Under the pieces are notes generated by a model. It did no database searches. It was not told the origin of the DNA and saw only the letters and a program-made list of their open reading frames with translations. A stretch of DNA of 64,000 bases from Macrolepiota albuminosa (taxonomy: Eukaryota > Basidiomycota > Agaricomycetes > Agaricales > Agaricaceae). Shown piece by piece: positions 1 through 64,000 of this stretch. The stretch spans positions 63,811 to 127,810 of the forward strand of contig JAMWFC010000108.1 of NCBI GenBank assembly GCA_027475525.1. Direction: 5' to 3'. Each line of letters starts with the position of its first letter. Within the stretch, counting starts at the first letter, position 1. Both the position numbers and the translations under genes were made by a program.

Positions 1-17
1 GGGGAGGGGTCGTGACA
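1..17 (-). repeat. Terminal scrap of an S1-family LTR
   Basis: The first 17 bases are the reverse complement of the start of the solo LTR at 8389 (TGTCACGACCCC and the following C-rich bases), ending in CA. They abut a Gypsy-A1 RNase H reading frame, so an S1-type LTR element appears to have inserted into pol just left of the window. A target duplication would be GTCAG at 18-22, but the other side is outside the window. Confidence 0.5.
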
Positions 18-19
18 GT

Positions 20-2041
20 CAGTGCCTTAGCGACAATCGGAAACAGCAACGCTACAACCGCTTTGGGTCCATCACGCTAAACAACCGGGAATCTCGCTAC
101 AGTCAGCCCAAGCTAGAGCTCTATGGACTCTTCAAAGCCTTCCGGTCGCTAAAGATGTATTTGATTGGCGTGCGAAATCTTATTGTTGAAGTCGACGCTA
201 GGTACATCAAAGGCATGCTGCAGAATCCCGATATCCAGCCATCCGCTAGTATGAACTGGTGGGTAGTCACTATCCTCATGTTTCACTTTGAGTTGGTACA
301 TGTCAAGAGCTCTTTCCATGGACCAGATGGACTCTCTAGGCAACCACGGCAGCCTGGCGACCCGGCAGTGGATCCACAGGCAGATAGCAATTTCGAGGAC
401 TGGATCGACCAATTACATGGTTTTGTGCACCTCATACAACAGCCTATCCCCTTATTACGACGGCAACAGCCTACCAGTATCCTTTTACATCCCATTGTCC
501 CTTACCGCCCTGAAACCTTTAGCGCACCTCTCACATTCTACATAGCAAGCATTCTTGAACAAGACTTGCCTCCAGTAAAAGTCGTACAAGAACCCCATCC
601 GCTAAGAGAAGACAGCAGAAACCTGACCTACAACGCCGTTCCCCAATCTGCCAAGGCAAAGGCAGAAGACAGTCATCTATTAATAGTTGAACGATGGATA
701 CAAGACCTTAAGCAACCCGCAGACCTTACCGACGAACAATACACGACCTTTATCCAATATGCCACCCACTTCTTCTTTACCGACAACCGCCTTTGGAGAC
801 GAAATTGTGATGGCGCTCACAAGCTAATCATCAAGCCAGAAAGTCGCTTATGAGTCCTGCGCGCCATGCATGATGAACTAGGACATAGAGGTTTGTATGC
901 TACCTGAGCCTCTTTGTTAGAACAATTCTGGTGGCCACACGTTAGTGCCGGCATCGCCTGGTACATTAGGACTTGCCACTTTTGTCAAGTTCAACAGACA
1001 CGCCAAGTGCTTATCCCGCCAACCGTTGCAACACCAGCTCCCCTCTTCAGCAAAATTTATGTTGATACCATGCATATGCCCAAATCTGGTCACTACAAGT
1101 ACATCATCATTCAAGGTCATTGCTTGCTAATCCACTGGCCTGAATTTCGAATGCTTCAGAGAGAAAATATGGAGGCGGTTGTCAAGTGGCTATTTGAGGA
1201 CGTCATTTGCTGTTGGGGAGCACTAAGAGAAATCGTCACGGATAACGGTGTGCCAATTATCAAAGCGCTAACATATCTCGCCAAGAAATACAACATTCAT
1301 CACATTCGAGTATCTGGCTACAACAAGCGTGCCAATGGCCTGGTAGAGAGACCCCACTTTGACGTTCGGCAAGCGCTCTTCAAGGCAGTCGATGGCGACG
1401 GGTCTCGTTGGAGTGAGGCAACATATTCAGTATTTTGGTCAGAAAGAGTTACCATTCATAAGTGCATGGGTTGTTCTCCCTATTACACGGCTACTGGCAC
1501 CCACCCTTTACTTCCTGCCGACATTACAGAAGCAACCTACCTTCAGCCAGCACCTAACAGTATCTTAGCAACTACTGATCTGATCACCAGACAAGCCATT
1601 GATCTACAGCGAAGGAAGGAAGATTTAGAGCGACTCCACGAGGTAGTCTTTAGCGCCCGTCGCCAAGCAGCCCTGCGATTCGAAACCGAGCATAGCGCTA
1701 CTATCAAGGATTACAACTTCCCGAGAGGAGCACTAGTACTTATGCGCAACTCCAAAATTGAAACCTCATACAATAAGAAAATGCGCCCACGCTATTTGGG
1801 ACCTTTGGTAGTTATCTCTCGTAACCGTGGAGGCGCTTACATGCTCTGTGAATTAGATGGTTCAGTACTGCATCGACCTGTTGCCACCTTTCGCTTAGTG
1901 CCATACCTCGCTAGAGAACACATTGACTTGCCGCTGGAAGTGCTAGATATCAACACCACTAAACTTAGGGAACTTGAAGAAACTGACTTATTGGATGATG
2001 ATGATTTGCCGACTCTGATAGAAGAAGAAGAAAATGATTAG
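20..2041 (+). pseudogene. pol: Ty3/gypsy pol fragment (RNase H and integrase), element Gypsy-A1
   Basis: This is the C-terminal half of a retrotransposon polyprotein. It degrades the RNA strand of the hybrid (RNase H) and inserts the cDNA (integrase). One frame runs through 20-2041 with only two in-frame stops, TGA at 851-853 and TGA at 905-907. The RNase H tail shows SRYSQPKLELYG, VEVDARYIKGML and HGPDGLSR. Integrase follows, with a zinc region (GHRG near 880-895, CHFCQ near 976), DTMHMP near 1065, TDNGVP near 1240 and the catalytic-Glu region GLVERPHFD near 1340. The C-terminus is acidic, with no chromodomain seen. Both stops sit where a CGA arginine codon would fit, which suggests C-to-T decay. 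It is a close relative of the minus-strand pol at 56586-62533. The 5' part lies beyond the window or was cut off by an LTR insertion at base 17. Confidence 0.9.
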
Positions 2042-2408
2042 AAAAGAATATATTGATGAGCTCCCTTTTTCTATTACTTATCTTACTTATCCTTCTTGCC
2101 GATACTTACTATACTATATTCAACAGACATTTCCTTACATAGTCAAGTCGCAGTGCTAGCATGTCGCCAACGCTTAGCGCATTGTGCAACTCTCGCCAAG
2201 GGTTTTTTGCTATGATGATTTACTGAGCGTTTCCCTTTTTCCTCAAAATTTCAGGCTTGCCGCCTGCTTTCTTTTTACTGTACTTTCTTTCCCCTGTGCT
2301 GTTGCGCTAACCCAGGCTATGGGACTTATTCTGACACTCAAAAACAAGGGGGCAAGATAGTAAAATTTTACGACGGTAACAAAAAGAAAAACTTATACAG
2401 CGGCCACT
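2042..2408. other. Spacer between Gypsy-A1 pol and the antisense gene
   Basis: No gene seen. Part of it (about 2190-2290) resembles, in opposite orientation, the stretch 54440-54620 of Gypsy-A2, so it belongs to the shared internal region. Convergent transcripts from pol (+) and the antisense gene (-) would both terminate around here. Confidence 0.5.
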
Positions 2409-2526
2409 CTACGCTAAGGTCCGCTCAGTTACTATTGTTGTCCATGGGCAAAGAGTCATCCAACACTGGTAAAGAGGAGTCGCAAAGGGGAAGGAGGTCG
2501 CCAGGCAAGATATTGTTAGCGGTTTG

Positions 2527-4805
2527 TCAGTCCAGGGCAGCTTGGCAATCTGCTTGGTAATCACGCAGGACATGCAGGCTGCAACCCAAGTTAGAATAGC
2601 GCAAGCGAAGCACCATGAGCTGGCCCCGGACTTGTTCTCGTTCCCACTCCATTGCTGACTCCATCGTTGCCGCCCTCCGGAAGTACCTCTCCAACACATC
2701 GTGAGGATTGAGCGCAATGACTGGGTAGATGAGGTCTTGCCCCAGCCACTGGAAGGCGTTGCCAGTAACCGTCGGTTCAGGCTGAGGAGTCCAGGCGGGG
2801 TTGATCCTGGCGATTACAGGGCGCCTTGGCTCTAATCCGGCAACGTCCTCAGGGTCTGATACCTCCCAAGGGGCAACGTTACCGTAGATAGGCAGCCAGT
2901 GCCACTCTGGCTCCTCCCTGGCAACTCTTGCCGCTCCCTCCCCTTCTCCCGCTACCGCCTCCTTTGCAGGGGCCTCCTCCTCGTCACCTTCGCACTGGGT
3001 CACCAAGGTCTCGTCTGGCTCCCCATCCGCGTCCTCATCACCAGCCATTGCTGGGGGGCTTCCTTCTCCCCTGGTTGTCGCCACCGTAGGTTCCACCTCT
3101 TGGGGCTCTTCCCTTGGCGGTGGGTCCATTACCGCATCGTCCTCGTTGGCAGTCGGCAGAGAAGCCCTCTCAGGTGGATGGGGGAAAGCAACTTGCTGGG
3201 CCCAGCTTCAGTGTCCCTTGGCAGTAGGCAGCTGGCGGCAAGTGCCTTCTCCAGTTCCTCCATCTCCACGTCTCCAGGGGTAGAGGGAGGAGACTCTACC
3301 CACGTACATTTGGCCTTGCCCTTTCCCTTGGCAGGCAAAGAGACTGGTCGTTTTGAAGGGACTGTAGTCCCTTGGCGCTCACCGGTGCCACAGTTGCTGA
3401 TGGTTTTGTTTTCATCCCCTTGACGCGTTGGCAGCGCCAGGGAACTCTTGCTGATTGTTGCTGCGTCTCCAGCAGCCTTCTTCTTCTTCTCTCCCTCAAC
3501 GAACTCTCACGCTCTCTTGACTAAGACGGCACGACTAAAAGTGCGTTCCACTACCGCATCGGGAGCTCCCCCACGCTCGCGACTCTTGGCACCATCCAGA
3601 GTACAAGCTCGTTTAAGGGTCCTGCACCGATAGCAGGGCTGACTACCAGTAGGGTACCAGCACCCCTCTGGGTCGTTGTCAGCCCAGCATTTGTTGCACT
3701 GGTAACTAAGTCAGTAAGCACGGTAACAGAAAAAGTGGTAGGCTTACCGCACCCTGGGAATCTTTAAATTCCTGCCTTGCCATGAGCGCAACAGTCTTCT
3801 TGTTCTTCATCTTGGGCAAGACAACTCCCGCATCCATTCCCTCATCAAGGACGGCGTCTTCCCAGCATGGCGCCAGCAGACTCTTCAATTCAGAATTGGT
3901 AAAGGTAGTCTGCGTTGGCGCCTGCAGACATAGGTTGGTAAACACTGCCTAGGTCTAAAAGAACACTTACCGCGTACTGGGGAGCCTTTCCCTTGCAAGA
4001 CTTGGAAACAGTGGTTAGCGTGGCATGGCAGCGGCAAGAATAGGCAAAAACACACTTTCTTCAAAGCCTTACCCGGCTTTACTGGGGAGCCCTTCCTACT
4101 AGCCGGCAGTGCCAGGCTCTGTGCACTGCTGGCGTGCGAAACCTTGCTCTGTTCCTTGGCGACTGGCGCCCTCCCACGGTCGATCTCCTCCATTTCCTCC
4201 GCCAAAGCCTGTGCACATGCCCACTCTTCTAGCGCCCTCGTAATCTCCTTAGCATCACGAGAGGCGGCAGTAGAGAGTTCCTCCTCCACCTGCATCCATG
4301 CCAAGGGCACCAGCACCTCCTGTTTGCTATGAGGAGACAAGTCAGACCACAGCTAAGTCAGAAATCAGGATCAGAAATACTTACTCAGGTGCAGGCGCGC
4401 TTATCATCATCAGCAAGGCACCAGAAAGGATATCCTCTAATTCGTCCTCAATAGTGGGGACAGGAGGAGGCGCCTAGGGACCCAATCAGTAACAAGGCGG
4501 AAGTACTGATAGAGACTTACAAATCTGGAGAAAGGTGCTAACCACTTGGCGCCACGATTGTCAACATAGCGGGCTTGGCACCACTCCCGCACTTCACTCT
4601 CTCTATCCCACCCTACGCCAAGAACGCGAACCTCATACCAGCGTTCCAACAACTTCATCACGGCAACAACCAAGTTAGAAGGCGCCTCCGCACCCACATC
4701 TTTGATGCGCCTAATGAAGTTGTTCGCCTTTTCAATATAGGTGGAGGCAGCGTCTTGAGCCTCGCGAGATGGTACTGGAGGCGGAGTTGGAATACGGAAG
4801 GACAT
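2527..4805 (-). CDS. Antisense multi-exon gene carried by Gypsy-A1; cysteine-motif protein of unknown function
   Basis: Not a named family to me. It runs opposite to pol and lies between the pol stop and the polypurine tract. It reads as several exons joined by GT-AG introns, for example about 4530-4476 (GTAAGTCTC to CCCTAG), about 4380-4323, and about 3965-3930 (GTAAGTGTT to CTGCAG). Exon 1 (from ATG at 4805) is helical and ends EVREWCQARY...WLAPFSRF. A central exon at about 3930-3745 has FTNSELKSLL. Next comes a cysteine motif at about 3700-3600, CNKCWADNDPEGCW then CYRCRTLKRAC, which is probably zinc-binding. A Lys/Gly-rich and acidic linker follows, then a C-terminal domain with WLGQDLIYP near 2740. 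All blocks recur in the same order in the plus-strand gene at 51851-54369, so the protein is conserved across two diverged elements. A TGA-type break occurs near 3515. Exact exon ends are my reading. Confidence 0.65.
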
Positions 4806-4962
4806 ATTATTCTAATAGAGCGCCAGATAAAAATAGGGAGAAGAAACGAAGTCCAAACTCATGCGCCAGGACTATAAACAAAATCTCAAGAACACACAGA
4901 CCACTTGTCACAAAAGCGGTAACGGTAGCCTTATTTGGTGACTGAGGACAGTCAATTTTTCA

Positions 4963-4974
4963 GTTGGGGGGAGA
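4963..4974 (+). other. Polypurine tract of Gypsy-A1
   Basis: The purine run TTGGGGGGAGA directly precedes the LTR start TGATAGG, as expected for the plus-strand primer. The same tract sits in mirror orientation at 51704-51715 next to the Gypsy-A2 LTR. Confidence 0.85.
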
Positions 4975-5905
4975 TGATAGGACCCCATACAGGATCAGTG
5001 CATCAACGGCAGGCTACGGCAACACGGCACAGGCTTAGGATCCCTTAGTGTGCGCTAATTATCCAATTTTGGTGATATTTGATGGCCAGGTACGGCAAGA
5101 AGCAGATCTGATCAATGATAGTGCCGATGGCAGACAGAATAACAACTGACAGATGGCATCAGTCACTGACAACAGCACTTAAGGAGAAGCCTGATGATCT
5201 ATCAAAAACTGACGGACAGCTTGGCGTTTGACTTTGGCGTCTGACACCGCTTAGCACCCCGATTTGGCACCTGACATCGCTTAGGTGTTCTGACAGACAG
5301 AAGGGTGATGGATTGATGGTTTAGCGTTGCAATCTGCCACCTGGCGTCGCTAAGGGTCTTGAATGGACGGTAGGGATCTGAAATCGTTGGAGCTACCCCT
5401 ATAAAATTTTCTAGTTTACTGCACTTTGGCGTCATTGGCCACTGGCGACGGTGAACTCATTGTAGTATAAAAGTACTTACCGACTTGTATCATAAAACCA
5501 GACAGAACAGAGTTTCCTGCTCTCCTTACTTCAGTCTCCCTTACGCTCAAGACCTCATTTACGGTCGGCAACGTCAAACTTGTCCGCAGTTGCAGACTCT
5601 CGCTAACACTCGACACACTCGCGCCTTGCAGCTACGGCAGGCATTAACGTTACTTAGACTTTGCTAAGCTTACAGTGTTCTTGCCGCTTACCTTTGCCGT
5701 GTTCACTTACCGCTTCTTCCCTAGGCGCTTTACCTTAGCGCTTAACACTTGCTGACCTCGTTACCGACTACCCTTTATTTTCATAGGTGCGTTCTCTGGG
5801 ACCTGCCCGGGACTCCTCACATAACTTTTAGCACGCCCAACGCAAGCTTTTGGTATGGTAACACTATTGTTATATTTGTTTCTGACCAAACTTTGGGCAT
5901 CATCA
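4975..5905 (+). repeat. 3' LTR of Gypsy-A1 (931 bp)
   Basis: It begins TGATAGGACC right after the polypurine tract and ends CATCATCA before R1 sequence. A TATAAAA box lies at 5400-5406 after GGAGCTACCCC. The same LTR type is seen at 50422-50555 and 63684-64000, where Gypsy-A2 interrupts it. This is LTR type 1, different in sequence from the Gypsy-A2 LTR although internal regions and PPT are shared. Confidence 0.8.
5400..5406 (+). promoter_or_regulatory. TATA box in the Gypsy-A1 LTR
   Basis: TATAAAA inside the LTR, about 425 bp downstream of its start and conserved in the LTR copy at the right edge of the window (near 63975). It is the likely core promoter of the element. Confidence 0.5.
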
Positions 5906-6109
5906 ACGTCCACAAAAGAGCCCTGCAAACCTACGCAGGCCTACACAAGCCATCAGCAGACATCCACGCAGACATACATTGATGGACTCAAACCTATGTG
6001 GGCCCATGCAGGCCTGCACAGGGCACCAGCAGACATCCACAGAGGCCTACGCAGGTCCATGGGGGCTGGTTGGACTAAAAAAAAAATAACCCATCTTGCT
6101 CGCCGTATG

Positions 6110-6187
6110 CCTGTGGGGAGGAATCAAACCTCCAGCCTTGGGAAAGCCTCCAGCAACAGAACGCACATTTAACCATTGCACCACAGG
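6110..6187 (-). tRNA. tRNA-like core of R1a (probable SINE or pseudo-tRNA)
   Basis: On the minus strand a 7-bp acceptor-like stem CCTGTGG/CCACAGG encloses a D-arm with an A-box and a T-arm with a B-box-like GGTTTGATTCC. The anticodon arm is not clean, so I call it a tRNA-derived element rather than a working tRNA. Confidence 0.5.
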
Positions 6188-6288
6188 TCCGTTACTAATG
6201 GATAGATTCAAAGGTTGGATAACACAATGAACAGATGCCCACCTATGTTTCTGCAGGTTCTCGTATGGATTTTTTAAGGTAGAAGGGG

Positions 6289-6442
6289 GGTGGCATACCT
6301 CCCAAAAGAGTTTTTGTGGCTTGAAAGGGGCATTGGCATCAGCAGCCATCAGCTGGCATCCGTCAGGTGGCATACCTCCCAAAAGAGTTTTTGTGGCTTG
6401 AAAGGGGCATTGGCATCAGCAGCCATCAGCTGGCATCCGTCA
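6289..6442. repeat. 77-bp tandem duplication
   Basis: 6289-6365 is repeated exactly at 6366-6442. Likely an untrimmed assembly overlap (see findings). Confidence 0.9.
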
Positions 6443-6765
6443 TGACCCACTGGCATCTGCTGGCATCTGTTGGCATTTACTGGATATCTGCTGGTATTTG
6501 TTGGCAACTCCCGGCATCATCCGGCATCGTCTGGCATCAGGGCGGGAGAGAAGGAAACAGGGTGCATGGGTGTCTGCCACATGGGGTGGCATCTCGGAGA
6601 GCGTGGAGGGTGGCAGAAGAGGGATGGGGGTGGGGAGAAAGAGGGGGAAGGAGGAAGGGGAGGAGTGTGGGTGTCCGCTGGTACGCCAGTGGATGTAGCA
6701 GACATTGGACGTCAGGTCAGAGGGGAGGAGGGAAGCAGGGTGCATGTGGTGGATGGGGGTGGTGT

Positions 6766-6919
6766 GTGAGGTAGTGTGGGGAGTGGAGAGGATGGCACTG
6801 GGGAGAAAGAGGGGGAAGGGTGGAAGAGGGTGCGTGAGTGTCGTGAGGTAGTGTGGGGAGTGGAGAGGATGGCACTGGGGAGAAAGAGGGGGAAGGGTGG
6901 AAGAGGGTGCGTGAGTGTC
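6766..6919. repeat. 77-bp tandem duplication
   Basis: 6766-6842 is repeated exactly at 6843-6919, in the G-rich end of R1a. Confidence 0.9.
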
Positions 6920-6969
6920 TACTGTCTGCTGGCATGCCAGCAGACGGTAGCTGATATCAGCAATGCAAC

Positions 6970-8388
6970 CAGTCCTAGTGGTTCAGTGAAATATTCATTT
7001 ATTGATATTCAATATTGTGTACAGTGGTGGGTTCTACTCCTCCTACTCCACCTTAACGGGGTCTAATGGTGTGTTTTTATATGGGTGCATTTTTGCTCTA
7101 CATATACATTGTACTGACCTGTAGTAAGCGCCTGTGGTAGTTGATCCAACCAAAACTCTAGAAATTACTGAAGTAGGATAGGATGGAGGAGTTGGCACAT
7201 GAGATCATTCCAGTATACATGACAAGTGACGATACACCAGGACTGGCTACCTTTTTTATAAAAACCAGCACAAAGGTAGTTGCCACAGTGCATCATCAAC
7301 TTGTCATGAGCACTGGAATGAACACACGCACAAACTCGTCCATCTTATGCCACTGCAGAAATTTCTGGAGTTTTCAACGGATCAAATTCATGACGCTAGC
7401 AGATGTCAGCGGCCTGCTGCTATTATATAATGTGAACTAGCAGGAGTCAAACCCGCTTCTTGTGCATAATATGAAATATCAATTTATGAATATTCCATTG
7501 TACCACAGGTGCTTACTACAAGTCAGGACAGTGTTCATGTAGTGCACAAATGGACCCATACAGAATTTGAACTGATAGAGAATTTACTGCAACTGGTGCA
7601 TCTGTATTGAATTGATAATATTAGACTGATATTTATTTACACCATAGAAGTATACAGGAAAGAGGAAAACCATGGGGTGTAGCAGAGGAATATTAGACTG
7701 ATATTGATGTATACCATAGCATTATACAAGTGTGTATGGTGTAGTGGAATATTCCAATTGGTATTCCTTGTATCTTGCAATAGGTGGGTTTGACTCCCCC
7801 TAGTGCATAAACATCAAACTGTCGAGAATTTTTGATGACACACAGAATATTAGACTGATGTGTATTTACATCATAGCAGTATACAGTAAGGATCAATGGT
7901 CTAGTAGAATATTATTCATTGGTATTTATTATGACTTGCAGTAGGTGAGTTCAATTCCTACTAGTGCATTGATATCAAACTGTCTGGAATTTTTGACCTG
8001 CTTAGCTAATTGTTATTTACTACACAGTATGATAAACAAAGTAAGGTCCTAATTTAAACAGGGTGATATGATATCTATTTTCAATATTTATTTACACTAT
8101 AATATTTTACACTAAGAACATATTGTGTAGTAGAATAATCTAAACTGGTATTCATTGTAGCTTGTACTAGGTGGGTTTGACTCCTGCTCAGTGCAATAAA
8201 CATTAAAACATTTGCAATTTTGGACCTGCTTAGCTAATTGTTATTTACTAAACTGTAAGATAAATAAAGTAAGGTTTGTCAAGCAATAAATCAACTATAG
8301 CAGTGTACAGTAAGCATCGATAGTCTAGTGGAATATTATCCATTAGTATTCATTGTGTGTTGCAGTAGGCAGGTTCGATTCCCACTAG
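6970..8388 (+). repeat. Field of tRNA-like SINE heads and AT-rich spacers
   Basis: Several units share a D-arm/A-box of the form TGGTnnAnTGG followed by GAATATTC, an AT-rich core with ATTGATATT, and a B-box such as GGTTCGATTCC, ending in CACTAGTG or similar. Plus-strand units start near 6985, 7730, 7890, 8130 and 8310, with a minus-strand unit near 7440-7515. No protein gene is supported here. The same field, inverted, occurs at 30960-31990, and again in plus at 23700-24870. Confidence 0.6.
8310..8388 (+). tRNA. tRNA-like SINE head with intact A and B boxes
   Basis: The A-box TAGTCTAGTGG (8321-8331) and B-box GGTTCGATTCC (8372-8382) are at tRNA-like spacing. The unit is cut in its CACTAG tail by the solo LTR at 8389. 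It is probably a pol III-driven SINE head and not a functional tRNA. Confidence 0.5.
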
Positions 8389-9154
8389 TGTCACGACCCC
8401 TCCCCTCCAGATCCACCCCAGGACACCCTCGGAACCCCATCCAGAACCCTCCCTCCAACTCTACAGAATGTGCCCTGCCATCACGACTATCAACACCGCC
8501 ATTACCTGGCACCCCCCAGCAACCCGCATCATGGGCCTGGGATCAACCGCCATCAACCCTGATCAACAATTGGATCATGCCAACCACTTCTATCAGATCA
8601 CACCAGCCACTCCCATGCCATCACGCATCATGACTCCCTCCATGCCAATTAATCACGCACTCCACATGCGTAATCCCGGTATACAGCCCCCTCCCACTAC
8701 TCAATGCCCCTGGGACTTATCCCAGACACTCCAGAACCCCAGAGACCTGGATTAGTACTTATAGTGTAAACCCCCATTGTATTCGCTAGTCTTGATATTA
8801 ACTTGAATTGTTGCATGCCCTCTGCTTGTTTGGTATGCGCTGACTGGCATGCTTTGACTAGCACGCTCTGAACAACCACGTGCTCTAAGTTTGGTATGCA
8901 CTTTGCAACTTGCAATTTGTTAACTTGGTCTCATCTCAGAACTCCTGGTTCCTGACTCGACCACCTCCCAACTCTCAGCCTCTAAAACCCAAAACCCCCG
9001 GACCAAGTTCCCTTCCCTGGGACCGCCTCTTGTCCACGTCTTGAACCCTGGAGTCCTAGCCCCAGAGTTCCAGACACCTGGGTATTCATAGATCAAGTCC
9101 ACCTTATAAGGGCTTTGCTTTCCCAGAAAGCCCCTGACTCAGCAGAACCTGACA
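8389..9154. mobile_element. Solo LTR, family S1 (766 bp) with 5-bp target duplication
   Basis: It starts TGTCACGACCCC and ends AACCTGACA (TG...CA). It is flanked by ACTAG at 8384-8388 and ACTAG at 9155-9159. A TATAAG motif lies near 9105. No internal region is present, so this is an LTR-LTR recombination product. It sits in the tail of a tRNA-like unit. Related scraps occur at 1-17 and about 21368-21538. Confidence 0.9.
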
Positions 9155-9350
9155 ACTAGTGCATTGATGTCAAACTGTCTATAATTTTTGACCTGCTTAG
9201 CTAATTGCTATTTAATAAACTGTAAGACAAACAAAGTAAGGTTTGTCAAGCAATAAATCAAACTTCTTTTGTAAGTTAAACAGAGTCACATGATATCTTG
9301 TTTCAGAACTTGCTTCGTGTAAAGTTCTTGTCCGTTTATTTAATTCTCCA

Positions 9351-11604
9351 TCCACCATGTCTAATGAAGAACTCCACCAATGGGTCATTAACGAGGATGT
9401 TTGAGTATTATCTCTTGATCTCAGAGAAGACCTGCATCAACTCAAAGCACAGCAGAAGGACCTGGTAAGATGCAAGCACTCCTGTCTAATAGACATGCAC
9501 TAATAGTCGTCCTGTAGATTGACATGTGGTTGATGGTTAGGGACATCAAGGGTGACAAGAAACTCCACCTTGATGCTAGGAGAAGTTTCATCAACAAAGT
9601 TATTCCACTACTCCAGAGCAAGCTTTCTGATGAGGATATGACCAGGCGGTTGAAGGATGCTGTGAAGAAATGGACCCAGAGGAGTGGAAGGGGGGAAGAA
9701 CCAAGTGGGGGCAAAGAACGACCTGATCCATTGACTGAGGCCAGTCCATTGATGGCACTGGCATGAGAAGACCAGCAGCAGGAGATTTGTCTGGTCTGTC
9801 AACAATTCTGAAGAAGAGAAAACAACCGAGTCCTCCAGCAGCAGAAGATTTGTCTGGTCTGTCGCCAAATCCCAAGAAGCCAAAACGGGTGACCTATATT
9901 AGTCAATGTCCTCCTGGTACCTATTGTCAACAGAAGGAGCAGGAGGACAAGGATGAGGATGAGGATGAAGAGAAAGAGAAAGAGAAAGAACAAGAGAGCA
10001 GGATACTGAAGGGGGAAATTACTGGAGAGATGCTGTTGGGCAGGTATCTGAGGACAGCACCTCGTCGTGAGGGTCAGCACATCAACACCCCTTGCCAATA
10101 TTGTGCAAGTAAGCAGCTACAGTATGTCAGGACAAAGGGTGGCACTGCATGCAATCTCTGCTAGCTCATTTGCAAACTGTAAGGGGAACACTTGACGTCT
10201 GCGGAACTCCTTCCACAGAGCCAACGGTGCGAGTGACAAGCGAGAGTCAAGCGAGCGTGAGGGCAGGCAAGAGTCAGGCAGGGGACAAGCAAGGCTAACA
10301 GAGGGTCAGACGTCGCTAGAGAAGCTTATGGTCTGTGTGGATAGGCCAGAAGAACACTGCTATTGTTCAGCCTGGGGATATTCTATCCACAGGCTGCCTA
10401 TATATACTACATTGGTGGCTGTGTTATTACTAATACTGTTTACTAATCGGGCCCCGGTATGTAATGGAGTATGACTAACAATAATCGATGCTGAGTAAGG
10501 TCCATGCATATGACTCATCAAGGCTGACTACTAAGAGATGGAAGGAGAAAGGGTGGGCCGAGCGGCCGGTCGGATCTGCTAGGAGTAGGCGTATTGTCGG
10601 ACTAAGCTCAGAATAGGGTTTGACACAGTCCAGAAACCGGTCCCCTGACACAAACAAACATGCAGCCTGATGATTGTCAAAAAAACCATCAAGCCCAGCA
10701 ACAAGAGAAAGGGGAAAAAACCACTGAGAAAGAAGTCAGTGACAATTATTGAGAGTGATGACAATATGAAACTCTTTTCCGGCTCAAATAGCTAACCAAT
10801 AGTTAGCAGATAAATCAGCCAGTCCAATCGCAGGACCATCAAAACCGTCCATCCATCTATCCCAACCGTCAACCTCCAACTGCCCAGTGGATCCTCTTCC
10901 AGTTAAGGGAAAGGGCAAGGAGCAGGCAATGGAGTCTAGTTACAGTGAGGACATTGTGGCTGGTGTAATGGCAGGGGTGGAGAGCTGTTTGGACAGCATG
11001 GAGAATGGGTTCCAGGAAGCATTGCAGAATGTTGAGGAGCAGGTGTGGGATGGATTTGTCACAGCTGAGGAGAGCTGGTTACCACGTATTGAGGACTTCT
11101 TCCATAGCTACCAGACTCAGGTCAACATGCTTGGTGGCTGCATAGAAACCCTGCAAACCAATGTTTCTCTTGTGGGTGAGATGCTTGCATCCCACAACAG
11201 ACAGATCTGTCAGACGGAAGAGCAGATCCACCATATTCAGGGTATGGTTGACACTTTGCAGAGTCGACTTTACATCTCCACCCATCCCTCCAGTCTGTCA
11301 GCTCAGGATAATGTAGCGTTGTGTCTCTGACTGCTGGTACAGCATTGTATCAGTGGCAGTGCATCCAACAGGGCACAGTGGACTTGGACCTATTATTGAA
11401 GAGGAAGAAACCACTGCTGACCCCACTGCTAACCAATCCCCTGCCAGTGCTGACATATCCATTCCCACTGGTGACACCGCTGCCCTCGCCACTGACCAAT
11501 CCCATAACACCACTGACTTATCCACTCTCACCGTTGCTCCATCCCTGTTTCAACAAACATTCTCAGGGACGTCTCCCACACAAACGTCTCCATCACCCCC
11601 TTAA
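9351..11604 (+). pseudogene. KDZ-associated cysteine-cluster gene (broken)
   Basis: Function unknown. The frame begins MSNEELHQWV near 9357. An intron follows at about 9465-9516 (GTAAGATGC to CCTGTAG), then a helical segment WLMVRDIKGDKK. Next is a linker with two LSGLS...KK repeats, and a Glu/Lys-rich stretch. A cysteine cluster reads CQYC (near 10096), CNLC (near 10150), then, after a TAG stop at 10162-10164, C-L-I-C-K. At this point the solo LTR 10178-10650 splits the gene. It resumes with a Lys-rich basic block and a coiled-coil-like region (10887-11330), with a final frame change into a Ser/Thr/Pro-rich tail. The pattern CxxC...CxxC...C resembles a fungal zinc-binding DNA-binding motif. 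That is inference. Confidence 0.5.
10178..10650. mobile_element. Solo LTR, family S2 (473 bp) with target duplication CAAAC
   Basis: It begins TGTAAGGGGAACAC and ends CCCCTGACA. CAAAC is found at 10173-10177 and 10651-10655. It interrupts the cysteine cluster of the host gene. The termini match those of family S3 (19690, 42818), suggesting related elements. Confidence 0.88.
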
Positions 11605-11949
11605 CCATCTTCTGTCCCTCCGCCAGTCTCTGCCAAGGACCCTCTCTCTGGCCCAAGAGGACGGGCTTGCAGCAACTCCCAAAGTAGTCAGCCACCGATG
11701 CAACAGACCGGATCATCCAGTCGGCTTACTGAGAGATGGAAGGCAAGAGAAGACAAGTGAAGATAGACAGTTTAAGATGGACGGTTTCTTATTGTACAAT
11801 TTTTTTTTGTTATGATAGACATTGCTACATTTTTGTAACACTATAGTTTACAAAAATACGGTTTCTTATTGTACAATTTTTTTTTGTTATGATAGACATT
11901 GCTACATTTTTGTAACACTATAGTTTACAAAAATGTCATGTAACATTTC
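11605..11949. other. Convergent 3' region between two KDZ-associated genes
   Basis: No gene seen. It contains a poly-T run and a 77-bp tandem duplication. Sequence around 11890-11990 matches (inverted) 30850-30950, the common 3' end of this gene family. Confidence 0.5.
11781..11934. repeat. 77-bp tandem duplication
   Basis: 11781-11857 is repeated exactly at 11858-11934. Confidence 0.9.
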
Positions 11950-12850
11950 CTCCTTCCCCACATCAATGATGGCAGACTGGTTGAATGACCTTAATGCGGC
12001 TGCTACTCCTGTTTGCTGGTGTAGACATATTAATGTATCGAGCTGCATCCTCCTGTAGCATTTGTGCTTGAGACTTGCAGAGTTGCTTGGAATTTACTCA
12101 ACATGCCCATCTTTCTAAATTGAAGCACGTCTGCATTGTCCACACACTTCAAACTGTGCTTTCAGGCCTTTCTAGAGAGACAACAATTAGAAAGCAGAAT
12201 CAAGCGGATGGATGTACAACAAATAGAGGATGGATGGGGGACGGAAGGAGTACCAACTTGCACTGAATTTCTGGTGGATTTCCTTTTTCGCTCCATTCTG
12301 CCACTATCTTCTGTAAACGACTTTCCTCCTGTAGTGTGAGTTGATGCATAACATTTTTGACAGCCACATTATATTGTGCAAATGCATCCAATCCTGAGGC
12401 ATTGTGATCCTTACCCCTCAACAAGTTCTGGATCTCCTCGTTTATCTCCTTTGCCATTGTCTGCCGGACAACATCTCGCAGTGAAGTTTTCAGGAGCACC
12501 TTTGGATGATCTCCTCGTTTATCTTCTTTGCCATTGTCTGCTGGACAACATCTCGCAGTGAAGTTTTCAGGAGCACCTTTGGATCTTTATGCTGGTAATA
12601 AGGGTGCCAGCAATTCTTGATATACTGGACAACCTTCTATTCAAGCAAATGATGTCTAGTTCTTTGCAATGAGTTGCTGTACCTACTTTGATTCTCTCTG
12701 CCCACTCTTCCCCTGTCTTTGGCTCTGTCCCCTTAGTGGCCTAGTAGTTGAAGATATTTGTTAGGATTTTTTCCTTCAAGATAGCAGTCTGAGCTTGAGG
12801 AGTAGTTGAGGAGCAGTAGAGTTCCCTGTATGGTTCAAAGATCAATCTTT
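11950..12850 (-). pseudogene. Remnant of a KDZ-associated hypothetical gene
   Basis: The best stretch is 12499-12200, which reads KTSLRDVVRQTMAKEINEEI and later LQKIVAEWSEKGNPPE. Upstream (to about 12640) the matching frame gives YIKNCWHPYYQHKDPK. The EEWN/SxxGPPPE-like ending is familiar to me from agaric hypothetical proteins near KDZ transposons, but I cannot name a function. The gene is broken by frame changes and by the 12431 duplication. It ends in the same 3' sequence as the gene at 29391-30857. Confidence 0.45.
12431..12584. repeat. 77-bp tandem duplication (two mismatches)
   Basis: 12431-12507 versus 12508-12584: period 77, differing at two positions (CTCC/CTTC and CCGG/CTGG). Confidence 0.85.
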
Positions 12851-13241
12851 CTTCTGCTGTAAATATCAGTTCCACTCATCTTTTCTTTGATGAAAATATT
12901 GGTTCAGGTGGTTGCAGGAGGGCAGACATGTTTGTAGACAATATAATTTTCTGCAACCACACAGTTCTCAACCAAAGGATCACATGATAAAATATACATT
13001 TCCGTTCAGTGTCTGTTGATGACAAATCTGCAACCACACAGTTCTCAACCAAAGGATCACATGATAAAATATACATTTCCGTTCAGTGTCTGTTGATGAC
13101 AAACAGATTCCATTTGTCTTCGACAGATAGGGTCTGCTGTCTGCTGGTATCTGGCCCATCCAAACTGGGGCATATTGCCAATATTGATGAGCAGTCTCAT
13201 TAGATCTCCAGTCCAATGGCTAGGTCCTGGCCATAGATATT
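12851..13241. other. Gene-free stretch upstream of KDZ copy 1
   Basis: No protein gene supported. It contains the 12950 duplication and scattered AT-rich sequence. Confidence 0.4.
12950..13103. repeat. 77-bp tandem duplication
   Basis: 12950-13026 is repeated exactly at 13027-13103. Confidence 0.9.
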
Positions 13242-16200
13242 TTGATCATGAACCTGAACTCTCTGAAGAAACACAAGCAACCAAAAACAACAGTCATCAG
13301 GCAAAGGGACCTCATCCCGTTTGCTGAGGAAAGGACACGACTCACTCAGAACACACGAGGGTTGCCAGTCCTCATAACACAACGGCTACCACTGGGTCCC
13401 GCTCCCATTGTAACTGGTGCACCATCTGCGGCATTTGCAGATGATGATAACTTTGCACACTTGGACAATAATCCAACAGTAGATGATGTAGATGATACAA
13501 TGCCCATATCCATAAGGCATGTAAAGGTGATTTGAATGTATGCTATTATTGAGAGCAAATTATTCAAGTTCATACATAGACACAGGCAGATTATCTTAAC
13601 AACTTCATCAACCATGTTCCACAGCTGCTCAATAGATTGCTTGGTCATGAATCAATGGATGACGTTACTGATTCCTGACCATTACCTTGCACAATGGTGA
13701 TGCCGTGATTGCGTTGGGTCAAGAATATTCTGTTGCGGATGTTTCTGCCGCACGCACGACTCTAACCCATTTCACCGATCTGAAGTATGGAATAGTAGGT
13801 ATTTCCAACCAATGAATATATCGGATACTGGAGGGTATTTCTATATCCAACACAATTCATTGCATGCAAACTGTCATCAAGGGAAGGTCAGGGTCAGGGC
13901 TCTTGAGGACCACGAGCAGAAAAAGGACATTCAGGAGCAAGAGTTTCTACGACTCGAATATCAACTGGATGTTGAACTTCCATCAGCGGATAGCGACCCA
14001 GGACATTCAGCAGTGCATCCATCCCTGACTTCAGATTTCCTGAGCAGACTTCAGGATGCCAGCCTTGATCAAATCATGGAAGAGGAAGAGCAACAGGACC
14101 CAGAGAATAATGTACCAATAGAAGATATTCCAGAAGATCAGCCAGCCATGAACGGGTTCTGTATAGACAGATATGATTGCTTTGGGAATCCAATACAACA
14201 GATTGTTCACACAACTAGAGTACACTACATCACTGTCATTTTATGTGAGTGTTCTGGGATGGATGTCTTAGTGGAGGATACCATCCGCTTGCAGCTGGTC
14301 CCCAGTACATTTGATCGCACACAAACATATTTTACAACGGCTGTGCTGAACAACTTCTGTCTGACAAATCTAGAGTGCAAAGCATCTGCCTACTAGTAGG
14401 CAGAAAATTGCAAGAATAACTTCTCCAATTGCATCTTCTGATGAGGTGGATAACCTTTACCGTGAGCTACGACAAATTTCTTGTTCATGGTAGTGGCTGA
14501 AGAAGTTGAGGTAGACAGGCTTTGGCCATGATGAATTGAGGCACCCCAGAGTGCTGGACCATGGTGAACTTGCAATATTCTGTCCAACTTGTCCTCAACC
14601 AGAAGTCAATCTTCCATCCAACTGTGAAGAAGATCCTGTCTAGTGGAAGTTCAATCGTTCTTTAATGATGGATGGCAACTTCAAGGCAGATCACATCCAA
14701 CATTCTAATCCTGCTTATGATGTATGGCATTCAGAAGGTGGTGGTATGATGGCCAGGAGGGATGAGCTCACCCACTATCTCAAGCGCACAAAGGAACAGC
14801 CAACGGTGAGTGACATTCTTTAACTCTACCTGTCCGCCGTCCGCTCATCAATTCAATCCTGTCCGTCGGCCGTCCGCTGGACCTCCGGCTGTCCAGGGAG
14901 CCGCCTGTGAAAACACATTCAAAGCTATTGAAAAGGCCCTGATGATGAACAAGTCATGCAACATTACTGGTATTGTTGCAATGGCATGTACACAGCACAG
15001 CTGCTTTGCTCCTAATAGTGTAACAAACTTGACCCGTGGTGAAGGCCAGGTTTACACAGACTTTTCCATCACATGGACAGTTAAGACGACCAACATGGAT
15101 GGGATTCAGCGTCTTCTACTGGTATATGACATAGCATGTCAGTGGTGTGTCAAATTTTCTGAATGGCTTGCCGAGGCCAAAGAAGTCCTGCCAGATAATC
15201 TACTCATGGACTTTGCAATAGGACTTCTTCATGTCCATGGGCATAAAGAGGATTGTTTTTTCTGCTTTGCTCCATCCTTCATTCTTGGGGCTGGTCATTT
15301 GGCTGAGGAGATAACTAAAAGAAAAGTCTCTGGTCTACACTAAATGAAGTCTCACAGATGGCCCATATGGCTACCTTGGCACATCGGGCAGAAATCCTTG
15401 ATGATCACATGTGTGACTCAAACTGGAAGAAGCTGCTTGACATGGTTCCATTCCTATGTCGAAAGTACAGGACTGCTGTTGAGATGAGAGATGCAGCCAT
15501 TCAATATTTCACCAAGCGATCCGTTGGAATATCAACGGATTTACTAACAAGCTGGGAAGCTGGAATAGCTAAGGCAGAAAGGCTCAGAGAGGAGGGAAAC
15601 CATAAAGCAATGGATATTCTGAAAGCTCGTACAATGACCTTCAATAGTGCAAGTGAAGACCAAATGGCAGCAGACAGTGGAAACCACTCAACGGATGTTG
15701 CAGCGACGGATATTCATTCCTTCTGGATTCAACTTGCCCTTGACATTGAGGAGCAGCAGTAAGGTGTATTGCTGATGGCCCAAACTATTTCACTAATTGG
15801 ATGCTCAGAATTGCAATTCAGGACCAGGTTCGCCGTTTGAATCGGCATGCAAGCAATGATGATCGGCAAAAGGTCGAGGTGGAAAGAGAAATATTAAGGG
15901 TTCGACTCAATGTCCTTGCTGCTTCTCAGGACAGGAGCGGGTTCATTGCTGGTGGAAGGCGGACTGCCCCCCTGGAACCAGATGAAGTTCCCGGAGCCTT
16001 TGACAACAATGAAATGGCGGATAACCTTGAACCAACGGATGTAGTTGTTCCAGAAGATTTTGAAATCTCCTTCCCATTTATGATCATGGGTAATGTCTCA
16101 CCATTAACAATGATAGAGCGCAATCTGCGCTTGATTCAAATTGAAAGGCTCCTGCAAGCCCTTTGGGAATTTATTGCAGAGAAATCATTCCTATATTCTC

Positions 16201-16836
16201 ATGTCGTCCGGGTCGCCCCAAGCAAGAATGTGAAAACTCGAGCTCACGCATCTCTTCAAAGAATCCAGGCCTCAATCCTGGTGAAGTCTCGTGCCTATGC
16301 ACAATGCCGCAGTGCTCTGCTGTGGCTGGGATCGGACCCCAGCATTCAGAGAAAGTATCCAGTTCTACAGAAAGTGGATTTGAATGCAAGCACAGCTATA
16401 CAAGATCCCAACATTCCTGGTTCATCAAGGATCAAGGTATCTTGGATATGGCACTCTAATTCTGATGCAGAAAATGAATCTGCAATCATTTCTGAATGTG
16501 AGTCCTCTTGTTAACATTTCCATTATCATTACATCCGTTCATGAACATATCTCTTCAGTTAATCGTGTTCATTATCTATGTGCTAGAGCACAACGCAACA
16601 GATGGACAGAGGAATGTCAGCTTGTCACAAGTGAAATGGACTGGACAGCTCAGTATTTCTTCAACCAGGCAGATATTTGGTTGAAGCGCAGTATGTCAGT
16701 GAAGAAAAGAGGTCTCCAGTAATATGCCCACAAAAAGGTGGCCATGTGGCAAGAATTGGCCTCAATGGCAATTGATAAATTTAGGCGGGTGCTTCCTGAT
16801 TTTATTCCCCCCCAAACTGCAAGAGATCCGCTGTGA
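13242..16836 (+). pseudogene. KDZ-family transposase, copy 1 (decayed)
   Basis: This is a DNA transposase of the Kyakuja-Dileera-Zisupton class. In order: N-terminal block with TRLTQNTRGLPVLIT (13320-13390); CxC1-like cysteine cluster region (13812-14396, with VILCECSGMD); LYREL then FCPTCPQPEVNLP (14575-14615); DGNFKADH (near 14670), the probable first catalytic Asp; intron 14806-14896; YDIACQW (near 15125); HGHKEDCFF...GAGHLAEEI (15235-15315), containing the probable catalytic Glu; WSTLNEVSQ...LDDH (15325-15400); intron 16498-16558; C-terminal YLCARAQRNRW (near 16580) ending ARDPL, TGA at 16834-16836. Lesions: several stops near 14400-14640, a frameshift near 15320, a frameshift near 15762, and TAA near 16720. 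The assignment rests on family motifs known for KDZ transposases. Confidence 0.8.
14806..14896 (+). other. Intron in KDZ copy 1
   Basis: GTGAGTGAC donor and GTCCAG acceptor join the DGNF exon to the GAACENTF exon. The acceptor side is conserved at 29297-29315 of copy 2. Confidence 0.7.
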
Positions 16837-17010
16837 AAATGGTGGATGCACAGACGGATTGAACTGATGGATGCAGCTTGCTGCCATCAGCAGATGATCG
16901 GAATGGATTTGTGACAGTCATGTGCAATGGAATTGTTGAAAATCACTTTTGTTTACAAGACACAAAAATCTGATACATAGCAGTATTCGCTTCTACAAGC
17001 AAGAGTGCAA

Positions 17011-18345
17011 TGGCATCTACCTCTGTATCACACAATGTCATGTCCCAAGCTACTGTACTAGAAAATTTGCAAGAGGTTGTTGACTATATCGAGTCACGCC
17101 TCATTGCATTGAAGCGGAAGAGGCATGGATTATCCAGCATTTAAACAAGGAGTTGGTAAGATAACTTCAAAATATGTAAATATATTATGATCTGAATGTG
17201 GGCCATAGAACTTTGTATTGTCATATCTGAGGGCAGCATCACTAAATAATGTGGTCTGCAATGTCCCAGACATTATCAAAAGCATGAGCTGATTTTTCCC
17301 TCTCCAAAATCAGCAAACTTTGCCCACAGAGATCCTGGAGTTTGTTGATGGCCGTCAAGGTCTTATTAGAAATCTGTATGGCTGTGATTGGTGGAACCAC
17401 ATTGGCCGAGAGGATGTTCAGGTCTTAAGCAATGAAACGCTGGAGCATTGCCTTCTCGTACATCAGCAAGGCTTCCACTCTTTTGAAAGCTTCTTGGCAT
17501 GCAACCGCCAGCTGCCCATGACATTGCCATTCGATGGATTGGTGTCCATCCCAGCACCAGACAATTTGCTCTGTGTATTTGTAGGTAGCGGATCTGCCAG
17601 AGGCCACCAGCAGATGCTTCTAGCTCTAGATAAGTGGCAGTCACTAGATAGGACAGAACATGTGCCAACAGCCAACGATATGATCTGCCTGTTTGCTGGC
17701 AGCAAGTCCGTTGCTGCTTTCGTTGTCAGTTCCATTGCCAGGTCCATGGATCCTACTCAGATGGGCCAATTGACAGGCATTGAGCCTGATCCTCAAGACT
17801 GCCTCTCCATGGCCCATCTTACCACTCTTCCTAATGTCAACTCTCCTCAATGGCCATCCTTGACACATATCAACCCTCAAACGCACAACATCCATTTCAC
17901 CACCTCTACAGTCAAAGTAAACCTGGACTGGTGTATGGCCCTACAATGGAAAACTCTTGCATTGTGGTTCAACCAGCATCCCAACTTCCTTTTGCTCTAG
18001 CAGCTCATATTCACTGGACATTCATGGAGCTGGGGAAAACTGACAACAACCAGGTGGATATTCCTAATCCATCTATTAGTGACCCTGACTTAGAGGGTAT
18101 CCCTCCTTTGTTCATTGTAGCGGATGACAAAATGGAAGATGAATCTTTGCCGTCCTTGTTCATTTCTGCAGAAGAGGAGATGGAAGACAAATCTTTGCCA
18201 CCTTTGTTCATTCCTGCGGAAGAGGAGACTGAAGACAATGATTTGCCCCCTTTGTTCATTCCTGCAGAAGAGGAGATGGACAATGATTCTTTGCCACCTC
18301 TATTCATTGTTGGTGAAAGAGGAGAAGGACTAACAGCGATGGTGT
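17011..18345 (+). pseudogene. KDZ-downstream acidic-repeat companion gene, copy 1
   Basis: Unknown function; same strand and directly downstream of KDZ copy 1. Exon 1 starts MASTSVSHNVMSQ (17011). Here it has lost 34 bp relative to copy 2 at 27146, which breaks the frame. The intron runs from about 17157 (GTAAGATAAC) to about 17312 (AAATCAG). Exon 2 gives LPTEILEFVDGRQGLIRNLY, then a Pro/Ser-rich stretch with a frame change near 17880. After this come four acidic repeats of the form LPPLFIPAEEEMED (18095-18320). The gene is cut at about 18345, where R1b begins. See 24969-27146 for the better copy. Confidence 0.6.
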
Positions 18346-19465
18346 CATACGTTGTATAGGAGCTCACTTTGTGCCATACCATACGTGTCCAGTGGAGTCC
18401 ACTACACTGGAGTGGAGCAGTCCCCACAGTGCCGTAGAATACAGAGCCACAGACGTGTCACAATGTGCTGTATGACATGGTCCAGTAGATCAATAAAAGG
18501 CAGGCACACACATGCGCACACAGGCATGACAGATGCCAGCGGACACTAGCGGACATCAATGTGCATCAGCAGCTGCTAGCGGGCATCAGCCCACGAGTGA
18601 AAATCTCCTCTATTGACAGACTTCATGGCATGAATAAACCCTCCTCAAGGTTTCCCACTTCCCTTCCTCTCCATTCCTCCCCGCAATAACTTGAGGCTGT
18701 GTGCCTCCCCTTCCCTCCTTTTCCCACCTCCGACGCCAGCATACATCCACAAAAGAGCCCTGCAAACCTACGCAGGCCTACACAAGCCACCAGCGGACAT
18801 CCACGCAGACGTACATCAACGGACTCAAACCTATGCAGGCCCACACAGGCCTGCACAGGGCATCAGTGGACATCCACAGAGGCCTACACAGGTCCATGGG
18901 GTCTGGTTGGACCAAGGAAAAAGGTAACGTCGTCTTGCCCATTGTATGCCTGTGGGGGAAATCAAACCCCTGGCCTTGGAAAAGCCTCCAGCAATGGAAC
19001 ACACATTTAACCATTGCACCACAGGTCCATTACTAATGAATAGATTCAAAGGTCAGATAACACAATGAATGGACACCCACCTACATTTCTGCAGGTTTCT
19101 GTATGGATTTTTTGAGGTGGAAGGGGGGTGGCATACCTCCCAAAAGAGTTTTCATGGCATGAAAGGGGGGTTGGCATCAGCAGCCATCAGCTGGCCATCA
19201 GCTGGCATCTGTCGGAGTTTGTTGGCAGCCATTGTGACCTGTTGGCATCTGTTGGCATCTGTTGGCATCCGTTGTGCATCCATTGGCATCTACCAAATAT
19301 CCGCTGGTATCTGTCGGCATCCATAGGAATCTATCAGCAACCCCCGGCATCGTCTGGCATCATCTGGCATCAGGGTGGGAGAGAAGGAAACGGGGTGCGT
19401 GGATGTCCGCCGCATAGGGTGGCATCTCAGAGAGTGTGGGGGGTGGTGGAAGAGGGATGTGGAAG
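18346..19465 (+). repeat. Dispersed repeat R1, copy b
   Basis: It starts GTCATACGTTGTA and contains a TACACTGGAG block, ACACATGCGCACAC, the CATCCACAAAAGAG module, a minus-strand tRNA-like unit and a GGCATCTGTTGG short-repeat tract. Its right end is truncated where KDZ copy 3 sequence begins. No real ORF. Confidence 0.75.
18949..19025 (-). tRNA. tRNA-like core of R1b
   Basis: The minus strand has the CCTGTGG/CCACAGG stem with A-box and B-box-like segments as in the other R1 copies. Probably a SINE component. Confidence 0.45.
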
Positions 19466-19502
19466 CCTTGCTAATGTAGCTCATGCTTTTGATAATGTCT
19501 GG

Positions 19503-19656
19503 GACATTGCAGACCACATTATTCAGTGATGCAGCCCCCAGATATGACAATACAAAGTTCTATGGCACATAGTCAGATCGACATTGCAGACCACATTATT
19601 CAGTGATGCAGCCCCCAGATATGACAATACAAAGTTCTATGGCACATAGTCAGATC
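19503..19656. repeat. 77-bp tandem duplication
   Basis: 19503-19579 is repeated exactly at 19580-19656, inside the intron part of KDZ copy 3. Confidence 0.9.
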
Positions 19657-19689
19657 CTAATGTATTTGCACATTTTGAAGTTATCTTAC

Positions 19690-20188
19690 TGTCAGAGGAC
19701 TCCTCATTTCTTCCTTTTCTCACTCCTTATCTCTTCACTCTCCTTCCATTCATTCTCTTACTTCTTCTGACATTATTTCATTTTACTGTTTCTATTCTTT
19801 CAACACTATCTGTTAGTACCACTCTTAGCCCTTGAGATGTTCTGGTTCTTTAGCCACCATTCAGACAAGTATGGGCCCACTCAGCACCGCTTCCAGACCA
19901 CTTATATAAGCCAGAGTTTGCCAGAGTTTGCCCCTTATTTGTACAAGTGTTTGTGTAGGCAATTTTTGAGTTTTTAAGGTTTTATTGTACTGTACAGTTG
20001 TTTCCCACACTTCAGAGGCCCCAGAAGCGTCCAACCTGGCATAGGGAATCCCTAGACTTGTTCTCTTTGGATCTCCCTCTGCCAGGTGAGTAGCTACCTT
20101 GATATTGTCAGTATATATTCTAATACACTTTGGATCTCCCTCTGCCAGCTGTGTGACTGAGCCACAGCCTCTAGAGGTTGCCCTTACA
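19690..20188. mobile_element. Solo LTR, family S3 (499 bp) with target duplication CTTAC
   Basis: On the plus strand it starts TGTCAGAGGACTCC and ends GTTGCCCTTACA. CTTAC is at 19685-19689 and 20189-20193. Removing it rejoins GTTATCTTAC to CAACTCC exactly as in KDZ copies 1 and 2. Confidence 0.92.
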
Positions 20189-21367
20189 CTTACCAACTCC
20201 TTGTCTAGATGCTGGATAATCCATGCCTCTTTCGCTTCAAGACTTGGCACAAGATTGCCAAATATGGAAAGTGCTGCAATGAGGCGTGACTCGATGTAGT
20301 CAACAACCTCTTGCAAATTTTCTAGTACAGTAGCTTGGGACATGACATTGTGTGATACAGAGGTAGATGCCATTGCACTCTTGCTTGTAGAAGCGAATAC
20401 TGCTATGTATCAGATTTTTGTGTCTTGTAAACAAAAGTGATTTTCAACAATTCCATTGCACATGACTGTCACAAATCCATTCCGATCATCTGCTGATGGC
20501 AGCAAGCTGCATCCATCAGTTCAATCCGTCTGTGCATCCACCATTTTCACAGCGGATCTCTTGCAGTTTGGGGGGGAATAAAATCAGGAAGCACCCGCCT
20601 AAATTTATCAATTGCCATTGAGGCCAATTCTTGCCACATGGCCACCTTTTTGTGGGCATATTACTGGAGACCTCTTTTCTTCACTGACATACTGCGCTTC
20701 AACCAAATATCTGCCTGGTTGAAGAAATACTGAGCTGTCTAGTCCATTTCACTTGTGACAAGCTGACATTCCTCTGTCCATCTGTTGCGTTGTGCTCTAG
20801 CACATAGATAATGAACACGATTAACTGAAGAGATATGTTCATGAACGGATGTAATGATAATGGAAATGTTAACAAGAGGACTCACATTCAGAAATGATTG
20901 CAGATTCATTTTCTGCATCAGAATTAGAGTGCCATATCCAAGATACCTTGATCCTTGATGAACCAGGAATGTTGGGATCTTGTATAGCTGTGCTTGCATT
21001 CAAATCCACTTTCTGTAGAACTGGATACTTTCTCTGAATGCTGGGGTCCGATCCCAGCCACAGCAGAGCACTGCGGCAATGTGCATAGGCACGAGACTTC
21101 ACCAGGATTGAGGCCTGGATTCTTTGAAGAGATGCGTAAGCTCGAGTTTTCACATTCTTGCTTGGGGCGACCTGGACGACATGAGAATATAGGAATGATT
21201 TCTCTGCAATGAATTCCCGAAGGGCTTGCAGGAGCCTTTCAATTTGAATCAAGCGCAGATTGCGCTCTATCATTGTTAATGGTGAGACATTACCCATGAT
21301 CATAAATGGGAAGGAGATTTCAAAATCTTCTGGAACAACTACATCTATTGGTTCAAGGTTATCTGCC

Positions 21368-21538
21368 GCACTACAACCTCAAACTCTAGCACCTGTGTAC
21401 TTCCAAGAGCATCCTTGCACCTCACCCAGAACTCTGGAACTCGCTTTTCTGTTGTCTGGAGATACTCTGTAGACTTCAAGTCAGCCTTGTAAGAACCTGC
21501 TTGCCATCAGAAGTCCCTGTTGTCAGCAGAACCTGACA
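21368..21538. repeat. Partial S1-like LTR
   Basis: It ends CAGCAGAACCTGACA, matching the last bases of the solo LTR at 8389-9154, but it is truncated at the junction with KDZ copy 3. The match over the rest is weak by eye. Confidence 0.4.
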
Positions 21539-22090
21539 AACTCAAGCTACATGCTTGAATCTCTGGACTGCTTGAACAGACTGTAAATGTGGTTCTCTCT
21601 GATGATCTGAATATGGATAATGCTGCTTTTTACCAGATGACTGTTTTAGGTTCTGCTGCTTCTGTTTTCACTGTGCAACATTCCATTGTAGAGCAGCGCT
21701 GCTCTCCTAGCATGCTTTTGGCTGGTTCTTCAGAAGTTGTGAATACCTCTTCTGAAAACAACCTATTGTGGGCCTTCCATGGTCTACTTCTGGATGTGAG
21801 GAGTTTGCTATCATCAGCAGATAAGGTCTACTCTCATAAAGTTGTTAAATCCCTTGAAGAAGAGATGTTTGAGTATATTCCCTTGGATCTTTTGACAGAC
21901 AAGGCATGTTGGCAGACTACTCATGAACCTCCTCCTCTGGAGTCCTTTTTTGTCATTTTAAATGGTAAACTGTGACTTCCAAATGCCTTCTTTGATACCT
22001 TGAAAAAGTCAAAGATGACCTTTAATAACTGGTGTGCAGCATGAGACAATCTTGTTCGTGCTATATGTTCACACCTTCATACTGACTCTG
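21539..22090 (+). other. Unrecognised fragment with a 128-codon open frame
   Basis: An open frame at about 21589-21975 reads LNMDNAAFYQMTVLG and later EPPPLESFFVIL. Codon use and composition look like decayed coding sequence, but I do not recognise it. It is bounded by an LTR scrap on the left and R1c on the right. Confidence 0.3.
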
Positions 22091-22091
22091 A

Positions 22092-22245
22092 CACATAGAG
22101 ACATCACAACGGTACGTGTCATACGTTGTACGGGAGCCCGCTTTGTGCTGTACCATACGTGTCCAGCGCACATAGAGACATCACAACGGTACGTGTCATA
22201 CGTTGTACGGGAGCCCGCTTTGTGCTGTACCATACGTGTCCAGCG
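22092..22245. repeat. 77-bp tandem duplication
   Basis: 22092-22168 is repeated exactly at 22169-22245, at the start of R1c. Confidence 0.9.
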
Positions 22246-22785
22246 GAGTCTGCTACACTGGAGCGGAGCAGTCCCCACAGTGCCATAGAATACAGAGCCG
22301 CAGACGTGTCACAATGTGCTGTATGACACGGTCCAGTGGATCGATAAAAGGCGGGCACACACATGCGCATGCAGGCCCGGCGGATGCCAGCAGACACTAG
22401 CAGACGTCAATGTGCATCAGCGGCCGCCGGCAGGCATCAGCACATGAGTGAAAACCTCCTCCATTGGTGGACTTCATGGCATGAATAAACCCTCTTCGAG
22501 GTTCCCCACTTCCCTCCCTGCAATAACTCGAGGCTGCGCGTCTCCCCTTCCATCCTTTTCCCACCCCCGACGCCAGCATACATCCACGAAAGGGCCCTGA
22601 AAATCTATGCAGGCCTATGCAAGCCACCAGCGGACATCCATGCAGACGTACGTCGACAGACTCAAACCTACGCGGGCCCTCCCAGGCCTGTGCAGGACAC
22701 CAGCGGACATCCACAGAGGCCTATGCAGGTCCACAGAGTCTGGTTGGACCAAGTAAAAAAGTAACTTTGTCTTGCCCGCCGTATG

Positions 22786-22863
22786 TCTGTGGGAGGGAAT
22801 TGAACCCCCAGCCTTGGGAAAGCCTCCAGCAACGGAACACACATTTAACCGTTGCACCACAGG
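22786..22863 (-). tRNA. tRNA-like core of R1c
   Basis: Minus-strand TCTGTGG/CCACAGG ends enclose a GCAACGGTTAAA D-arm and a GGTTCAATTCC-like T-arm. One mismatch in the acceptor stem argues against function. Confidence 0.45.
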
Positions 22864-23253
22864 TCCATTACTAATGGATAGATTCAAAGGTCGGATAACA
22901 CAATGAACGGACACCCACCTACGTTTCCGCAGGTTCCCGTATGGATTTTTTGAGGTGGAAGGGGGGTGGCATACCTCCCAAAAGAGTTTTTGTGGCCTGA
23001 AAGGGGCATTGGCATCAGCAGCCATCAGCTGGCATCTGTCGGAGTTCGTCGGCAGCCGTTGTGACCCGCTGGCATCCGTCGGCAGCCGTCGTGACCCGCT
23101 GGCATCCGTCGGCATCCGCCGGATATCCGCTGGTATCCGTCGGCAACCTTCAGCAACCCCCAGCATCGTCCGGCATCGTCCGGCATCAGGGCAGGAGAGA
23201 AGAAACAGGGTGCGTGGGTGTCCACCGCATGGGGTGGCGTCTCGGAGAGCGTG

Positions 23254-23407
23254 GGGGGTGGCGGAAGAGGGATGGGGGTGGGGAGAAAGAGGGGGAAGGG
23301 GGAAGGGGAGGAGCGTGGGTGTCCGCTGGTGGGGGTGGCGGAAGAGGGATGGGGGTGGGGAGAAAGAGGGGGAAGGGGGAAGGGGAGGAGCATGGGTGTC
23401 CGCTGGT
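23254..23407. repeat. 77-bp tandem duplication
   Basis: 23254-23330 is repeated at 23331-23407. Confidence 0.88.
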
Positions 23408-23452
23408 ATGCCAGCAGACGTCAGGTCAGGAGGGAGGAGGGAAGTGGGGTGC

Positions 23453-23606
23453 ATGTGGTGGATGGGGGTGGCGTGTGAGGTAGTGTGGGGAGTGGAGAGG
23501 ATGGCACTGGGGAGAAAGAGGGGGAAGGGATGTGGTGGATGGGGGTGGCGTGTGAGGTAGTGTGGGGAGTGGAGAGGATGGCACTGGGGAGAAAGAGGGG
23601 GAAGGG
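23453..23606. repeat. 77-bp tandem duplication
   Basis: 23453-23529 is repeated at 23530-23606. Confidence 0.88.
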
Positions 23607-24370
23607 TGGAAGAGAGTGCGTGAGTGTCTGCTGTTCGCTGGCATGCCAGTGGATGGTAGTGGACGGTAGCTGACGTCGGCATGTGAGCCAGCTGATGTCA
23701 GCGGTGCAACCAGTCCCAGTAGTTCAGTGGAATATTCATTTATTGATATTCAATATTGTGTATAGCGGTGGGTTCTACTCCCCCTACTCCACCTTAATGG
23801 GGTCTAATGGTGACAATGGAATATTGAGAGGAGGGTTGGACTCCTGCTAGTGACAAATATTTTAATAGGGCCTGTAAGCCCTAATAAAATATCCGTTCAT
23901 CACTCGCTAGCATCATCAAGTTGATCCGTTAAAAACGCTAGAAATTACTGAAGTGGGTATGGGTTGGACGAAGTTGCGCATAGTCACGAGATCTGGAATG
24001 ACCACATGCGCAAAGACGAGCAACCCATGCCACTGCAGAAATCTCTGGAGTTTTAAACGGATCACATTAATGATGCTAGCGGACATCAGTGGCCTGCTGC
24101 TCAAATATGCACTAGCAGGAGTCGAACCCACCTCTTGTGCACAATATGAAATATCAATTTATCAATATTCCATTGTACCACAGGCGCTTACTTAGAAGGG
24201 GTCAAACCTGCCTGTCAGTGGCCTATGGTAGTTGATCTAACCCACTCAATTTTCAGTATTGTGTGGAGTGGCAGGTTCAACTCCCCTAGTCCACCATAAT
24301 GACGTATAATGGTGTCTTTTTATACTGCTGCATTTTTGCACTAGATGTAAACTGTACTAATTTTTGGTAA

Positions 24371-24448
24371 GGATCTGTGGTCAAATGGAATATTGATACA
24401 TTGATATTTCATATTGTGCACAAGAGCCGGGTTCGAATCCCACTAGTG
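24371..24448 (+). tRNA. tRNA-like SINE head with intact A and B boxes
   Basis: A-box TGGTCAAATGG (24378-24388) and B-box GGTTCGAATCC (24430-24440), ending CACTAGTGCA. The AT-rich anticodon region does not fold convincingly. Confidence 0.5.
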
Positions 24449-24715
24449 CACATCATTATACATGACATAACTTTGTTTTACTAATTGTTATTTACGTCTA
24501 TATTCTTTCTACTGCCCAATTCGAGGGTTCGAGTCCCCCTTGTGTAATCGTTGAAGAGTGTGTTGTTTTTTGCGTTCATGAGAGTGGCATAACGGAACAA
24601 AACAATGGGACGGTTAATCTTAGTGGACCTGAGTCCTGTCCAAACTAATTGAAATGTCTGTAGTAAAGTGCTGTAGCCTAGTACACAATACTAGAGTGAT
24701 ATTTATGTATAATCC

Positions 24716-24869
24716 ACAGAATGTCCTGTGGTCTAGCAGAATATTGTCACTTTATGTTCCTTCTAGTGCACAACTGGAGGTAATGGATCAAAACAGAATG
24801 TCCTGTGGTCTAGCAGAATATTGTCACTTTATGTTCCTTCTAGTGCACAACTGGAGGTAATGGATCAAA
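24716..24869. repeat. 77-bp tandem duplication
   Basis: 24716-24792 is repeated at 24793-24869. Confidence 0.9.
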
Positions 24870-24968
24870 CAGATTTATAATGGATTCGTCAGCGGCACAA
24901 CAGGACGGATAATCTTGACAAAAAATAACCAACGGAAAAGCCAAGAATTATAGTAACTAAGGATTAAA

Positions 24969-27146
24969 TTACTTGTCCGATGTGTATTCCTCCTCTTCAT
25001 TAGATTCATGTAATGTGTCTGAATAGAACAAATCCTCATCAAGCAGGTAGTCTGCTGTCAAAAATGCAAAGTCATCCGGTGTATATGGCCCTTGAGGTCT
25101 GGAAAGTGTGATGTCTTCATAGTTTGCTATCAGGCCTGACGATGAAGATGGTGAGGGTGACTCTGACATATCAACAGACACATCATCAGTACGACTAGCT
25201 TGATTGAAAGGGCCAATGGGCCTACATTGACCATGTTTTGCTCTAGCACGAAATTCTTGTTCTGTTGAAATAAATTAACTATGATTACCAGTGCCAAATT
25301 ATACTCACGTTGTTGATACAATTCGTTAATTCTTCTCTGATCCTCACATCGAGTCATACGATTACCAGTGCCAAATTATACTCACGTTGTTGATACAATT
25401 CGTTAATTCTTCTCTGATCCTCACATCGAGTCATACATGTCTCATATTCCTCCCACTCCTGGACATTTTTACCAGTAGGTAGGGTTGGAGAAGGAGATTG
25501 TTGGAAGGGGGAAGACGGGATTTGAAGAGCCGTTACATCAAAAAGCGGTGGAAGATTTTCTTCGTCATCAGCTGCCATGCCTCCATCCGTCTCTTCTGCC
25601 ATTACAAGAAATAGCGGCAAAAGGTTTTCTTCGTCCTCAGTCGCCATACATCCACCGCTCCGGACTTCCGTTTGTCCGCCGTCATCGGCCGCCATGGTCT
25701 CCATCGCTGTTAGTCCTTCTGCTCCTTCACCAACAATGAATAGAGGTGGCAAAGAATCGTCGTCCATCTCCTCTTCTGCAGGAATGAACAAAGGGGGCAA
25801 ATCATTGTCTTCAGTCTCCTCTTCCGCAGGAATGAACAAAGGAGGCAAAGAATCCTCTTCCATCTCCTCTTGCGCAGGAATAAACAAAGGTGGCAAAGAT
25901 TTGTCTTCCATCTCCTCTTCTGCAGGAATGAACAAAGGCGGCAAAGATTCGTCTTCCGTCTCCTCTTCCGCAGGAATGAACAAAGGAGGGATACCCTCTA
26001 AGTCAGGGTCACTAATGGATGGATTAGAGATATCCACCTGGTCATTGTCAGTTTCCCCCAGCTCCCTGAATGTCCCACGGACATGAGCTGCTGGGGCGGA
26101 AGGAAGTTGGGATGCCGGTTGAACCACAACACAAGAGTTTTCCATTGTAGGGCCATACACCAGTCCAGGTTTACTCTGACTGTAGAGGTGGTGGAATGGA
26201 TGTTGTGCGCTCGAGGGTTCGATATGTGTCAAGGATGGCCATTGGGGAGAGTCGACATCAGGGAGAGTGGTAGGATGGGCCATGGAGAGGCAGTCTTGAG
26301 GATCAGGCTGCTCACTATCAATACTGTTGGTATGGGACTTGATGCCTGTCAATTGGCCCGTCCAAGCAGGATCCATGAACCTGGCAACGGAACTGACAAC
26401 GGAAGCAGCAACGGACTTGCTGCCAGCAAACAGGCGGATCATATCGTTGGCCGTTGGCACATGTTCTGTCCTATCCAGCGACCGCCACTTGTCTAGGGCT
26501 AGAAGCGTCCGCTGGTGGCCCCTGGTGGATCCGCTACCTACAAATACACAGAGCAAATTGTCTGGTGCTGGGATGGACACCAATCCATCGGATGGCAATG
26601 TCATGGGCAGCTGGCGGTTGCATGCCAAGAAGCTTTCAAAAGAGTGGAAGCCTTGCTGATGTACGAGAAGGCAATGCTCCAGCGTTTCATTGCTTAAGAC
26701 CTGAACATCCTCTCGGCCAATGTGGTTCCACCAATCACAGCCATACAGATTTCTAATAAGACCTTGACGGCCATCAACAAACTCCAGGATCTCTGTGGGC
26801 AAAGTTTGCTGATTTTGGAGAGGGAAAAATCAGCTCATGCTTTTGATAATGTCTGGGACATTGCAGACCACATTATTTAGTGATGCTGCCCTCAGATATG
26901 ACAATACAAAGTTCTATGGCCCACATTCAGATCATAATATATTTACATATTTTGAAGTTATCTTATCAACTCCTTGTTTAAATGCTGGATAATCCATGCC
27001 TCTTCCGCTTCAAGACTTGGCACAAGATTGCCAAATATGGAAAGTGCTGCAATGAGGCGTGACTCGATGTAGTCAACAACCTCTTGCAAATTTTCTAGTA
27101 CAGTAGCTTGGGACATGACATTGTGTGATACAGAGGTAGATGCCAT
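24969..27146 (-). CDS. KDZ-downstream acidic-repeat companion gene, copy 2 (best copy)
   Basis: Three exons on the minus strand. Exon 1 is 27146 to about 26970 (MASTSVSHNVMSQ to IQHLNKEL). The intron ends AAATCAG near 26816. Exon 2 is about 26815-25315, and a short intron starts GTGAGTATA and ends TTTCAACAG near 25260. Exon 3 ends YTSDK with its stop at 24969. Exon 2 begins QTLPTEILEFVDGRQGL and contains YGCDWWNHIG. A Pro/Ser-rich part precedes six tandem acidic repeats of about 19-20 residues with core LPPLFIPAEEE (25990-25720), then two weaker ones (LLPLFLV, LPPLFDV). A 77-bp duplication (25283-25436) spans the exon 2 end. The protein would be about 650 residues, acidic, with no membrane segment. 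I know no family for it. Its constant position after the transposase suggests it is part of the element. Confidence 0.6.
25283..25436. repeat. 77-bp tandem duplication
   Basis: 25283-25359 is repeated at 25360-25436. Collapsing it leaves one clean splice donor for the companion gene. Confidence 0.9.
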
Positions 27147-27372
27147 TGCACTCTTGCTTGTAGAAGCAAATACTGCTATGTATCAGATTTTTGTGCCTTG
27201 TAAACAAAAGTGATTTTCAACAATTCCATCACACGTGACTGTCACAAATCCGTTCTGATCATCCGCTGATGGCAGCAAGCTACATCCATCAGTTCAATCT
27301 GTCTCTGCATCCGTCACATCAATCGGTCTCTGCATCCGTCACATCAATCTGTCTGTGCATCCACCATTTTCA

Positions 27373-29310
27373 CAGCGGATCTCTTGCAGTTTGGGGGGGA
27401 ATAAAATCAGGAAGCACCCGCCTAAATTTATCAATTGCCATCGAGGCCAATTCTTGCCACATGGCCACCTTTTTGTGGGCATATGACTGGAGACCTCTTT
27501 TCTTCACTGACATACCACGCTTCGACCAAATATCTGCCTGGTTGAAGAAATACCGAACTGTCCACTCCATTTCACTCGTGACAAGCTGACATTCCTCTGT
27601 CTATCTGTTGTGTTGTGCTCTAGCACGTAGATAATGAACACGATTAACTGAAGAGATATGTTCACGAACGGATGTAATGATAATGGAAATGTTAACAAGA
27701 GGACTCACATTCAGAAATGATTGCAGATTCATTTTCTGCATCAGAATTAGAGTGCCATATCCAAGATACCTTGATCCTTGATGAACCAGGAATGTTGGGA
27801 TCTCATATAGCTGTGCTTGCATTCAAATCCGCTTTCTGTAGAACTGGATACTTTCTCTGAATGCTGGGGTCTGATCCCAGTCGCAGCAGAGCACTGCGGC
27901 ATCGTGCATAGGCACGAGCCTTCACCAGGATTGAGGCCTGGATTCTTTGAAGAGATGCGCGAGCTCGAGTTTTCACATTCTTGCTTGGGGCGACCCGGAC
28001 GACATGAGAATATAGGAATGATTTCTCTGCAATAAATTCCCAAAGGGCTTGCAGGAGCCTTTCAATTTGAATCAAGCGCAGATTGCGCTCTATCATTGTT
28101 AATGGTGAGACATTACCCATGATCATAAATGGGAAGGAGATTTCAAAATCTTCTGGAACAACTACATCCGTTGGTTCAAGGTTATCCGCCATTTCATTGT
28201 TGTCAAAGGCTCCGGGAACTTCATCTGGTTCCAGGGGGGCAGTCCGCCTTCCACCAGCAATGAACCCGCTCCTGTCCTGAGAAGCAGCAAGGACATTGAG
28301 TCGAACCCTTAATATTTCTCTTTCCACCTCGACCTTTTGCCGATCATCATTGCTTGCATGCCGATTCAAACGGCGAACCTGGTCCTGAATTGCAATTCTG
28401 AGCATCCAATTAGTGAAATAGTTTGGGCCATCAGCAATACACCTTACTGCTGCTCCTCAATGTCAAGGGCAAGTTGAATCCAGAAGGAATGAATATCCGT
28501 CGCTGCAACATCCGTTGAGTGGTTTCCACTGTCTGCTGCCATTTGGTCTTCACTTGCACTATTGAAGGTCATTGTACGAGCTTTCAGAATATCCATTGCT
28601 TTATGGTTTCCCTCCTCTCTGAGCCTTTCTGCCTTAGCTATTCCAGCTTCCCAGCTTGTTAGTAAATCCGTTGATATTCCAACGGATCGCTTGGTGAAAT
28701 ATTGAATGGCTGCATCTCTCATCTCAACAGCAGTCCTGTACTTTCGACATAGGAATGGAACCATGTCAAGCAGCTTCTTCCAGTTTGAGTCACACATGTG
28801 ATCATCAAGGATTTCTGCCCGATGTGCCAAGGTAGCCATATGGGCCATCTGTGAGACTTCATTTAGTGTAGACCAGAGACTTTTCTTTTAGTTATCTCCT
28901 CAGCCAAATGACCGGCCCCGGGAATGAAGGACGGGGCAAAGCGGAAAAAACAATCCTCCTTATGCCCATGGACATGAAGAAGTCCTATTGCAAAGTCCAC
29001 GAGTAGATTATCTGGCAGGACTTCTCCGGCCTCGGCAAGCCGTTCAGAAAATTTGACACACCACTGGCATGCTATGTCATATACCAGTAGGAGATGCTGA
29101 ATCCCATCCATGTTGGTCGTCTTAACTGCCCGTGTGATGGAAAAGTCTGTGTAAACCTGGCCTTCACCACGGGTCAAGTTTGTTACACTATTAGGAGCAA
29201 AGCAGCCGTGCCGTGTACATGCCGTTGCAACAATACCAGTAATGTCACATGACTTGTTCATCATCAGGGCCTTTTCAATAGCTTTGAATGTGTTTTCACA
29301 AGCAGCTCCC
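27373..29310 (-). pseudogene. KDZ-family transposase, copy 2 (5' truncated)
   Basis: It starts at the conserved intron acceptor (about 29310-29297) with GAACENTF and KAIEKALMMNKSCDITG. It continues through YDIACQWCVKF, HGHKEDCFFRFAP...GAGHLAEEI, WSTLNEVSQMAHM...LDDH, VRRLNRHASND and the C-terminal RAQ...YAHKKVAMW, ending ARDPL at 27370. It lacks the CxC1, CPTCPQP and DGNF exons. It shares with copy 1 the frameshift after AEEITKRK and the one after DIEEQQ, but lacks the TAA before YAHKKV. The companion gene follows 3' as in copy 1. Confidence 0.78.
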
Positions 29311-29390
29311 TAGACAGACGGAGGTCCAAGAATGTATGTGGTGCCATTATTCTTTAAACAATTTTGACACCAATTATAGTCATGACAATA

Positions 29391-30857
29391 TGTCATACTT
29401 GACCCATGCTAACCGACCTACCTTTCAAGACTCCTTTCCTGACCTTGTTAGTGACCTCAACAAGAAGATGATGGATTACATGTCTGCTCTTCTTGGTAGA
29501 GACATGCTGTCCAACATGCAATCACCCCATGATTTGACTCCTCCTATCCTTACATGCCATGACCTCATCCTTGATCTGGATAGGGATGGATTCCCAATAT
29601 TACCAGCAGATCCAGGACCAAATATATTTCAAACTCGGGCAGAATTGGAAATGCTTGTCCGGGACTATCTAAATACTCATTACAGTGAATCCTAGTTTTC
29701 TCCACCTTTGCTCATCATCTGATCACTCCATCAGAAATTGCGTCTGGTTACCGTTATAAATCTGCTCCTTACAAGGCAGTGAGGACCAATGATCAGCAAT
29801 TCATACATTCAAGGTATCTTCCAGAGGGTCTGATATTCCAAGATCCTCATAATCTTGGTCGGCCTGAGCTATTGCGTCTGCTGAACTTCTGGAGAGACCG
29901 TCAAGGACAGTATGGATCCGGTGACACCTTCCGCTGGACGGTTTATCTCAACCGTCACAAGCAGCCAGTAGCTGCCGAGTACGGCACCCGAGCTGATCGT
30001 GAAAAAAATGTGGCAGCAGCAGCAGCACATAAGGCTACACGCAAAAATGGAGGGAAAAATCGGAAACAGAGGCCAACACCATCAGCGGTAGTCGATGGCA
30101 ACAGTAGGACCATTGCTAATGATGGAGCCGCTGATGGCGGATCCGCTTTAGTCACCGGATCTGCGGTAGTCGATGCAACAGTAGGACCATTGCTAATGAT
30201 GGAGCCGCTGATGGCGGATCCGCTTTAGTCACCGGATCTGCGGTAGTCGATGGCAACAGTAGATCCGCTTTAGTCACCGGATCTTCAGCCAACTTGGAGT
30301 GGCAACGGGGGCCTACACTTCCCCTGTCACCTAGCGTACCACACACACCACTGCCTGACTTACAGGAGGAACCTCCTGTCTTGCGCTCACCGCACACTCC
30401 CCAGCCTCAGCGCCACAACAGATCCACGGTTCACAACGAATCCCAACCAAATGTATCAGCTTCCGCTCACGATGAGTTCGCTCTTGACGAATCCGTTCAT
30501 GACGGATGTGTTGATGATACAGCAGTGGTAGATGCCACTACCATCCACCTCTTACAACAAAGAGGATGGAGCCATCCAGACCCTCCAATTAATGGCCCTA
30601 GTGATGGTTCCCCTAGATATAGAGTGTCAAGAAGGGTGCTCGACATTCTTCAAGATGAGGACAATGACCAATTTGAAGGTGAGGGAAGGCCGGCATTACA
30701 AAACCAAAAGAAGCGCAAGGCATTGCCTAACCAATTGTCAACAAATTCCAAGCGACCCCGCAAGTCTCAAGCACAAATGCTACAGGAAGATGCAGCTCGA
30801 TACATTGATATGTCTACACCAGCCAAAAGAAGTAGCAGCCGCACTAAGGTCATTTGA
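29391..30857 (+). CDS. KDZ-associated hypothetical gene, divergent from KDZ copy 2
   Basis: Exon 1 (29391-29695) begins MSYLTHANRPTFQDSFPDL. A second exon from about 29740 carries YRYKSAPYKAVRTNDQQF, LRLLNFWRDRQ and FRWTVYLNRHKQPVAAEYG. A Lys/Arg-rich stretch, a Pro-rich stretch and a basic C-terminus (KKRKALPNQ, SKRPRKSQAQ) follow, ending near 30857. A 77-bp duplication at 30099-30252 breaks the frame. Reading it once makes the frame continuous. The 3' end matches that of the minus-strand remnant at 11950-12850, so they belong to one family. No function recognised; the basic tail suggests nuclear or DNA-binding (inference). Confidence 0.5.
30099..30252. repeat. 77-bp tandem duplication
   Basis: 30099-30175 is repeated at 30176-30252. 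Collapsing it restores the open frame across the site. Confidence 0.92.
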
Positions 30858-31328
30858 CCAGTCTGCCGTCATTGATGTGGGGAAGGGGGGAATGTTATAT
30901 TACATTTTTGTAAACTATAGGGTTACAAGAATGTACGAATGTCTGTCATAGCGAAAAAAAAAATATGATACTGTGTAGTAAATAACAATTAGCTAAGCAG
31001 GTCAAAAATTCTAAACAGTGAGACAAAAATGCAATAGTAGGAATCAAACCTGTCTACTGCAAGACATAATAAAGACCAATGGATAATATTCCACTAGACC
31101 ACCGATGCTTACTTTACATTGCTGACGCTTCATGTATAATGCTATGGTGTAAATCAATATCAGTCTAATATTCCGCTACAAACTATGGTTTTCCTCTTTC
31201 CTGTATACTTCTATGGTGTAAATACATATCAGTCTAATATTGTCAATTCAATACAGATGCACCAGTTGCAGTAAAATCTCTATCCGTTCAAATTCTGTAT
31301 GGGTCTGTTTGTGCACTACATGAACACC

Positions 31329-31482
31329 GTCCTGACTTGTAGCAAGCACCTGTGGTACAATGGAATATTCATCAATTGATATTTCATATTGTGCACAAGA
31401 AGTGGGTCCTGACTTGTAGCAAGCACCTGTGGTACAATGGAATATTCATCAATTGATATTTCATATTGTGCACAAGAAGTAG
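31329..31482. repeat. 77-bp tandem duplication
   Basis: 31329-31405 versus 31406-31482, period 77, one mismatch near the end. Confidence 0.85.
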
Positions 31483-31500
31483 GTTCGACTCCCACTAGTT
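31412..31500 (+). tRNA. tRNA-like SINE head
   Basis: A-box TGGTACAATGG (31430-31440) and B-box GGTTCGACTCC (31482-31492), with CACTAGT tail. SINE-like, not a normal tRNA. Confidence 0.5.
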
Positions 31501-31936
31501 CACATTATATAATAGCAGCAGGCCGCTGACATCCGCTAGCGTCATGAATTTGATCCGTTGAAAACTCCAGAGATTTCTGCAGTGGCATAAGATGGACAAG
31601 TTTGCGCATGTGTTCATTCCAGTGCTCATGACAAGTTGATAATGCACTGTGGCTAACTACCTCTGTGCTGGTCTTTGTAACAAAGGTAGTCAGCCCTGGT
31701 GTATTGTCACTTGTCATGTGAACTGGAATGATCTCATGCGTCAACTCCTCCATCCTATCCCGCTTCAGTAATTGCTAGAGTTTTGGTCAGATCCACTACC
31801 ACAGGCGCATACTACAGGTCAGTATGATGTATATGTAGAGCAAAAATGCACCCATATAAAAACACAGCATTAGTCCCTGTTAAGGTGAAGTAGGAGTAGA
31901 ACCCACCACTGTACACAATATTGAATATCAATAAAT

Positions 31937-32090
31937 GAATATTCCACTGAACCACTGGGACTGGTTGCACCGCTGACATCAGCTGGCTCACATGCCGACA
32001 TCAGCTACTGTCCGAATATTCCACTGAACCACTGGGACTGGTTGCACCGCTGACATCAGCTGGCTCACATGCCGACATCAGCTACTGTCC
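31937..32090. repeat. 77-bp tandem duplication
   Basis: 31937-32013 is repeated at 32014-32090. Confidence 0.9.
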
Positions 32091-32145
32091 GCTACCGTCC
32101 GCTGGCATGCCAGCGGACAGCAGACACTCACGCACCCTCTTCCGC
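31990..32145 (-). repeat. Dispersed repeat R1, copy d, outer part
   Basis: Inverted R1 end (TGGCATGCCAGC palindrome, CACTCACGCACCCTCTTCC), interrupted by Gypsy-B. It continues at 40817. Confidence 0.75.
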
Positions 32146-33114
32146 TGTGGACGTGGGTTGGAGTACCTGATGGATTCGACGAGAGAACGAAAGAGTCGGG
32201 AAGAGAGGCCGAAGGTGAAAGTCGAATTGAATGGGAAAATGGGGAGATGTGAAGTACACGTAAAGTACTGCACGTCGCGTCGTGACGAAGTTCGTGGACC
32301 AGTCAAAGAAAAGCACCAGCAAGAATAAAAGGAACAAGCGTAGTCAAGCTCTAGACAGGTTCCAGTAGAGAGAGTAGAAGCGACAGCTCAGTAGTGGAGA
32401 ACACAAGACCCCAGAGAACCGCGAGAATAGAGAAGCCGTGAAGATTAAACAAGCCGAGAAGCGAGCCGCAGTAGACGAGAATCAAGCCGAAGCAGAGAGA
32501 TCAAAGTCCCGAGTTGCCGAAGTCAGTGTCAGGATAGACGGAACACAAGACTGACAGAGACAGAGCCGTGACAGAGAAGATCACCAAGAAGCCGAGAAGA
32601 GCCGAGTACGCTGCCGAAGACAGCGAGCACGCGGAGTTTGACGTCGGACCGAACGTCTACAAAGACAGAACCGAGCCGAGCGAGACGATACCTAAGACCA
32701 GACCAGATAGCGACGAGACAGAATTACGAGGCGCACGAATCAAGCAGAGCTCAAGACCGAAAGATTATGGGGTGTAGAAACCTATTCTATTGGTATGTTT
32801 TTCTCGCCTCTTATACGTATTATACACATTCTTGGGATCGACGATTCATCCCCAGAGTTCCTCAATATCGACGATCCCTCCCGGATTTTGTTTTCGACCG
32901 CTGGTCGGTCTCATAATCCCCAAACTTTAATTTCTTCTTGCCCCAATCGCACTCCCGATTTCCCAATACATCCGTACTTCCCTCATTGCAAGCCTACTTC
33001 GAACGTTACCTCTTTATTCTACACGCGCTTGTCATTTCCGTAGTCGAATCCCATTTGCCTTTCGTTCCTTCGTATCAGCCCGATTCTATCAACAGTCTCC
33101 CTTCTCCTACCACA
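32146..33114 (-). repeat. 3' LTR of Gypsy-B (969 bp)
   Basis: It starts TGTGGACGTGGG and ends CCTACCACA on the plus strand (TG...CA). It matches 39771-40816 almost base for base. I noticed one substitution (AAAGGAAC versus AAAGAAAC) apart from the 77-bp duplication in the other copy. CCGC flanks both outer ends. Confidence 0.92.
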
Positions 33115-33127
33115 GACTGCACGGAAC

Positions 33128-36100
33128 TTAGACGATGACCCCATCGTCCGGAGAAGTCGCGACCGCCTGAGTTAACCATTCGACATTTAAGAAAGCGAGC
33201 GGTATGTCGGCGTCCCCAACCATGTCTCCAATCAAAGAGTGTGCCCCCCTCAAATGAACGTTATCCATGAAGGACTGCCATATTGCCGAACGTTCTCCGC
33301 GTTTATGCCTACTCTCATCCTCCGTCTTTACAATTACCCCCACCGTTTTAACTGTCTGGAACTCCTCTCGAAAGTAGAAGACCTTCAACCTATTAGCTGC
33401 GATTGAGTCACGTTTGACACTCCCATCGAGTTCCCTCAGTTGGTACGTCGTATCCCAAAGCTTGCGATGAACGATAAAAGGTCCAGACCATCTGAGAGCG
33501 AACTTGTGTCCTTTTTGCCCCTCTAACCATGTCTCGTGTACTAGCACCCAAGTCCCTTCTTCAAATTCTCCACTGGACAAAGTTTTCGCAAACTTGTCGT
33601 TAAACGCCGCGACCGCCTTAAGTCTTGCCGCCTTCTGTCGTTCAAGAGCAATCACTAACTTCTCGTCACGTCTAACCAACTGCCTCATCCTCGTCGCCAA
33701 CAACTCCTCTGTTGATCTCACCTGATCCCAGTCAAGAGCTTCCCAAGTGATGTCCGCAATGTCGAAGGCAAAGAACGGTTCCCGACCGTAAAGCAAGAAG
33801 TAAGGAGTGTGACCAGTCATCCTCGACGTTGTCGTCCTCATCGCTAATAACCCAGCCTCCACGAATAAGGGCCACTTCCCCGAATCCCTACCACAGGCCT
33901 TTAATATGGAATCGCATAATGTTTTGTGCGCCCTTTCTACGATGCCGTTGCCTTCCGGATGGTATGGCGAAGAGACTATGACGGTAAGTCCGTATTGCTT
34001 GTAAATGTACTCGGCCGCTCCCAGGAACTCCTTCCCTCCGTCTGTGATGAACGCAGGAATATGACCGAATCGGCAAATAATATCTTCATACATAAACTTT
34101 CCCCAGGACACGGAGTCCGCTCTTTTTGACGCCCTAGCCTCCGGCCATCCTATTGCCGGCTCCATCCCCTGTAGAAGATACCTTTTCCCTCCATGTCCGT
34201 CTCCCATATGAACCGTGTCCAAACAAAAGTATCGCAAAATGGCGGCACTCCATGTTGGAGAGAAAGCGACTTTGGGCCTCGTCCTTGATCGTAACTGGCA
34301 AATATTGCAGGACCGTACGAAGTACGCCACATCATCATACAGGTTGGGCCAATAGAACCTGTCGAATAACGTTTTATACGTCGCGTCGCGTCCTCTGTGC
34401 CCTGTGTCGTTATGTGCCTCAGCTATCAGCTCCCGCCGTCTCTCTTTCCTCTCGACAACTAGCCTCGGTTGTCTACCTTTAATTGGCACTAGCCATAGCT
34501 TGTCCCCGTATAGAAAATATCGTTTCGAATTCTTGATGAAAGCAGACCGTTCCTTCTCTGTCGTACACCATTTCGGGATTCTCAAGCTTTGCAAATACAC
34601 CCTGATTTCCGTCCATACCCCCTCCGGCTCTTCATCCTTGAGTCCAAACTTATGTTTTGCGCATGACACCTCTTCTCCTACGCTCTCGTCGAATCCTGTT
34701 CCCCATACACTCTGAATCACACTTAGAGAGACGACCTCTTCCCCCCACTGGACCTGTATCTCTTTCTCCACTTTCCGACGTCTTCGACAAAACTCCCTTC
34801 CCAGGAAAACGAACGGATCCGACATCGCAGACAAAGCCAGGCTGACAGACATCATATTTTGTTTGTCACTTCCAACACCGTCGTTCGCGAAGGATCGCCT
34901 CTTGGTCGTCACACCGAACAAGAGCATGAAAATCGCCTTGGAGCTTGTAACGAAGGTCGCGCATGGAGTCTTCGGCATCCTCCTGACGTGCTCCACGAGA
35001 TGCTTAAGTTGCCCAGTCCTCCAATCTGTTTCCTCCCCGTCATTCGATAAACATGCCGCGACATCGTATGAAAGTCTTGAAGACACTTCCCCCACGAATC
35101 TGTCCAAAAACTCCTCCGAGTCCGAATCTTCCGAGTCGTCATCAGCCTTTTTACGTCTCGACAGCCCGTCGGGTCCTTGATGTGACTGAGCTGGTACGTG
35201 CTTCAAATTAAAGTCGAAGAGAGAAATATATAGTATCCAGCGCGTCATAGGTGCGTTCGGAAGATCGGGGTTTTGAATCATTTCCACCAAGAATTTTGCA
35301 TCGACATCCACCCGAAAATAAACGCCCCAAATTCTATGCCTCAAAGCTTTTAACGCCCTAAAAAGACCATAAAGTTCGCACTTGGGCTGCGAGTACCTTG
35401 ACTCCGTCTCGTTAAAGGTGCACGATCCGAACAAGGCTGGCTTCTTTTCCTCTCCTCTATACTGTTGAAGGATCCATCCCGCACCATTCTTGCACGAATC
35501 TACCCCAACGACGACCAATCCATGCAAGTCTCCTTCTCTAGAAGTCGTAACTTTTGAATGCTTCCGTGCGTCTTTGTAATCAATAACAATGAGCACGGGC
35601 GCCGTCGTGATAAGGTTTTTAATCGTGTCCATCGCCTGACATTCTCCCTCCCCGAAGTAAAATTCCTTGTCTACCCCTCGGGTCAGCAGCGTCAATGGTT
35701 TCGCCACCAAAGAAAAATTCCTGATCCATCGTCTCCCCACTCCTGCTGTCCCCAGAAAGGATCTGACGTCCGAAACATCCGACGGAATCAACCATTTCTC
35801 AATTCTAGAAACCAGACCTCGCTCCAGGTGCCAACCTTCCATAGAAACGACAGATCCAACGATGTTCAACTTCGGTGTCGCCAATATCAGCTTGTTCCCA
35901 GATGCCGTGATGCCAGCCTCAATGAACCGAGCGAAAAATCGGTCAAGAATCGTCGCGTACTCGTAAATCGTCCTTCTGATCCCTGGTGCTATCTCCTCCC
36001 CGCCGTACCACGACTTGGGTCCCATTATCCCCACGTCATCCACGAACCCATTCCCATTCGGCGGTCGAGCTTCCTTCTCCTCCTTTATCGTATGGTCCAC

Positions 36101-37162
36101 ACATTTTTGGAACTCAGGTAACGAATTAGTTGCGCCCTGAGGCAACGTCGTTCCCCTCTGAGCACCCAGCGCACATCCGAAAGTCGTTAACGGCCTGGAT
36201 ATCATGGCTAATTTCCTCCCATCATATCCAGCAAACAGATCGCACAACCCATAGACCCCTCTCCCCACGAACCCCTCGGCAAAGTCGTCAACTCTTGGTG
36301 GCAAAGCAGCATCCCGTACCGTCACTTTATTTAACTCCTGTACATCTTGAACAATCCTAATTCCATTTTTCTTAGCGACAGCAAAGATTCTAGATCTGTA
36401 GGAAGCGGTGGACGGTTCGAACTTCCCTGCACGTTCCTGCGCCAACAAGGCTTCCCTAACTTGCTCTTCTATGGCCTTGGGAATCCTAATCGGTTGTTGA
36501 ACCCACGGGGTATGTTCGATCACTGGTATCTCGTAGTCGTCGAAATACTTGGGTGAGAACGTCCCTCGCTCCGAGTCATCAAAGGCTAATGCGTCCTCCC
36601 TCTGTGTCAACACGTAAACCAAGAGATCGATTTCCCTCGGCTGCAAGAACCCGTCCGGCACCTTCCCCACGATGCGATCTAGCCTTTCCCTTGACAATTT
36701 ATCTGTCGGAATAAAGTCCTTCAGAAATGGGGGATCTTTTGGCAAAGGCGGTGGTTCTTTAATCACTACCGGTCGAAAAACCTGCCCCTCCGGGTTGGGC
36801 ATGTAGCTAGGTACCGGTCGAACCTTTCGATCCACAGGTTTGTACTTCGTCCTTCGTTGTAGAACATTTGCTGATAAAATTTCGTTCCCTTCCCTAACCT
36901 CTTCCACCTCAAATACCCTCCTAGTCCACGGCGTCGTACGCGGTTTAATCGGTACTGACGACGAAAACGCCACCCTTCTCAACAACTCGTCGTAACTTTC
37001 CGGCGGATCTCTTTCCTCCAAATCCCATGTCTCCTCCTCCTCGCCACCAGACTCATCGCCATGACCAATTACATAACTCCCCACCATAGCATACAGACTC
37101 TCCCCAAGGCGTGGAATAGATGCGGGCTGATTTTCAGGCCTTGGTCCCGCACCCACATTCAA
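33128..37162 (-). CDS. pol: Gypsy-B pol polyprotein (RT, RNase H, integrase)
   Basis: Replicates and inserts the element. The open frame is 1344 codons. Reverse transcriptase spans about residues 225-480: KKNGIRIVQD, LCDLFAGYD, TLPQGATNS, and the active site FVDDVGI near 373-379. RNase H spans about 545-670: GVDSCKNGAGW, SQPKCELYG, VDVDAKF, GPDGLSR. Integrase has the zinc region H-x4-H (AHNDTGHRG, near 917-922) with C-x2-C (CNICQ, near 952-955), then D982 in LDTVHMG, D1040 in FITDGG and E1075 in IVERAHK. The C-terminal part has a GPF-like SGPFIVHRK block and no chromodomain. The first codon of the open frame is TTG. The frame overlaps the gag TGA in the -1 frame, so pol is probably made by -1 frameshifting or reinitiation. 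No internal stop. Confidence 0.95.
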   Translation of the reverse strand: MNVGAGPRPENQPASIPRLGESLYAMVGSYVIGHGDESGGEEEETWDLEERDPPESYDELLRRVAFSSSVPIKPRTTPWTRRVFEVEEVREGNEILSANVLQRRTKYKPVDRKVRPVPSYMPNPEGQVFRPVVIKEPPPLPKDPPFLKDFIPTDKLSRERLDRIVGKVPDGFLQPREIDLLVYVLTQREDALAFDDSERGTFSPKYFDDYEIPVIEHTPWVQQPIRIPKAIEEQVREALLAQERAGKFEPSTASYRSRIFAVAKKNGIRIVQDVQELNKVTVRDAALPPRVDDFAEGFVGRGVYGLCDLFAGYDGRKLAMISRPLTTFGCALGAQRGTTLPQGATNSLPEFQKCVDHTIKEEKEARPPNGNGFVDDVGIMGPKSWYGGEEIAPGIRRTIYEYATILDRFFARFIEAGITASGNKLILATPKLNIVGSVVSMEGWHLERGLVSRIEKWLIPSDVSDVRSFLGTAGVGRRWIRNFSLVAKPLTLLTRGVDKEFYFGEGECQAMDTIKNLITTAPVLIVIDYKDARKHSKVTTSREGDLHGLVVVGVDSCKNGAGWILQQYRGEEKKPALFGSCTFNETESRYSQPKCELYGLFRALKALRHRIWGVYFRVDVDAKFLVEMIQNPDLPNAPMTRWILYISLFDFNLKHVPAQSHQGPDGLSRRKKADDDSEDSDSEEFLDRFVGEVSSRLSYDVAACLSNDGEETDWRTGQLKHLVEHVRRMPKTPCATFVTSSKAIFMLLFGVTTKRRSFANDGVGSDKQNMMSVSLALSAMSDPFVFLGREFCRRRRKVEKEIQVQWGEEVVSLSVIQSVWGTGFDESVGEEVSCAKHKFGLKDEEPEGVWTEIRVYLQSLRIPKWCTTEKERSAFIKNSKRYFLYGDKLWLVPIKGRQPRLVVERKERRRELIAEAHNDTGHRGRDATYKTLFDRFYWPNLYDDVAYFVRSCNICQLRSRTRPKVAFSPTWSAAILRYFCLDTVHMGDGHGGKRYLLQGMEPAIGWPEARASKRADSVSWGKFMYEDIICRFGHIPAFITDGGKEFLGAAEYIYKQYGLTVIVSSPYHPEGNGIVERAHKTLCDSILKACGRDSGKWPLFVEAGLLAMRTTTSRMTGHTPYFLLYGREPFFAFDIADITWEALDWDQVRSTEELLATRMRQLVRRDEKLVIALERQKAARLKAVAAFNDKFAKTLSSGEFEEGTWVLVHETWLEGQKGHKFALRWSGPFIVHRKLWDTTYQLRELDGSVKRDSIAANRLKVFYFREEFQTVKTVGVIVKTEDESRHKRGERSAIWQSFMDNVHLRGAHSLIGDMVGDADIPLAFLNVEWLTQAVATSPDDGVIV

Positions 37163-39690
37163 TTTTCCGCTTCGTCTTCGTCCGCGTCCTCGACCGTTGG
37201 TCTGTGTTTACACCTCGAATGTCCCATAACCTCTAGTGATTCTTTGTTCCTAACTTCGTTCGGTGCTGTTAATGGCACCGACAGCGTCGCCCTGTCTCCT
37301 TGGTACCCCTCCTGCCAAATCCTCATCGTCATTCCTCCCTTCCGATCATACTGGATTGACGCCGTATACCATTGTAACCATGGTTGCCCAAGAATGACGT
37401 CTCCTGACCCCTCGGATCCCCGTACTGCCCCATTAACAAAGAAATGATGATCAAAAGCGTGTCCGCCTATCTTGACCGACACGTCTCTCGCGCATCCTTT
37501 TAACCTGACTGGATCCCCGTGGATCCCTTTCAGCGACCATCGAGTCCCGTCCAGATCCAACGATAACTGAGTTTTTTCGTACAAATATCCCGGGCACAGG
37601 TTAAGTTCCGAACCTGTGTCGACCATGAACACCGCCTTTATTCCTCCGAACGTCCCTTCAAACTTCCCCGTCACCATCGCGAACAGCGGAACTGGACACT
37701 TGTGCAACTTTACGGCTGATGCGTATCTTACTTCGATCGCTTCTTCTGTTATTACGTCCGCGTCGTACTCCACGTGGACCTTCGAACCTTCATATTCCAA
37801 CCCATCTTCTTCTCCTCCCTGCACTCCCTCCGTTTTCAGCTCCATACACCCACACGGACACAAATCCTCGTCGAATCTCTCCACCATACTTGCCACCACC
37901 ATCTTATCCACATACTCTCGCCGTGTTTTGGTCATGTTCGCCATCCTTTTCTGAAACTCGGGTGAGCATCCTAGGAACTGTCCGACTGTCATGGTAATCA
38001 TAGTCTCATCCAATAGTTTCGACTCCATCGAATCGAAGTCTATTTTCTCCTGAACCGTCGACGTGAAATGGTACGACGGCTGAGCACGTCCTCCACCCGC
38101 TTGCTCCTTCTTCTCTCCTCCTCTCGTGTTTTGTACCGGTGGAGATGCGTGCTGAGGGGACCTCGATTCATGCGGTTTGGGAGCTGTAGATTTCTTCGTC
38201 TCCTTCTTCGTCTCCTCCTTGCCTGCCTTTCTCTTCTCAACCTCTGTCTTCACCTCCTTCGACTGTTCGGACACATTCTTTCTAGCCGGTATCTTGATCG
38301 TCGGTGAATGTTTTGTAGGATCGTGACGAACATCGTCCTTTTGCGTACGAATTGCCGGACTCGCTCCAGCTCGCCAGACAGGAGTCGATTCCACCATTGA
38401 TACCCCGAACGTTTCCCGGGTCAGGACATTCCTACCATCGAGTTGAAGTCCGACCAGGTTCGTCGTAACCATGTGAGGGGGAATATCTCTTCTTTCGTCT
38501 CTCCTGTCCACCATCTTTCCTTTCATCTCCACTCTCCTCGTCCTCATCTCCCGAATCTTTTGTGCCACTCCTCCTGCGTCCCTTGTTGGTGGCGGTAAGT
38601 CTTCTCCATCCATCAAAACCAAACGACCTCGCTTATCATATCGAATCAATTCTTCCTCCAGAAGCTTGTGCGTTTGAGGACAATTGTTGTAACCAAACGC
38701 GTGTTCCTCCGGACATCTACACCCTCCCATGCCACATCTCCTCCCTGTCGTTGATCCTCCGCTCACCATGTTTCCTTGCGCCGCCCTAAAACCCTCCGCC
38801 ATCGCCAAACGCAACTGGTCCAACCCCTTTGCTAGATCATCTACCGAAACTGACTGTGCCGGAATCACTTTTACAGTGGGGTTCTGTCCATCCACCTTGG
38901 GAGCTTTCTTTCTTCTTCTTTTCTCGGCCCTCCACTCTCTCTTTTCTGACTCCTTGTCCGAACCATCCGACTCTCCCTCGCTTTCCGGCATCACGATCGG
39001 GGCTCGTACGTTGTTGATGTTAAGAACGTTAAACTCTGCTAGTAACCATTTCATCTGATTCTCGATTGTTGGTGGGTTCGTGGTCGTCTCGTTTTCCGTC
39101 GGCACTTTCCTACTGATCCTCAATCTCAGGTCATCCGGTATTCCTCGATAGAAACACCAGTTCAAGTCCTGCTCCGTAATGCGTCTCGGTTCTTGGGTTA
39201 ACGGAACCGAAAGTCGCTTGAACTGCCTGTAGTACTCGCCAACTTCTTGTTTTGAAGTGATGCTCCCCTCTAACCCATGTTTCGTCGTCCAAGCCCAAAA
39301 CGACTCCAAATTTACGACCGACTCCGAGTCATTCATCCCGTACAAGTCGATCATCATCACCCTCAATGCTACCCAATCGTCCGCTCCTAACTCCGGCATG
39401 TTCTCGATCACCCTCTTCACCTTTCTTGAACAATAACGGAACACGTAGCCGGGCAACTGCGAATGAATGATCCTCGCCCTGTCCGCGTGTTGTTCTAACG
39501 AATCCAAAAAGTCCTGAACCCGATTGCCATCAAAGTACGGCGCATGACGATCGTGTGGTGCTGGCATGGGAACCGCGTTATTACAACCTCCATTCCCAAC
39601 CGAAGACTGAACTTCAGGAGGAGTCTGTTCCCCGGCGGAAGTCTGCACACCGGGGGACGCCTGACTCGATGACTCCGATTCTGCGTCCAT
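37159..39690 (-). CDS. gag: Gypsy-B gag with C-terminal aspartic protease
   Basis: Structural and maturation protein of about 843 residues from ATG at 39690. The N-terminal Ser/Gln-rich leader is followed by the capsid-like region (FDGNRVQDFLDSLEQHA, then LYGMNDSES and YYRQFKRLS). A Cys/His cluster CGMGGCRCPEEHAFGYNNC near residue 322 may replace a standard zinc knuckle. A charged Lys/Glu linker follows. A TVGQFLGCSPEFQKRM motif lies near 570. A CPCGC cluster occurs near 614. Retropepsin has the catalytic VDTGSE near 694 and the ILGQPWL flap-end motif near 769. It ends at TGA 37161-37159 within the overlap with pol. Intact. Confidence 0.92.
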   Translation of the reverse strand: MDAESESSSQASPGVQTSAGEQTPPEVQSSVGNGGCNNAVPMPAPHDRHAPYFDGNRVQDFLDSLEQHADRARIIHSQLPGYVFRYCSRKVKRVIENMPELGADDWVALRVMMIDLYGMNDSESVVNLESFWAWTTKHGLEGSITSKQEVGEYYRQFKRLSVPLTQEPRRITEQDLNWCFYRGIPDDLRLRISRKVPTENETTTNPPTIENQMKWLLAEFNVLNINNVRAPIVMPESEGESDGSDKESEKREWRAEKRRRKKAPKVDGQNPTVKVIPAQSVSVDDLAKGLDQLRLAMAEGFRAAQGNMVSGGSTTGRRCGMGGCRCPEEHAFGYNNCPQTHKLLEEELIRYDKRGRLVLMDGEDLPPPTRDAGGVAQKIREMRTRRVEMKGKMVDRRDERRDIPPHMVTTNLVGLQLDGRNVLTRETFGVSMVESTPVWRAGASPAIRTQKDDVRHDPTKHSPTIKIPARKNVSEQSKEVKTEVEKRKAGKEETKKETKKSTAPKPHESRSPQHASPPVQNTRGGEKKEQAGGGRAQPSYHFTSTVQEKIDFDSMESKLLDETMITMTVGQFLGCSPEFQKRMANMTKTRREYVDKMVVASMVERFDEDLCPCGCMELKTEGVQGGEEDGLEYEGSKVHVEYDADVITEEAIEVRYASAVKLHKCPVPLFAMVTGKFEGTFGGIKAVFMVDTGSELNLCPGYLYEKTQLSLDLDGTRWSLKGIHGDPVRLKGCARDVSVKIGGHAFDHHFFVNGAVRGSEGSGDVILGQPWLQWYTASIQYDRKGGMTMRIWQEGYQGDRATLSVPLTAPNEVRNKESLEVMGHSRCKHRPTVEDADEDEAEN

Positions 39691-39752
39691 TTCTCTCAAC
39701 TCACTACTACTTTCGCCTCGTTAAATCAATTTCAATACTCCAATATAACCCC

Positions 39753-39770
39753 CTGTCTCGGTCACCAATC
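39753..39770 (-). other. Primer-binding-site region of Gypsy-B
   Basis: Read on the minus strand directly after the 5' LTR (…CCACA): GAT then TGGTGACCGAGACAG. A TGG start 3 nt from the LTR fits pairing with a tRNA 3' CCA end. The tRNA species is not assigned. Confidence 0.55.
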
Positions 39771-40816
39771 TGTGGACGTGGGTTGGAGTACCTGATGGAT
39801 TCGACGAGAGAACGAAAGAGTCGGGAAGAGAGGCCGAAGGTGAAAGTCGAATTGAATGGGAAAATGGGGAGATGTGAAGTACACGTAAAGTACTGCACGT
39901 CGCGTCGTGACGAAGTTCGTGGACCAGTCAAAGAAAAGCACCAGCAAGAATAAAAGAAACAAGCGTAGTCAAGCTCTAGACAGGTTCCAGTAGAGAGAGT
40001 AGAAGCGACAGCTCAGTAGTGGAGAACACAAGACCCCAGAGAACCGCGAGAATAGAGAAGCCGTGAAGATTAAACAAGCCGAGAAGCGAGCCGCAGTAGA
40101 CGAGAATCAAGCCGAAGCAGAGAGATCAAAGTCCCGAGTTGCCGAAGTCAGTGTCAGGATAGACGGAACACAAGACTGACAGAGACAGAGCCGTGACAGA
40201 GAAGATCACCAAGAAGCCGAGAAGAGCCGAGTACGCTGCCGAAGACAGCGAGCACGCGGAGTTTGACGTCGGACCGAACGTCTACAAAGACAGAACCGAG
40301 CCGAGCGAGACGATACCTAAGACCAGACCAGATAGCGACGAGACAGAATTACGAGGCGCACGAATCAAGCAGAGCTCAAGACCGAAAGATTATGGGGTGT
40401 AGAAACCTATTCTATTGGTATGTTTTTCTCGCCTCTTATACGTATTATACACATTCTTGGGATCGACGATTCATCCCCAGAGTTCCTCAATATCGACGAT
40501 CCCTCCCGGATTTTGTTTTCGACCGCTGGTCGGTCTCATAATCCCCAAACTTTAATTTCTTCTTGCCCCAATCGCACTCCCGATTTCCCAATACATCCGT
40601 ACTTCCCTCATTGCAAGCCTACTTCGAACGTTACCTCTTTATTCTACATCGCACTCCCGATTTCCCAATACATCCGTACTTCCCTCATTGCAAGCCTACT
40701 TCGAACGTTACCTCTTTATTCTACACGCGCTTGTCATTTCCGTAGTCGAATCCCATTTGCCTTTCGTTCCTTCGTATCAGCCCGATTCTATCAACAGTCT
40801 CCCTTCTCCTACCACA
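39771..40816 (-). repeat. 5' LTR of Gypsy-B (1046 bp, includes a 77-bp duplication)
   Basis: Same as 32146-33114 except for 77 extra bases (40571-40724 duplication). The length difference 1046-969 is exactly 77. Confidence 0.92.
40571..40724. repeat. 77-bp tandem duplication
   Basis: 40571-40647 is repeated exactly at 40648-40724. It is absent from the partner LTR. Confidence 0.93.
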
Positions 40817-42065
40817 CCGCCCTTCCCCCTCTTTCTCCTCAGTGCCATCCTCTCTACTCCCCACACTACCTCACATGCCACCCCGCTTCCCTCCTCCCCC
40901 CTGACCTGACGTCCGACGTCTGCTACGTCCGCTGGCATACCAGCGGACACCCACGCTCCTCCCCTTCCCCCTTTCCCCTCTTTCTCCCCACCCCCATCCC
41001 TCTTCCGCCACCCCCCACGCTCTCTGAGATGCCACCCCATGCGGCGGACACCCACGCACCCCGTTTCCTTCTCTCCCGCCCTGATGCCAGACAATGCCGG
41101 GGGTTGCCGACGGATACCAGCAGATATCCAGCGGATGCCGACGGATGCCAGCGGGTCACGACGGCTGCCAATGAACTCCGACGGATGCCAGCTGATGGCC
41201 AGCTGATGGCTGCTGATGCCAACGCCCCTTTCAGGCCACGAAAACTCTTTTGGGAGGTATGCCACCCCCCTTCCACCTCAAAAAATCCATACGGGAACCT
41301 GCAGAAACGTAGGTGGGCGTCTGTTCATTGTGTTATCCGACCTTTGAATCTATCCGTTAGTAACAGACCTGTGGTGCAACGGTTAAATGTGTGTTCCGTT
41401 GCTGGAGGCTTTCCCAAGGCCGGGGGTTCGATTCCCCCCCACAGGCATACGGCGGGCAAGACGAAGTTACTTTTTTCCTTGGTCCAACCAGACTCCGTGG
41501 ACCTGCATAGGCCTCTGTGGATGTCCGCTGGTGTCCTGCGCAGGCCTGGGAGGGCCTGCGTAGGTTTGAGTCCGTCAACGTACGTCTGCGTGGATGTCCG
41601 CTGGTGGCTTGCGTAGGCCTGCGTAGATTTTCAGGGCCCTTTTGTGGATGTACGCTGGCGTCGGGGGTGGGAAAAGGATGGAAGGGGAGACGCGCAGCCT
41701 CGAGTTATTGCAGGGAGGAATGGAGAGGGGAGGGAAGTGGGGAACCTCGAGGAGGGTTTATTCATGCCATGAAGTCCGCCAATGGAGGAGGTTTTCACTC
41801 GTGTGCTGATGCCCGCTGGCAGCCGCTGACACACATTGACGTCTGCTAGTGTCCACTGGCATCCGCCGGGCCTGCATGTGCATGTGTATGCCCGCCTTTT
41901 ATCGATCCACTGGACTGTGTCATACAGCACATTGTGACACGTCCACGGCTCTGTATTCTATGGCACTGTGGGGACTGTTCCGCTCCAGTGTAGCGGACTC
42001 TGCTGGACATGTATGGTACGGCACAAAGCGGGCTCCCGTACAACGTATGACACGTACCGTTGTGA
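40817..42065 (-). repeat. Dispersed repeat R1, copy d, main part
   Basis: Inverted R1, from the C-rich TTTCTCC blocks through the GGATGCC short repeats, the tRNA-like unit, the CATCCAC module and the TACGTGTC-type start at about 42065. Confidence 0.8.
41368..41445 (+). tRNA. tRNA-like core of R1d (best-preserved pol III boxes)
   Basis: CCTGTGG...CCACAGG acceptor-like stem; A-box TGGTGCAACGG; T-arm GGGGG-TTCGATT-CCCCC containing B-box GGTTCGATTCC. The middle could form a long variable arm (GGC...GCC), but the anticodon stem is weak. Probably the pol III promoter of a SINE-like repeat. Confidence 0.55.
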
Positions 42066-42148
42066 TGCCCTACCCTGACTCTGACTCTGGGTTGGATGGC
42101 CCTATAGCAAATGCCATAGCAGACTCCTTTGCAGCACATTTCAAATGA

Positions 42149-42563
42149 TTGAAAGCCTGCTCAAATGCATGTATGGAGTTCAATCTCATCTTAGATTATA
42201 ATCAATGTCTTTGTGCTTTGTTTTTGCAGGAATCCCACTCTTTTTATATGGACATGTTTCAAGTTGATATCTGGCAAGAATGTGTTGCAACTCACTATGC
42301 AAGCCATGTCAAGACTCTTGATGACAGGCTTGCTGAAATGGAGTTTTTCTTGCTTGTTCCAAAAGCTTGACATCAAAATCTTGGGATTTGACCTCATCCA
42401 CATCATCCAAGTACATCGTTTGTAGATCTCTTGAGCACAAGCTCCTTGCCTGCCATGCAGCATCCCAGTTTCCCCATTTGGAGGGCCATTTCTGGTGGGC
42501 CTTCAATAGAACCTCTATTTGTTTTGCATTCAATGGCTTCTCCTCTTGCAACAAAGGTTCCAA
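42149..42563 (-). other. Unrecognised decayed coding fragment
   Basis: Minus-strand frames read EEKPLNAKQIEVLLKAH, WDAAWQARSLC and MACIVSCNTFLPDINLK. Composition suggests a decayed gene, possibly the 5' part of the neighbouring DIRS-like element or a different repeat. No family recognised. Confidence 0.3.
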
Positions 42564-42569
42564 ATGTCT

Positions 42570-43936
42570 ATATACCCATGTTTGCTCCTTGTATAAAGCA
42601 GCTGTGCATGGTGCACAGTCCTGCTCTGCTTGAATCCTTGTTTCTGGTATCCACTCTCCTCAAGCCTAATTGTTGGAAATCTGCCTTACAATTAATGGGG
42701 GTATTGAATGACTTTGTGGAGGTACTGGAAGGCCTTTGCCATAGTTTCAACATTGGTATAGATTCTCTTGAACTTTCTCATTCTTTCAGTCCTGATAATC
42801 ATTTCAAATCCAAAGAATGTAAGGGCAACCTCTGGAGGCTATGGCTCAGTCACACAGCTGGGAGAGGGAGATCCAAAGTGTATTAGAGTATATACTGACA
42901 ATATCATAATAACTACTCATCTGGCAGAGGGAGATCCAAAGAGAACAAGTCTAGAGATTTTGTATGCCAGGTTGGACACTTCTGGGGCCTCTGAAGCATG
43001 GGAAACAACTATACAGTACAACAAAATCTTAAAAACTCAAAAATTGCCTACATAAACAACTGTACAAACAAGGCAGGTAAAGTCCAGACTTTGGAAGTCA
43101 GAAAGGCAAACTCTGGCTTATATGAGCAGTCTGAAAGTGGTGCTAAAGGGTCCACACTTGTCTGAATGATAGCTAAAGAACCAGAGCACCTCAAAGGCTG
43201 AATGAGAGAATAGAAACAGCAAAATGAGAGAATAATAGAAGAAATAAGGAAATGAATGAAAGAGGAGTAAAGGAATAGGGAATGAGAGAAGGAAGAAATG
43301 AGGAGTCCCCTGACAAAGAAGCATTGTCTTTTGTTATTGCTAAATACTCTTCTGAAGTCACTCTAGATTGAGTTTCTCCTGGTTTTAGCCCTAATCTTGC
43401 TCTGCACCTGTTTGGTCCTTATTGCACTGCACCTCTTAATGTTATATCCAGCTCTGAGAGCAAACTTCATATAATCCTTGACTTGTCCTTTCCTTGCAAT
43501 GATCCTCTAGTGTGTTTTATAAATTCTTTCATCAATTCTGAAAATTTCTTATATGATTGGGGCACTTTCTCAGCCTGCTAGTTGTTAGTGGCAAATGCTC
43601 CTCTGAGCAGCCAAGTTGCTGTTTTCAATATTGATTCCACATTCCATAATATCTGACTCACCCACAGGACTGGCCAAAACTTGCAGTGTCTATATGTAAA
43701 AATATTCATTATGACTTTTGACTCAATTTTGGAGTGTCTTCAGCCCCAGGAATCTTTGGTTGTGTGGCTGATGCAATTATGGCTATTTTCTGTCACTGTG
43801 GTATCAAAGATGTCCTGAAATGGGTGGACAATTTTATATTTTTCTGGTATCATTTGTCTCAAACATTTTCTTACTCTTATTTATACAATGAAACCTTAAT
43901 TTGTGACATTGTGCATGACCTTGATTGGCTATGATC
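42570..43936 (+). pseudogene. DIRS-like reverse transcriptase remnant
   Basis: The decayed frame begins near CIKQLCMVHSP and runs to FNIGIDSLELSHSFSPDNHFKS at 42817. The S3 solo LTR 42818-43315 interrupts it. It continues with LHLFGPYCTAPLNVI, LHIILDLSFPCNDP, LLVANAPLSSQVAVFNID, SAPGIFGCVADAI and the active-site region KWVDNF (expected VDDF), ending where another LTR begins at 43937. There are several stops. The motif order matches reverse transcriptases of DIRS-type elements common in agarics, as I remember that family. Many differences from the expected residues are the kind produced by C-to-T or G-to-A changes (R to C, R to W, E to K, D to N). Confidence 0.65.
42818..43315. mobile_element. 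Solo LTR, family S3 (498 bp) with target duplication AAGAA
   Basis: It starts TGTAAGGGCAACC and ends GTCCCCTGACA. AAGAA occurs at 42813-42817 and 43316-43320. It is the inverted relative of 19690-20188 and is inserted in the DIRS-like RT. Confidence 0.9.
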
Positions 43937-44345
43937 TGTCAGGGGACTCTTCATTTCTTCCTTCTTTCACTCTCTATTCCTTCACTCTCCTTTCATTCAT
44001 TTCTTTATTTCTTCTATCATTCTCTCATTTTGCTGTTTCTATTTTCTTAACACTATTTGTTAGTACTATTCTCAGCCTTTGAGGTGCTCTGGTTCTTTAG
44101 CTATCATTCAGACAAGTGTGGGCCCTTCAGCACTGCTTCTAGACCACTTATATAAGCTGGAGTTTGCCTTTCTGATTTCCAAAGTCCAGAGTTTTTAAAG
44201 GTTTTGTTGTACTGTACAGTTGTTTCTCATGCTTCAGAGGCTCCAGAAGCATCCAACCTGGCATAGAGAATCTCTAGACTTGTTCTTTTTGGATCTCTCT
44301 TTGCCAGCTGTATGACTGAGCCATAGCCTCCAGAGGTTGCAGTGT
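43937..44345. mobile_element. Third S3-family LTR (one end degraded)
   Basis: It starts TGTCAGGGGACTC and can be followed to CCTCCAGAGGTTGC. The expected CCTTACA end is missing and no target duplication is visible, so this copy is truncated or diverged. Confidence 0.7.
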
Positions 44346-44521
44346 CCACAAGATGAGTGAGCATCTTGGTGCACAGATATCCTGTGTATAGAGGAAGATG
44401 AAAAGGAATACATCCATGCATTAGGACCAGGATCTATTCATGAGTCAGAGAGAAGGCTGACTCCACTCCGAGCAATGAAAGTAACTCAGGACAAAGTGGA
44501 TGAATCCCTACCTAAAAACTA

Positions 44522-45241
44522 TCATTTGTCAAGATAGGACATGACAGGACAAAGCAACCCAGCATAAATTGGTGTGATAAATTCTAAATTCCTCCAGTAT
44601 CTAAGGAATAAATTCAATGTCCATTGATCCATAGTCTTGACAACATCAGAAGGAATACTCTTTATCAAAAGTGCAGTAGTACCTCCAATTTGAATACAGT
44701 GACTGCTGATTTTGAGCAACATTGATCTTTTCAATATTGGATTGATAGTTAGTAGTAGTTTTCTTGTAGTGAGAGCTACAACAATTCCTCAAGAATTACA
44801 ATATGAGCATACTGGTGCATCTCTAATGCAACTATTAACCTGACAATAGTTAGAAAGAGCCACAATAGGGTCAGTGTCTCCTTCTTGATGAGTAATGACA
44901 ATAGTTTCTCCTTTCTTCCCTGATTTCTTTGTATGGAGTAAAAACAATGATCATAAACTTGAGTTACTTGGAACTTCAAAATGGAACCAGCAAGATATAG
45001 ATTCAGGATTAAAGTCATGTTTTTGTGAAGAGAGCAGCTTACCCAATGTAATTTGACTCTACAATGCAGTCATAGCTACTGCCCAAACACAAGCATTAAG
45101 AGGTTTGAACAAATTGAGATTCAATTTGATGCAGCTTAATATTTTGAGAGAAATAGAGAGTCGTTTCTCTGAGAAGGACAAAAGAAGTTGGAGATTTCTA
45201 TGCCTTTTAGAGTGTGCCTCAAGCAGACCAAAGAAGGCCAT
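44522..45241 (-). pseudogene. DIRS-like tyrosine recombinase remnant
   Basis: The C-terminal catalytic part (44734-44522) reads SSHCIQIGGTTALL, DVVKTMDQW and LRYWRNLEFITP, matching the H-x-x-R...W/H region of DIRS-type tyrosine recombinases. The Arg after the His is Gln here. Upstream, 45018-44776 and 45241-45059 give frames compatible with the N-terminal part. It is on the strand opposite to the RT remnant, so the element has been rearranged or two elements are present. Pseudogene. Confidence 0.55.
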
Positions 45242-45700
45242 GGCATGTTGTGTTGGATATGCTATGCCTAAAGACCTGAGATTTTATTGCCTGCAGTGCA
45301 GCTTGTCAAACTGCCTGCTATTGATGCTGTATATAAATGCAGTATATTTTCTGAAGCTGGGAAAATAGATGCATGGGATATGCCTTGCTGTTCACAGAAA
45401 TGTATGAAGTCTTTCACTGACAAAAAGTATCTTTTAGAGGTTGATGGAGCCTACAAATGTGCAATGACATTGTCAATTAAAGTGTGACCTGTGATTGATA
45501 AGACTGCTGAGAGTAAAATATATTGCTGTCAGCAGTGATCTCAACATTAATGAAATTAATTGAAGGCTGAGTTGAGACAGTATAAGAGGATGAATGAGGA
45601 GAGTGTTTCATGCAAATAGCCAGGGCATGCTTATATGACTGCTGTTCTGAGATCTAGAATAGATCGAGGTTTTTCTGTGCAGCGGACTATGTGTGGGAAA
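45242..45700. other. AT-rich stretch, nothing recognised
   Basis: Short cysteine-containing frames (for example FYCLQCSLSNC near 45290) but no supported gene. Confidence 0.3.
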
Positions 45701-45739
45701 AATGTCTTTGATTTTTGCCGTCATGTGACTTTGTTTGTT

Positions 45740-46110
45740 TTTGTTGCCATTACTTCCTTCAGGTAAGCGTGGGAATAATGTCTTTGATTTTTAACGTCAT
45801 GTGATACTACCGTTTGTCTGTACGGTTACTTAGTCAGCAGTAGACTATGTACGCATGGGAGTAATGTATTCACTTTTTAACGTCATGTGACATACTATAC
45901 GTATGTACGGTTACAGAGATGCATGGGAATAATGTCTTCAATTTTTAATGTCATGTGATACTACTGTTTGTCTGTATGGTTACTTAGTCAGCATTAGACT
46001 ATGTACGCATGGGAGTAATGTCTTCACTTTTTAACGTCATGTGATACTAGTATGGTTACATATATGTGTGGGAATAGTGTCTTCCCTTTTTAACGTCATT
46101 TGTTCCGTAG
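45740..46110. repeat. Degenerate tandem repeat
   Basis: Five to six imperfect units share GGGAATAATGTCTTC, TTTTTAACGTCATGTGATAC and a TACGGTTACTTAGTCAGC segment. Unit length varies between about 60 and 110 bp, so it differs from the exact 77-bp duplications. Confidence 0.7.
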
Positions 46111-46687
46111 CTTTACTATGTTAATATTTGATATCTGCATACGCCAGAATGTAGCCACTGTTGGGTCTGTTTTAACACATTCTCTACACCTACTTAGTCC
46201 GTAATGTTCCAATTTTATTTGGCTGACGTTCTTTCCTTGCCAGATGTATTGGATGTCTAGTCGACCCATAGATCCAGCGGTCTCTGAAAAATAGGACTAT
46301 TTCGATGACTAGTTGTGAGTCTTTCTATGTCCTGCCTGGTACAGGCATGACAGGACACAATATTAGATCGCAGATAATAGCCGCCACACAAAAATCATAT
46401 ATCGGAGCAGACACATGCATTATGACTTATTTCCTTGGCTGCCTTATGTGGAGAGCGATCCCTGAATACCAGTGCTGATATACCCCCCGAAAGATTCAGC
46501 ATATCGCCACTATCTAATGAACACCTATTGTCACTTGAGAGGTCTGTTATCCAGCACAATAGATATATGACAACAACTCATTGATTTACTAGATCATGGC
46601 AATTACTGATTTCGACAGTCTGCCATGTGACAAGCCATCATTACAACTGATTATTAATGCACCACAGCTTAACATGGAGCAACAACG

Positions 46688-46841
46688 GGCTATGCTCAAA
46701 GTTAAATATTCTTATTCAGACTCTTCCGACAGTTATTCGGATTCCCATACTACTTACTTCAGAGGGCTATGCTCAAAGTTAAATATTCTTATTCAGACTC
46801 TTCCGACAGTTATTCGGATTCCCATACTACTTACTTCAGAC
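46688..46841. repeat. 77-bp tandem duplication
   Basis: 46688-46764 is repeated at 46765-46841. Confidence 0.9.
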
Positions 46842-46922
46842 TCTACTCTGAATCGTATGCGGTTTCTCATGGTCGTTCACCGTCGCTGTTTCTATATCCC
46901 TTATTTATGTGTTTGTGACAAA

Positions 46923-47076
46923 TACAGGTTGCCACCACCGTATCATTGACATCATGATTCCAAGTATCTCCTCGCCTAAGCAGAGGTATTTATATGCTTT
47001 ACAGGTTGCCACCACCGTATCATTGACATCATGATTCCAAGTATCTCCTCGCCTAAGCAGAGGTATTTATATGCTT
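46923..47076. repeat. 77-bp tandem duplication
   Basis: 46923-46999 is repeated at 47000-47076. Confidence 0.9.
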
Positions 47077-47096
47077 CGTTTCCCAAAACCAAGGCA

Positions 47097-47250
47097 TGTA
47101 CTACTCGATTTGATGTCTTCTCCAATCCGAGCTTCTCTATGTTGTCCCACTATTTTTTCCTTTATGTCTTTATTGTACTACTCGATTTGATGTCTTCTCC
47201 AATCCGAGCTTCTCTATGTTGTCCCACTATTTTTTCCTTTATGTCTTTAT
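47097..47250. repeat. 77-bp tandem duplication
   Basis: 47097-47173 is repeated at 47174-47250. Confidence 0.9.
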
Positions 47251-47425
47251 CTGCTCCCTCGTGTGCCCCTTGGTGGTGCTCCTCCCTCTAAGTATGATGG
47301 CAGAGACAACTCAGCACGCTACGACCCTTACCAGCGAGACTTTCACTGTTTAAGCGGCCATTGTGCGTCGACGAGCCATAATCTAGAGTGCTTCCAGGAT
47401 GCTCGTATAATGATGTTATGGACTT

Positions 47426-47579
47426 CAGCATTTTCAAATGCTGTTACGGACTGGGGTTTTGTTGTTTGCACTAGCAAGACATACGGTCAAAGACACCCAA
47501 CACAGCATTTTCAAATGCTGTTACGGACTGGGGTTTTGTTGTTTGCACTAGCAAGACATACGGTCAAAGACACCCAACA
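47426..47579. repeat. 77-bp tandem duplication
   Basis: 47426-47502 is repeated at 47503-47579. Confidence 0.9.
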
Positions 47580-47851
47580 TGTTCTTTCATCCTCAATTTA
47601 CTACCACATGGAGCACTACCGCGATATCCTATTGTGGTGCCCTCACACATCCTCCCATCGCCCCTCTGGAATCAAGATGCGCGCCATGTCTTGTCAGGGG
47701 ATTCTCCAGGTGACGGAGAGGTATTCAGATGTGCTGTATCACATTAGACCCGCTCATCTCATTTTTCTGTATGTTTTGACCTCTTGGTTCGCTCGTTCAT
47801 TGACCTTGAGTCAGGAGCTATACGCATCATGACAAACGGACCCATCTCACA

Positions 47852-48163
47852 ATGAAAGCTTTTGATGGACGAGGAATTCTCGTTGCCGCATTCCATACTC
47901 ACAAAAATCAATGGCTTGATGAAGTTTGGACTTACTCAAATGCTCCGAAAGAGGTCAAGTGGAACGCAAAGCTCATCGTCGCCAAATATATAGTACGCCG
48001 CAAGCCTAACAAGCCTGATTTCACTTCATGTGGAAAGGATTTGGTACGTGAAGTGTTCTTGACGATCGAACTTGCTCAATGTAATGCGCAGTGCGGCAAC
48101 GTAACGATACCTCATCAAGTAGATCTGGGCATAGTCAAGGCCAATATTTTCATGCTCGACTAG
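47852..48163 (+). CDS. Hypothetical open frame, 103 codons
   Basis: ATG near 47852, stop after KANIFMLD at 48163. Mixed composition with Trp, Cys and Lys reads like true coding sequence, possibly one exon of a larger gene. No motif or neighbour indicates a role. Confidence 0.3.
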   Translation: MKAFDGRGILVAAFHTHKNQWLDEVWTYSNAPKEVKWNAKLIVAKYIVRRKPNKPDFTSCGKDLVREVFLTIELAQCNAQCGNVTIPHQVDLGIVKANIFMLD

Positions 48164-48400
48164 AGGTATGTTCGCTTTATGCATATCGAAACACTCATAC
48201 TAAATGTTCTGTTTCTAGTTATTTTTATTGTAGTTAGTAGAATATCTATATATACATTCTATACCCGTAGCTGGACGTCAAGACTAAACACACGCTGCTG
48301 GGTTTATGCGGTGTTCGGTGTCCACCGTCATTGGAGCCTTAGGCGCAATTCTCATGAGGAACATTGAATGGTACGTCATCTTTGCTCTATTGTCAGTAAA

Positions 48401-48554
48401 GCTCTTATAGATTAAACGTCTTTAGTGGAACGGTTTCATAATAATAGTAGAAGACCCTTTATTAATCATTTGTATCGGCTCTTATAGATTAAACGTCTTT
48501 AGTGGAACGGTTTCATAATAATAGTAGAAGACCCTTTATTAATCATTTGTATCG
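48401..48554. repeat. 77-bp tandem duplication
   Basis: 48401-48477 is repeated at 48478-48554. Confidence 0.9.
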
Positions 48555-48909
48555 GTACAGCTAATAATTACATTAATACTTCACTACTGAGGCCATATCT
48601 CCCCTGTCTGAAGACTTTTTTCTATCGGAAATTGATACATTGGAAATGGCATAATAGTTTTCCTTTTCACTCCTTTTTTTTTTTATTCCCCTACACTGTT
48701 TAATACTTCAAGTTTCTGATTGTGATAACGTAGGCTTGTTAAATACAATTGATTATTAGCAATGAAACATTGTCAGTATCACACCGTCCTGATGTATAGC
48801 CTGTTAGTCCAATGTAGTACACTATATACATCTGTAGTACACTATATACAACGTTCAACTATATACAGTACGACATATACAATGAACAACATTTAGGGTT
48901 TTGAGCAAG

Positions 48910-50399
48910 AAATTACGACAGGGGCCTCCTCCCAACCTCATCTTCCTCCTCTGTCTCTCCCACAGTCGTCGTCGCTGCTGTTTCTGCTTCGACCATCACT
49001 GCTTCAACCATTGCTGCTGTTGCCACTGCCCCTCTGCCCGTCATTGCTGCCATCACTGTGGCTTCACCCGCCTCTGCTCTTGTCATTTCTTCTTCTAAAG
49101 TTGATACCAACATTGTGATTATTTCATTCCGTGTTGGCATGGGCTGGCCAGCGTCCACTGCCACTTACATCCAAGTTCCCGGTGTCACTGCATTCCTGCG
49201 TCGGTGTGCTGCTAACAGACCTCCCAACTGATTGATTCCTTGCGTAATCTCTGGTGGGATCTGCTGGGGCAGCCCTTGCTAGATGAGGGTGAACGCCGAG
49301 GAACTACCATCCAATAACAGTCGGTACTCACGCACCAATCCTGGGTGTTAAGATGTATCAGGTATATGGTATGGGACATAGGGTCACTTACGCATAACAT
49401 CTTCATGGGACAATGCCAATGCGTTCAACAGCCAGTTCCTCCTCCTTAAAATACGTGGCTGTGCCACCTCCACTTGCCGTATTGCCTGTCGTACCTCCTC
49501 TATCTCCGACGCCCCGGGTGCCGCATTGTCTGACCCTCAATTCTTGATATTCTCTACTCGCGCTCGCAAACCAGCCAACTTGTCTTCCATAGCCACACAT
49601 GCCACTAAAGCGGCATTCCTGTCTCCAAATGCTCTGTCCCTGTCACAAATAGCTGCATTCCTCTCTTCCCACATGGCCTCCCGAGCGCATTGTTCCTGCT
49701 GAAGATCCTCTCGCATGTGGTGCAGCTGTAAGGTTACCCGGTACTCATTTGCCAGGGCCTCCTGCAACTGCTGGCGCGTTTCCTCATCAATAGACGATTG
49801 GGCAGTTATCGGGGGATTTCATGGATATCCGACATGTCCAAGCTTGGGGACCTCTGTGCACGCTTGTACCATATTATCTCCACCGACTCGGTCGAAGCTC
49901 GGCGCTTCCCTTTGTCCTGTTGCGGAGACGGCGCTTCCACCCTTCCTCCTTGTGACGAACCCTCAGTCTGCGCCTCAACTGACCCCACATCCTTCGATGA
50001 ACCCTCAGGCCGCGCTCCACTTGACTCCTCGCCCTTTGACCTGGGCACATTACCTGCACTCGATGACTTTGTATTCATGTGTCCGCATGCGCGATTAAAT
50101 AATATCAAACCTGAATTCCTTGCCTCCCCAAAGTATGGCTCTGGTGATGCTCTGCGCTTCCCCTTATCATGCCAATCCGTCGGCGCTTCCTCTGTCAACG
50201 CAGGTGATGCTCTGCGCTTCCCCTTATCCTGCTGTGTAGTCGATGCCTTTGCCTTCCTTCCTCTCAATGAACTCCCAGCCTGTGCCCCACCTGACTCCTC
50301 GGCCCTTGATCTGGATGCACTAGCCAACTGGCTCAGCACCCAGGTCATGTCCCACCCCTGTTCTTTGCGCATGCAAGTTGCCTTCCATGCCTGAGCCAT
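48910..50399 (-). CDS. Hypothetical multi-exon gene with repeated DKGKRRAS motif
   Basis: The first exon (ATG at 50399, to about 49806) begins MAQAWKATCMRKEQGWDMTW. It contains three clear (Q/H)DKGKRRAS(P/T) repeats spaced through a Ser/Glu/Gly-rich region and ends LDMSDIHEIPR. A following exon (about 49767-49537) is strongly coiled-coil: LHHMREDLQQEQCAREAMWEER. Further minus-strand pieces run to about 48913 (Ala/Glu/Thr-rich, MVSTLEEEMTRAEAGEA). It looks like an intron-containing gene with a nuclear-localisation-like basic repeat. No family recognised. It lies directly beside a type-1 LTR (50422), so it may be element-borne like the other antisense genes, but no polypurine tract separates them. 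Confidence 0.4.
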
Positions 50400-50421
50400 G
50401 GAGCATCACTCATGCCAGTGA

Positions 50422-50555
50422 TAGGACCCCATACAGGATCAGCGCATCAACGGCAGGCTACGGCAACACGGCACAGGTTCAGAATACCTTAGCGCACGCT
50501 AATTAACCAATTTTGGCAATATTTGACGGCTGCACATGGCAAGAAGCAGATCCAA
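50422..50555 (+). repeat. Type-1 LTR, left fragment (split by Gypsy-A2)
   Basis: TGATAGGACCCCATACAGG matches the start of the LTR at 4975. The match stops at AAGAAGCAGATCC where the Gypsy-A2 LTR begins, and resumes at 63684. Confidence 0.85.
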
Positions 50556-51703
50556 TGATGACGCCAACTGTGGTTGGGTGCGCTGGATGTATACGCAGTA
50601 CAATGCCGTCTCCAGCGCTTGGCGTGCATAGTTGTGAGGAGTCCTGACAGGGTCCCGGTGTGCTCGAGTGGAGGTAGTAAAACGATGCGCTAGATTATAG
50701 CGCTTCGGGGGCTACCTGGCAGACGGTAAGCGTCGTAGTTTAGGCAAAGATATTTAAAACGATGCGCTAGATTATAGCGCTTCGGGGGCTACCTGGCAGA
50801 CGGTAAGCGTCATAGTTTAGGCAAAGATATTGGAGAAAAGACGAATAGCGCAGCGTATTGTGCCCGTAGGTGGCACCGTAAACGATGAAGACGAGATAGA
50901 CGAAGCTAGCGCCTGACTTAGTGACGAAGTCGAAGGAAGCTAGCGCAAGTTGAACGCTAAGTGTAACTGTGTGTTTGAGGGGTTACGATTCGTTGTTATA
51001 TACATGTAAAGTAGCTATTTTATATACTATGCGCTACCGTGTTTGCCAAGATACGAGCCCATCTGCGGCGCTACCTCCTAGCGCCTCTCCTCGTGGTTTC
51101 CTCTAACAGCGACCTGTCAACGGCGACCTTTTGCACATGGCTGATGGCGACCAACGGCGTTATGACCCACGGCGACCAGCGGCGACTCTATATTGACTTA
51201 GAATTGTACGAGTCTGCTCACTTTTACTATATCTCCGATTGGCCAGGCTGTTCCGGGGTATGGTCGGAAAATCCTCGACAGACACCGTGAGCGCTAATGT
51301 CAGCGCTACTCATTGTATTAGTTCCTGGCAGGTCCAGATGTTGGATTTAAGTATATCCAGTGCCGCCATCATTGATCCTTTTAGACTTCTGATTGAAGTT
51401 CCTCGTCAAATGGCAGCGCCTGCTGCTGGCTCCTTCTGGAAGTGATCGGGGTTTAGTTAGAGTCCTCTCCCGCCATCGTGTTAGCGCTATATGTTATGAG
51501 CCCCCTTCATCCTTGGGCTAGGTGAAAGGAGTGTGCTGAAGGCCTGGTAGCTAGGGGTTAGGATAAATTTCCACATCCTGTAGTAATTTGCCAGAGCTAG
51601 AGCTGCTCTATATTCCCAACTGGTCGCTAGAGTCCTGAATACGTCAAGTGTTGGTTGGCCTATAATGTCCCTTGATGCGCTCAGTCCGAGTAGAAGCCTA
51701 TCA
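50556..51703 (-). repeat. 3' LTR of Gypsy-A2 (1148 bp, includes a 77-bp duplication)
   Basis: Plus strand TGATGACGCC...GCCTATCA, i.e. TGATAGGC...GGCGTCATCA in element orientation. It pairs with 62613-63683. The 77-bp length difference equals the duplication at 50678. I saw only a handful of substitutions. Confidence 0.9.
50678..50831. repeat. 77-bp tandem duplication (one mismatch)
   Basis: 50678-50754 versus 50755-50831, differing at CGTCG/CGTCA. Absent from the partner LTR. Confidence 0.9.
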
Positions 51704-51715
51704 TCTCCCCCCAAC
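51704..51715 (-). other. Polypurine tract of Gypsy-A2
   Basis: Minus-strand TTGGGGGGAGA directly before the LTR start TGATAGGC, identical to the tract at 4963-4974. Confidence 0.85.
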
Positions 51716-51792
51716 TGAAAAATTGACTGTCCTCAGTCAAACGCCGTCATTAATTTGACTGCGCTACGGTCCGTATGATGCCGCCGGCGCCT

Positions 51793-51799
51793 TATAAAA
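51793..51799 (+). promoter_or_regulatory. TATA box of the antisense gene
   Basis: TATAAAA 52 bp upstream of the ATG at 51851, outside the LTR, suggesting the antisense gene has its own promoter. Confidence 0.6.
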
Positions 51800-51850
51800 G
51801 TCGTTTTCTGCACTTCTCCTTCTCGTGTTTTCCTTTCCATCTTTCCCAAC

Positions 51851-54369
51851 ATGTCCACTCCTTTCGATGCCTCTGCTCTTCGCAATTTCCTGGCTAAGGC
51901 CTCTTATTTATTTGATCGCGCTAAGTCTGTCAGTCCCGCCGATGCGCCACAAGCCGTCCCTGGCATTATGCAACTCTACTGGCGCTGGCTCATGGTCCGC
52001 GGCTCTGACAGTTCCTGGGAGTGGGGTGCCGAGGTTCGCGAGTGGTGTGTGGCCCGGTACCGTGAGTACGAAGGTGCCGATTGGTTGTGCCCTTTTGCAG
52101 ACCTTTTTGTAAGCTTCTAAGTTTGATTTTGGGTTCGTGGCGCTAAGGTTCAGTGCTCATACTAGGCTCCTTCTCTATCCGACGAGATTGACGCCCTGCT
52201 GGCTAGTACCGAGGTTGGCAAAGTGAGTTCCCTCCTCCTCTTCCTCACATTTTCCATGTTAACCCTGAGTAGTCGGTTGCTACGTCGCCCACCGTTGCCA
52301 GCCTTCCTAGTGCCCCATCGGCCCCTACCGTTCCTTCTGCTCTGGCCGCTCCTGCTGCTCCTGTTTCCGTTCTGCCTCCTCCCATTCTTGGTAGTCCTTT
52401 TTGTGGCGATGCTTCTCCCGTTTGTCCTGCACCCATCGTTGCTTCTCCCACTCGTACTGCGCCTCCTCACTCGGCCATCAAACGGATTGCCGTTACCGCC
52501 AGTGAGCCCCGGCCCGGGCTTCTCCCACTCGTACTGCGCCTCCTCACTCGGCCATCAAACGGATTGCCGTTACCGCCAGTGAGCCCCGGCCCGGGCCTAC
52601 CCATACTATTTCTCGCCTTCCTCCCCGTAACTTTGCCGTTGTCATTAATCGTGCGCCCCCTGCTCTCGCTAGCCCTCCTAAACGTACCGTGCGTCCTTGT
52701 CTTCTTGCCTCTAGTTCTTCTACTAACTCTGCTTCTTAGGTCAATCTCCCCGCTCGTGTTGCCCCTTTGTATGTCGTAAGTGTTTCCTTTTAAGATCGCT
52801 TGTCTCTAGCGTCTGATCGAGTCCTCCTTAGGTGCCCAACCAAACTATGTTTACCGATGCGGAGCTTCATGATCTGTTGTGCCTTCGTCGCAATACTACT
52901 GTTATTGATACCGGCCTCCCGGCTGGTGTCCAAGTACTCGGCGCTAAGAAGAAGGTTACAGTGGCACCCGTGGAGTGCCGCGCTTTTAGGGTGAAGATTG
53001 GTGCGGTAAGTGCTTGTTTGTCCCTGAAAGGTTGATGACGTCGCTAACTTCTTTCCCAGTGCAATAAATGCTGGTCTGAAAACGATCCTGAGGGTTGTTG
53101 GTTTTCTACCGCTTCTCTTCCCTGCTACCGCTGCAATGCGTTGAAACGGGGCTGTGTCTTCAATGGGATTCGTACTCACGAATGCGGTAGAGATGCTATC
53201 ATGCAACGCAATTACGAGCACGCCGTCTTAGTTCGTAACGCCCGAGCCTTTGTGCTGCAGCAACATGATCTGGCCGCTACTCATCAGCCCACTGTGATTA
53301 GCGCTGCAAGTCTAGCGCTTCCCATCACCCAAGATGGTACCACCGTGGCAAGAGTCCCGGTAAGCGCCGGGAGCTAGCGCCTGCTACTCCCGTGGTCTTG
53401 TCTTCTACCGAGTCGTCTACTGATGAGGGCGAGCATACCGAGAGGGATGCTGAGGGCGAGGATGACGATGAGGCTGGGCCTGTAGTCGACACCGATGCAC
53501 TATTAGCGGTACGCGCTCTTCTGCTTCGCATTACTTCCCCTATCGCCGCTAACCCTTATCAGAGTGGCCCCAGTGGTAATTGGTGCGTAGTCTTCGAGTT
53601 CTCCTTGTCAAGTTGCGCTAACCTCTTTGTCGCCAGATCCCCTACTCCTTCGCTTCCCGTCGTCGTGAATATCCCTCCTGCCGAAGATGTCGTGATGTCT
53701 GTTGCCGGCGCTACCTCTGCTCCCGAAGCTGTCGTGGCTAGCGCCTCCCCCGTTGCCCTTCCTATTACACCATCTCTTACCCCTCCTCATAGCCTCTCTT
53801 CTTTCCCCAGTACTCGCGAGTCCTCTACCGCGCCTGAGTCTGAAGGGACCTTAGTAGCTCAGGGCGAGCGCCGCCGCCGCTGGAGGTATTTGCCTTCCTA
53901 TGGCATCCGCCTTTCTTCTGCTAGGGCCATGTCCCCAGGCGATGAGCGCCATGAATAGACCCCCCGTGCTTTCGTAACCGTTCGAGTAAGTCTGCATTTT
54001 CCTAGTTAGTTCGCCTTTCTGCTGACCTCCGCTAAGTTCGATCCTTTTTGGACTCCTCCCCCCGCCATGCGCGTTTCCGGCGATGCCTATCCTTGGCTTG
54101 GGGATGAGTTCTCTTATCCTGTCACTCCCCTTCGTCCTGCCGCCGATCTCCATCAACAACTTCGCCAGGTCGAGGACGCGACCGACGTCATCGGTAGCGA
54201 ACTCGCCCTCCTCCGTCCTCATGTCTCCACCTTAGCACGCCGTGAGCTCCTCCTGCTTGAGCTCCATGACGACATCACTGATGCGCTTGAGTGGCAAGCG
54301 AGTAACGCCATTCAAGACGGGGACTTGCTTCCATTGGGTGATCCCGCTCCCTCCGCGTCTGATGCGTAG
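51851..54369 (+). CDS. Antisense multi-exon cysteine-motif gene of Gypsy-A2
   Basis: Counterpart of 2527-4805. Exon 1 is 51851-52108 (MSTPFDASALRNFLAKASYL ... EVREWC, ADWLCPFADLF), with intron 52109-52165. Exon 2 is about 52166-52222 (LSDEIDALLASTEVGK), with an intron to about 52270. Exon 3 is Ala/Pro/Ser-rich and includes a 77-bp duplication at 52441. Then VNLPARVAPLYV as a small exon. The next exon (52832-53006) reads MFTDAELHDLLCLRR, then an intron ending TTCCCAG near 53060. The cysteine exon reads CNKCWSENDPEGCW and CYRCNALKRGCVFNG, then HECGRD. A 1-nt frame break lies near 53345. An acidic block (TDEGEHTERDAEGEDDD) and a C-terminal exon from about 54067 (GDAYPWLGDEFSYP) follow, with stop near 54369. 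Unknown function. CxxC...CxxC spacing suggests zinc binding (inference). Confidence 0.65.
52441..52594. repeat. 77-bp tandem duplication
   Basis: 52441-52517 is repeated at 52518-52594. Collapsing it keeps the Ala/Pro-rich exon in frame (AVTASEPRPG then PTHTISRLPP). Confidence 0.92.
53062..53200 (+). other. Conserved cysteine motif of the antisense gene family
   Basis: C-N-K-C-W-x2-N-D-P-E-G-C-W, then C-Y-R-C-x2-L-K-R-x-C. It is shared almost residue for residue with about 3700-3600 on the minus strand. Six cysteines in CxxC-x8-C and CxxC-x6-C arrangement. Confidence 0.75.
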
Positions 54370-54853
54370 TCGCCGGCCCGTAGCGCTTCGAATTTCTGTG
54401 GACTTTGAAAATTTTGATACGTAGTTTGTGATAGCCATACTAAAAATAAACGCTCCCCTCCCCTTGTTTCGAAATCGTCAGTTTGTAAGTAATCAAAATA
54501 TAAAGTAAGAAAAAGGGGAAACGCTCAGTAAATCATCATGGCGTAAAAACCCCTATTACCAGCGCGACCCAATAGCCAATATCGCGCCAGCCTAGGAAGA
54601 AATAGGTATCGTCTGTAGAAAAATAAGTCGATTCATGCAAGAAGTTTTAATGTATAAGAAATAGAGTGCCACTGATCGCTTGTGGTTATTCGGTGATGGT
54701 GGCTATAAGCGCTAGATCTCGAAGGTTAATTCCCTCTTTGTGCGACCTAAAATGGTTTCCAATGCATCCTATTGGTTCGTGTCTGTGTCAGGGTCCAAGC
54801 CCCTTGAGAAGTGCCCTCCCACGCTGTCGCTAGTTGAAACACCGTCCGAGTCC
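54370..54853. other. Spacer between antisense genes 1 and 2
   Basis: No gene. 54440-54620 resembles 2190-2290 of Gypsy-A1 in opposite orientation, marking the old boundary between antisense gene and pol before the extra genes. Confidence 0.4.
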
Positions 54854-54860
54854 TATAAAT
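54854..54860 (+). promoter_or_regulatory. TATA box of antisense gene 2
   Basis: TATAAAT 37 bp upstream of the ATG at 54897, a layout like that of gene 1. Confidence 0.5.
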
Positions 54861-54896
54861 TGCCCATGCCTCGACAGCATCTCATCAGTCTTTGCG

Positions 54897-55435
54897 ATGG
54901 AAAGCCCAACCGGCATCGTGTGGACTGCCCGTTGTGATTGTGCTCACGTCGTAATTGATCCCCCCACTTTCCTGGAACGCGCTACCTCGTTCTTCCACCA
55001 CTACCCAGCGGTTGGCGTACCTGGACTGACCGACGGAGTCGTTGAATTAGGTCGTCGCTGCCAGCTACTTCGTGTGGCCTGTGAGATCTGGAACGATGAC
55101 CTGCCGTTGACCCGTTTCGGTATGGAGAAAAACTGGAGTCGGATTTTTCAGGTGCGCTATTGCCTTTTTCGCCCTCCTTCTCTTCTGATAGTCTCCAAAT
55201 CAAGCAAATCGCGACCAAGGAAATGAAAGAACGTCTTGAGCTGCTGCTGGAGGAGAGTCACTACCTGGTTTGTCATTTTATTACCTCTTTTCTTCCTTCT
55301 AACGCGTCGCTTCGCTAGGCGCCTCGCTCGTCTACCGGTGGCTGGCTTTTTCGTGGTCCTGCTGAAGGCTGGAGGCCTCCCAGGCCTCTCCTTCTGCCTG
55401 GGCCTTGATGCTCGTCCATCTCCCATGTCGTTTAT
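54897..55435 (+). CDS. Antisense gene 2 of Gypsy-A2, short paralogue
   Basis: Exon 1 is 54897-55151 (MESPTGIVWTARCDCAHVV, FLERATSFFHHYPAVGVPG, ending NWSRIFQ). It equals the exon 1 of gene 1 in length (85 versus 86 codons) and layout. The intron runs from GTGCGC (55152) to TGATAG near 55190. Exon 2 carries IKQIATKEMKERLELLLEE. A further piece follows from about 55320 (APRSSTGGWLF). No cysteine motif was found, so it seems to be a truncated duplicate of the N-terminal half. Confidence 0.5.
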
Positions 55436-55614
55436 GTAAGTCGGCTCCTTCTTTTCCGTGGCGCCACCGGGCTGACAGATTTTGGCTAGTTGATTTCTTT
55501 TGTCGTAGTTATATGAAATGCATCACTGTCTTCCCCCCCCTCATGATTGTTTTGCGCATGTAAGAGTTCCCAAGTATCCGCGACCCTGCACGTAGCTTGA
55601 GGTATTTTATGGGT

Positions 55615-55768
55615 TCTGGCGCTGTTAACCCGGTTAGTATCATATCATGCCAGAACCTTCCCTCCTTCTTGATGACCCCGTACTCGTTCACTCTGGCGCT
55701 GTTAACCCGGTTAGTATCATATCATGCCAGAACCTTCCCTCCTTCTTGATGACCCCGTACTCGTTCAC
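55615..55768. repeat. 77-bp tandem duplication
   Basis: 55615-55691 is repeated at 55692-55768. It duplicates the start codon region of antisense gene 3. Confidence 0.92.
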
Positions 55769-56446
55769 CAGCCTCTCATCCTAGATCGCCTCGAGCGTTT
55801 TCTCGCGTTGATGCCTGACGGCGGCTTTCTGCAAGAGAACAGTAACATATTGACTCTTGTGCGCCGGTACCGGATCCTGCTAGCGGCCTCCGCCGAATGG
55901 GAGATAGATACAGACCCGGCTCTAGTCACCGTAAACCCTTTATTACCGCCCGCTTTAGGTAATACTTATGTGTGTTGTAGGAGCAGACCATTACTGGTAC
56001 CGCTTTGAGTCTTCATAGTCTTCTCCGTGAGACCGGGGGTTTGGTTAGTGCCTATACCCTCTTTTTGCCTGGCTTCGGTTAGCTAACTCCCTGCCTTTTT
56101 CTAGAGCCTTTCCTGGCTCCCCCTTCCAGTTCTTGTTGACCTTAACGCTAGTAGAGCCGTGCTCGACCACGTGGTAGTTCCTTTCACAGCTTTAGAGCGT
56201 TGCTTGGACAAGGTTGGGTGGTACTCGTCTCCTACTCGTTCCGCCGCTCCCCCGGGTCCTTCCCGCACTCCACCTACAATTGCTCTTCCTGTGCCTCCTC
56301 CTCGTGCTCCCATGCCTCCTCCTCCAGTCTCTCCTCCCGCACCGCCTAACGCTTCCATACGTCCCCCTTCCGGTGCTCCTCCTGCCTATAGGCGACACAA
56401 GGAGCGAGTCAAGGGCCCTCGGCGGCGGTCTTCGTCGTTGTCTTAA
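55724..56446 (+). CDS. Antisense gene 3 of Gypsy-A2, short paralogue
   Basis: Exon 1 from ATG 55724 (an identical ATG at 55647 lies in the duplicated segment) reads LDRLERFLALMPDGGFLQ and LVRRYRILLAASAEWEID, the same helical pattern as exon 1 of genes 1 and 2. Introns follow (GTAATACTT near 55960). The last part (about 56150-56446) is Pro-rich with a basic end (YRRHKERVKGPRRRSSS). No cysteine motif seen. Function unknown. Confidence 0.45.
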
Positions 56447-57837
56447 ACTTGGTAGTCAAGTATAGTTTGGTAGTGCCGCATGTATTAGTACCGCCAATTT
56501 ATGCACCCCTTTCGTGATTACTAGCGCATGCTTTAAGTCCGTAGCAGGGGGCGCTAACCACTGGCGCCTCGTTTCCTGTGGTCTTTTATTGTTCCTCTTC
56601 GTCATCAGGAGTGATCTCGTCATCGTCCACCAACTCAGTCTCTTCAAGCTCTCACAGTTTGGCCGTGTCAATGTCTAGCGCCGGTAAAGGTAGTGGAATG
56701 TGTTCACATGCTAAGTAGGGAATGAGTCAAAACGCTGCTACCGGTCGATGCAAAACCGAGCCGTCCAACTCGCAGAGTACGTAGGCTCCTCTCCTATTGC
56801 GAGAAACTACTATGAGGGGCCCTAGGTATCGAGGTCGCATCTTTTTGTTATGGGTTACTTCGATTTTTGAGTTGCGCATTAGCACTAAGGCGCCAGCTGT
56901 AAAGTTGTAGTCTCGGATAGTAGCGCTATGCTCGCTTTCAAATCGTAATGCGGCTTGTCGTCTAGCTTGAAATACCACCTCGTGTAGGCGCTCTAGATCC
57001 TCCATGCGTCGTTGTAAGTCAATGGCACGCCTAGCGATAAGGTCGGTAGAGGACAGGATTGAGTTAGGTGGTGGTTGTAGGTATGTTGCCTCCACAACGT
57101 CTGCTGGAAGCAGGGGATGGGTGCCAGTCGCCGCGTAGTAGGGAGAGCAGCCCATCCTCTTCCGTACGGTAACTCGTTCGGACCAAAAGACCGAATAAGT
57201 CGCTTCGCTCCAGCGACTTTCGTCGCCGTCTACCGCCTTAAATAGCGCCTGTTGTACGTCAAAATGTGGCCTTTCCACTATACCGTTAGCGCGTTTATTG
57301 TATCCTGAGATCCGAATATGCTGTATGTTGTATTTCTTAGCGAGGTAGGTAAGCGCCTTAACTATCGGCGCTCCGTTGTCTGTAACAATCTCGTGAAGGG
57401 CTCCCCATCTGCAAATAACATCTTCGAAGAGCCACTTAGCTATAGCGTCGGTATTTTCCCGCTGGAGCATACGGAACTCCGGCCAATGTACCAAAGAACA
57501 CCTTCCCTGGATAATGTACTTGTAGCGTCCCGACGTTATAGATACTGGCTGTGTAAAAAGTCGATGGAGCCTGATACGGTTTAGGTTGGTACGGAATGAT
57601 AGGGTGTAGCCAGGTCGAGATAGGTTGGTCTTCGTGAAGGGCCGAAATAGGCAATTGAATAATATGTATGAAACCATGCAACCGGTCAATCCAGTCGTCA
57701 AATACGTCATTATCACTTTCGTCTAGCGCTTCGTCCTCCGGCTGCCTAGGTCGCCTAGATAGTCCATCAGGTCCATGAAACGCACTCTTGACATGCACGA
57801 GCTCGAAGTGGAACATTAGTATCGCTACCACCCAGCG

Positions 57838-57991
57838 ATTCATGCTAGCCAAAGGTTGAATGTCTGGATTCTGGAGCATTCCTTTGATGTAGCGTGCGTC
57901 AACTTCGACAATCAATTCATGCTAGCCAAAGGTTGAATGTCTGGATTCTGGAGCATTCCTTTGATGTAGCGTGCGTCAACTTCGACAATCA
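57838..57991. repeat. 77-bp tandem duplication
   Basis: 57838-57914 is repeated at 57915-57991. Collapsing it rejoins the RNase H frame. Confidence 0.93.
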
Positions 57992-58860
57992 AGTTTTGAA
58001 CCCCAATAAGATACATGCGCAGCGCCTGGAACGCTCGAAACAATCCGTATAATTCCAGTTTGGGCTGACTATAGCGCGACTCTCTGTCATTAAGGGTAAT
58101 TGATCCGAAGCAATTGTAGCGTCTGATTTTTCGATTTGCGCTATCACATTGACATAAAAAGAAGCCGACCGCGATGTAAGAGGTGTCAATGGCAAGTATA
58201 ACGGGATTGGATGTAGTATAATCGATGGGTACCAATGGCTTCGCTTCCTGCAGCGCCTTCACTAAGTCTTTTTGGGCGTTAATTTGGTCGGGTCCGAATT
58301 CGAAGGGGACCCCTGAACAAGTTAAGCGATTTAGCACATGCGCTCAATGTGAAAAATGGTGTATGAACATGCGCAGCACGCCTACCGTGCCTAGAAACAC
58401 GCAAACTTCCGAGAGGTTATGGCAGACTCCCCACTTCTCTAGAAGCGCTAATCGGCTCTCCTCAGGGATCCTGCCTTCTGGCATGCAAACGTGCCCTAAA
58501 ATTTTAAATTGTGGTACGCAAAGAACCAACTTGTGTCCTGAAAACGTCCCACCACAATATTTCATGCGCTGGAGCACCCGGTTGACCAACTGGAAGAAGT
58601 CCCATAGCGCCATGCGGATATTAGGATTTTCTGGATGCACTTTGGGCTTGCCATCTACAAGGCACCAATCTTTTGGGCCCTTAATGCCAACGTCGTCGAT
58701 AAAGCTAAGCACATGGTGGGGTATTTCGGGTTGTAGAATAAATGTAATGTCGTCGTGGAATATGGGTACCGAATTAGTCCATCCCATGGGAAGTATAACC
58801 AGTCGTAGCGCTCTGAATGGCGTTTGGAACGTCGTTAAGTCGCAAGAGGCAGGGTGAATT

Positions 58861-59014
58861 AAGCGCTCGTCATAGCCAACGTACAGATCCAGGGTAGCGC
58901 CACATATTCTTCCCGTGAACGATTCAGCGACATGATCAAGCGCTCGTCATAGCCAACGTACAGATCCAGGGTAGCGCCACATATTCTTCCCGTGAACGAT
59001 TCAGCGACATGATC
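58861..59014. repeat. 77-bp tandem duplication
   Basis: 58861-58937 is repeated at 58938-59014. Collapsing it rejoins the RT frame. Confidence 0.93.
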
Positions 59015-59440
59015 GGGGAAGGGCGGTACCCCTGAATGACGAATCGTGACTTTGTTTAGCGGTTCCAAACTATGAACTATACGTAGCTTTCCATTTTTCT
59101 TCAGTACACAAAACCATCGTGACCAGTATGCCGAATTGGAAGGCTCGTAAACTCCTGCCGCTATTTTGGAACGAATAATTTGGCAAACTTCAGCTTCAAT
59201 ACCCGGTGGTATAGGTCGGTTATGCTCGGTCCAAGGTACGTGAGGTATCGTTGGTATAACCACTGGTGGAAAGAAGTCAGTTCTCAGTTTACCGCGTTCG
59301 GAATCCTCCCAAGCAAATGCCTCGTTTTGTTTTCGCATAATGTCGGTCAATACATCTAGTTCCGCCGTCGATAGAAAGCCTGTATCGTGGGCGCTAAGGA
59401 ATAGCGCTTGTCGTTCTTCCGTAAATCGTCCGGTAGGCTC

Positions 59441-59594
59441 AAAGGGTGGCGGGTTCGGATTAAGCTCGGGAAGGGTCGCTAACGGGTCTCCAATGATCTT
59501 TCTTTCGATGCAAAATTAAAGGGTGGCGGGTTCGGATTAAGCTCGGGAAGGGTCGCTAACGGGTCTCCAATGATCTTTCTTTCGATGCAAAATT
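59441..59594. repeat. Tandem duplication of 76-77 bp
   Basis: About 59441-59517 is repeated at 59518-59594. Collapsing it rejoins the frame between the protease linker and RT. Confidence 0.9.
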
Positions 59595-60740
59595 CTTCGG
59601 GTACGCCGCTCGCCACCAGTTTTGTTTTAAGCGCTACTGGCTTGTATTTCTTTTTAACCTGAACCCCTTTGCGCTTAGGGGTACTGTTGTTAGCAAACGT
59701 ATTATAAATGGAACTCTGGTTTCTAGCAAAACCAGATATCAAAGGTTCTTTAGTATCAGGAGTAGAAACGAAATAAGTGTCTGTCGAAAGATTTTCAGTA
59801 ATATCGGATGCAGTGAGGTATAAGTAGGATAAAGCTTCGCTAGTAAGCGACATAGACATGTTCAAGATTTCAGGGGCTAAAGGGGTATGTGATATAAAGG
59901 TTACTTGCCCAGTCCGATGATTATAGTCCAAGATAAGCGCTTCATCTCCATGATCCTCATCACTCATCTCCTCGATGGCGCCAGAAAACACTTGCAAGGT
60001 TCGTAGCTAACGTAAGGTCGCTTTCTCAGTCCTGGCTTCTGGAACCGTCCTTGAGGAAATGTCGGTACCGTTCTCCTGACTCCAGAATTGGGGTCACTAA
60101 TAGTTAGCGTCGTTTCCTTCTCGGACATCGTTTTGACTACTGATCGCGCTAGCACATCGAAGGGCCTTCCTAATAATAAATTGTAGGCAGGCAATCTGAG
60201 TATGTGAATTTGCAAATAGAACGTAAGATCACCTATAGCACATGGCATGTTCCGAGCCATCCCCAAGGATCGATCAATCGTGCTGTTAGTGCTCTGCATG
60301 TTAAGAATGATCGTTGGATTGTAAATGATACCCAGCTCGTTAGCGACGTCGGCAGCCATTGAAATAATTTGTGATCCGCTATCCACAATCGACTCTATTT
60401 CACTTTTCCCATCAACTGTCAGCATAATTGAGCGAATCATGTGAGAGTCTTGGGCTACAGTTAAGATGGCGGGATCGTCGCTAGATCTTAGCAATTTTAG
60501 GTATGTTTTGACCGGGTCAATGGACGTGGCTTCTTTAGGTAGTGCAACCTCTTCCTTGGTTTCCGGAGCTACCATCTCAGTTATATATGCGAAACCAGGC
60601 AGCGCATCGTCGCATTCGTCCACCGTTGCTACATTGTTAGCTATGTTCCGTCGGGGGGTAACCGCGGTACGCATCTGGTTCCTGACGTCTGGCGCCACGC
60701 TGCATAACTCTCCTACCAATAGCGTAACCTGACTTTGCAT
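59479..60740 (-). pseudogene. Gypsy-A2 protease region
   Basis: 60740-59964 holds a retropepsin: IESIVDSGSQIISMAADV with catalytic DSG near 60380 and NLLLGRPFDVL near 60160. The frame changes near 59980 into 59997-59479 (EEMSDEDHGDEALILDYN, acidic), the linker before RT. A second frame change separates it from gag (60920). Confidence 0.8.
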
Positions 60741-60919
60741 GATGCGATCAAAAACTAACTTAGACTTCTCCAGATCATATATAGGCGCTGTGGGTCAATA
60801 TCCCCCCGTAGGTTTATCTGGCACTCCGAAGTTACGATTAAGGGGCGGGGTGTAGTTGCCCCCAAGACCAGCGTAAGGATGTAGCGGTGGCTCCGAAACA
60901 GCTGGTGCCTTGGTGGCTT

Positions 60920-62533
60920 CTAATACTTCGTCGTTAGTGCTGGAGCGGAGCCTGTCGTCACGCCTGAAGGTCTATAATCCTTTAAAGGCTGCTTGCCCTT
61001 TTTGATCTCCACCCCATCGAAGACCTGATTCTTTAGCGACTTCAGTTCCTTCTCTAGCGTCTCAATCCTCTCTTCGCAGGACAGTGTGGGTCGGTCGCTG
61101 ATAGCATTTAGCTGAGGAACTTCGTGAATTAGTGCTTGTTGAGGAGTTGCCTCGGTTTCTGTCGTCGCCGTGCTATTCAGGTTGCCTGTCGCTAAGTTCC
61201 TGGGGTTCCGGCAGTGCCACTCGTCAATGCGTCCCTGGAACGTCTTATGCTCGGAATAAAGGGGAATGCTAGCGCCCGAAGGTAAGACTAGTTTCCCGTC
61301 CATTCCCCGACGCGCCTTCCCTTGTCGTAGATACTGTTCAAGGATAGCGCACCTACCCCTAGTCATGGTATGTCCTGCCTCGCCACAGAAATGGCAAATT
61401 CCCGTCTGTACGTTGTTTCTAGGCGCCGAAAGACTAGTCAAAATCAAGGTTTCCAGTTTATTCATAACATTAGCAACTGCATTGTTGACGGCAGTTTCCA
61501 AATCCTCCTTCTTGACGTACCCATTACGGTCATTGGCGGCGCTAGGCGCTGGCGACTCTATCTTGGGTGCCATTCCTCCATGGTCCGCACCAGGTCGCTG
61601 TAATGGTATACCTGTATCCGTGCCTTTTAATACCCACTTTCCTGCCTCAAAGACCTTTTCTATGTCGTATGGTTCCTCAGGGTGATGGTCATGCATAATG
61701 ATCTCTAAGCGTCGTGCAATCTTAGTCTATAACGACGTCGGGAATCCTTGTTGAAACAAACAGCGCTCCTCGTTCCCATATAACTTCCCATTTTGGACCA
61801 GCCATCTCGCTATCCGCTGGAAATCACGATAATAGGTCGATAGCGCTCCTAGGGTATAGATTCCAGCCGCAAAAGTGTCTTGTACTAGCTTCTGGATTTC
61901 CATTACCGTATAACGCGTAGCTTCTTCGGCACCAGGATATAAATGAATGATAGCCTTTTTCCATTCCTCATAGGTAAAAGGCCTGGGTGGTGCATCACTA
62001 GTAAGTCCTTGGAACTCCTTCAACTCTGTCCATGATTCGGCTGTGTTGTATGAGACGTATCTGGCGGCGTATTCCTTCATCTGTGTATCGTCGGTTACCC
62101 GGCAATCACGTAGCAGATACTCCAACTCTTTGAAGTACATTAGTTCGCAAGGTTTTGTTTCGTCCCATTTTGGCGATGAGAAGTGGTTTTGGGGTGGCAT
62201 GCGCTGATTGTTCAGCTGATTCATACCAATAGGTGTGTTTGTTGAGGTAGGAAGGGTGGTGGTGCTCGTGTTACTTAGCGTCGATGTCGTAGGTACCGGC
62301 TCAGTTAGCTCCAAGTCGCTAGGTTCTGGCGATAATAGCCTAGATAACTCTTCTAGAGGCGTAAGCGGCGTATGGTTTTTGCCTGCTAAGTACTCAAATG
62401 GTCGGGAAAACGGGAAAAAGCTCTCAGCTAAGCTGTCTGGTGCGGCCTCAAGCTCCTGATCCAAAGTCTGTCTCGGTAGCGTGCCTGGTAAGTGTGGTGA
62501 TTCGGTGGTACTTGGTTCAAGCGCGCTCTCCAC
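60920..62533 (-). pseudogene. gag: Gypsy-A2 gag
   Basis: The capsid-like part (62218-61727) has MNQLNNQRMPPQNHFSS, YFKELEYLLRD and LSTYYRDFQRIARWL. An in-frame TAG at 61729-61727 is followed in the same frame by 61696-60920, with a zinc knuckle CHFCGEAGHTMTRGRC (near 61395-61345) and a C-terminal coiled coil (ERIETLEKELKSLKNQV). No in-frame ATG is seen upstream of about 62218 although the frame is open to about 62580, so the original start is lost or non-ATG. Confidence 0.82.
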
Positions 62534-62597
62534 CAGGAGGCGGTGCTGTCGCTGGGCTCGAGTTTCTGGCAGAATTCTGTCTCAGAAGAACCCCTTG

Positions 62598-62612
62598 CGG
62601 TGGGCTCCAAAA
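62598..62612 (-). other. Primer-binding-site region of Gypsy-A2
   Basis: On the minus strand, right after the LTR end ...GTCATCA, comes TTT then TGGAGCCCACCGC. A TGG start 3 nt after the LTR is typical of tRNA-primed elements. The tRNA is not assigned. Confidence 0.6.
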
Positions 62613-63683
62613 TGATGACGCCAACTGTGGTTGGGTGCGCTGGATGTATACGCAGTACAATGCCGTCTCCAGCGCTTGGCGTGCATAGTTGTGAGGAGTC
62701 CTGACAGGGTCCCGGTGTGCTCGAGTGGAGGTAGTAAAACAATGCGCTAGATTATAGCGCTTCGGGGGCTACCTGGCAGACGGTAAGCGTCATAGTTTAG
62801 GCAAAGATATTGGAGAAAAGACGAATAGCGCAGCGTATTGTGCCCGTAGGTGGCACCGTAAACGATGAAGACGAGATAGACGAAGCTAGCGCCTGACTTA
62901 GTGACGAAGTCGAAGGAAGCTAGCGCAAGTTGAACGCTAAGTGTAACTGTGTGTTTGAGGGGTTACGATTCGTTGTTATATACATGTAAAGTAGCTATTT
63001 TATATACTATGCGCTACCGTGTTTGCCAAGATACGAGCCCATCTGCGGCGCTACCTCCTAGCGCCTCTCCTCGTGGTTTCCTCTAACAGCGACCTGTCAA
63101 CGGCGACCTTTTGCACATGGCTGATGGCGACCAACGGCGTTATGACCCACGGCGACCAGCGGCGACTCTATATTGACTTAGAATTGTACGAGTCTGCTCA
63201 CTTTTACTATATCTCCGATTGGCCAGGCTGTTCCGGGGTATGGTCGGAAAATCCTCGACAGACACCGTGAGCGCTAATGTCAGCGCTACTCATTGTATTA
63301 GTTCCTGGCAGGTCCAGATGTTGGATTTAAGTATATCCAGTGCCGCCGTCATTGATCCTTTTAGACTTCTGATTGAAGTTCCTCGTCAAATGGCAGCGCC
63401 TGCTGCTGGCTCCTTCTGGAAGTGATCGGGATTTAGTTAGAGTCCTCTCCCGCCGTCGTGTTAGCGCTATACGTTATGAGCCCCCTTCATCCTTGGGCTA
63501 GGTGAAAGGAGTGCGCTGAAGGCCTGGTAGCTAGGGGTTAGGATAAATTTCCACATCCTGTAGTAATTTGCCAGAGCTAGAGCTGCTCTATATTCCCAAC
63601 TGGTCGCTAGAGTCCTGAATACGTCAAGTGTTGGTTGGCCTATAATGTCCCTTGATGCGCTCAGTCCGAGTAGAAGCCTATCA
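62613..63683 (-). repeat. 5' LTR of Gypsy-A2 (1071 bp)
   Basis: Plus strand TGATGACGCC...GCCTATCA, matching 50556-51703 without the 77-bp duplication. Confidence 0.92.
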
Positions 63684-64000
63684 CCGATCAGTGATAGCGC
63701 TGACAGCAGACAGAATGACAACTGACAGATGGCATCAGTCACTGACAACAGCATTTAGGGAAAAGCCTGATGATCTATCAAAAACTGACGGACAGCTTGG
63801 CGTTTGACCTTGGCGTCTGACACCGCTTAGCACCTTGATCTGGCACCTGACATCGCTTAGGTGTTCTGACAGACAGAAGGATGATGGATTGATGGTTTAG
63901 CTTCGCAATCTGCTGCCTGGGGCTGCTAAGGGTCTTGAACGGACGGTAGGGATCTGAAATCGTTGGAGCTACCCCTATAAAATTTTCTAGTTTACCGCAC
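63684..64000 (+). repeat. Type-1 LTR, right fragment (continues past the window)
   Basis: It resumes the type-1 LTR left at 50555. It matches 5115-5420 (CAGACAGAATAACAACTGACAG region, GGAGCTACCCCTATAAAA). The window ends before its other terminus. Confidence 0.85.

What the first reader, a model, noticed from the sequence alone, without database searches (positions are those of the whole stretch)
6289..59594. Twenty-six tandem duplications with a 77-bp period in unrelated sequences: untrimmed k=77 assembly overlaps
I measured the period at 6289, 6766, 11781, 12431, 12950, 19503, 22092, 23254, 23453, 24716, 25283, 30099, 31329, 31937, 40571, 46688, 46923, 47097, 47426, 48401, 50678, 52441, 55615, 57838 and 58861, plus about 59441 (76-77). 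In each the second copy starts 77 bases after the first and is usually identical. They lie in LTRs, pol genes, introns, SINEs and AT-rich spacers alike. No biological duplication mechanism gives one fixed 77-bp length in unrelated sequence. 77 is a standard de Bruijn k-mer size, and neighbouring graph segments overlap by k. Collapsing the copy restores open frames at 30099, 52441, 57838, 58861 and 59441. The paired LTRs of both complete gypsy elements differ in length by exactly 77.
Basis: partly seen in the sequence, partly recalled or inferred. Interest (0 to 1): 0.92.

Follow-up and report, generated by a model that had tools for sequence, protein, structure and literature searches.

The report
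Untrimmed 77-base assembly overlaps
Scattered 77-letter stretches of this fungal genome are printed twice in a row, most probably because pieces of the computer assembly were glued together without removing their overlap, so this is an artefact and not biology.

Summary
In detail: 26 tandem duplications, each with period exactly 77. In 22 the two copies are identical; 4 differ by 1-2 transitions. One site, 30098, lies in a natural 78-b repeat and is ambiguous. The assembly (organism probably near Termitomyces) carries the scar elsewhere: 35 more in twenty 10-kb stretches, in 8 of the 20. Run lengths fit '77 plus chance extension', no array has three full copies, and the smallest spacing is 148. 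Other genomic copies of the same repeats hold the unit once: 154 of 163 local pairings and 125 of 125 split alignments counted at six sites (unsplit alignments not counted). Scar-rich stretches have many near-identical copies. A scar-free repeat with 1,367 candidate copies has only 80-88% identical ones. At 8 of 10 testable scars the first base outside the unit is polymorphic among copies; the mean at distances 2-40 is 2.8 of 10. This fits K=77 de Bruijn-graph contigs joined without trimming. No reads or graph could be seen, so the program and the step are inferred.

The parts
6289..6442 (.). 77-b tandem duplication, identical copies
6766..6919 (.). 77-b tandem duplication, identical copies; the same unit is also doubled at L006:127
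11781..11934 (.). 77-b tandem duplication, identical copies
12431..12584 (.). 77-b tandem duplication, 2 C/T differences
12950..13103 (.). 77-b tandem duplication, identical copies
19503..19656 (.). 77-b tandem duplication, identical copies
22092..22245 (.). 77-b tandem duplication, identical copies
23254..23407 (.). 77-b tandem duplication, 1 G/A difference
23453..23606 (.). 77-b tandem duplication, identical copies
24716..24869 (.). 77-b tandem duplication, identical copies; single in 35 of 35 split alignments to genomic copies, 4 unsplit ones not counted
25283..25436 (.). 77-b tandem duplication, identical copies; single in 26 of 26 split alignments, 11 unsplit ones not counted
30098..30252 (.). 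77-b tandem duplication (run of 78) inside a natural 78-b tandem repeat of the KDZ-type element; the one ambiguous site
31329..31482 (.). 77-b tandem duplication, 1 G/A difference near the end of the unit
31937..32091 (.). 77-b tandem duplication (run of 78), just outside the LTR that begins at 32145
40571..40725 (.). 77-b tandem duplication (run of 78) inside the LTR 39770-40816; single in the partner LTR 32145-33114
46687..46840 (.). 77-b tandem duplication; single in 10 of 10 split alignments counted
46923..47076 (.). 77-b tandem duplication; single in 15 of 15 split alignments counted
47097..47250 (.). 77-b tandem duplication; single in 13 of 13 split alignments counted
47426..47579 (.). 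77-b tandem duplication; single in 26 of 26 split alignments counted
48401..48555 (.). 77-b tandem duplication (run of 78)
50678..50831 (.). 77-b tandem duplication, 1 G/A difference, inside the LTR 50554-51703; single in the partner LTR 62611-63683
52441..52596 (.). 77-b tandem duplication (run of 79)
55615..55768 (.). 77-b tandem duplication, identical copies
57838..57992 (.). 77-b tandem duplication (run of 78) in retroelement coding sequence, read in two frames by overlapping ORFs
58861..59014 (.). 77-b tandem duplication in retroelement coding sequence, read in two frames by overlapping ORFs
59441..59594 (.). 77-b tandem duplication in retroelement coding sequence, read in two frames by overlapping ORFs
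32145..33114 (.). LTR, 970 b, partner of 39770-40816 (1047 b)
33200..36200 (.). scar-free part of the same element; nearest copy in the assembly is 86% identical

Best explanation
Each duplication is the overlap between two neighbouring contigs of a de Bruijn graph with K=77. In such a graph two segments that meet at a branching point share exactly one K-mer: the first ends with it and the second begins with it. Inside families of near-identical transposons the short-read contigs broke at these points. Later they were put in order (for example with long or linked reads) and joined end to end without cutting off the shared 77 bases, so the shared K-mer is printed twice. Shown here: fixed length, exactly two copies, occurrence elsewhere in the assembly, single copy in paralogues, preference for near-identical repeats, polymorphism at the bases next to the unit. 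Inferred: the assembler type, the value of K as a program setting, the joining step, and later base correction as the source of the few mismatches.
For: 26 runs at offset 77 and at most 2 at any other offset from 10 to 599. Twenty further 10-kb stretches hold 35 more; among arrays of about two copies there, 32 have offset 77 and 1 has offset 70. Of 84 arrays in hand, 73 are perfect, with run lengths 77:44, 78:18, 79:8, 80:2, 82:1 against 40.0, 20.8, 8.1, 2.8, 0.9 (81 b) expected from chance extension; 0 of 84 have a third full copy; the smallest of 68 spacings is 148, above K. Paralogues: 154 of 163 pairings single, plus 125 of 125 split alignments. LTR partners differ by 77. Scars follow near-identity: stretches with 4-5 scars in about 2 kb have many copies at 95-99%, while a scar-free stretch with 1,367 candidates has copies of 80-88% only and the scar-free element body has a nearest copy of 86%. 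Adjacent-base polymorphism at 8 of 10 testable scars, against mean 2.8 and maximum 7 at distances 2-40. L005:1977 and L006:2034 are doubled at the same place with 0 differences within each pair but 2 between the loci, so the doubling was not inherited.
Against: 10 of 83 complete arrays have 1-2 differences, which an exact K-mer overlap would not have; this needs a later correction step. The adjacency test rests on only 10 scars that share paralogues, and in the looser set 16 of 39 show it. The shared unit at window 6766 and L006:127 has its nearest differences at -3 and +2, not next to the unit. The only other exact copy of the 24716 unit, on C122, has the same adjacent bases. A scar-free stretch has one 99% copy, so not all branch points scar. 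In L026 the stretch with three scars has scored copies of 81-95% only, 40 of 3,683 candidates being scored. In-hand 31-mer sharing did not separate the 20 stretches (Spearman 0.25, p 0.29), though the comparison set is small. Site 30098 lies in a natural 78-b repeat. No paper describing this assembly was found.
Confidence: 0.95

Rival explanations
1. An artefact, but of another step with a fixed 77-b overlap, for example a gap filler, a contig merger or local reassembly that pasted overlapping pieces, and not the main assembly graph.
For: Runs of 100 N stand in two fetched loci, so a scaffolding step took place; not every near-identical repeat is scarred; 10 of 83 arrays are imperfect.
Against: One fixed length in all arrays and the adjacent-base polymorphism point to graph nodes. 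The difference from the best explanation is one of bookkeeping and both make the doubling spurious.
Confidence: 0.04
2. Real tandem duplications made in the fungus by a mechanism with a 77-b ruler.
For: None beyond the sequence itself; two pairs of loci are doubled at the same place.
Against: The units are unrelated in sequence. Doubling does not follow descent: paralogues are single and LTR partners differ. Copies within a pair are identical while surrounding paralogues differ by several percent. No third copies. Scars are missing from divergent repeats.
Confidence: 0.005
3. A natural minisatellite. For 30098 alone: the KDZ-type element carries a 78-b repeat (26 codons) there, and the window copy could be a three-unit array with a one-base loss.
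For: L006:3669 has period 78. Of 40 scored copies most span the place without a 77-b break.
Against: The period in the window is 77, not 78, and 25 other sites show no such natural repeat in their paralogues.
Confidence: 0.005

Closest known systems
K-sized overlaps between neighbouring contigs of de Bruijn-graph assemblies (SPAdes-type; 77 is a usual largest K for 150-b reads; recalled, no call)
   Same: Fixed length equal to K, exact copy, positions at branching points of near-identical repeats.
   Different: Normally the overlap is trimmed when contigs are merged; here it is left in, internally, thousands of times if the samples are representative.
Natural tandem duplication by slippage or unequal exchange
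   Same: Head-to-tail copies.
   Different: Natural ones vary in length and copy number and are inherited; these do not.
Target-site duplications of transposons (recalled)
   Same: Fixed length per element.
   Different: They are short and flank an insertion; here nothing lies between the copies.

Membership tests
Untrimmed de Bruijn-graph overlap | One fixed unit length throughout the assembly | tested here: met
   84 arrays at offset 77 in 64 kb plus 226.9 kb of loci, without L001 which repeats the window; other near-two-copy arrays with runs of 40 or more are rare: one at 70, and one at 78 which is natural
Untrimmed de Bruijn-graph overlap | Exactly two copies and node spacing above K | tested here: met
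   0 of 84 with a third full copy (81 had room on both sides); smallest spacing 148
Untrimmed de Bruijn-graph overlap | Exact identity of the two copies | tested here: inconclusive
   73 of 83 complete arrays identical, 10 with 1-2 differences, all 11 transitions
Untrimmed de Bruijn-graph overlap | Unit single in homologous copies | tested here: met
   154 of 163 pairings; 125 of 125 split alignments counted
Untrimmed de Bruijn-graph overlap | Unit is a branching node: neighbour base differs among copies | tested here: inconclusive
   8 of 10 strict cases against mean 2.8 at distances 2-40; 16 of 39 in the looser set; some single cases do not fit
Untrimmed de Bruijn-graph overlap | Assembly graph has K=77 and segments end here; reads hold one copy | not testable with these tools
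   No reads or graph available; methods paper not found
Biological tandem duplication | Inherited by descendant copies and diverging with them | tested here: not met

The most novel reading that the evidence does not exclude
A living mechanism with a 77-b ruler doubles short stretches of near-identical transposons in this mushroom, afresh in each copy, without regard to sequence.
Probability: 0.005. Interest if true: 0.9.

Novelty: not a real feature. Interest (0 to 1): 0.12.

Why it matters
If the samples are representative, the assembly holds thousands of such scars: 14 in the sixteen stretches away from the window (L013-L028) would mean about 9,000, and 35 in all twenty about 18,000, or some 0.7-1.4 Mb of spurious sequence. 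They shift reading frames (77 is not a multiple of 3), make intact transposons look broken, fake tandem repeats and distort LTR comparisons. A search for one repeated offset is a simple test for such scars in any assembly.

Tried and rejected
Chance: rejected. Satellite or minisatellite: the units are unrelated; only 30098 overlaps a natural repeat. Inherited duplication: rejected by paralogues and LTR partners. A shared motif at the breakpoints was not tested statistically. Repeat content of the 20 sampled stretches by shared 31-mers within the letters in hand gave no clear separation (L009 with 10 scars shared none), so copy number was looked up in the whole genome instead for chosen stretches. 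Rfam and ARAGORN found nothing in the window.

Finding the assembly's own paper: L014's tetraspanin piece is 92% identical to Termitomyces sp. T32_za158. The one Termitomyces genome paper of which I read passages and the outline (PMC10021994) describes a Canu/PacBio assembly of 70 Mb in 64 contigs, not this one (100.1 Mb, 129 contigs). Searches for a matching paper and for printed reports of K-sized tandem scars gave listings with nothing I could use; those papers were not opened. One paper search of 10 and one genome search of 12 were left unused.

Full report
What was checked. The window was compared with itself at every offset from 10 to 599. Offset 77 carries 26 runs of at least 20 matching bases; no other offset carries more than 2. 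In 22 the copies are identical; four differ by one or two transitions. The units have no common sequence by eye.

Not only this window. The window is C54:63811-127810 of a 100.1-Mb assembly in 129 contigs. Twenty 10-kb stretches, placed at round coordinates on C54 and six other contigs, hold 35 more arrays in 8 of the 20; twelve have none. Seven loci fetched as copies of a window repeat hold 23 more. Of all 84 arrays, 83 are complete and one is cut by the end of a stretch. Of the 83, 73 are perfect, with run lengths as expected for exactly 77 bases plus chance matches at the edges. None of 84 has a third full copy and the smallest of 68 spacings is 148. Other near-two-copy arrays in the sampled letters are rare: one of period 70 and one of period 78.

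Not inherited. For each array I aligned its left part and its right part to homologous copies among the letters in hand: 154 of 163 pairings show a single unit, 9 show a doubled one. The 9 come from few loci. L005 and L006 are doubled at the same place, identical within each pair but with two differences between loci; L002, L007 and L008 lie a few bases off their partners; window 6766 and L006:127 share the same unit; the L003-L002 pairing was not confirmed as the same place. In the whole genome, split alignments at 24716 and 25283 show one unit in 35 of 35 and 26 of 26, with 4 and 11 unsplit alignments left uncounted. At 46687, 46923, 47097 and 47426 it is 10 of 10, 15 of 15, 13 of 13 and 26 of 26 among the row pairs that I took from the table; unsplit alignments such as those on C65 and C43 were left out. 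The two LTR pairs differ in length by 77.

Where scars occur. Stretches rich in scars have many near-identical copies: the KDZ-type element around 24.3-25.9 kb (pieces of 94-99%), 46.6-48.6 kb and L009. L026 is mixed: its first 326 bases have 98-99% copies, but the part with three scars has scored copies of 81-95% only, 40 of 3,683 candidates being scored. Scar-free stretches: the element body 33.2-36.2 kb has a nearest copy of 86%; L014 has two partial copies of 92-93%; L024 has 1,367 candidates, those scored being 80-88% identical; L028 has one copy of 99% and no scar. The last case shows that two-copy repeats can be resolved without a scar, as paired reads would allow (inference). High copy number alone does not bring scars; near-identity over 77 bases does. 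This is a property of the K-mer graph and not of any biological process I know.

The branching-node test. In a compacted graph the shared K-mer is a node where the next base differs among copies. Among exact 77-base, mismatch-free arrays with alignable flanks on both sides (10 of 44), 8 have a difference at the first base outside the unit; at distances 2-40 the mean is 2.8 and the maximum 7. In a looser set, 16 of 39 have it. The test is small and its cases share paralogues, and single cases do not fit, perhaps because copies or a second nucleus are missing from the assembly (inference).

Mismatches. All 11 differences in the 10 imperfect arrays are transitions, as are nearly all neighbour-base differences among paralogues. 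Correction of one of the two printed copies with reads from another repeat copy would give this (inference).

The exception. At 30098 the element has a natural 78-base repeat: L006 shows two units with period 78. The window shows two units with period 77 and a partial third. Most of the 40 scored genomic copies span the place in one alignment of 957 bases against 1,001. The period of 77 still favours a scar, but this site alone would prove nothing.

Organism. A tetraspanin piece from L014 is 92% identical to Termitomyces sp. T32_za158, so the genome is probably of Termitomyces or a close relative. The assembly's own description was not found.

Verdict.

Noticed in passing
window 29688-30310; L006:3610-3865: A natural 78-base (26-codon) tandem repeat in a KDZ-type element; copy number and length differ between genomic copies (957 against 1,001 bases).
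   Followed up: partly
window 18132-18308 and 25735-25986: 48-base tandem arrays inside long ORFs of the KDZ-type elements (acidic 16-residue repeat). In L004 and L006 runs of 100 N stand beside such sequence.
   Followed up: partly
window 14878-18342 and 25701-29328; 20189-21367: Two inverted copies (92%) and a third partial copy of an element with CxC2 and KDZ transposase domains.
   Followed up: partly
window 32145-40816: Retroelement with LTRs 99.9% identical over 879 bases and long open frames; nearest relative of a 3-kb part in the assembly is 86%.
   Followed up: partly
L009:1-1810: Contig C54 reads N for its first 1,810 bases; masking or a leading gap could not be told apart.
   Followed up: no
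window 19170-19291, 23031-23187: 10- to 40-base degenerate tandem arrays around the word GGCATCCGTC, also near 6.3-6.5 and 41.1-41.2 kb.
   Followed up: no
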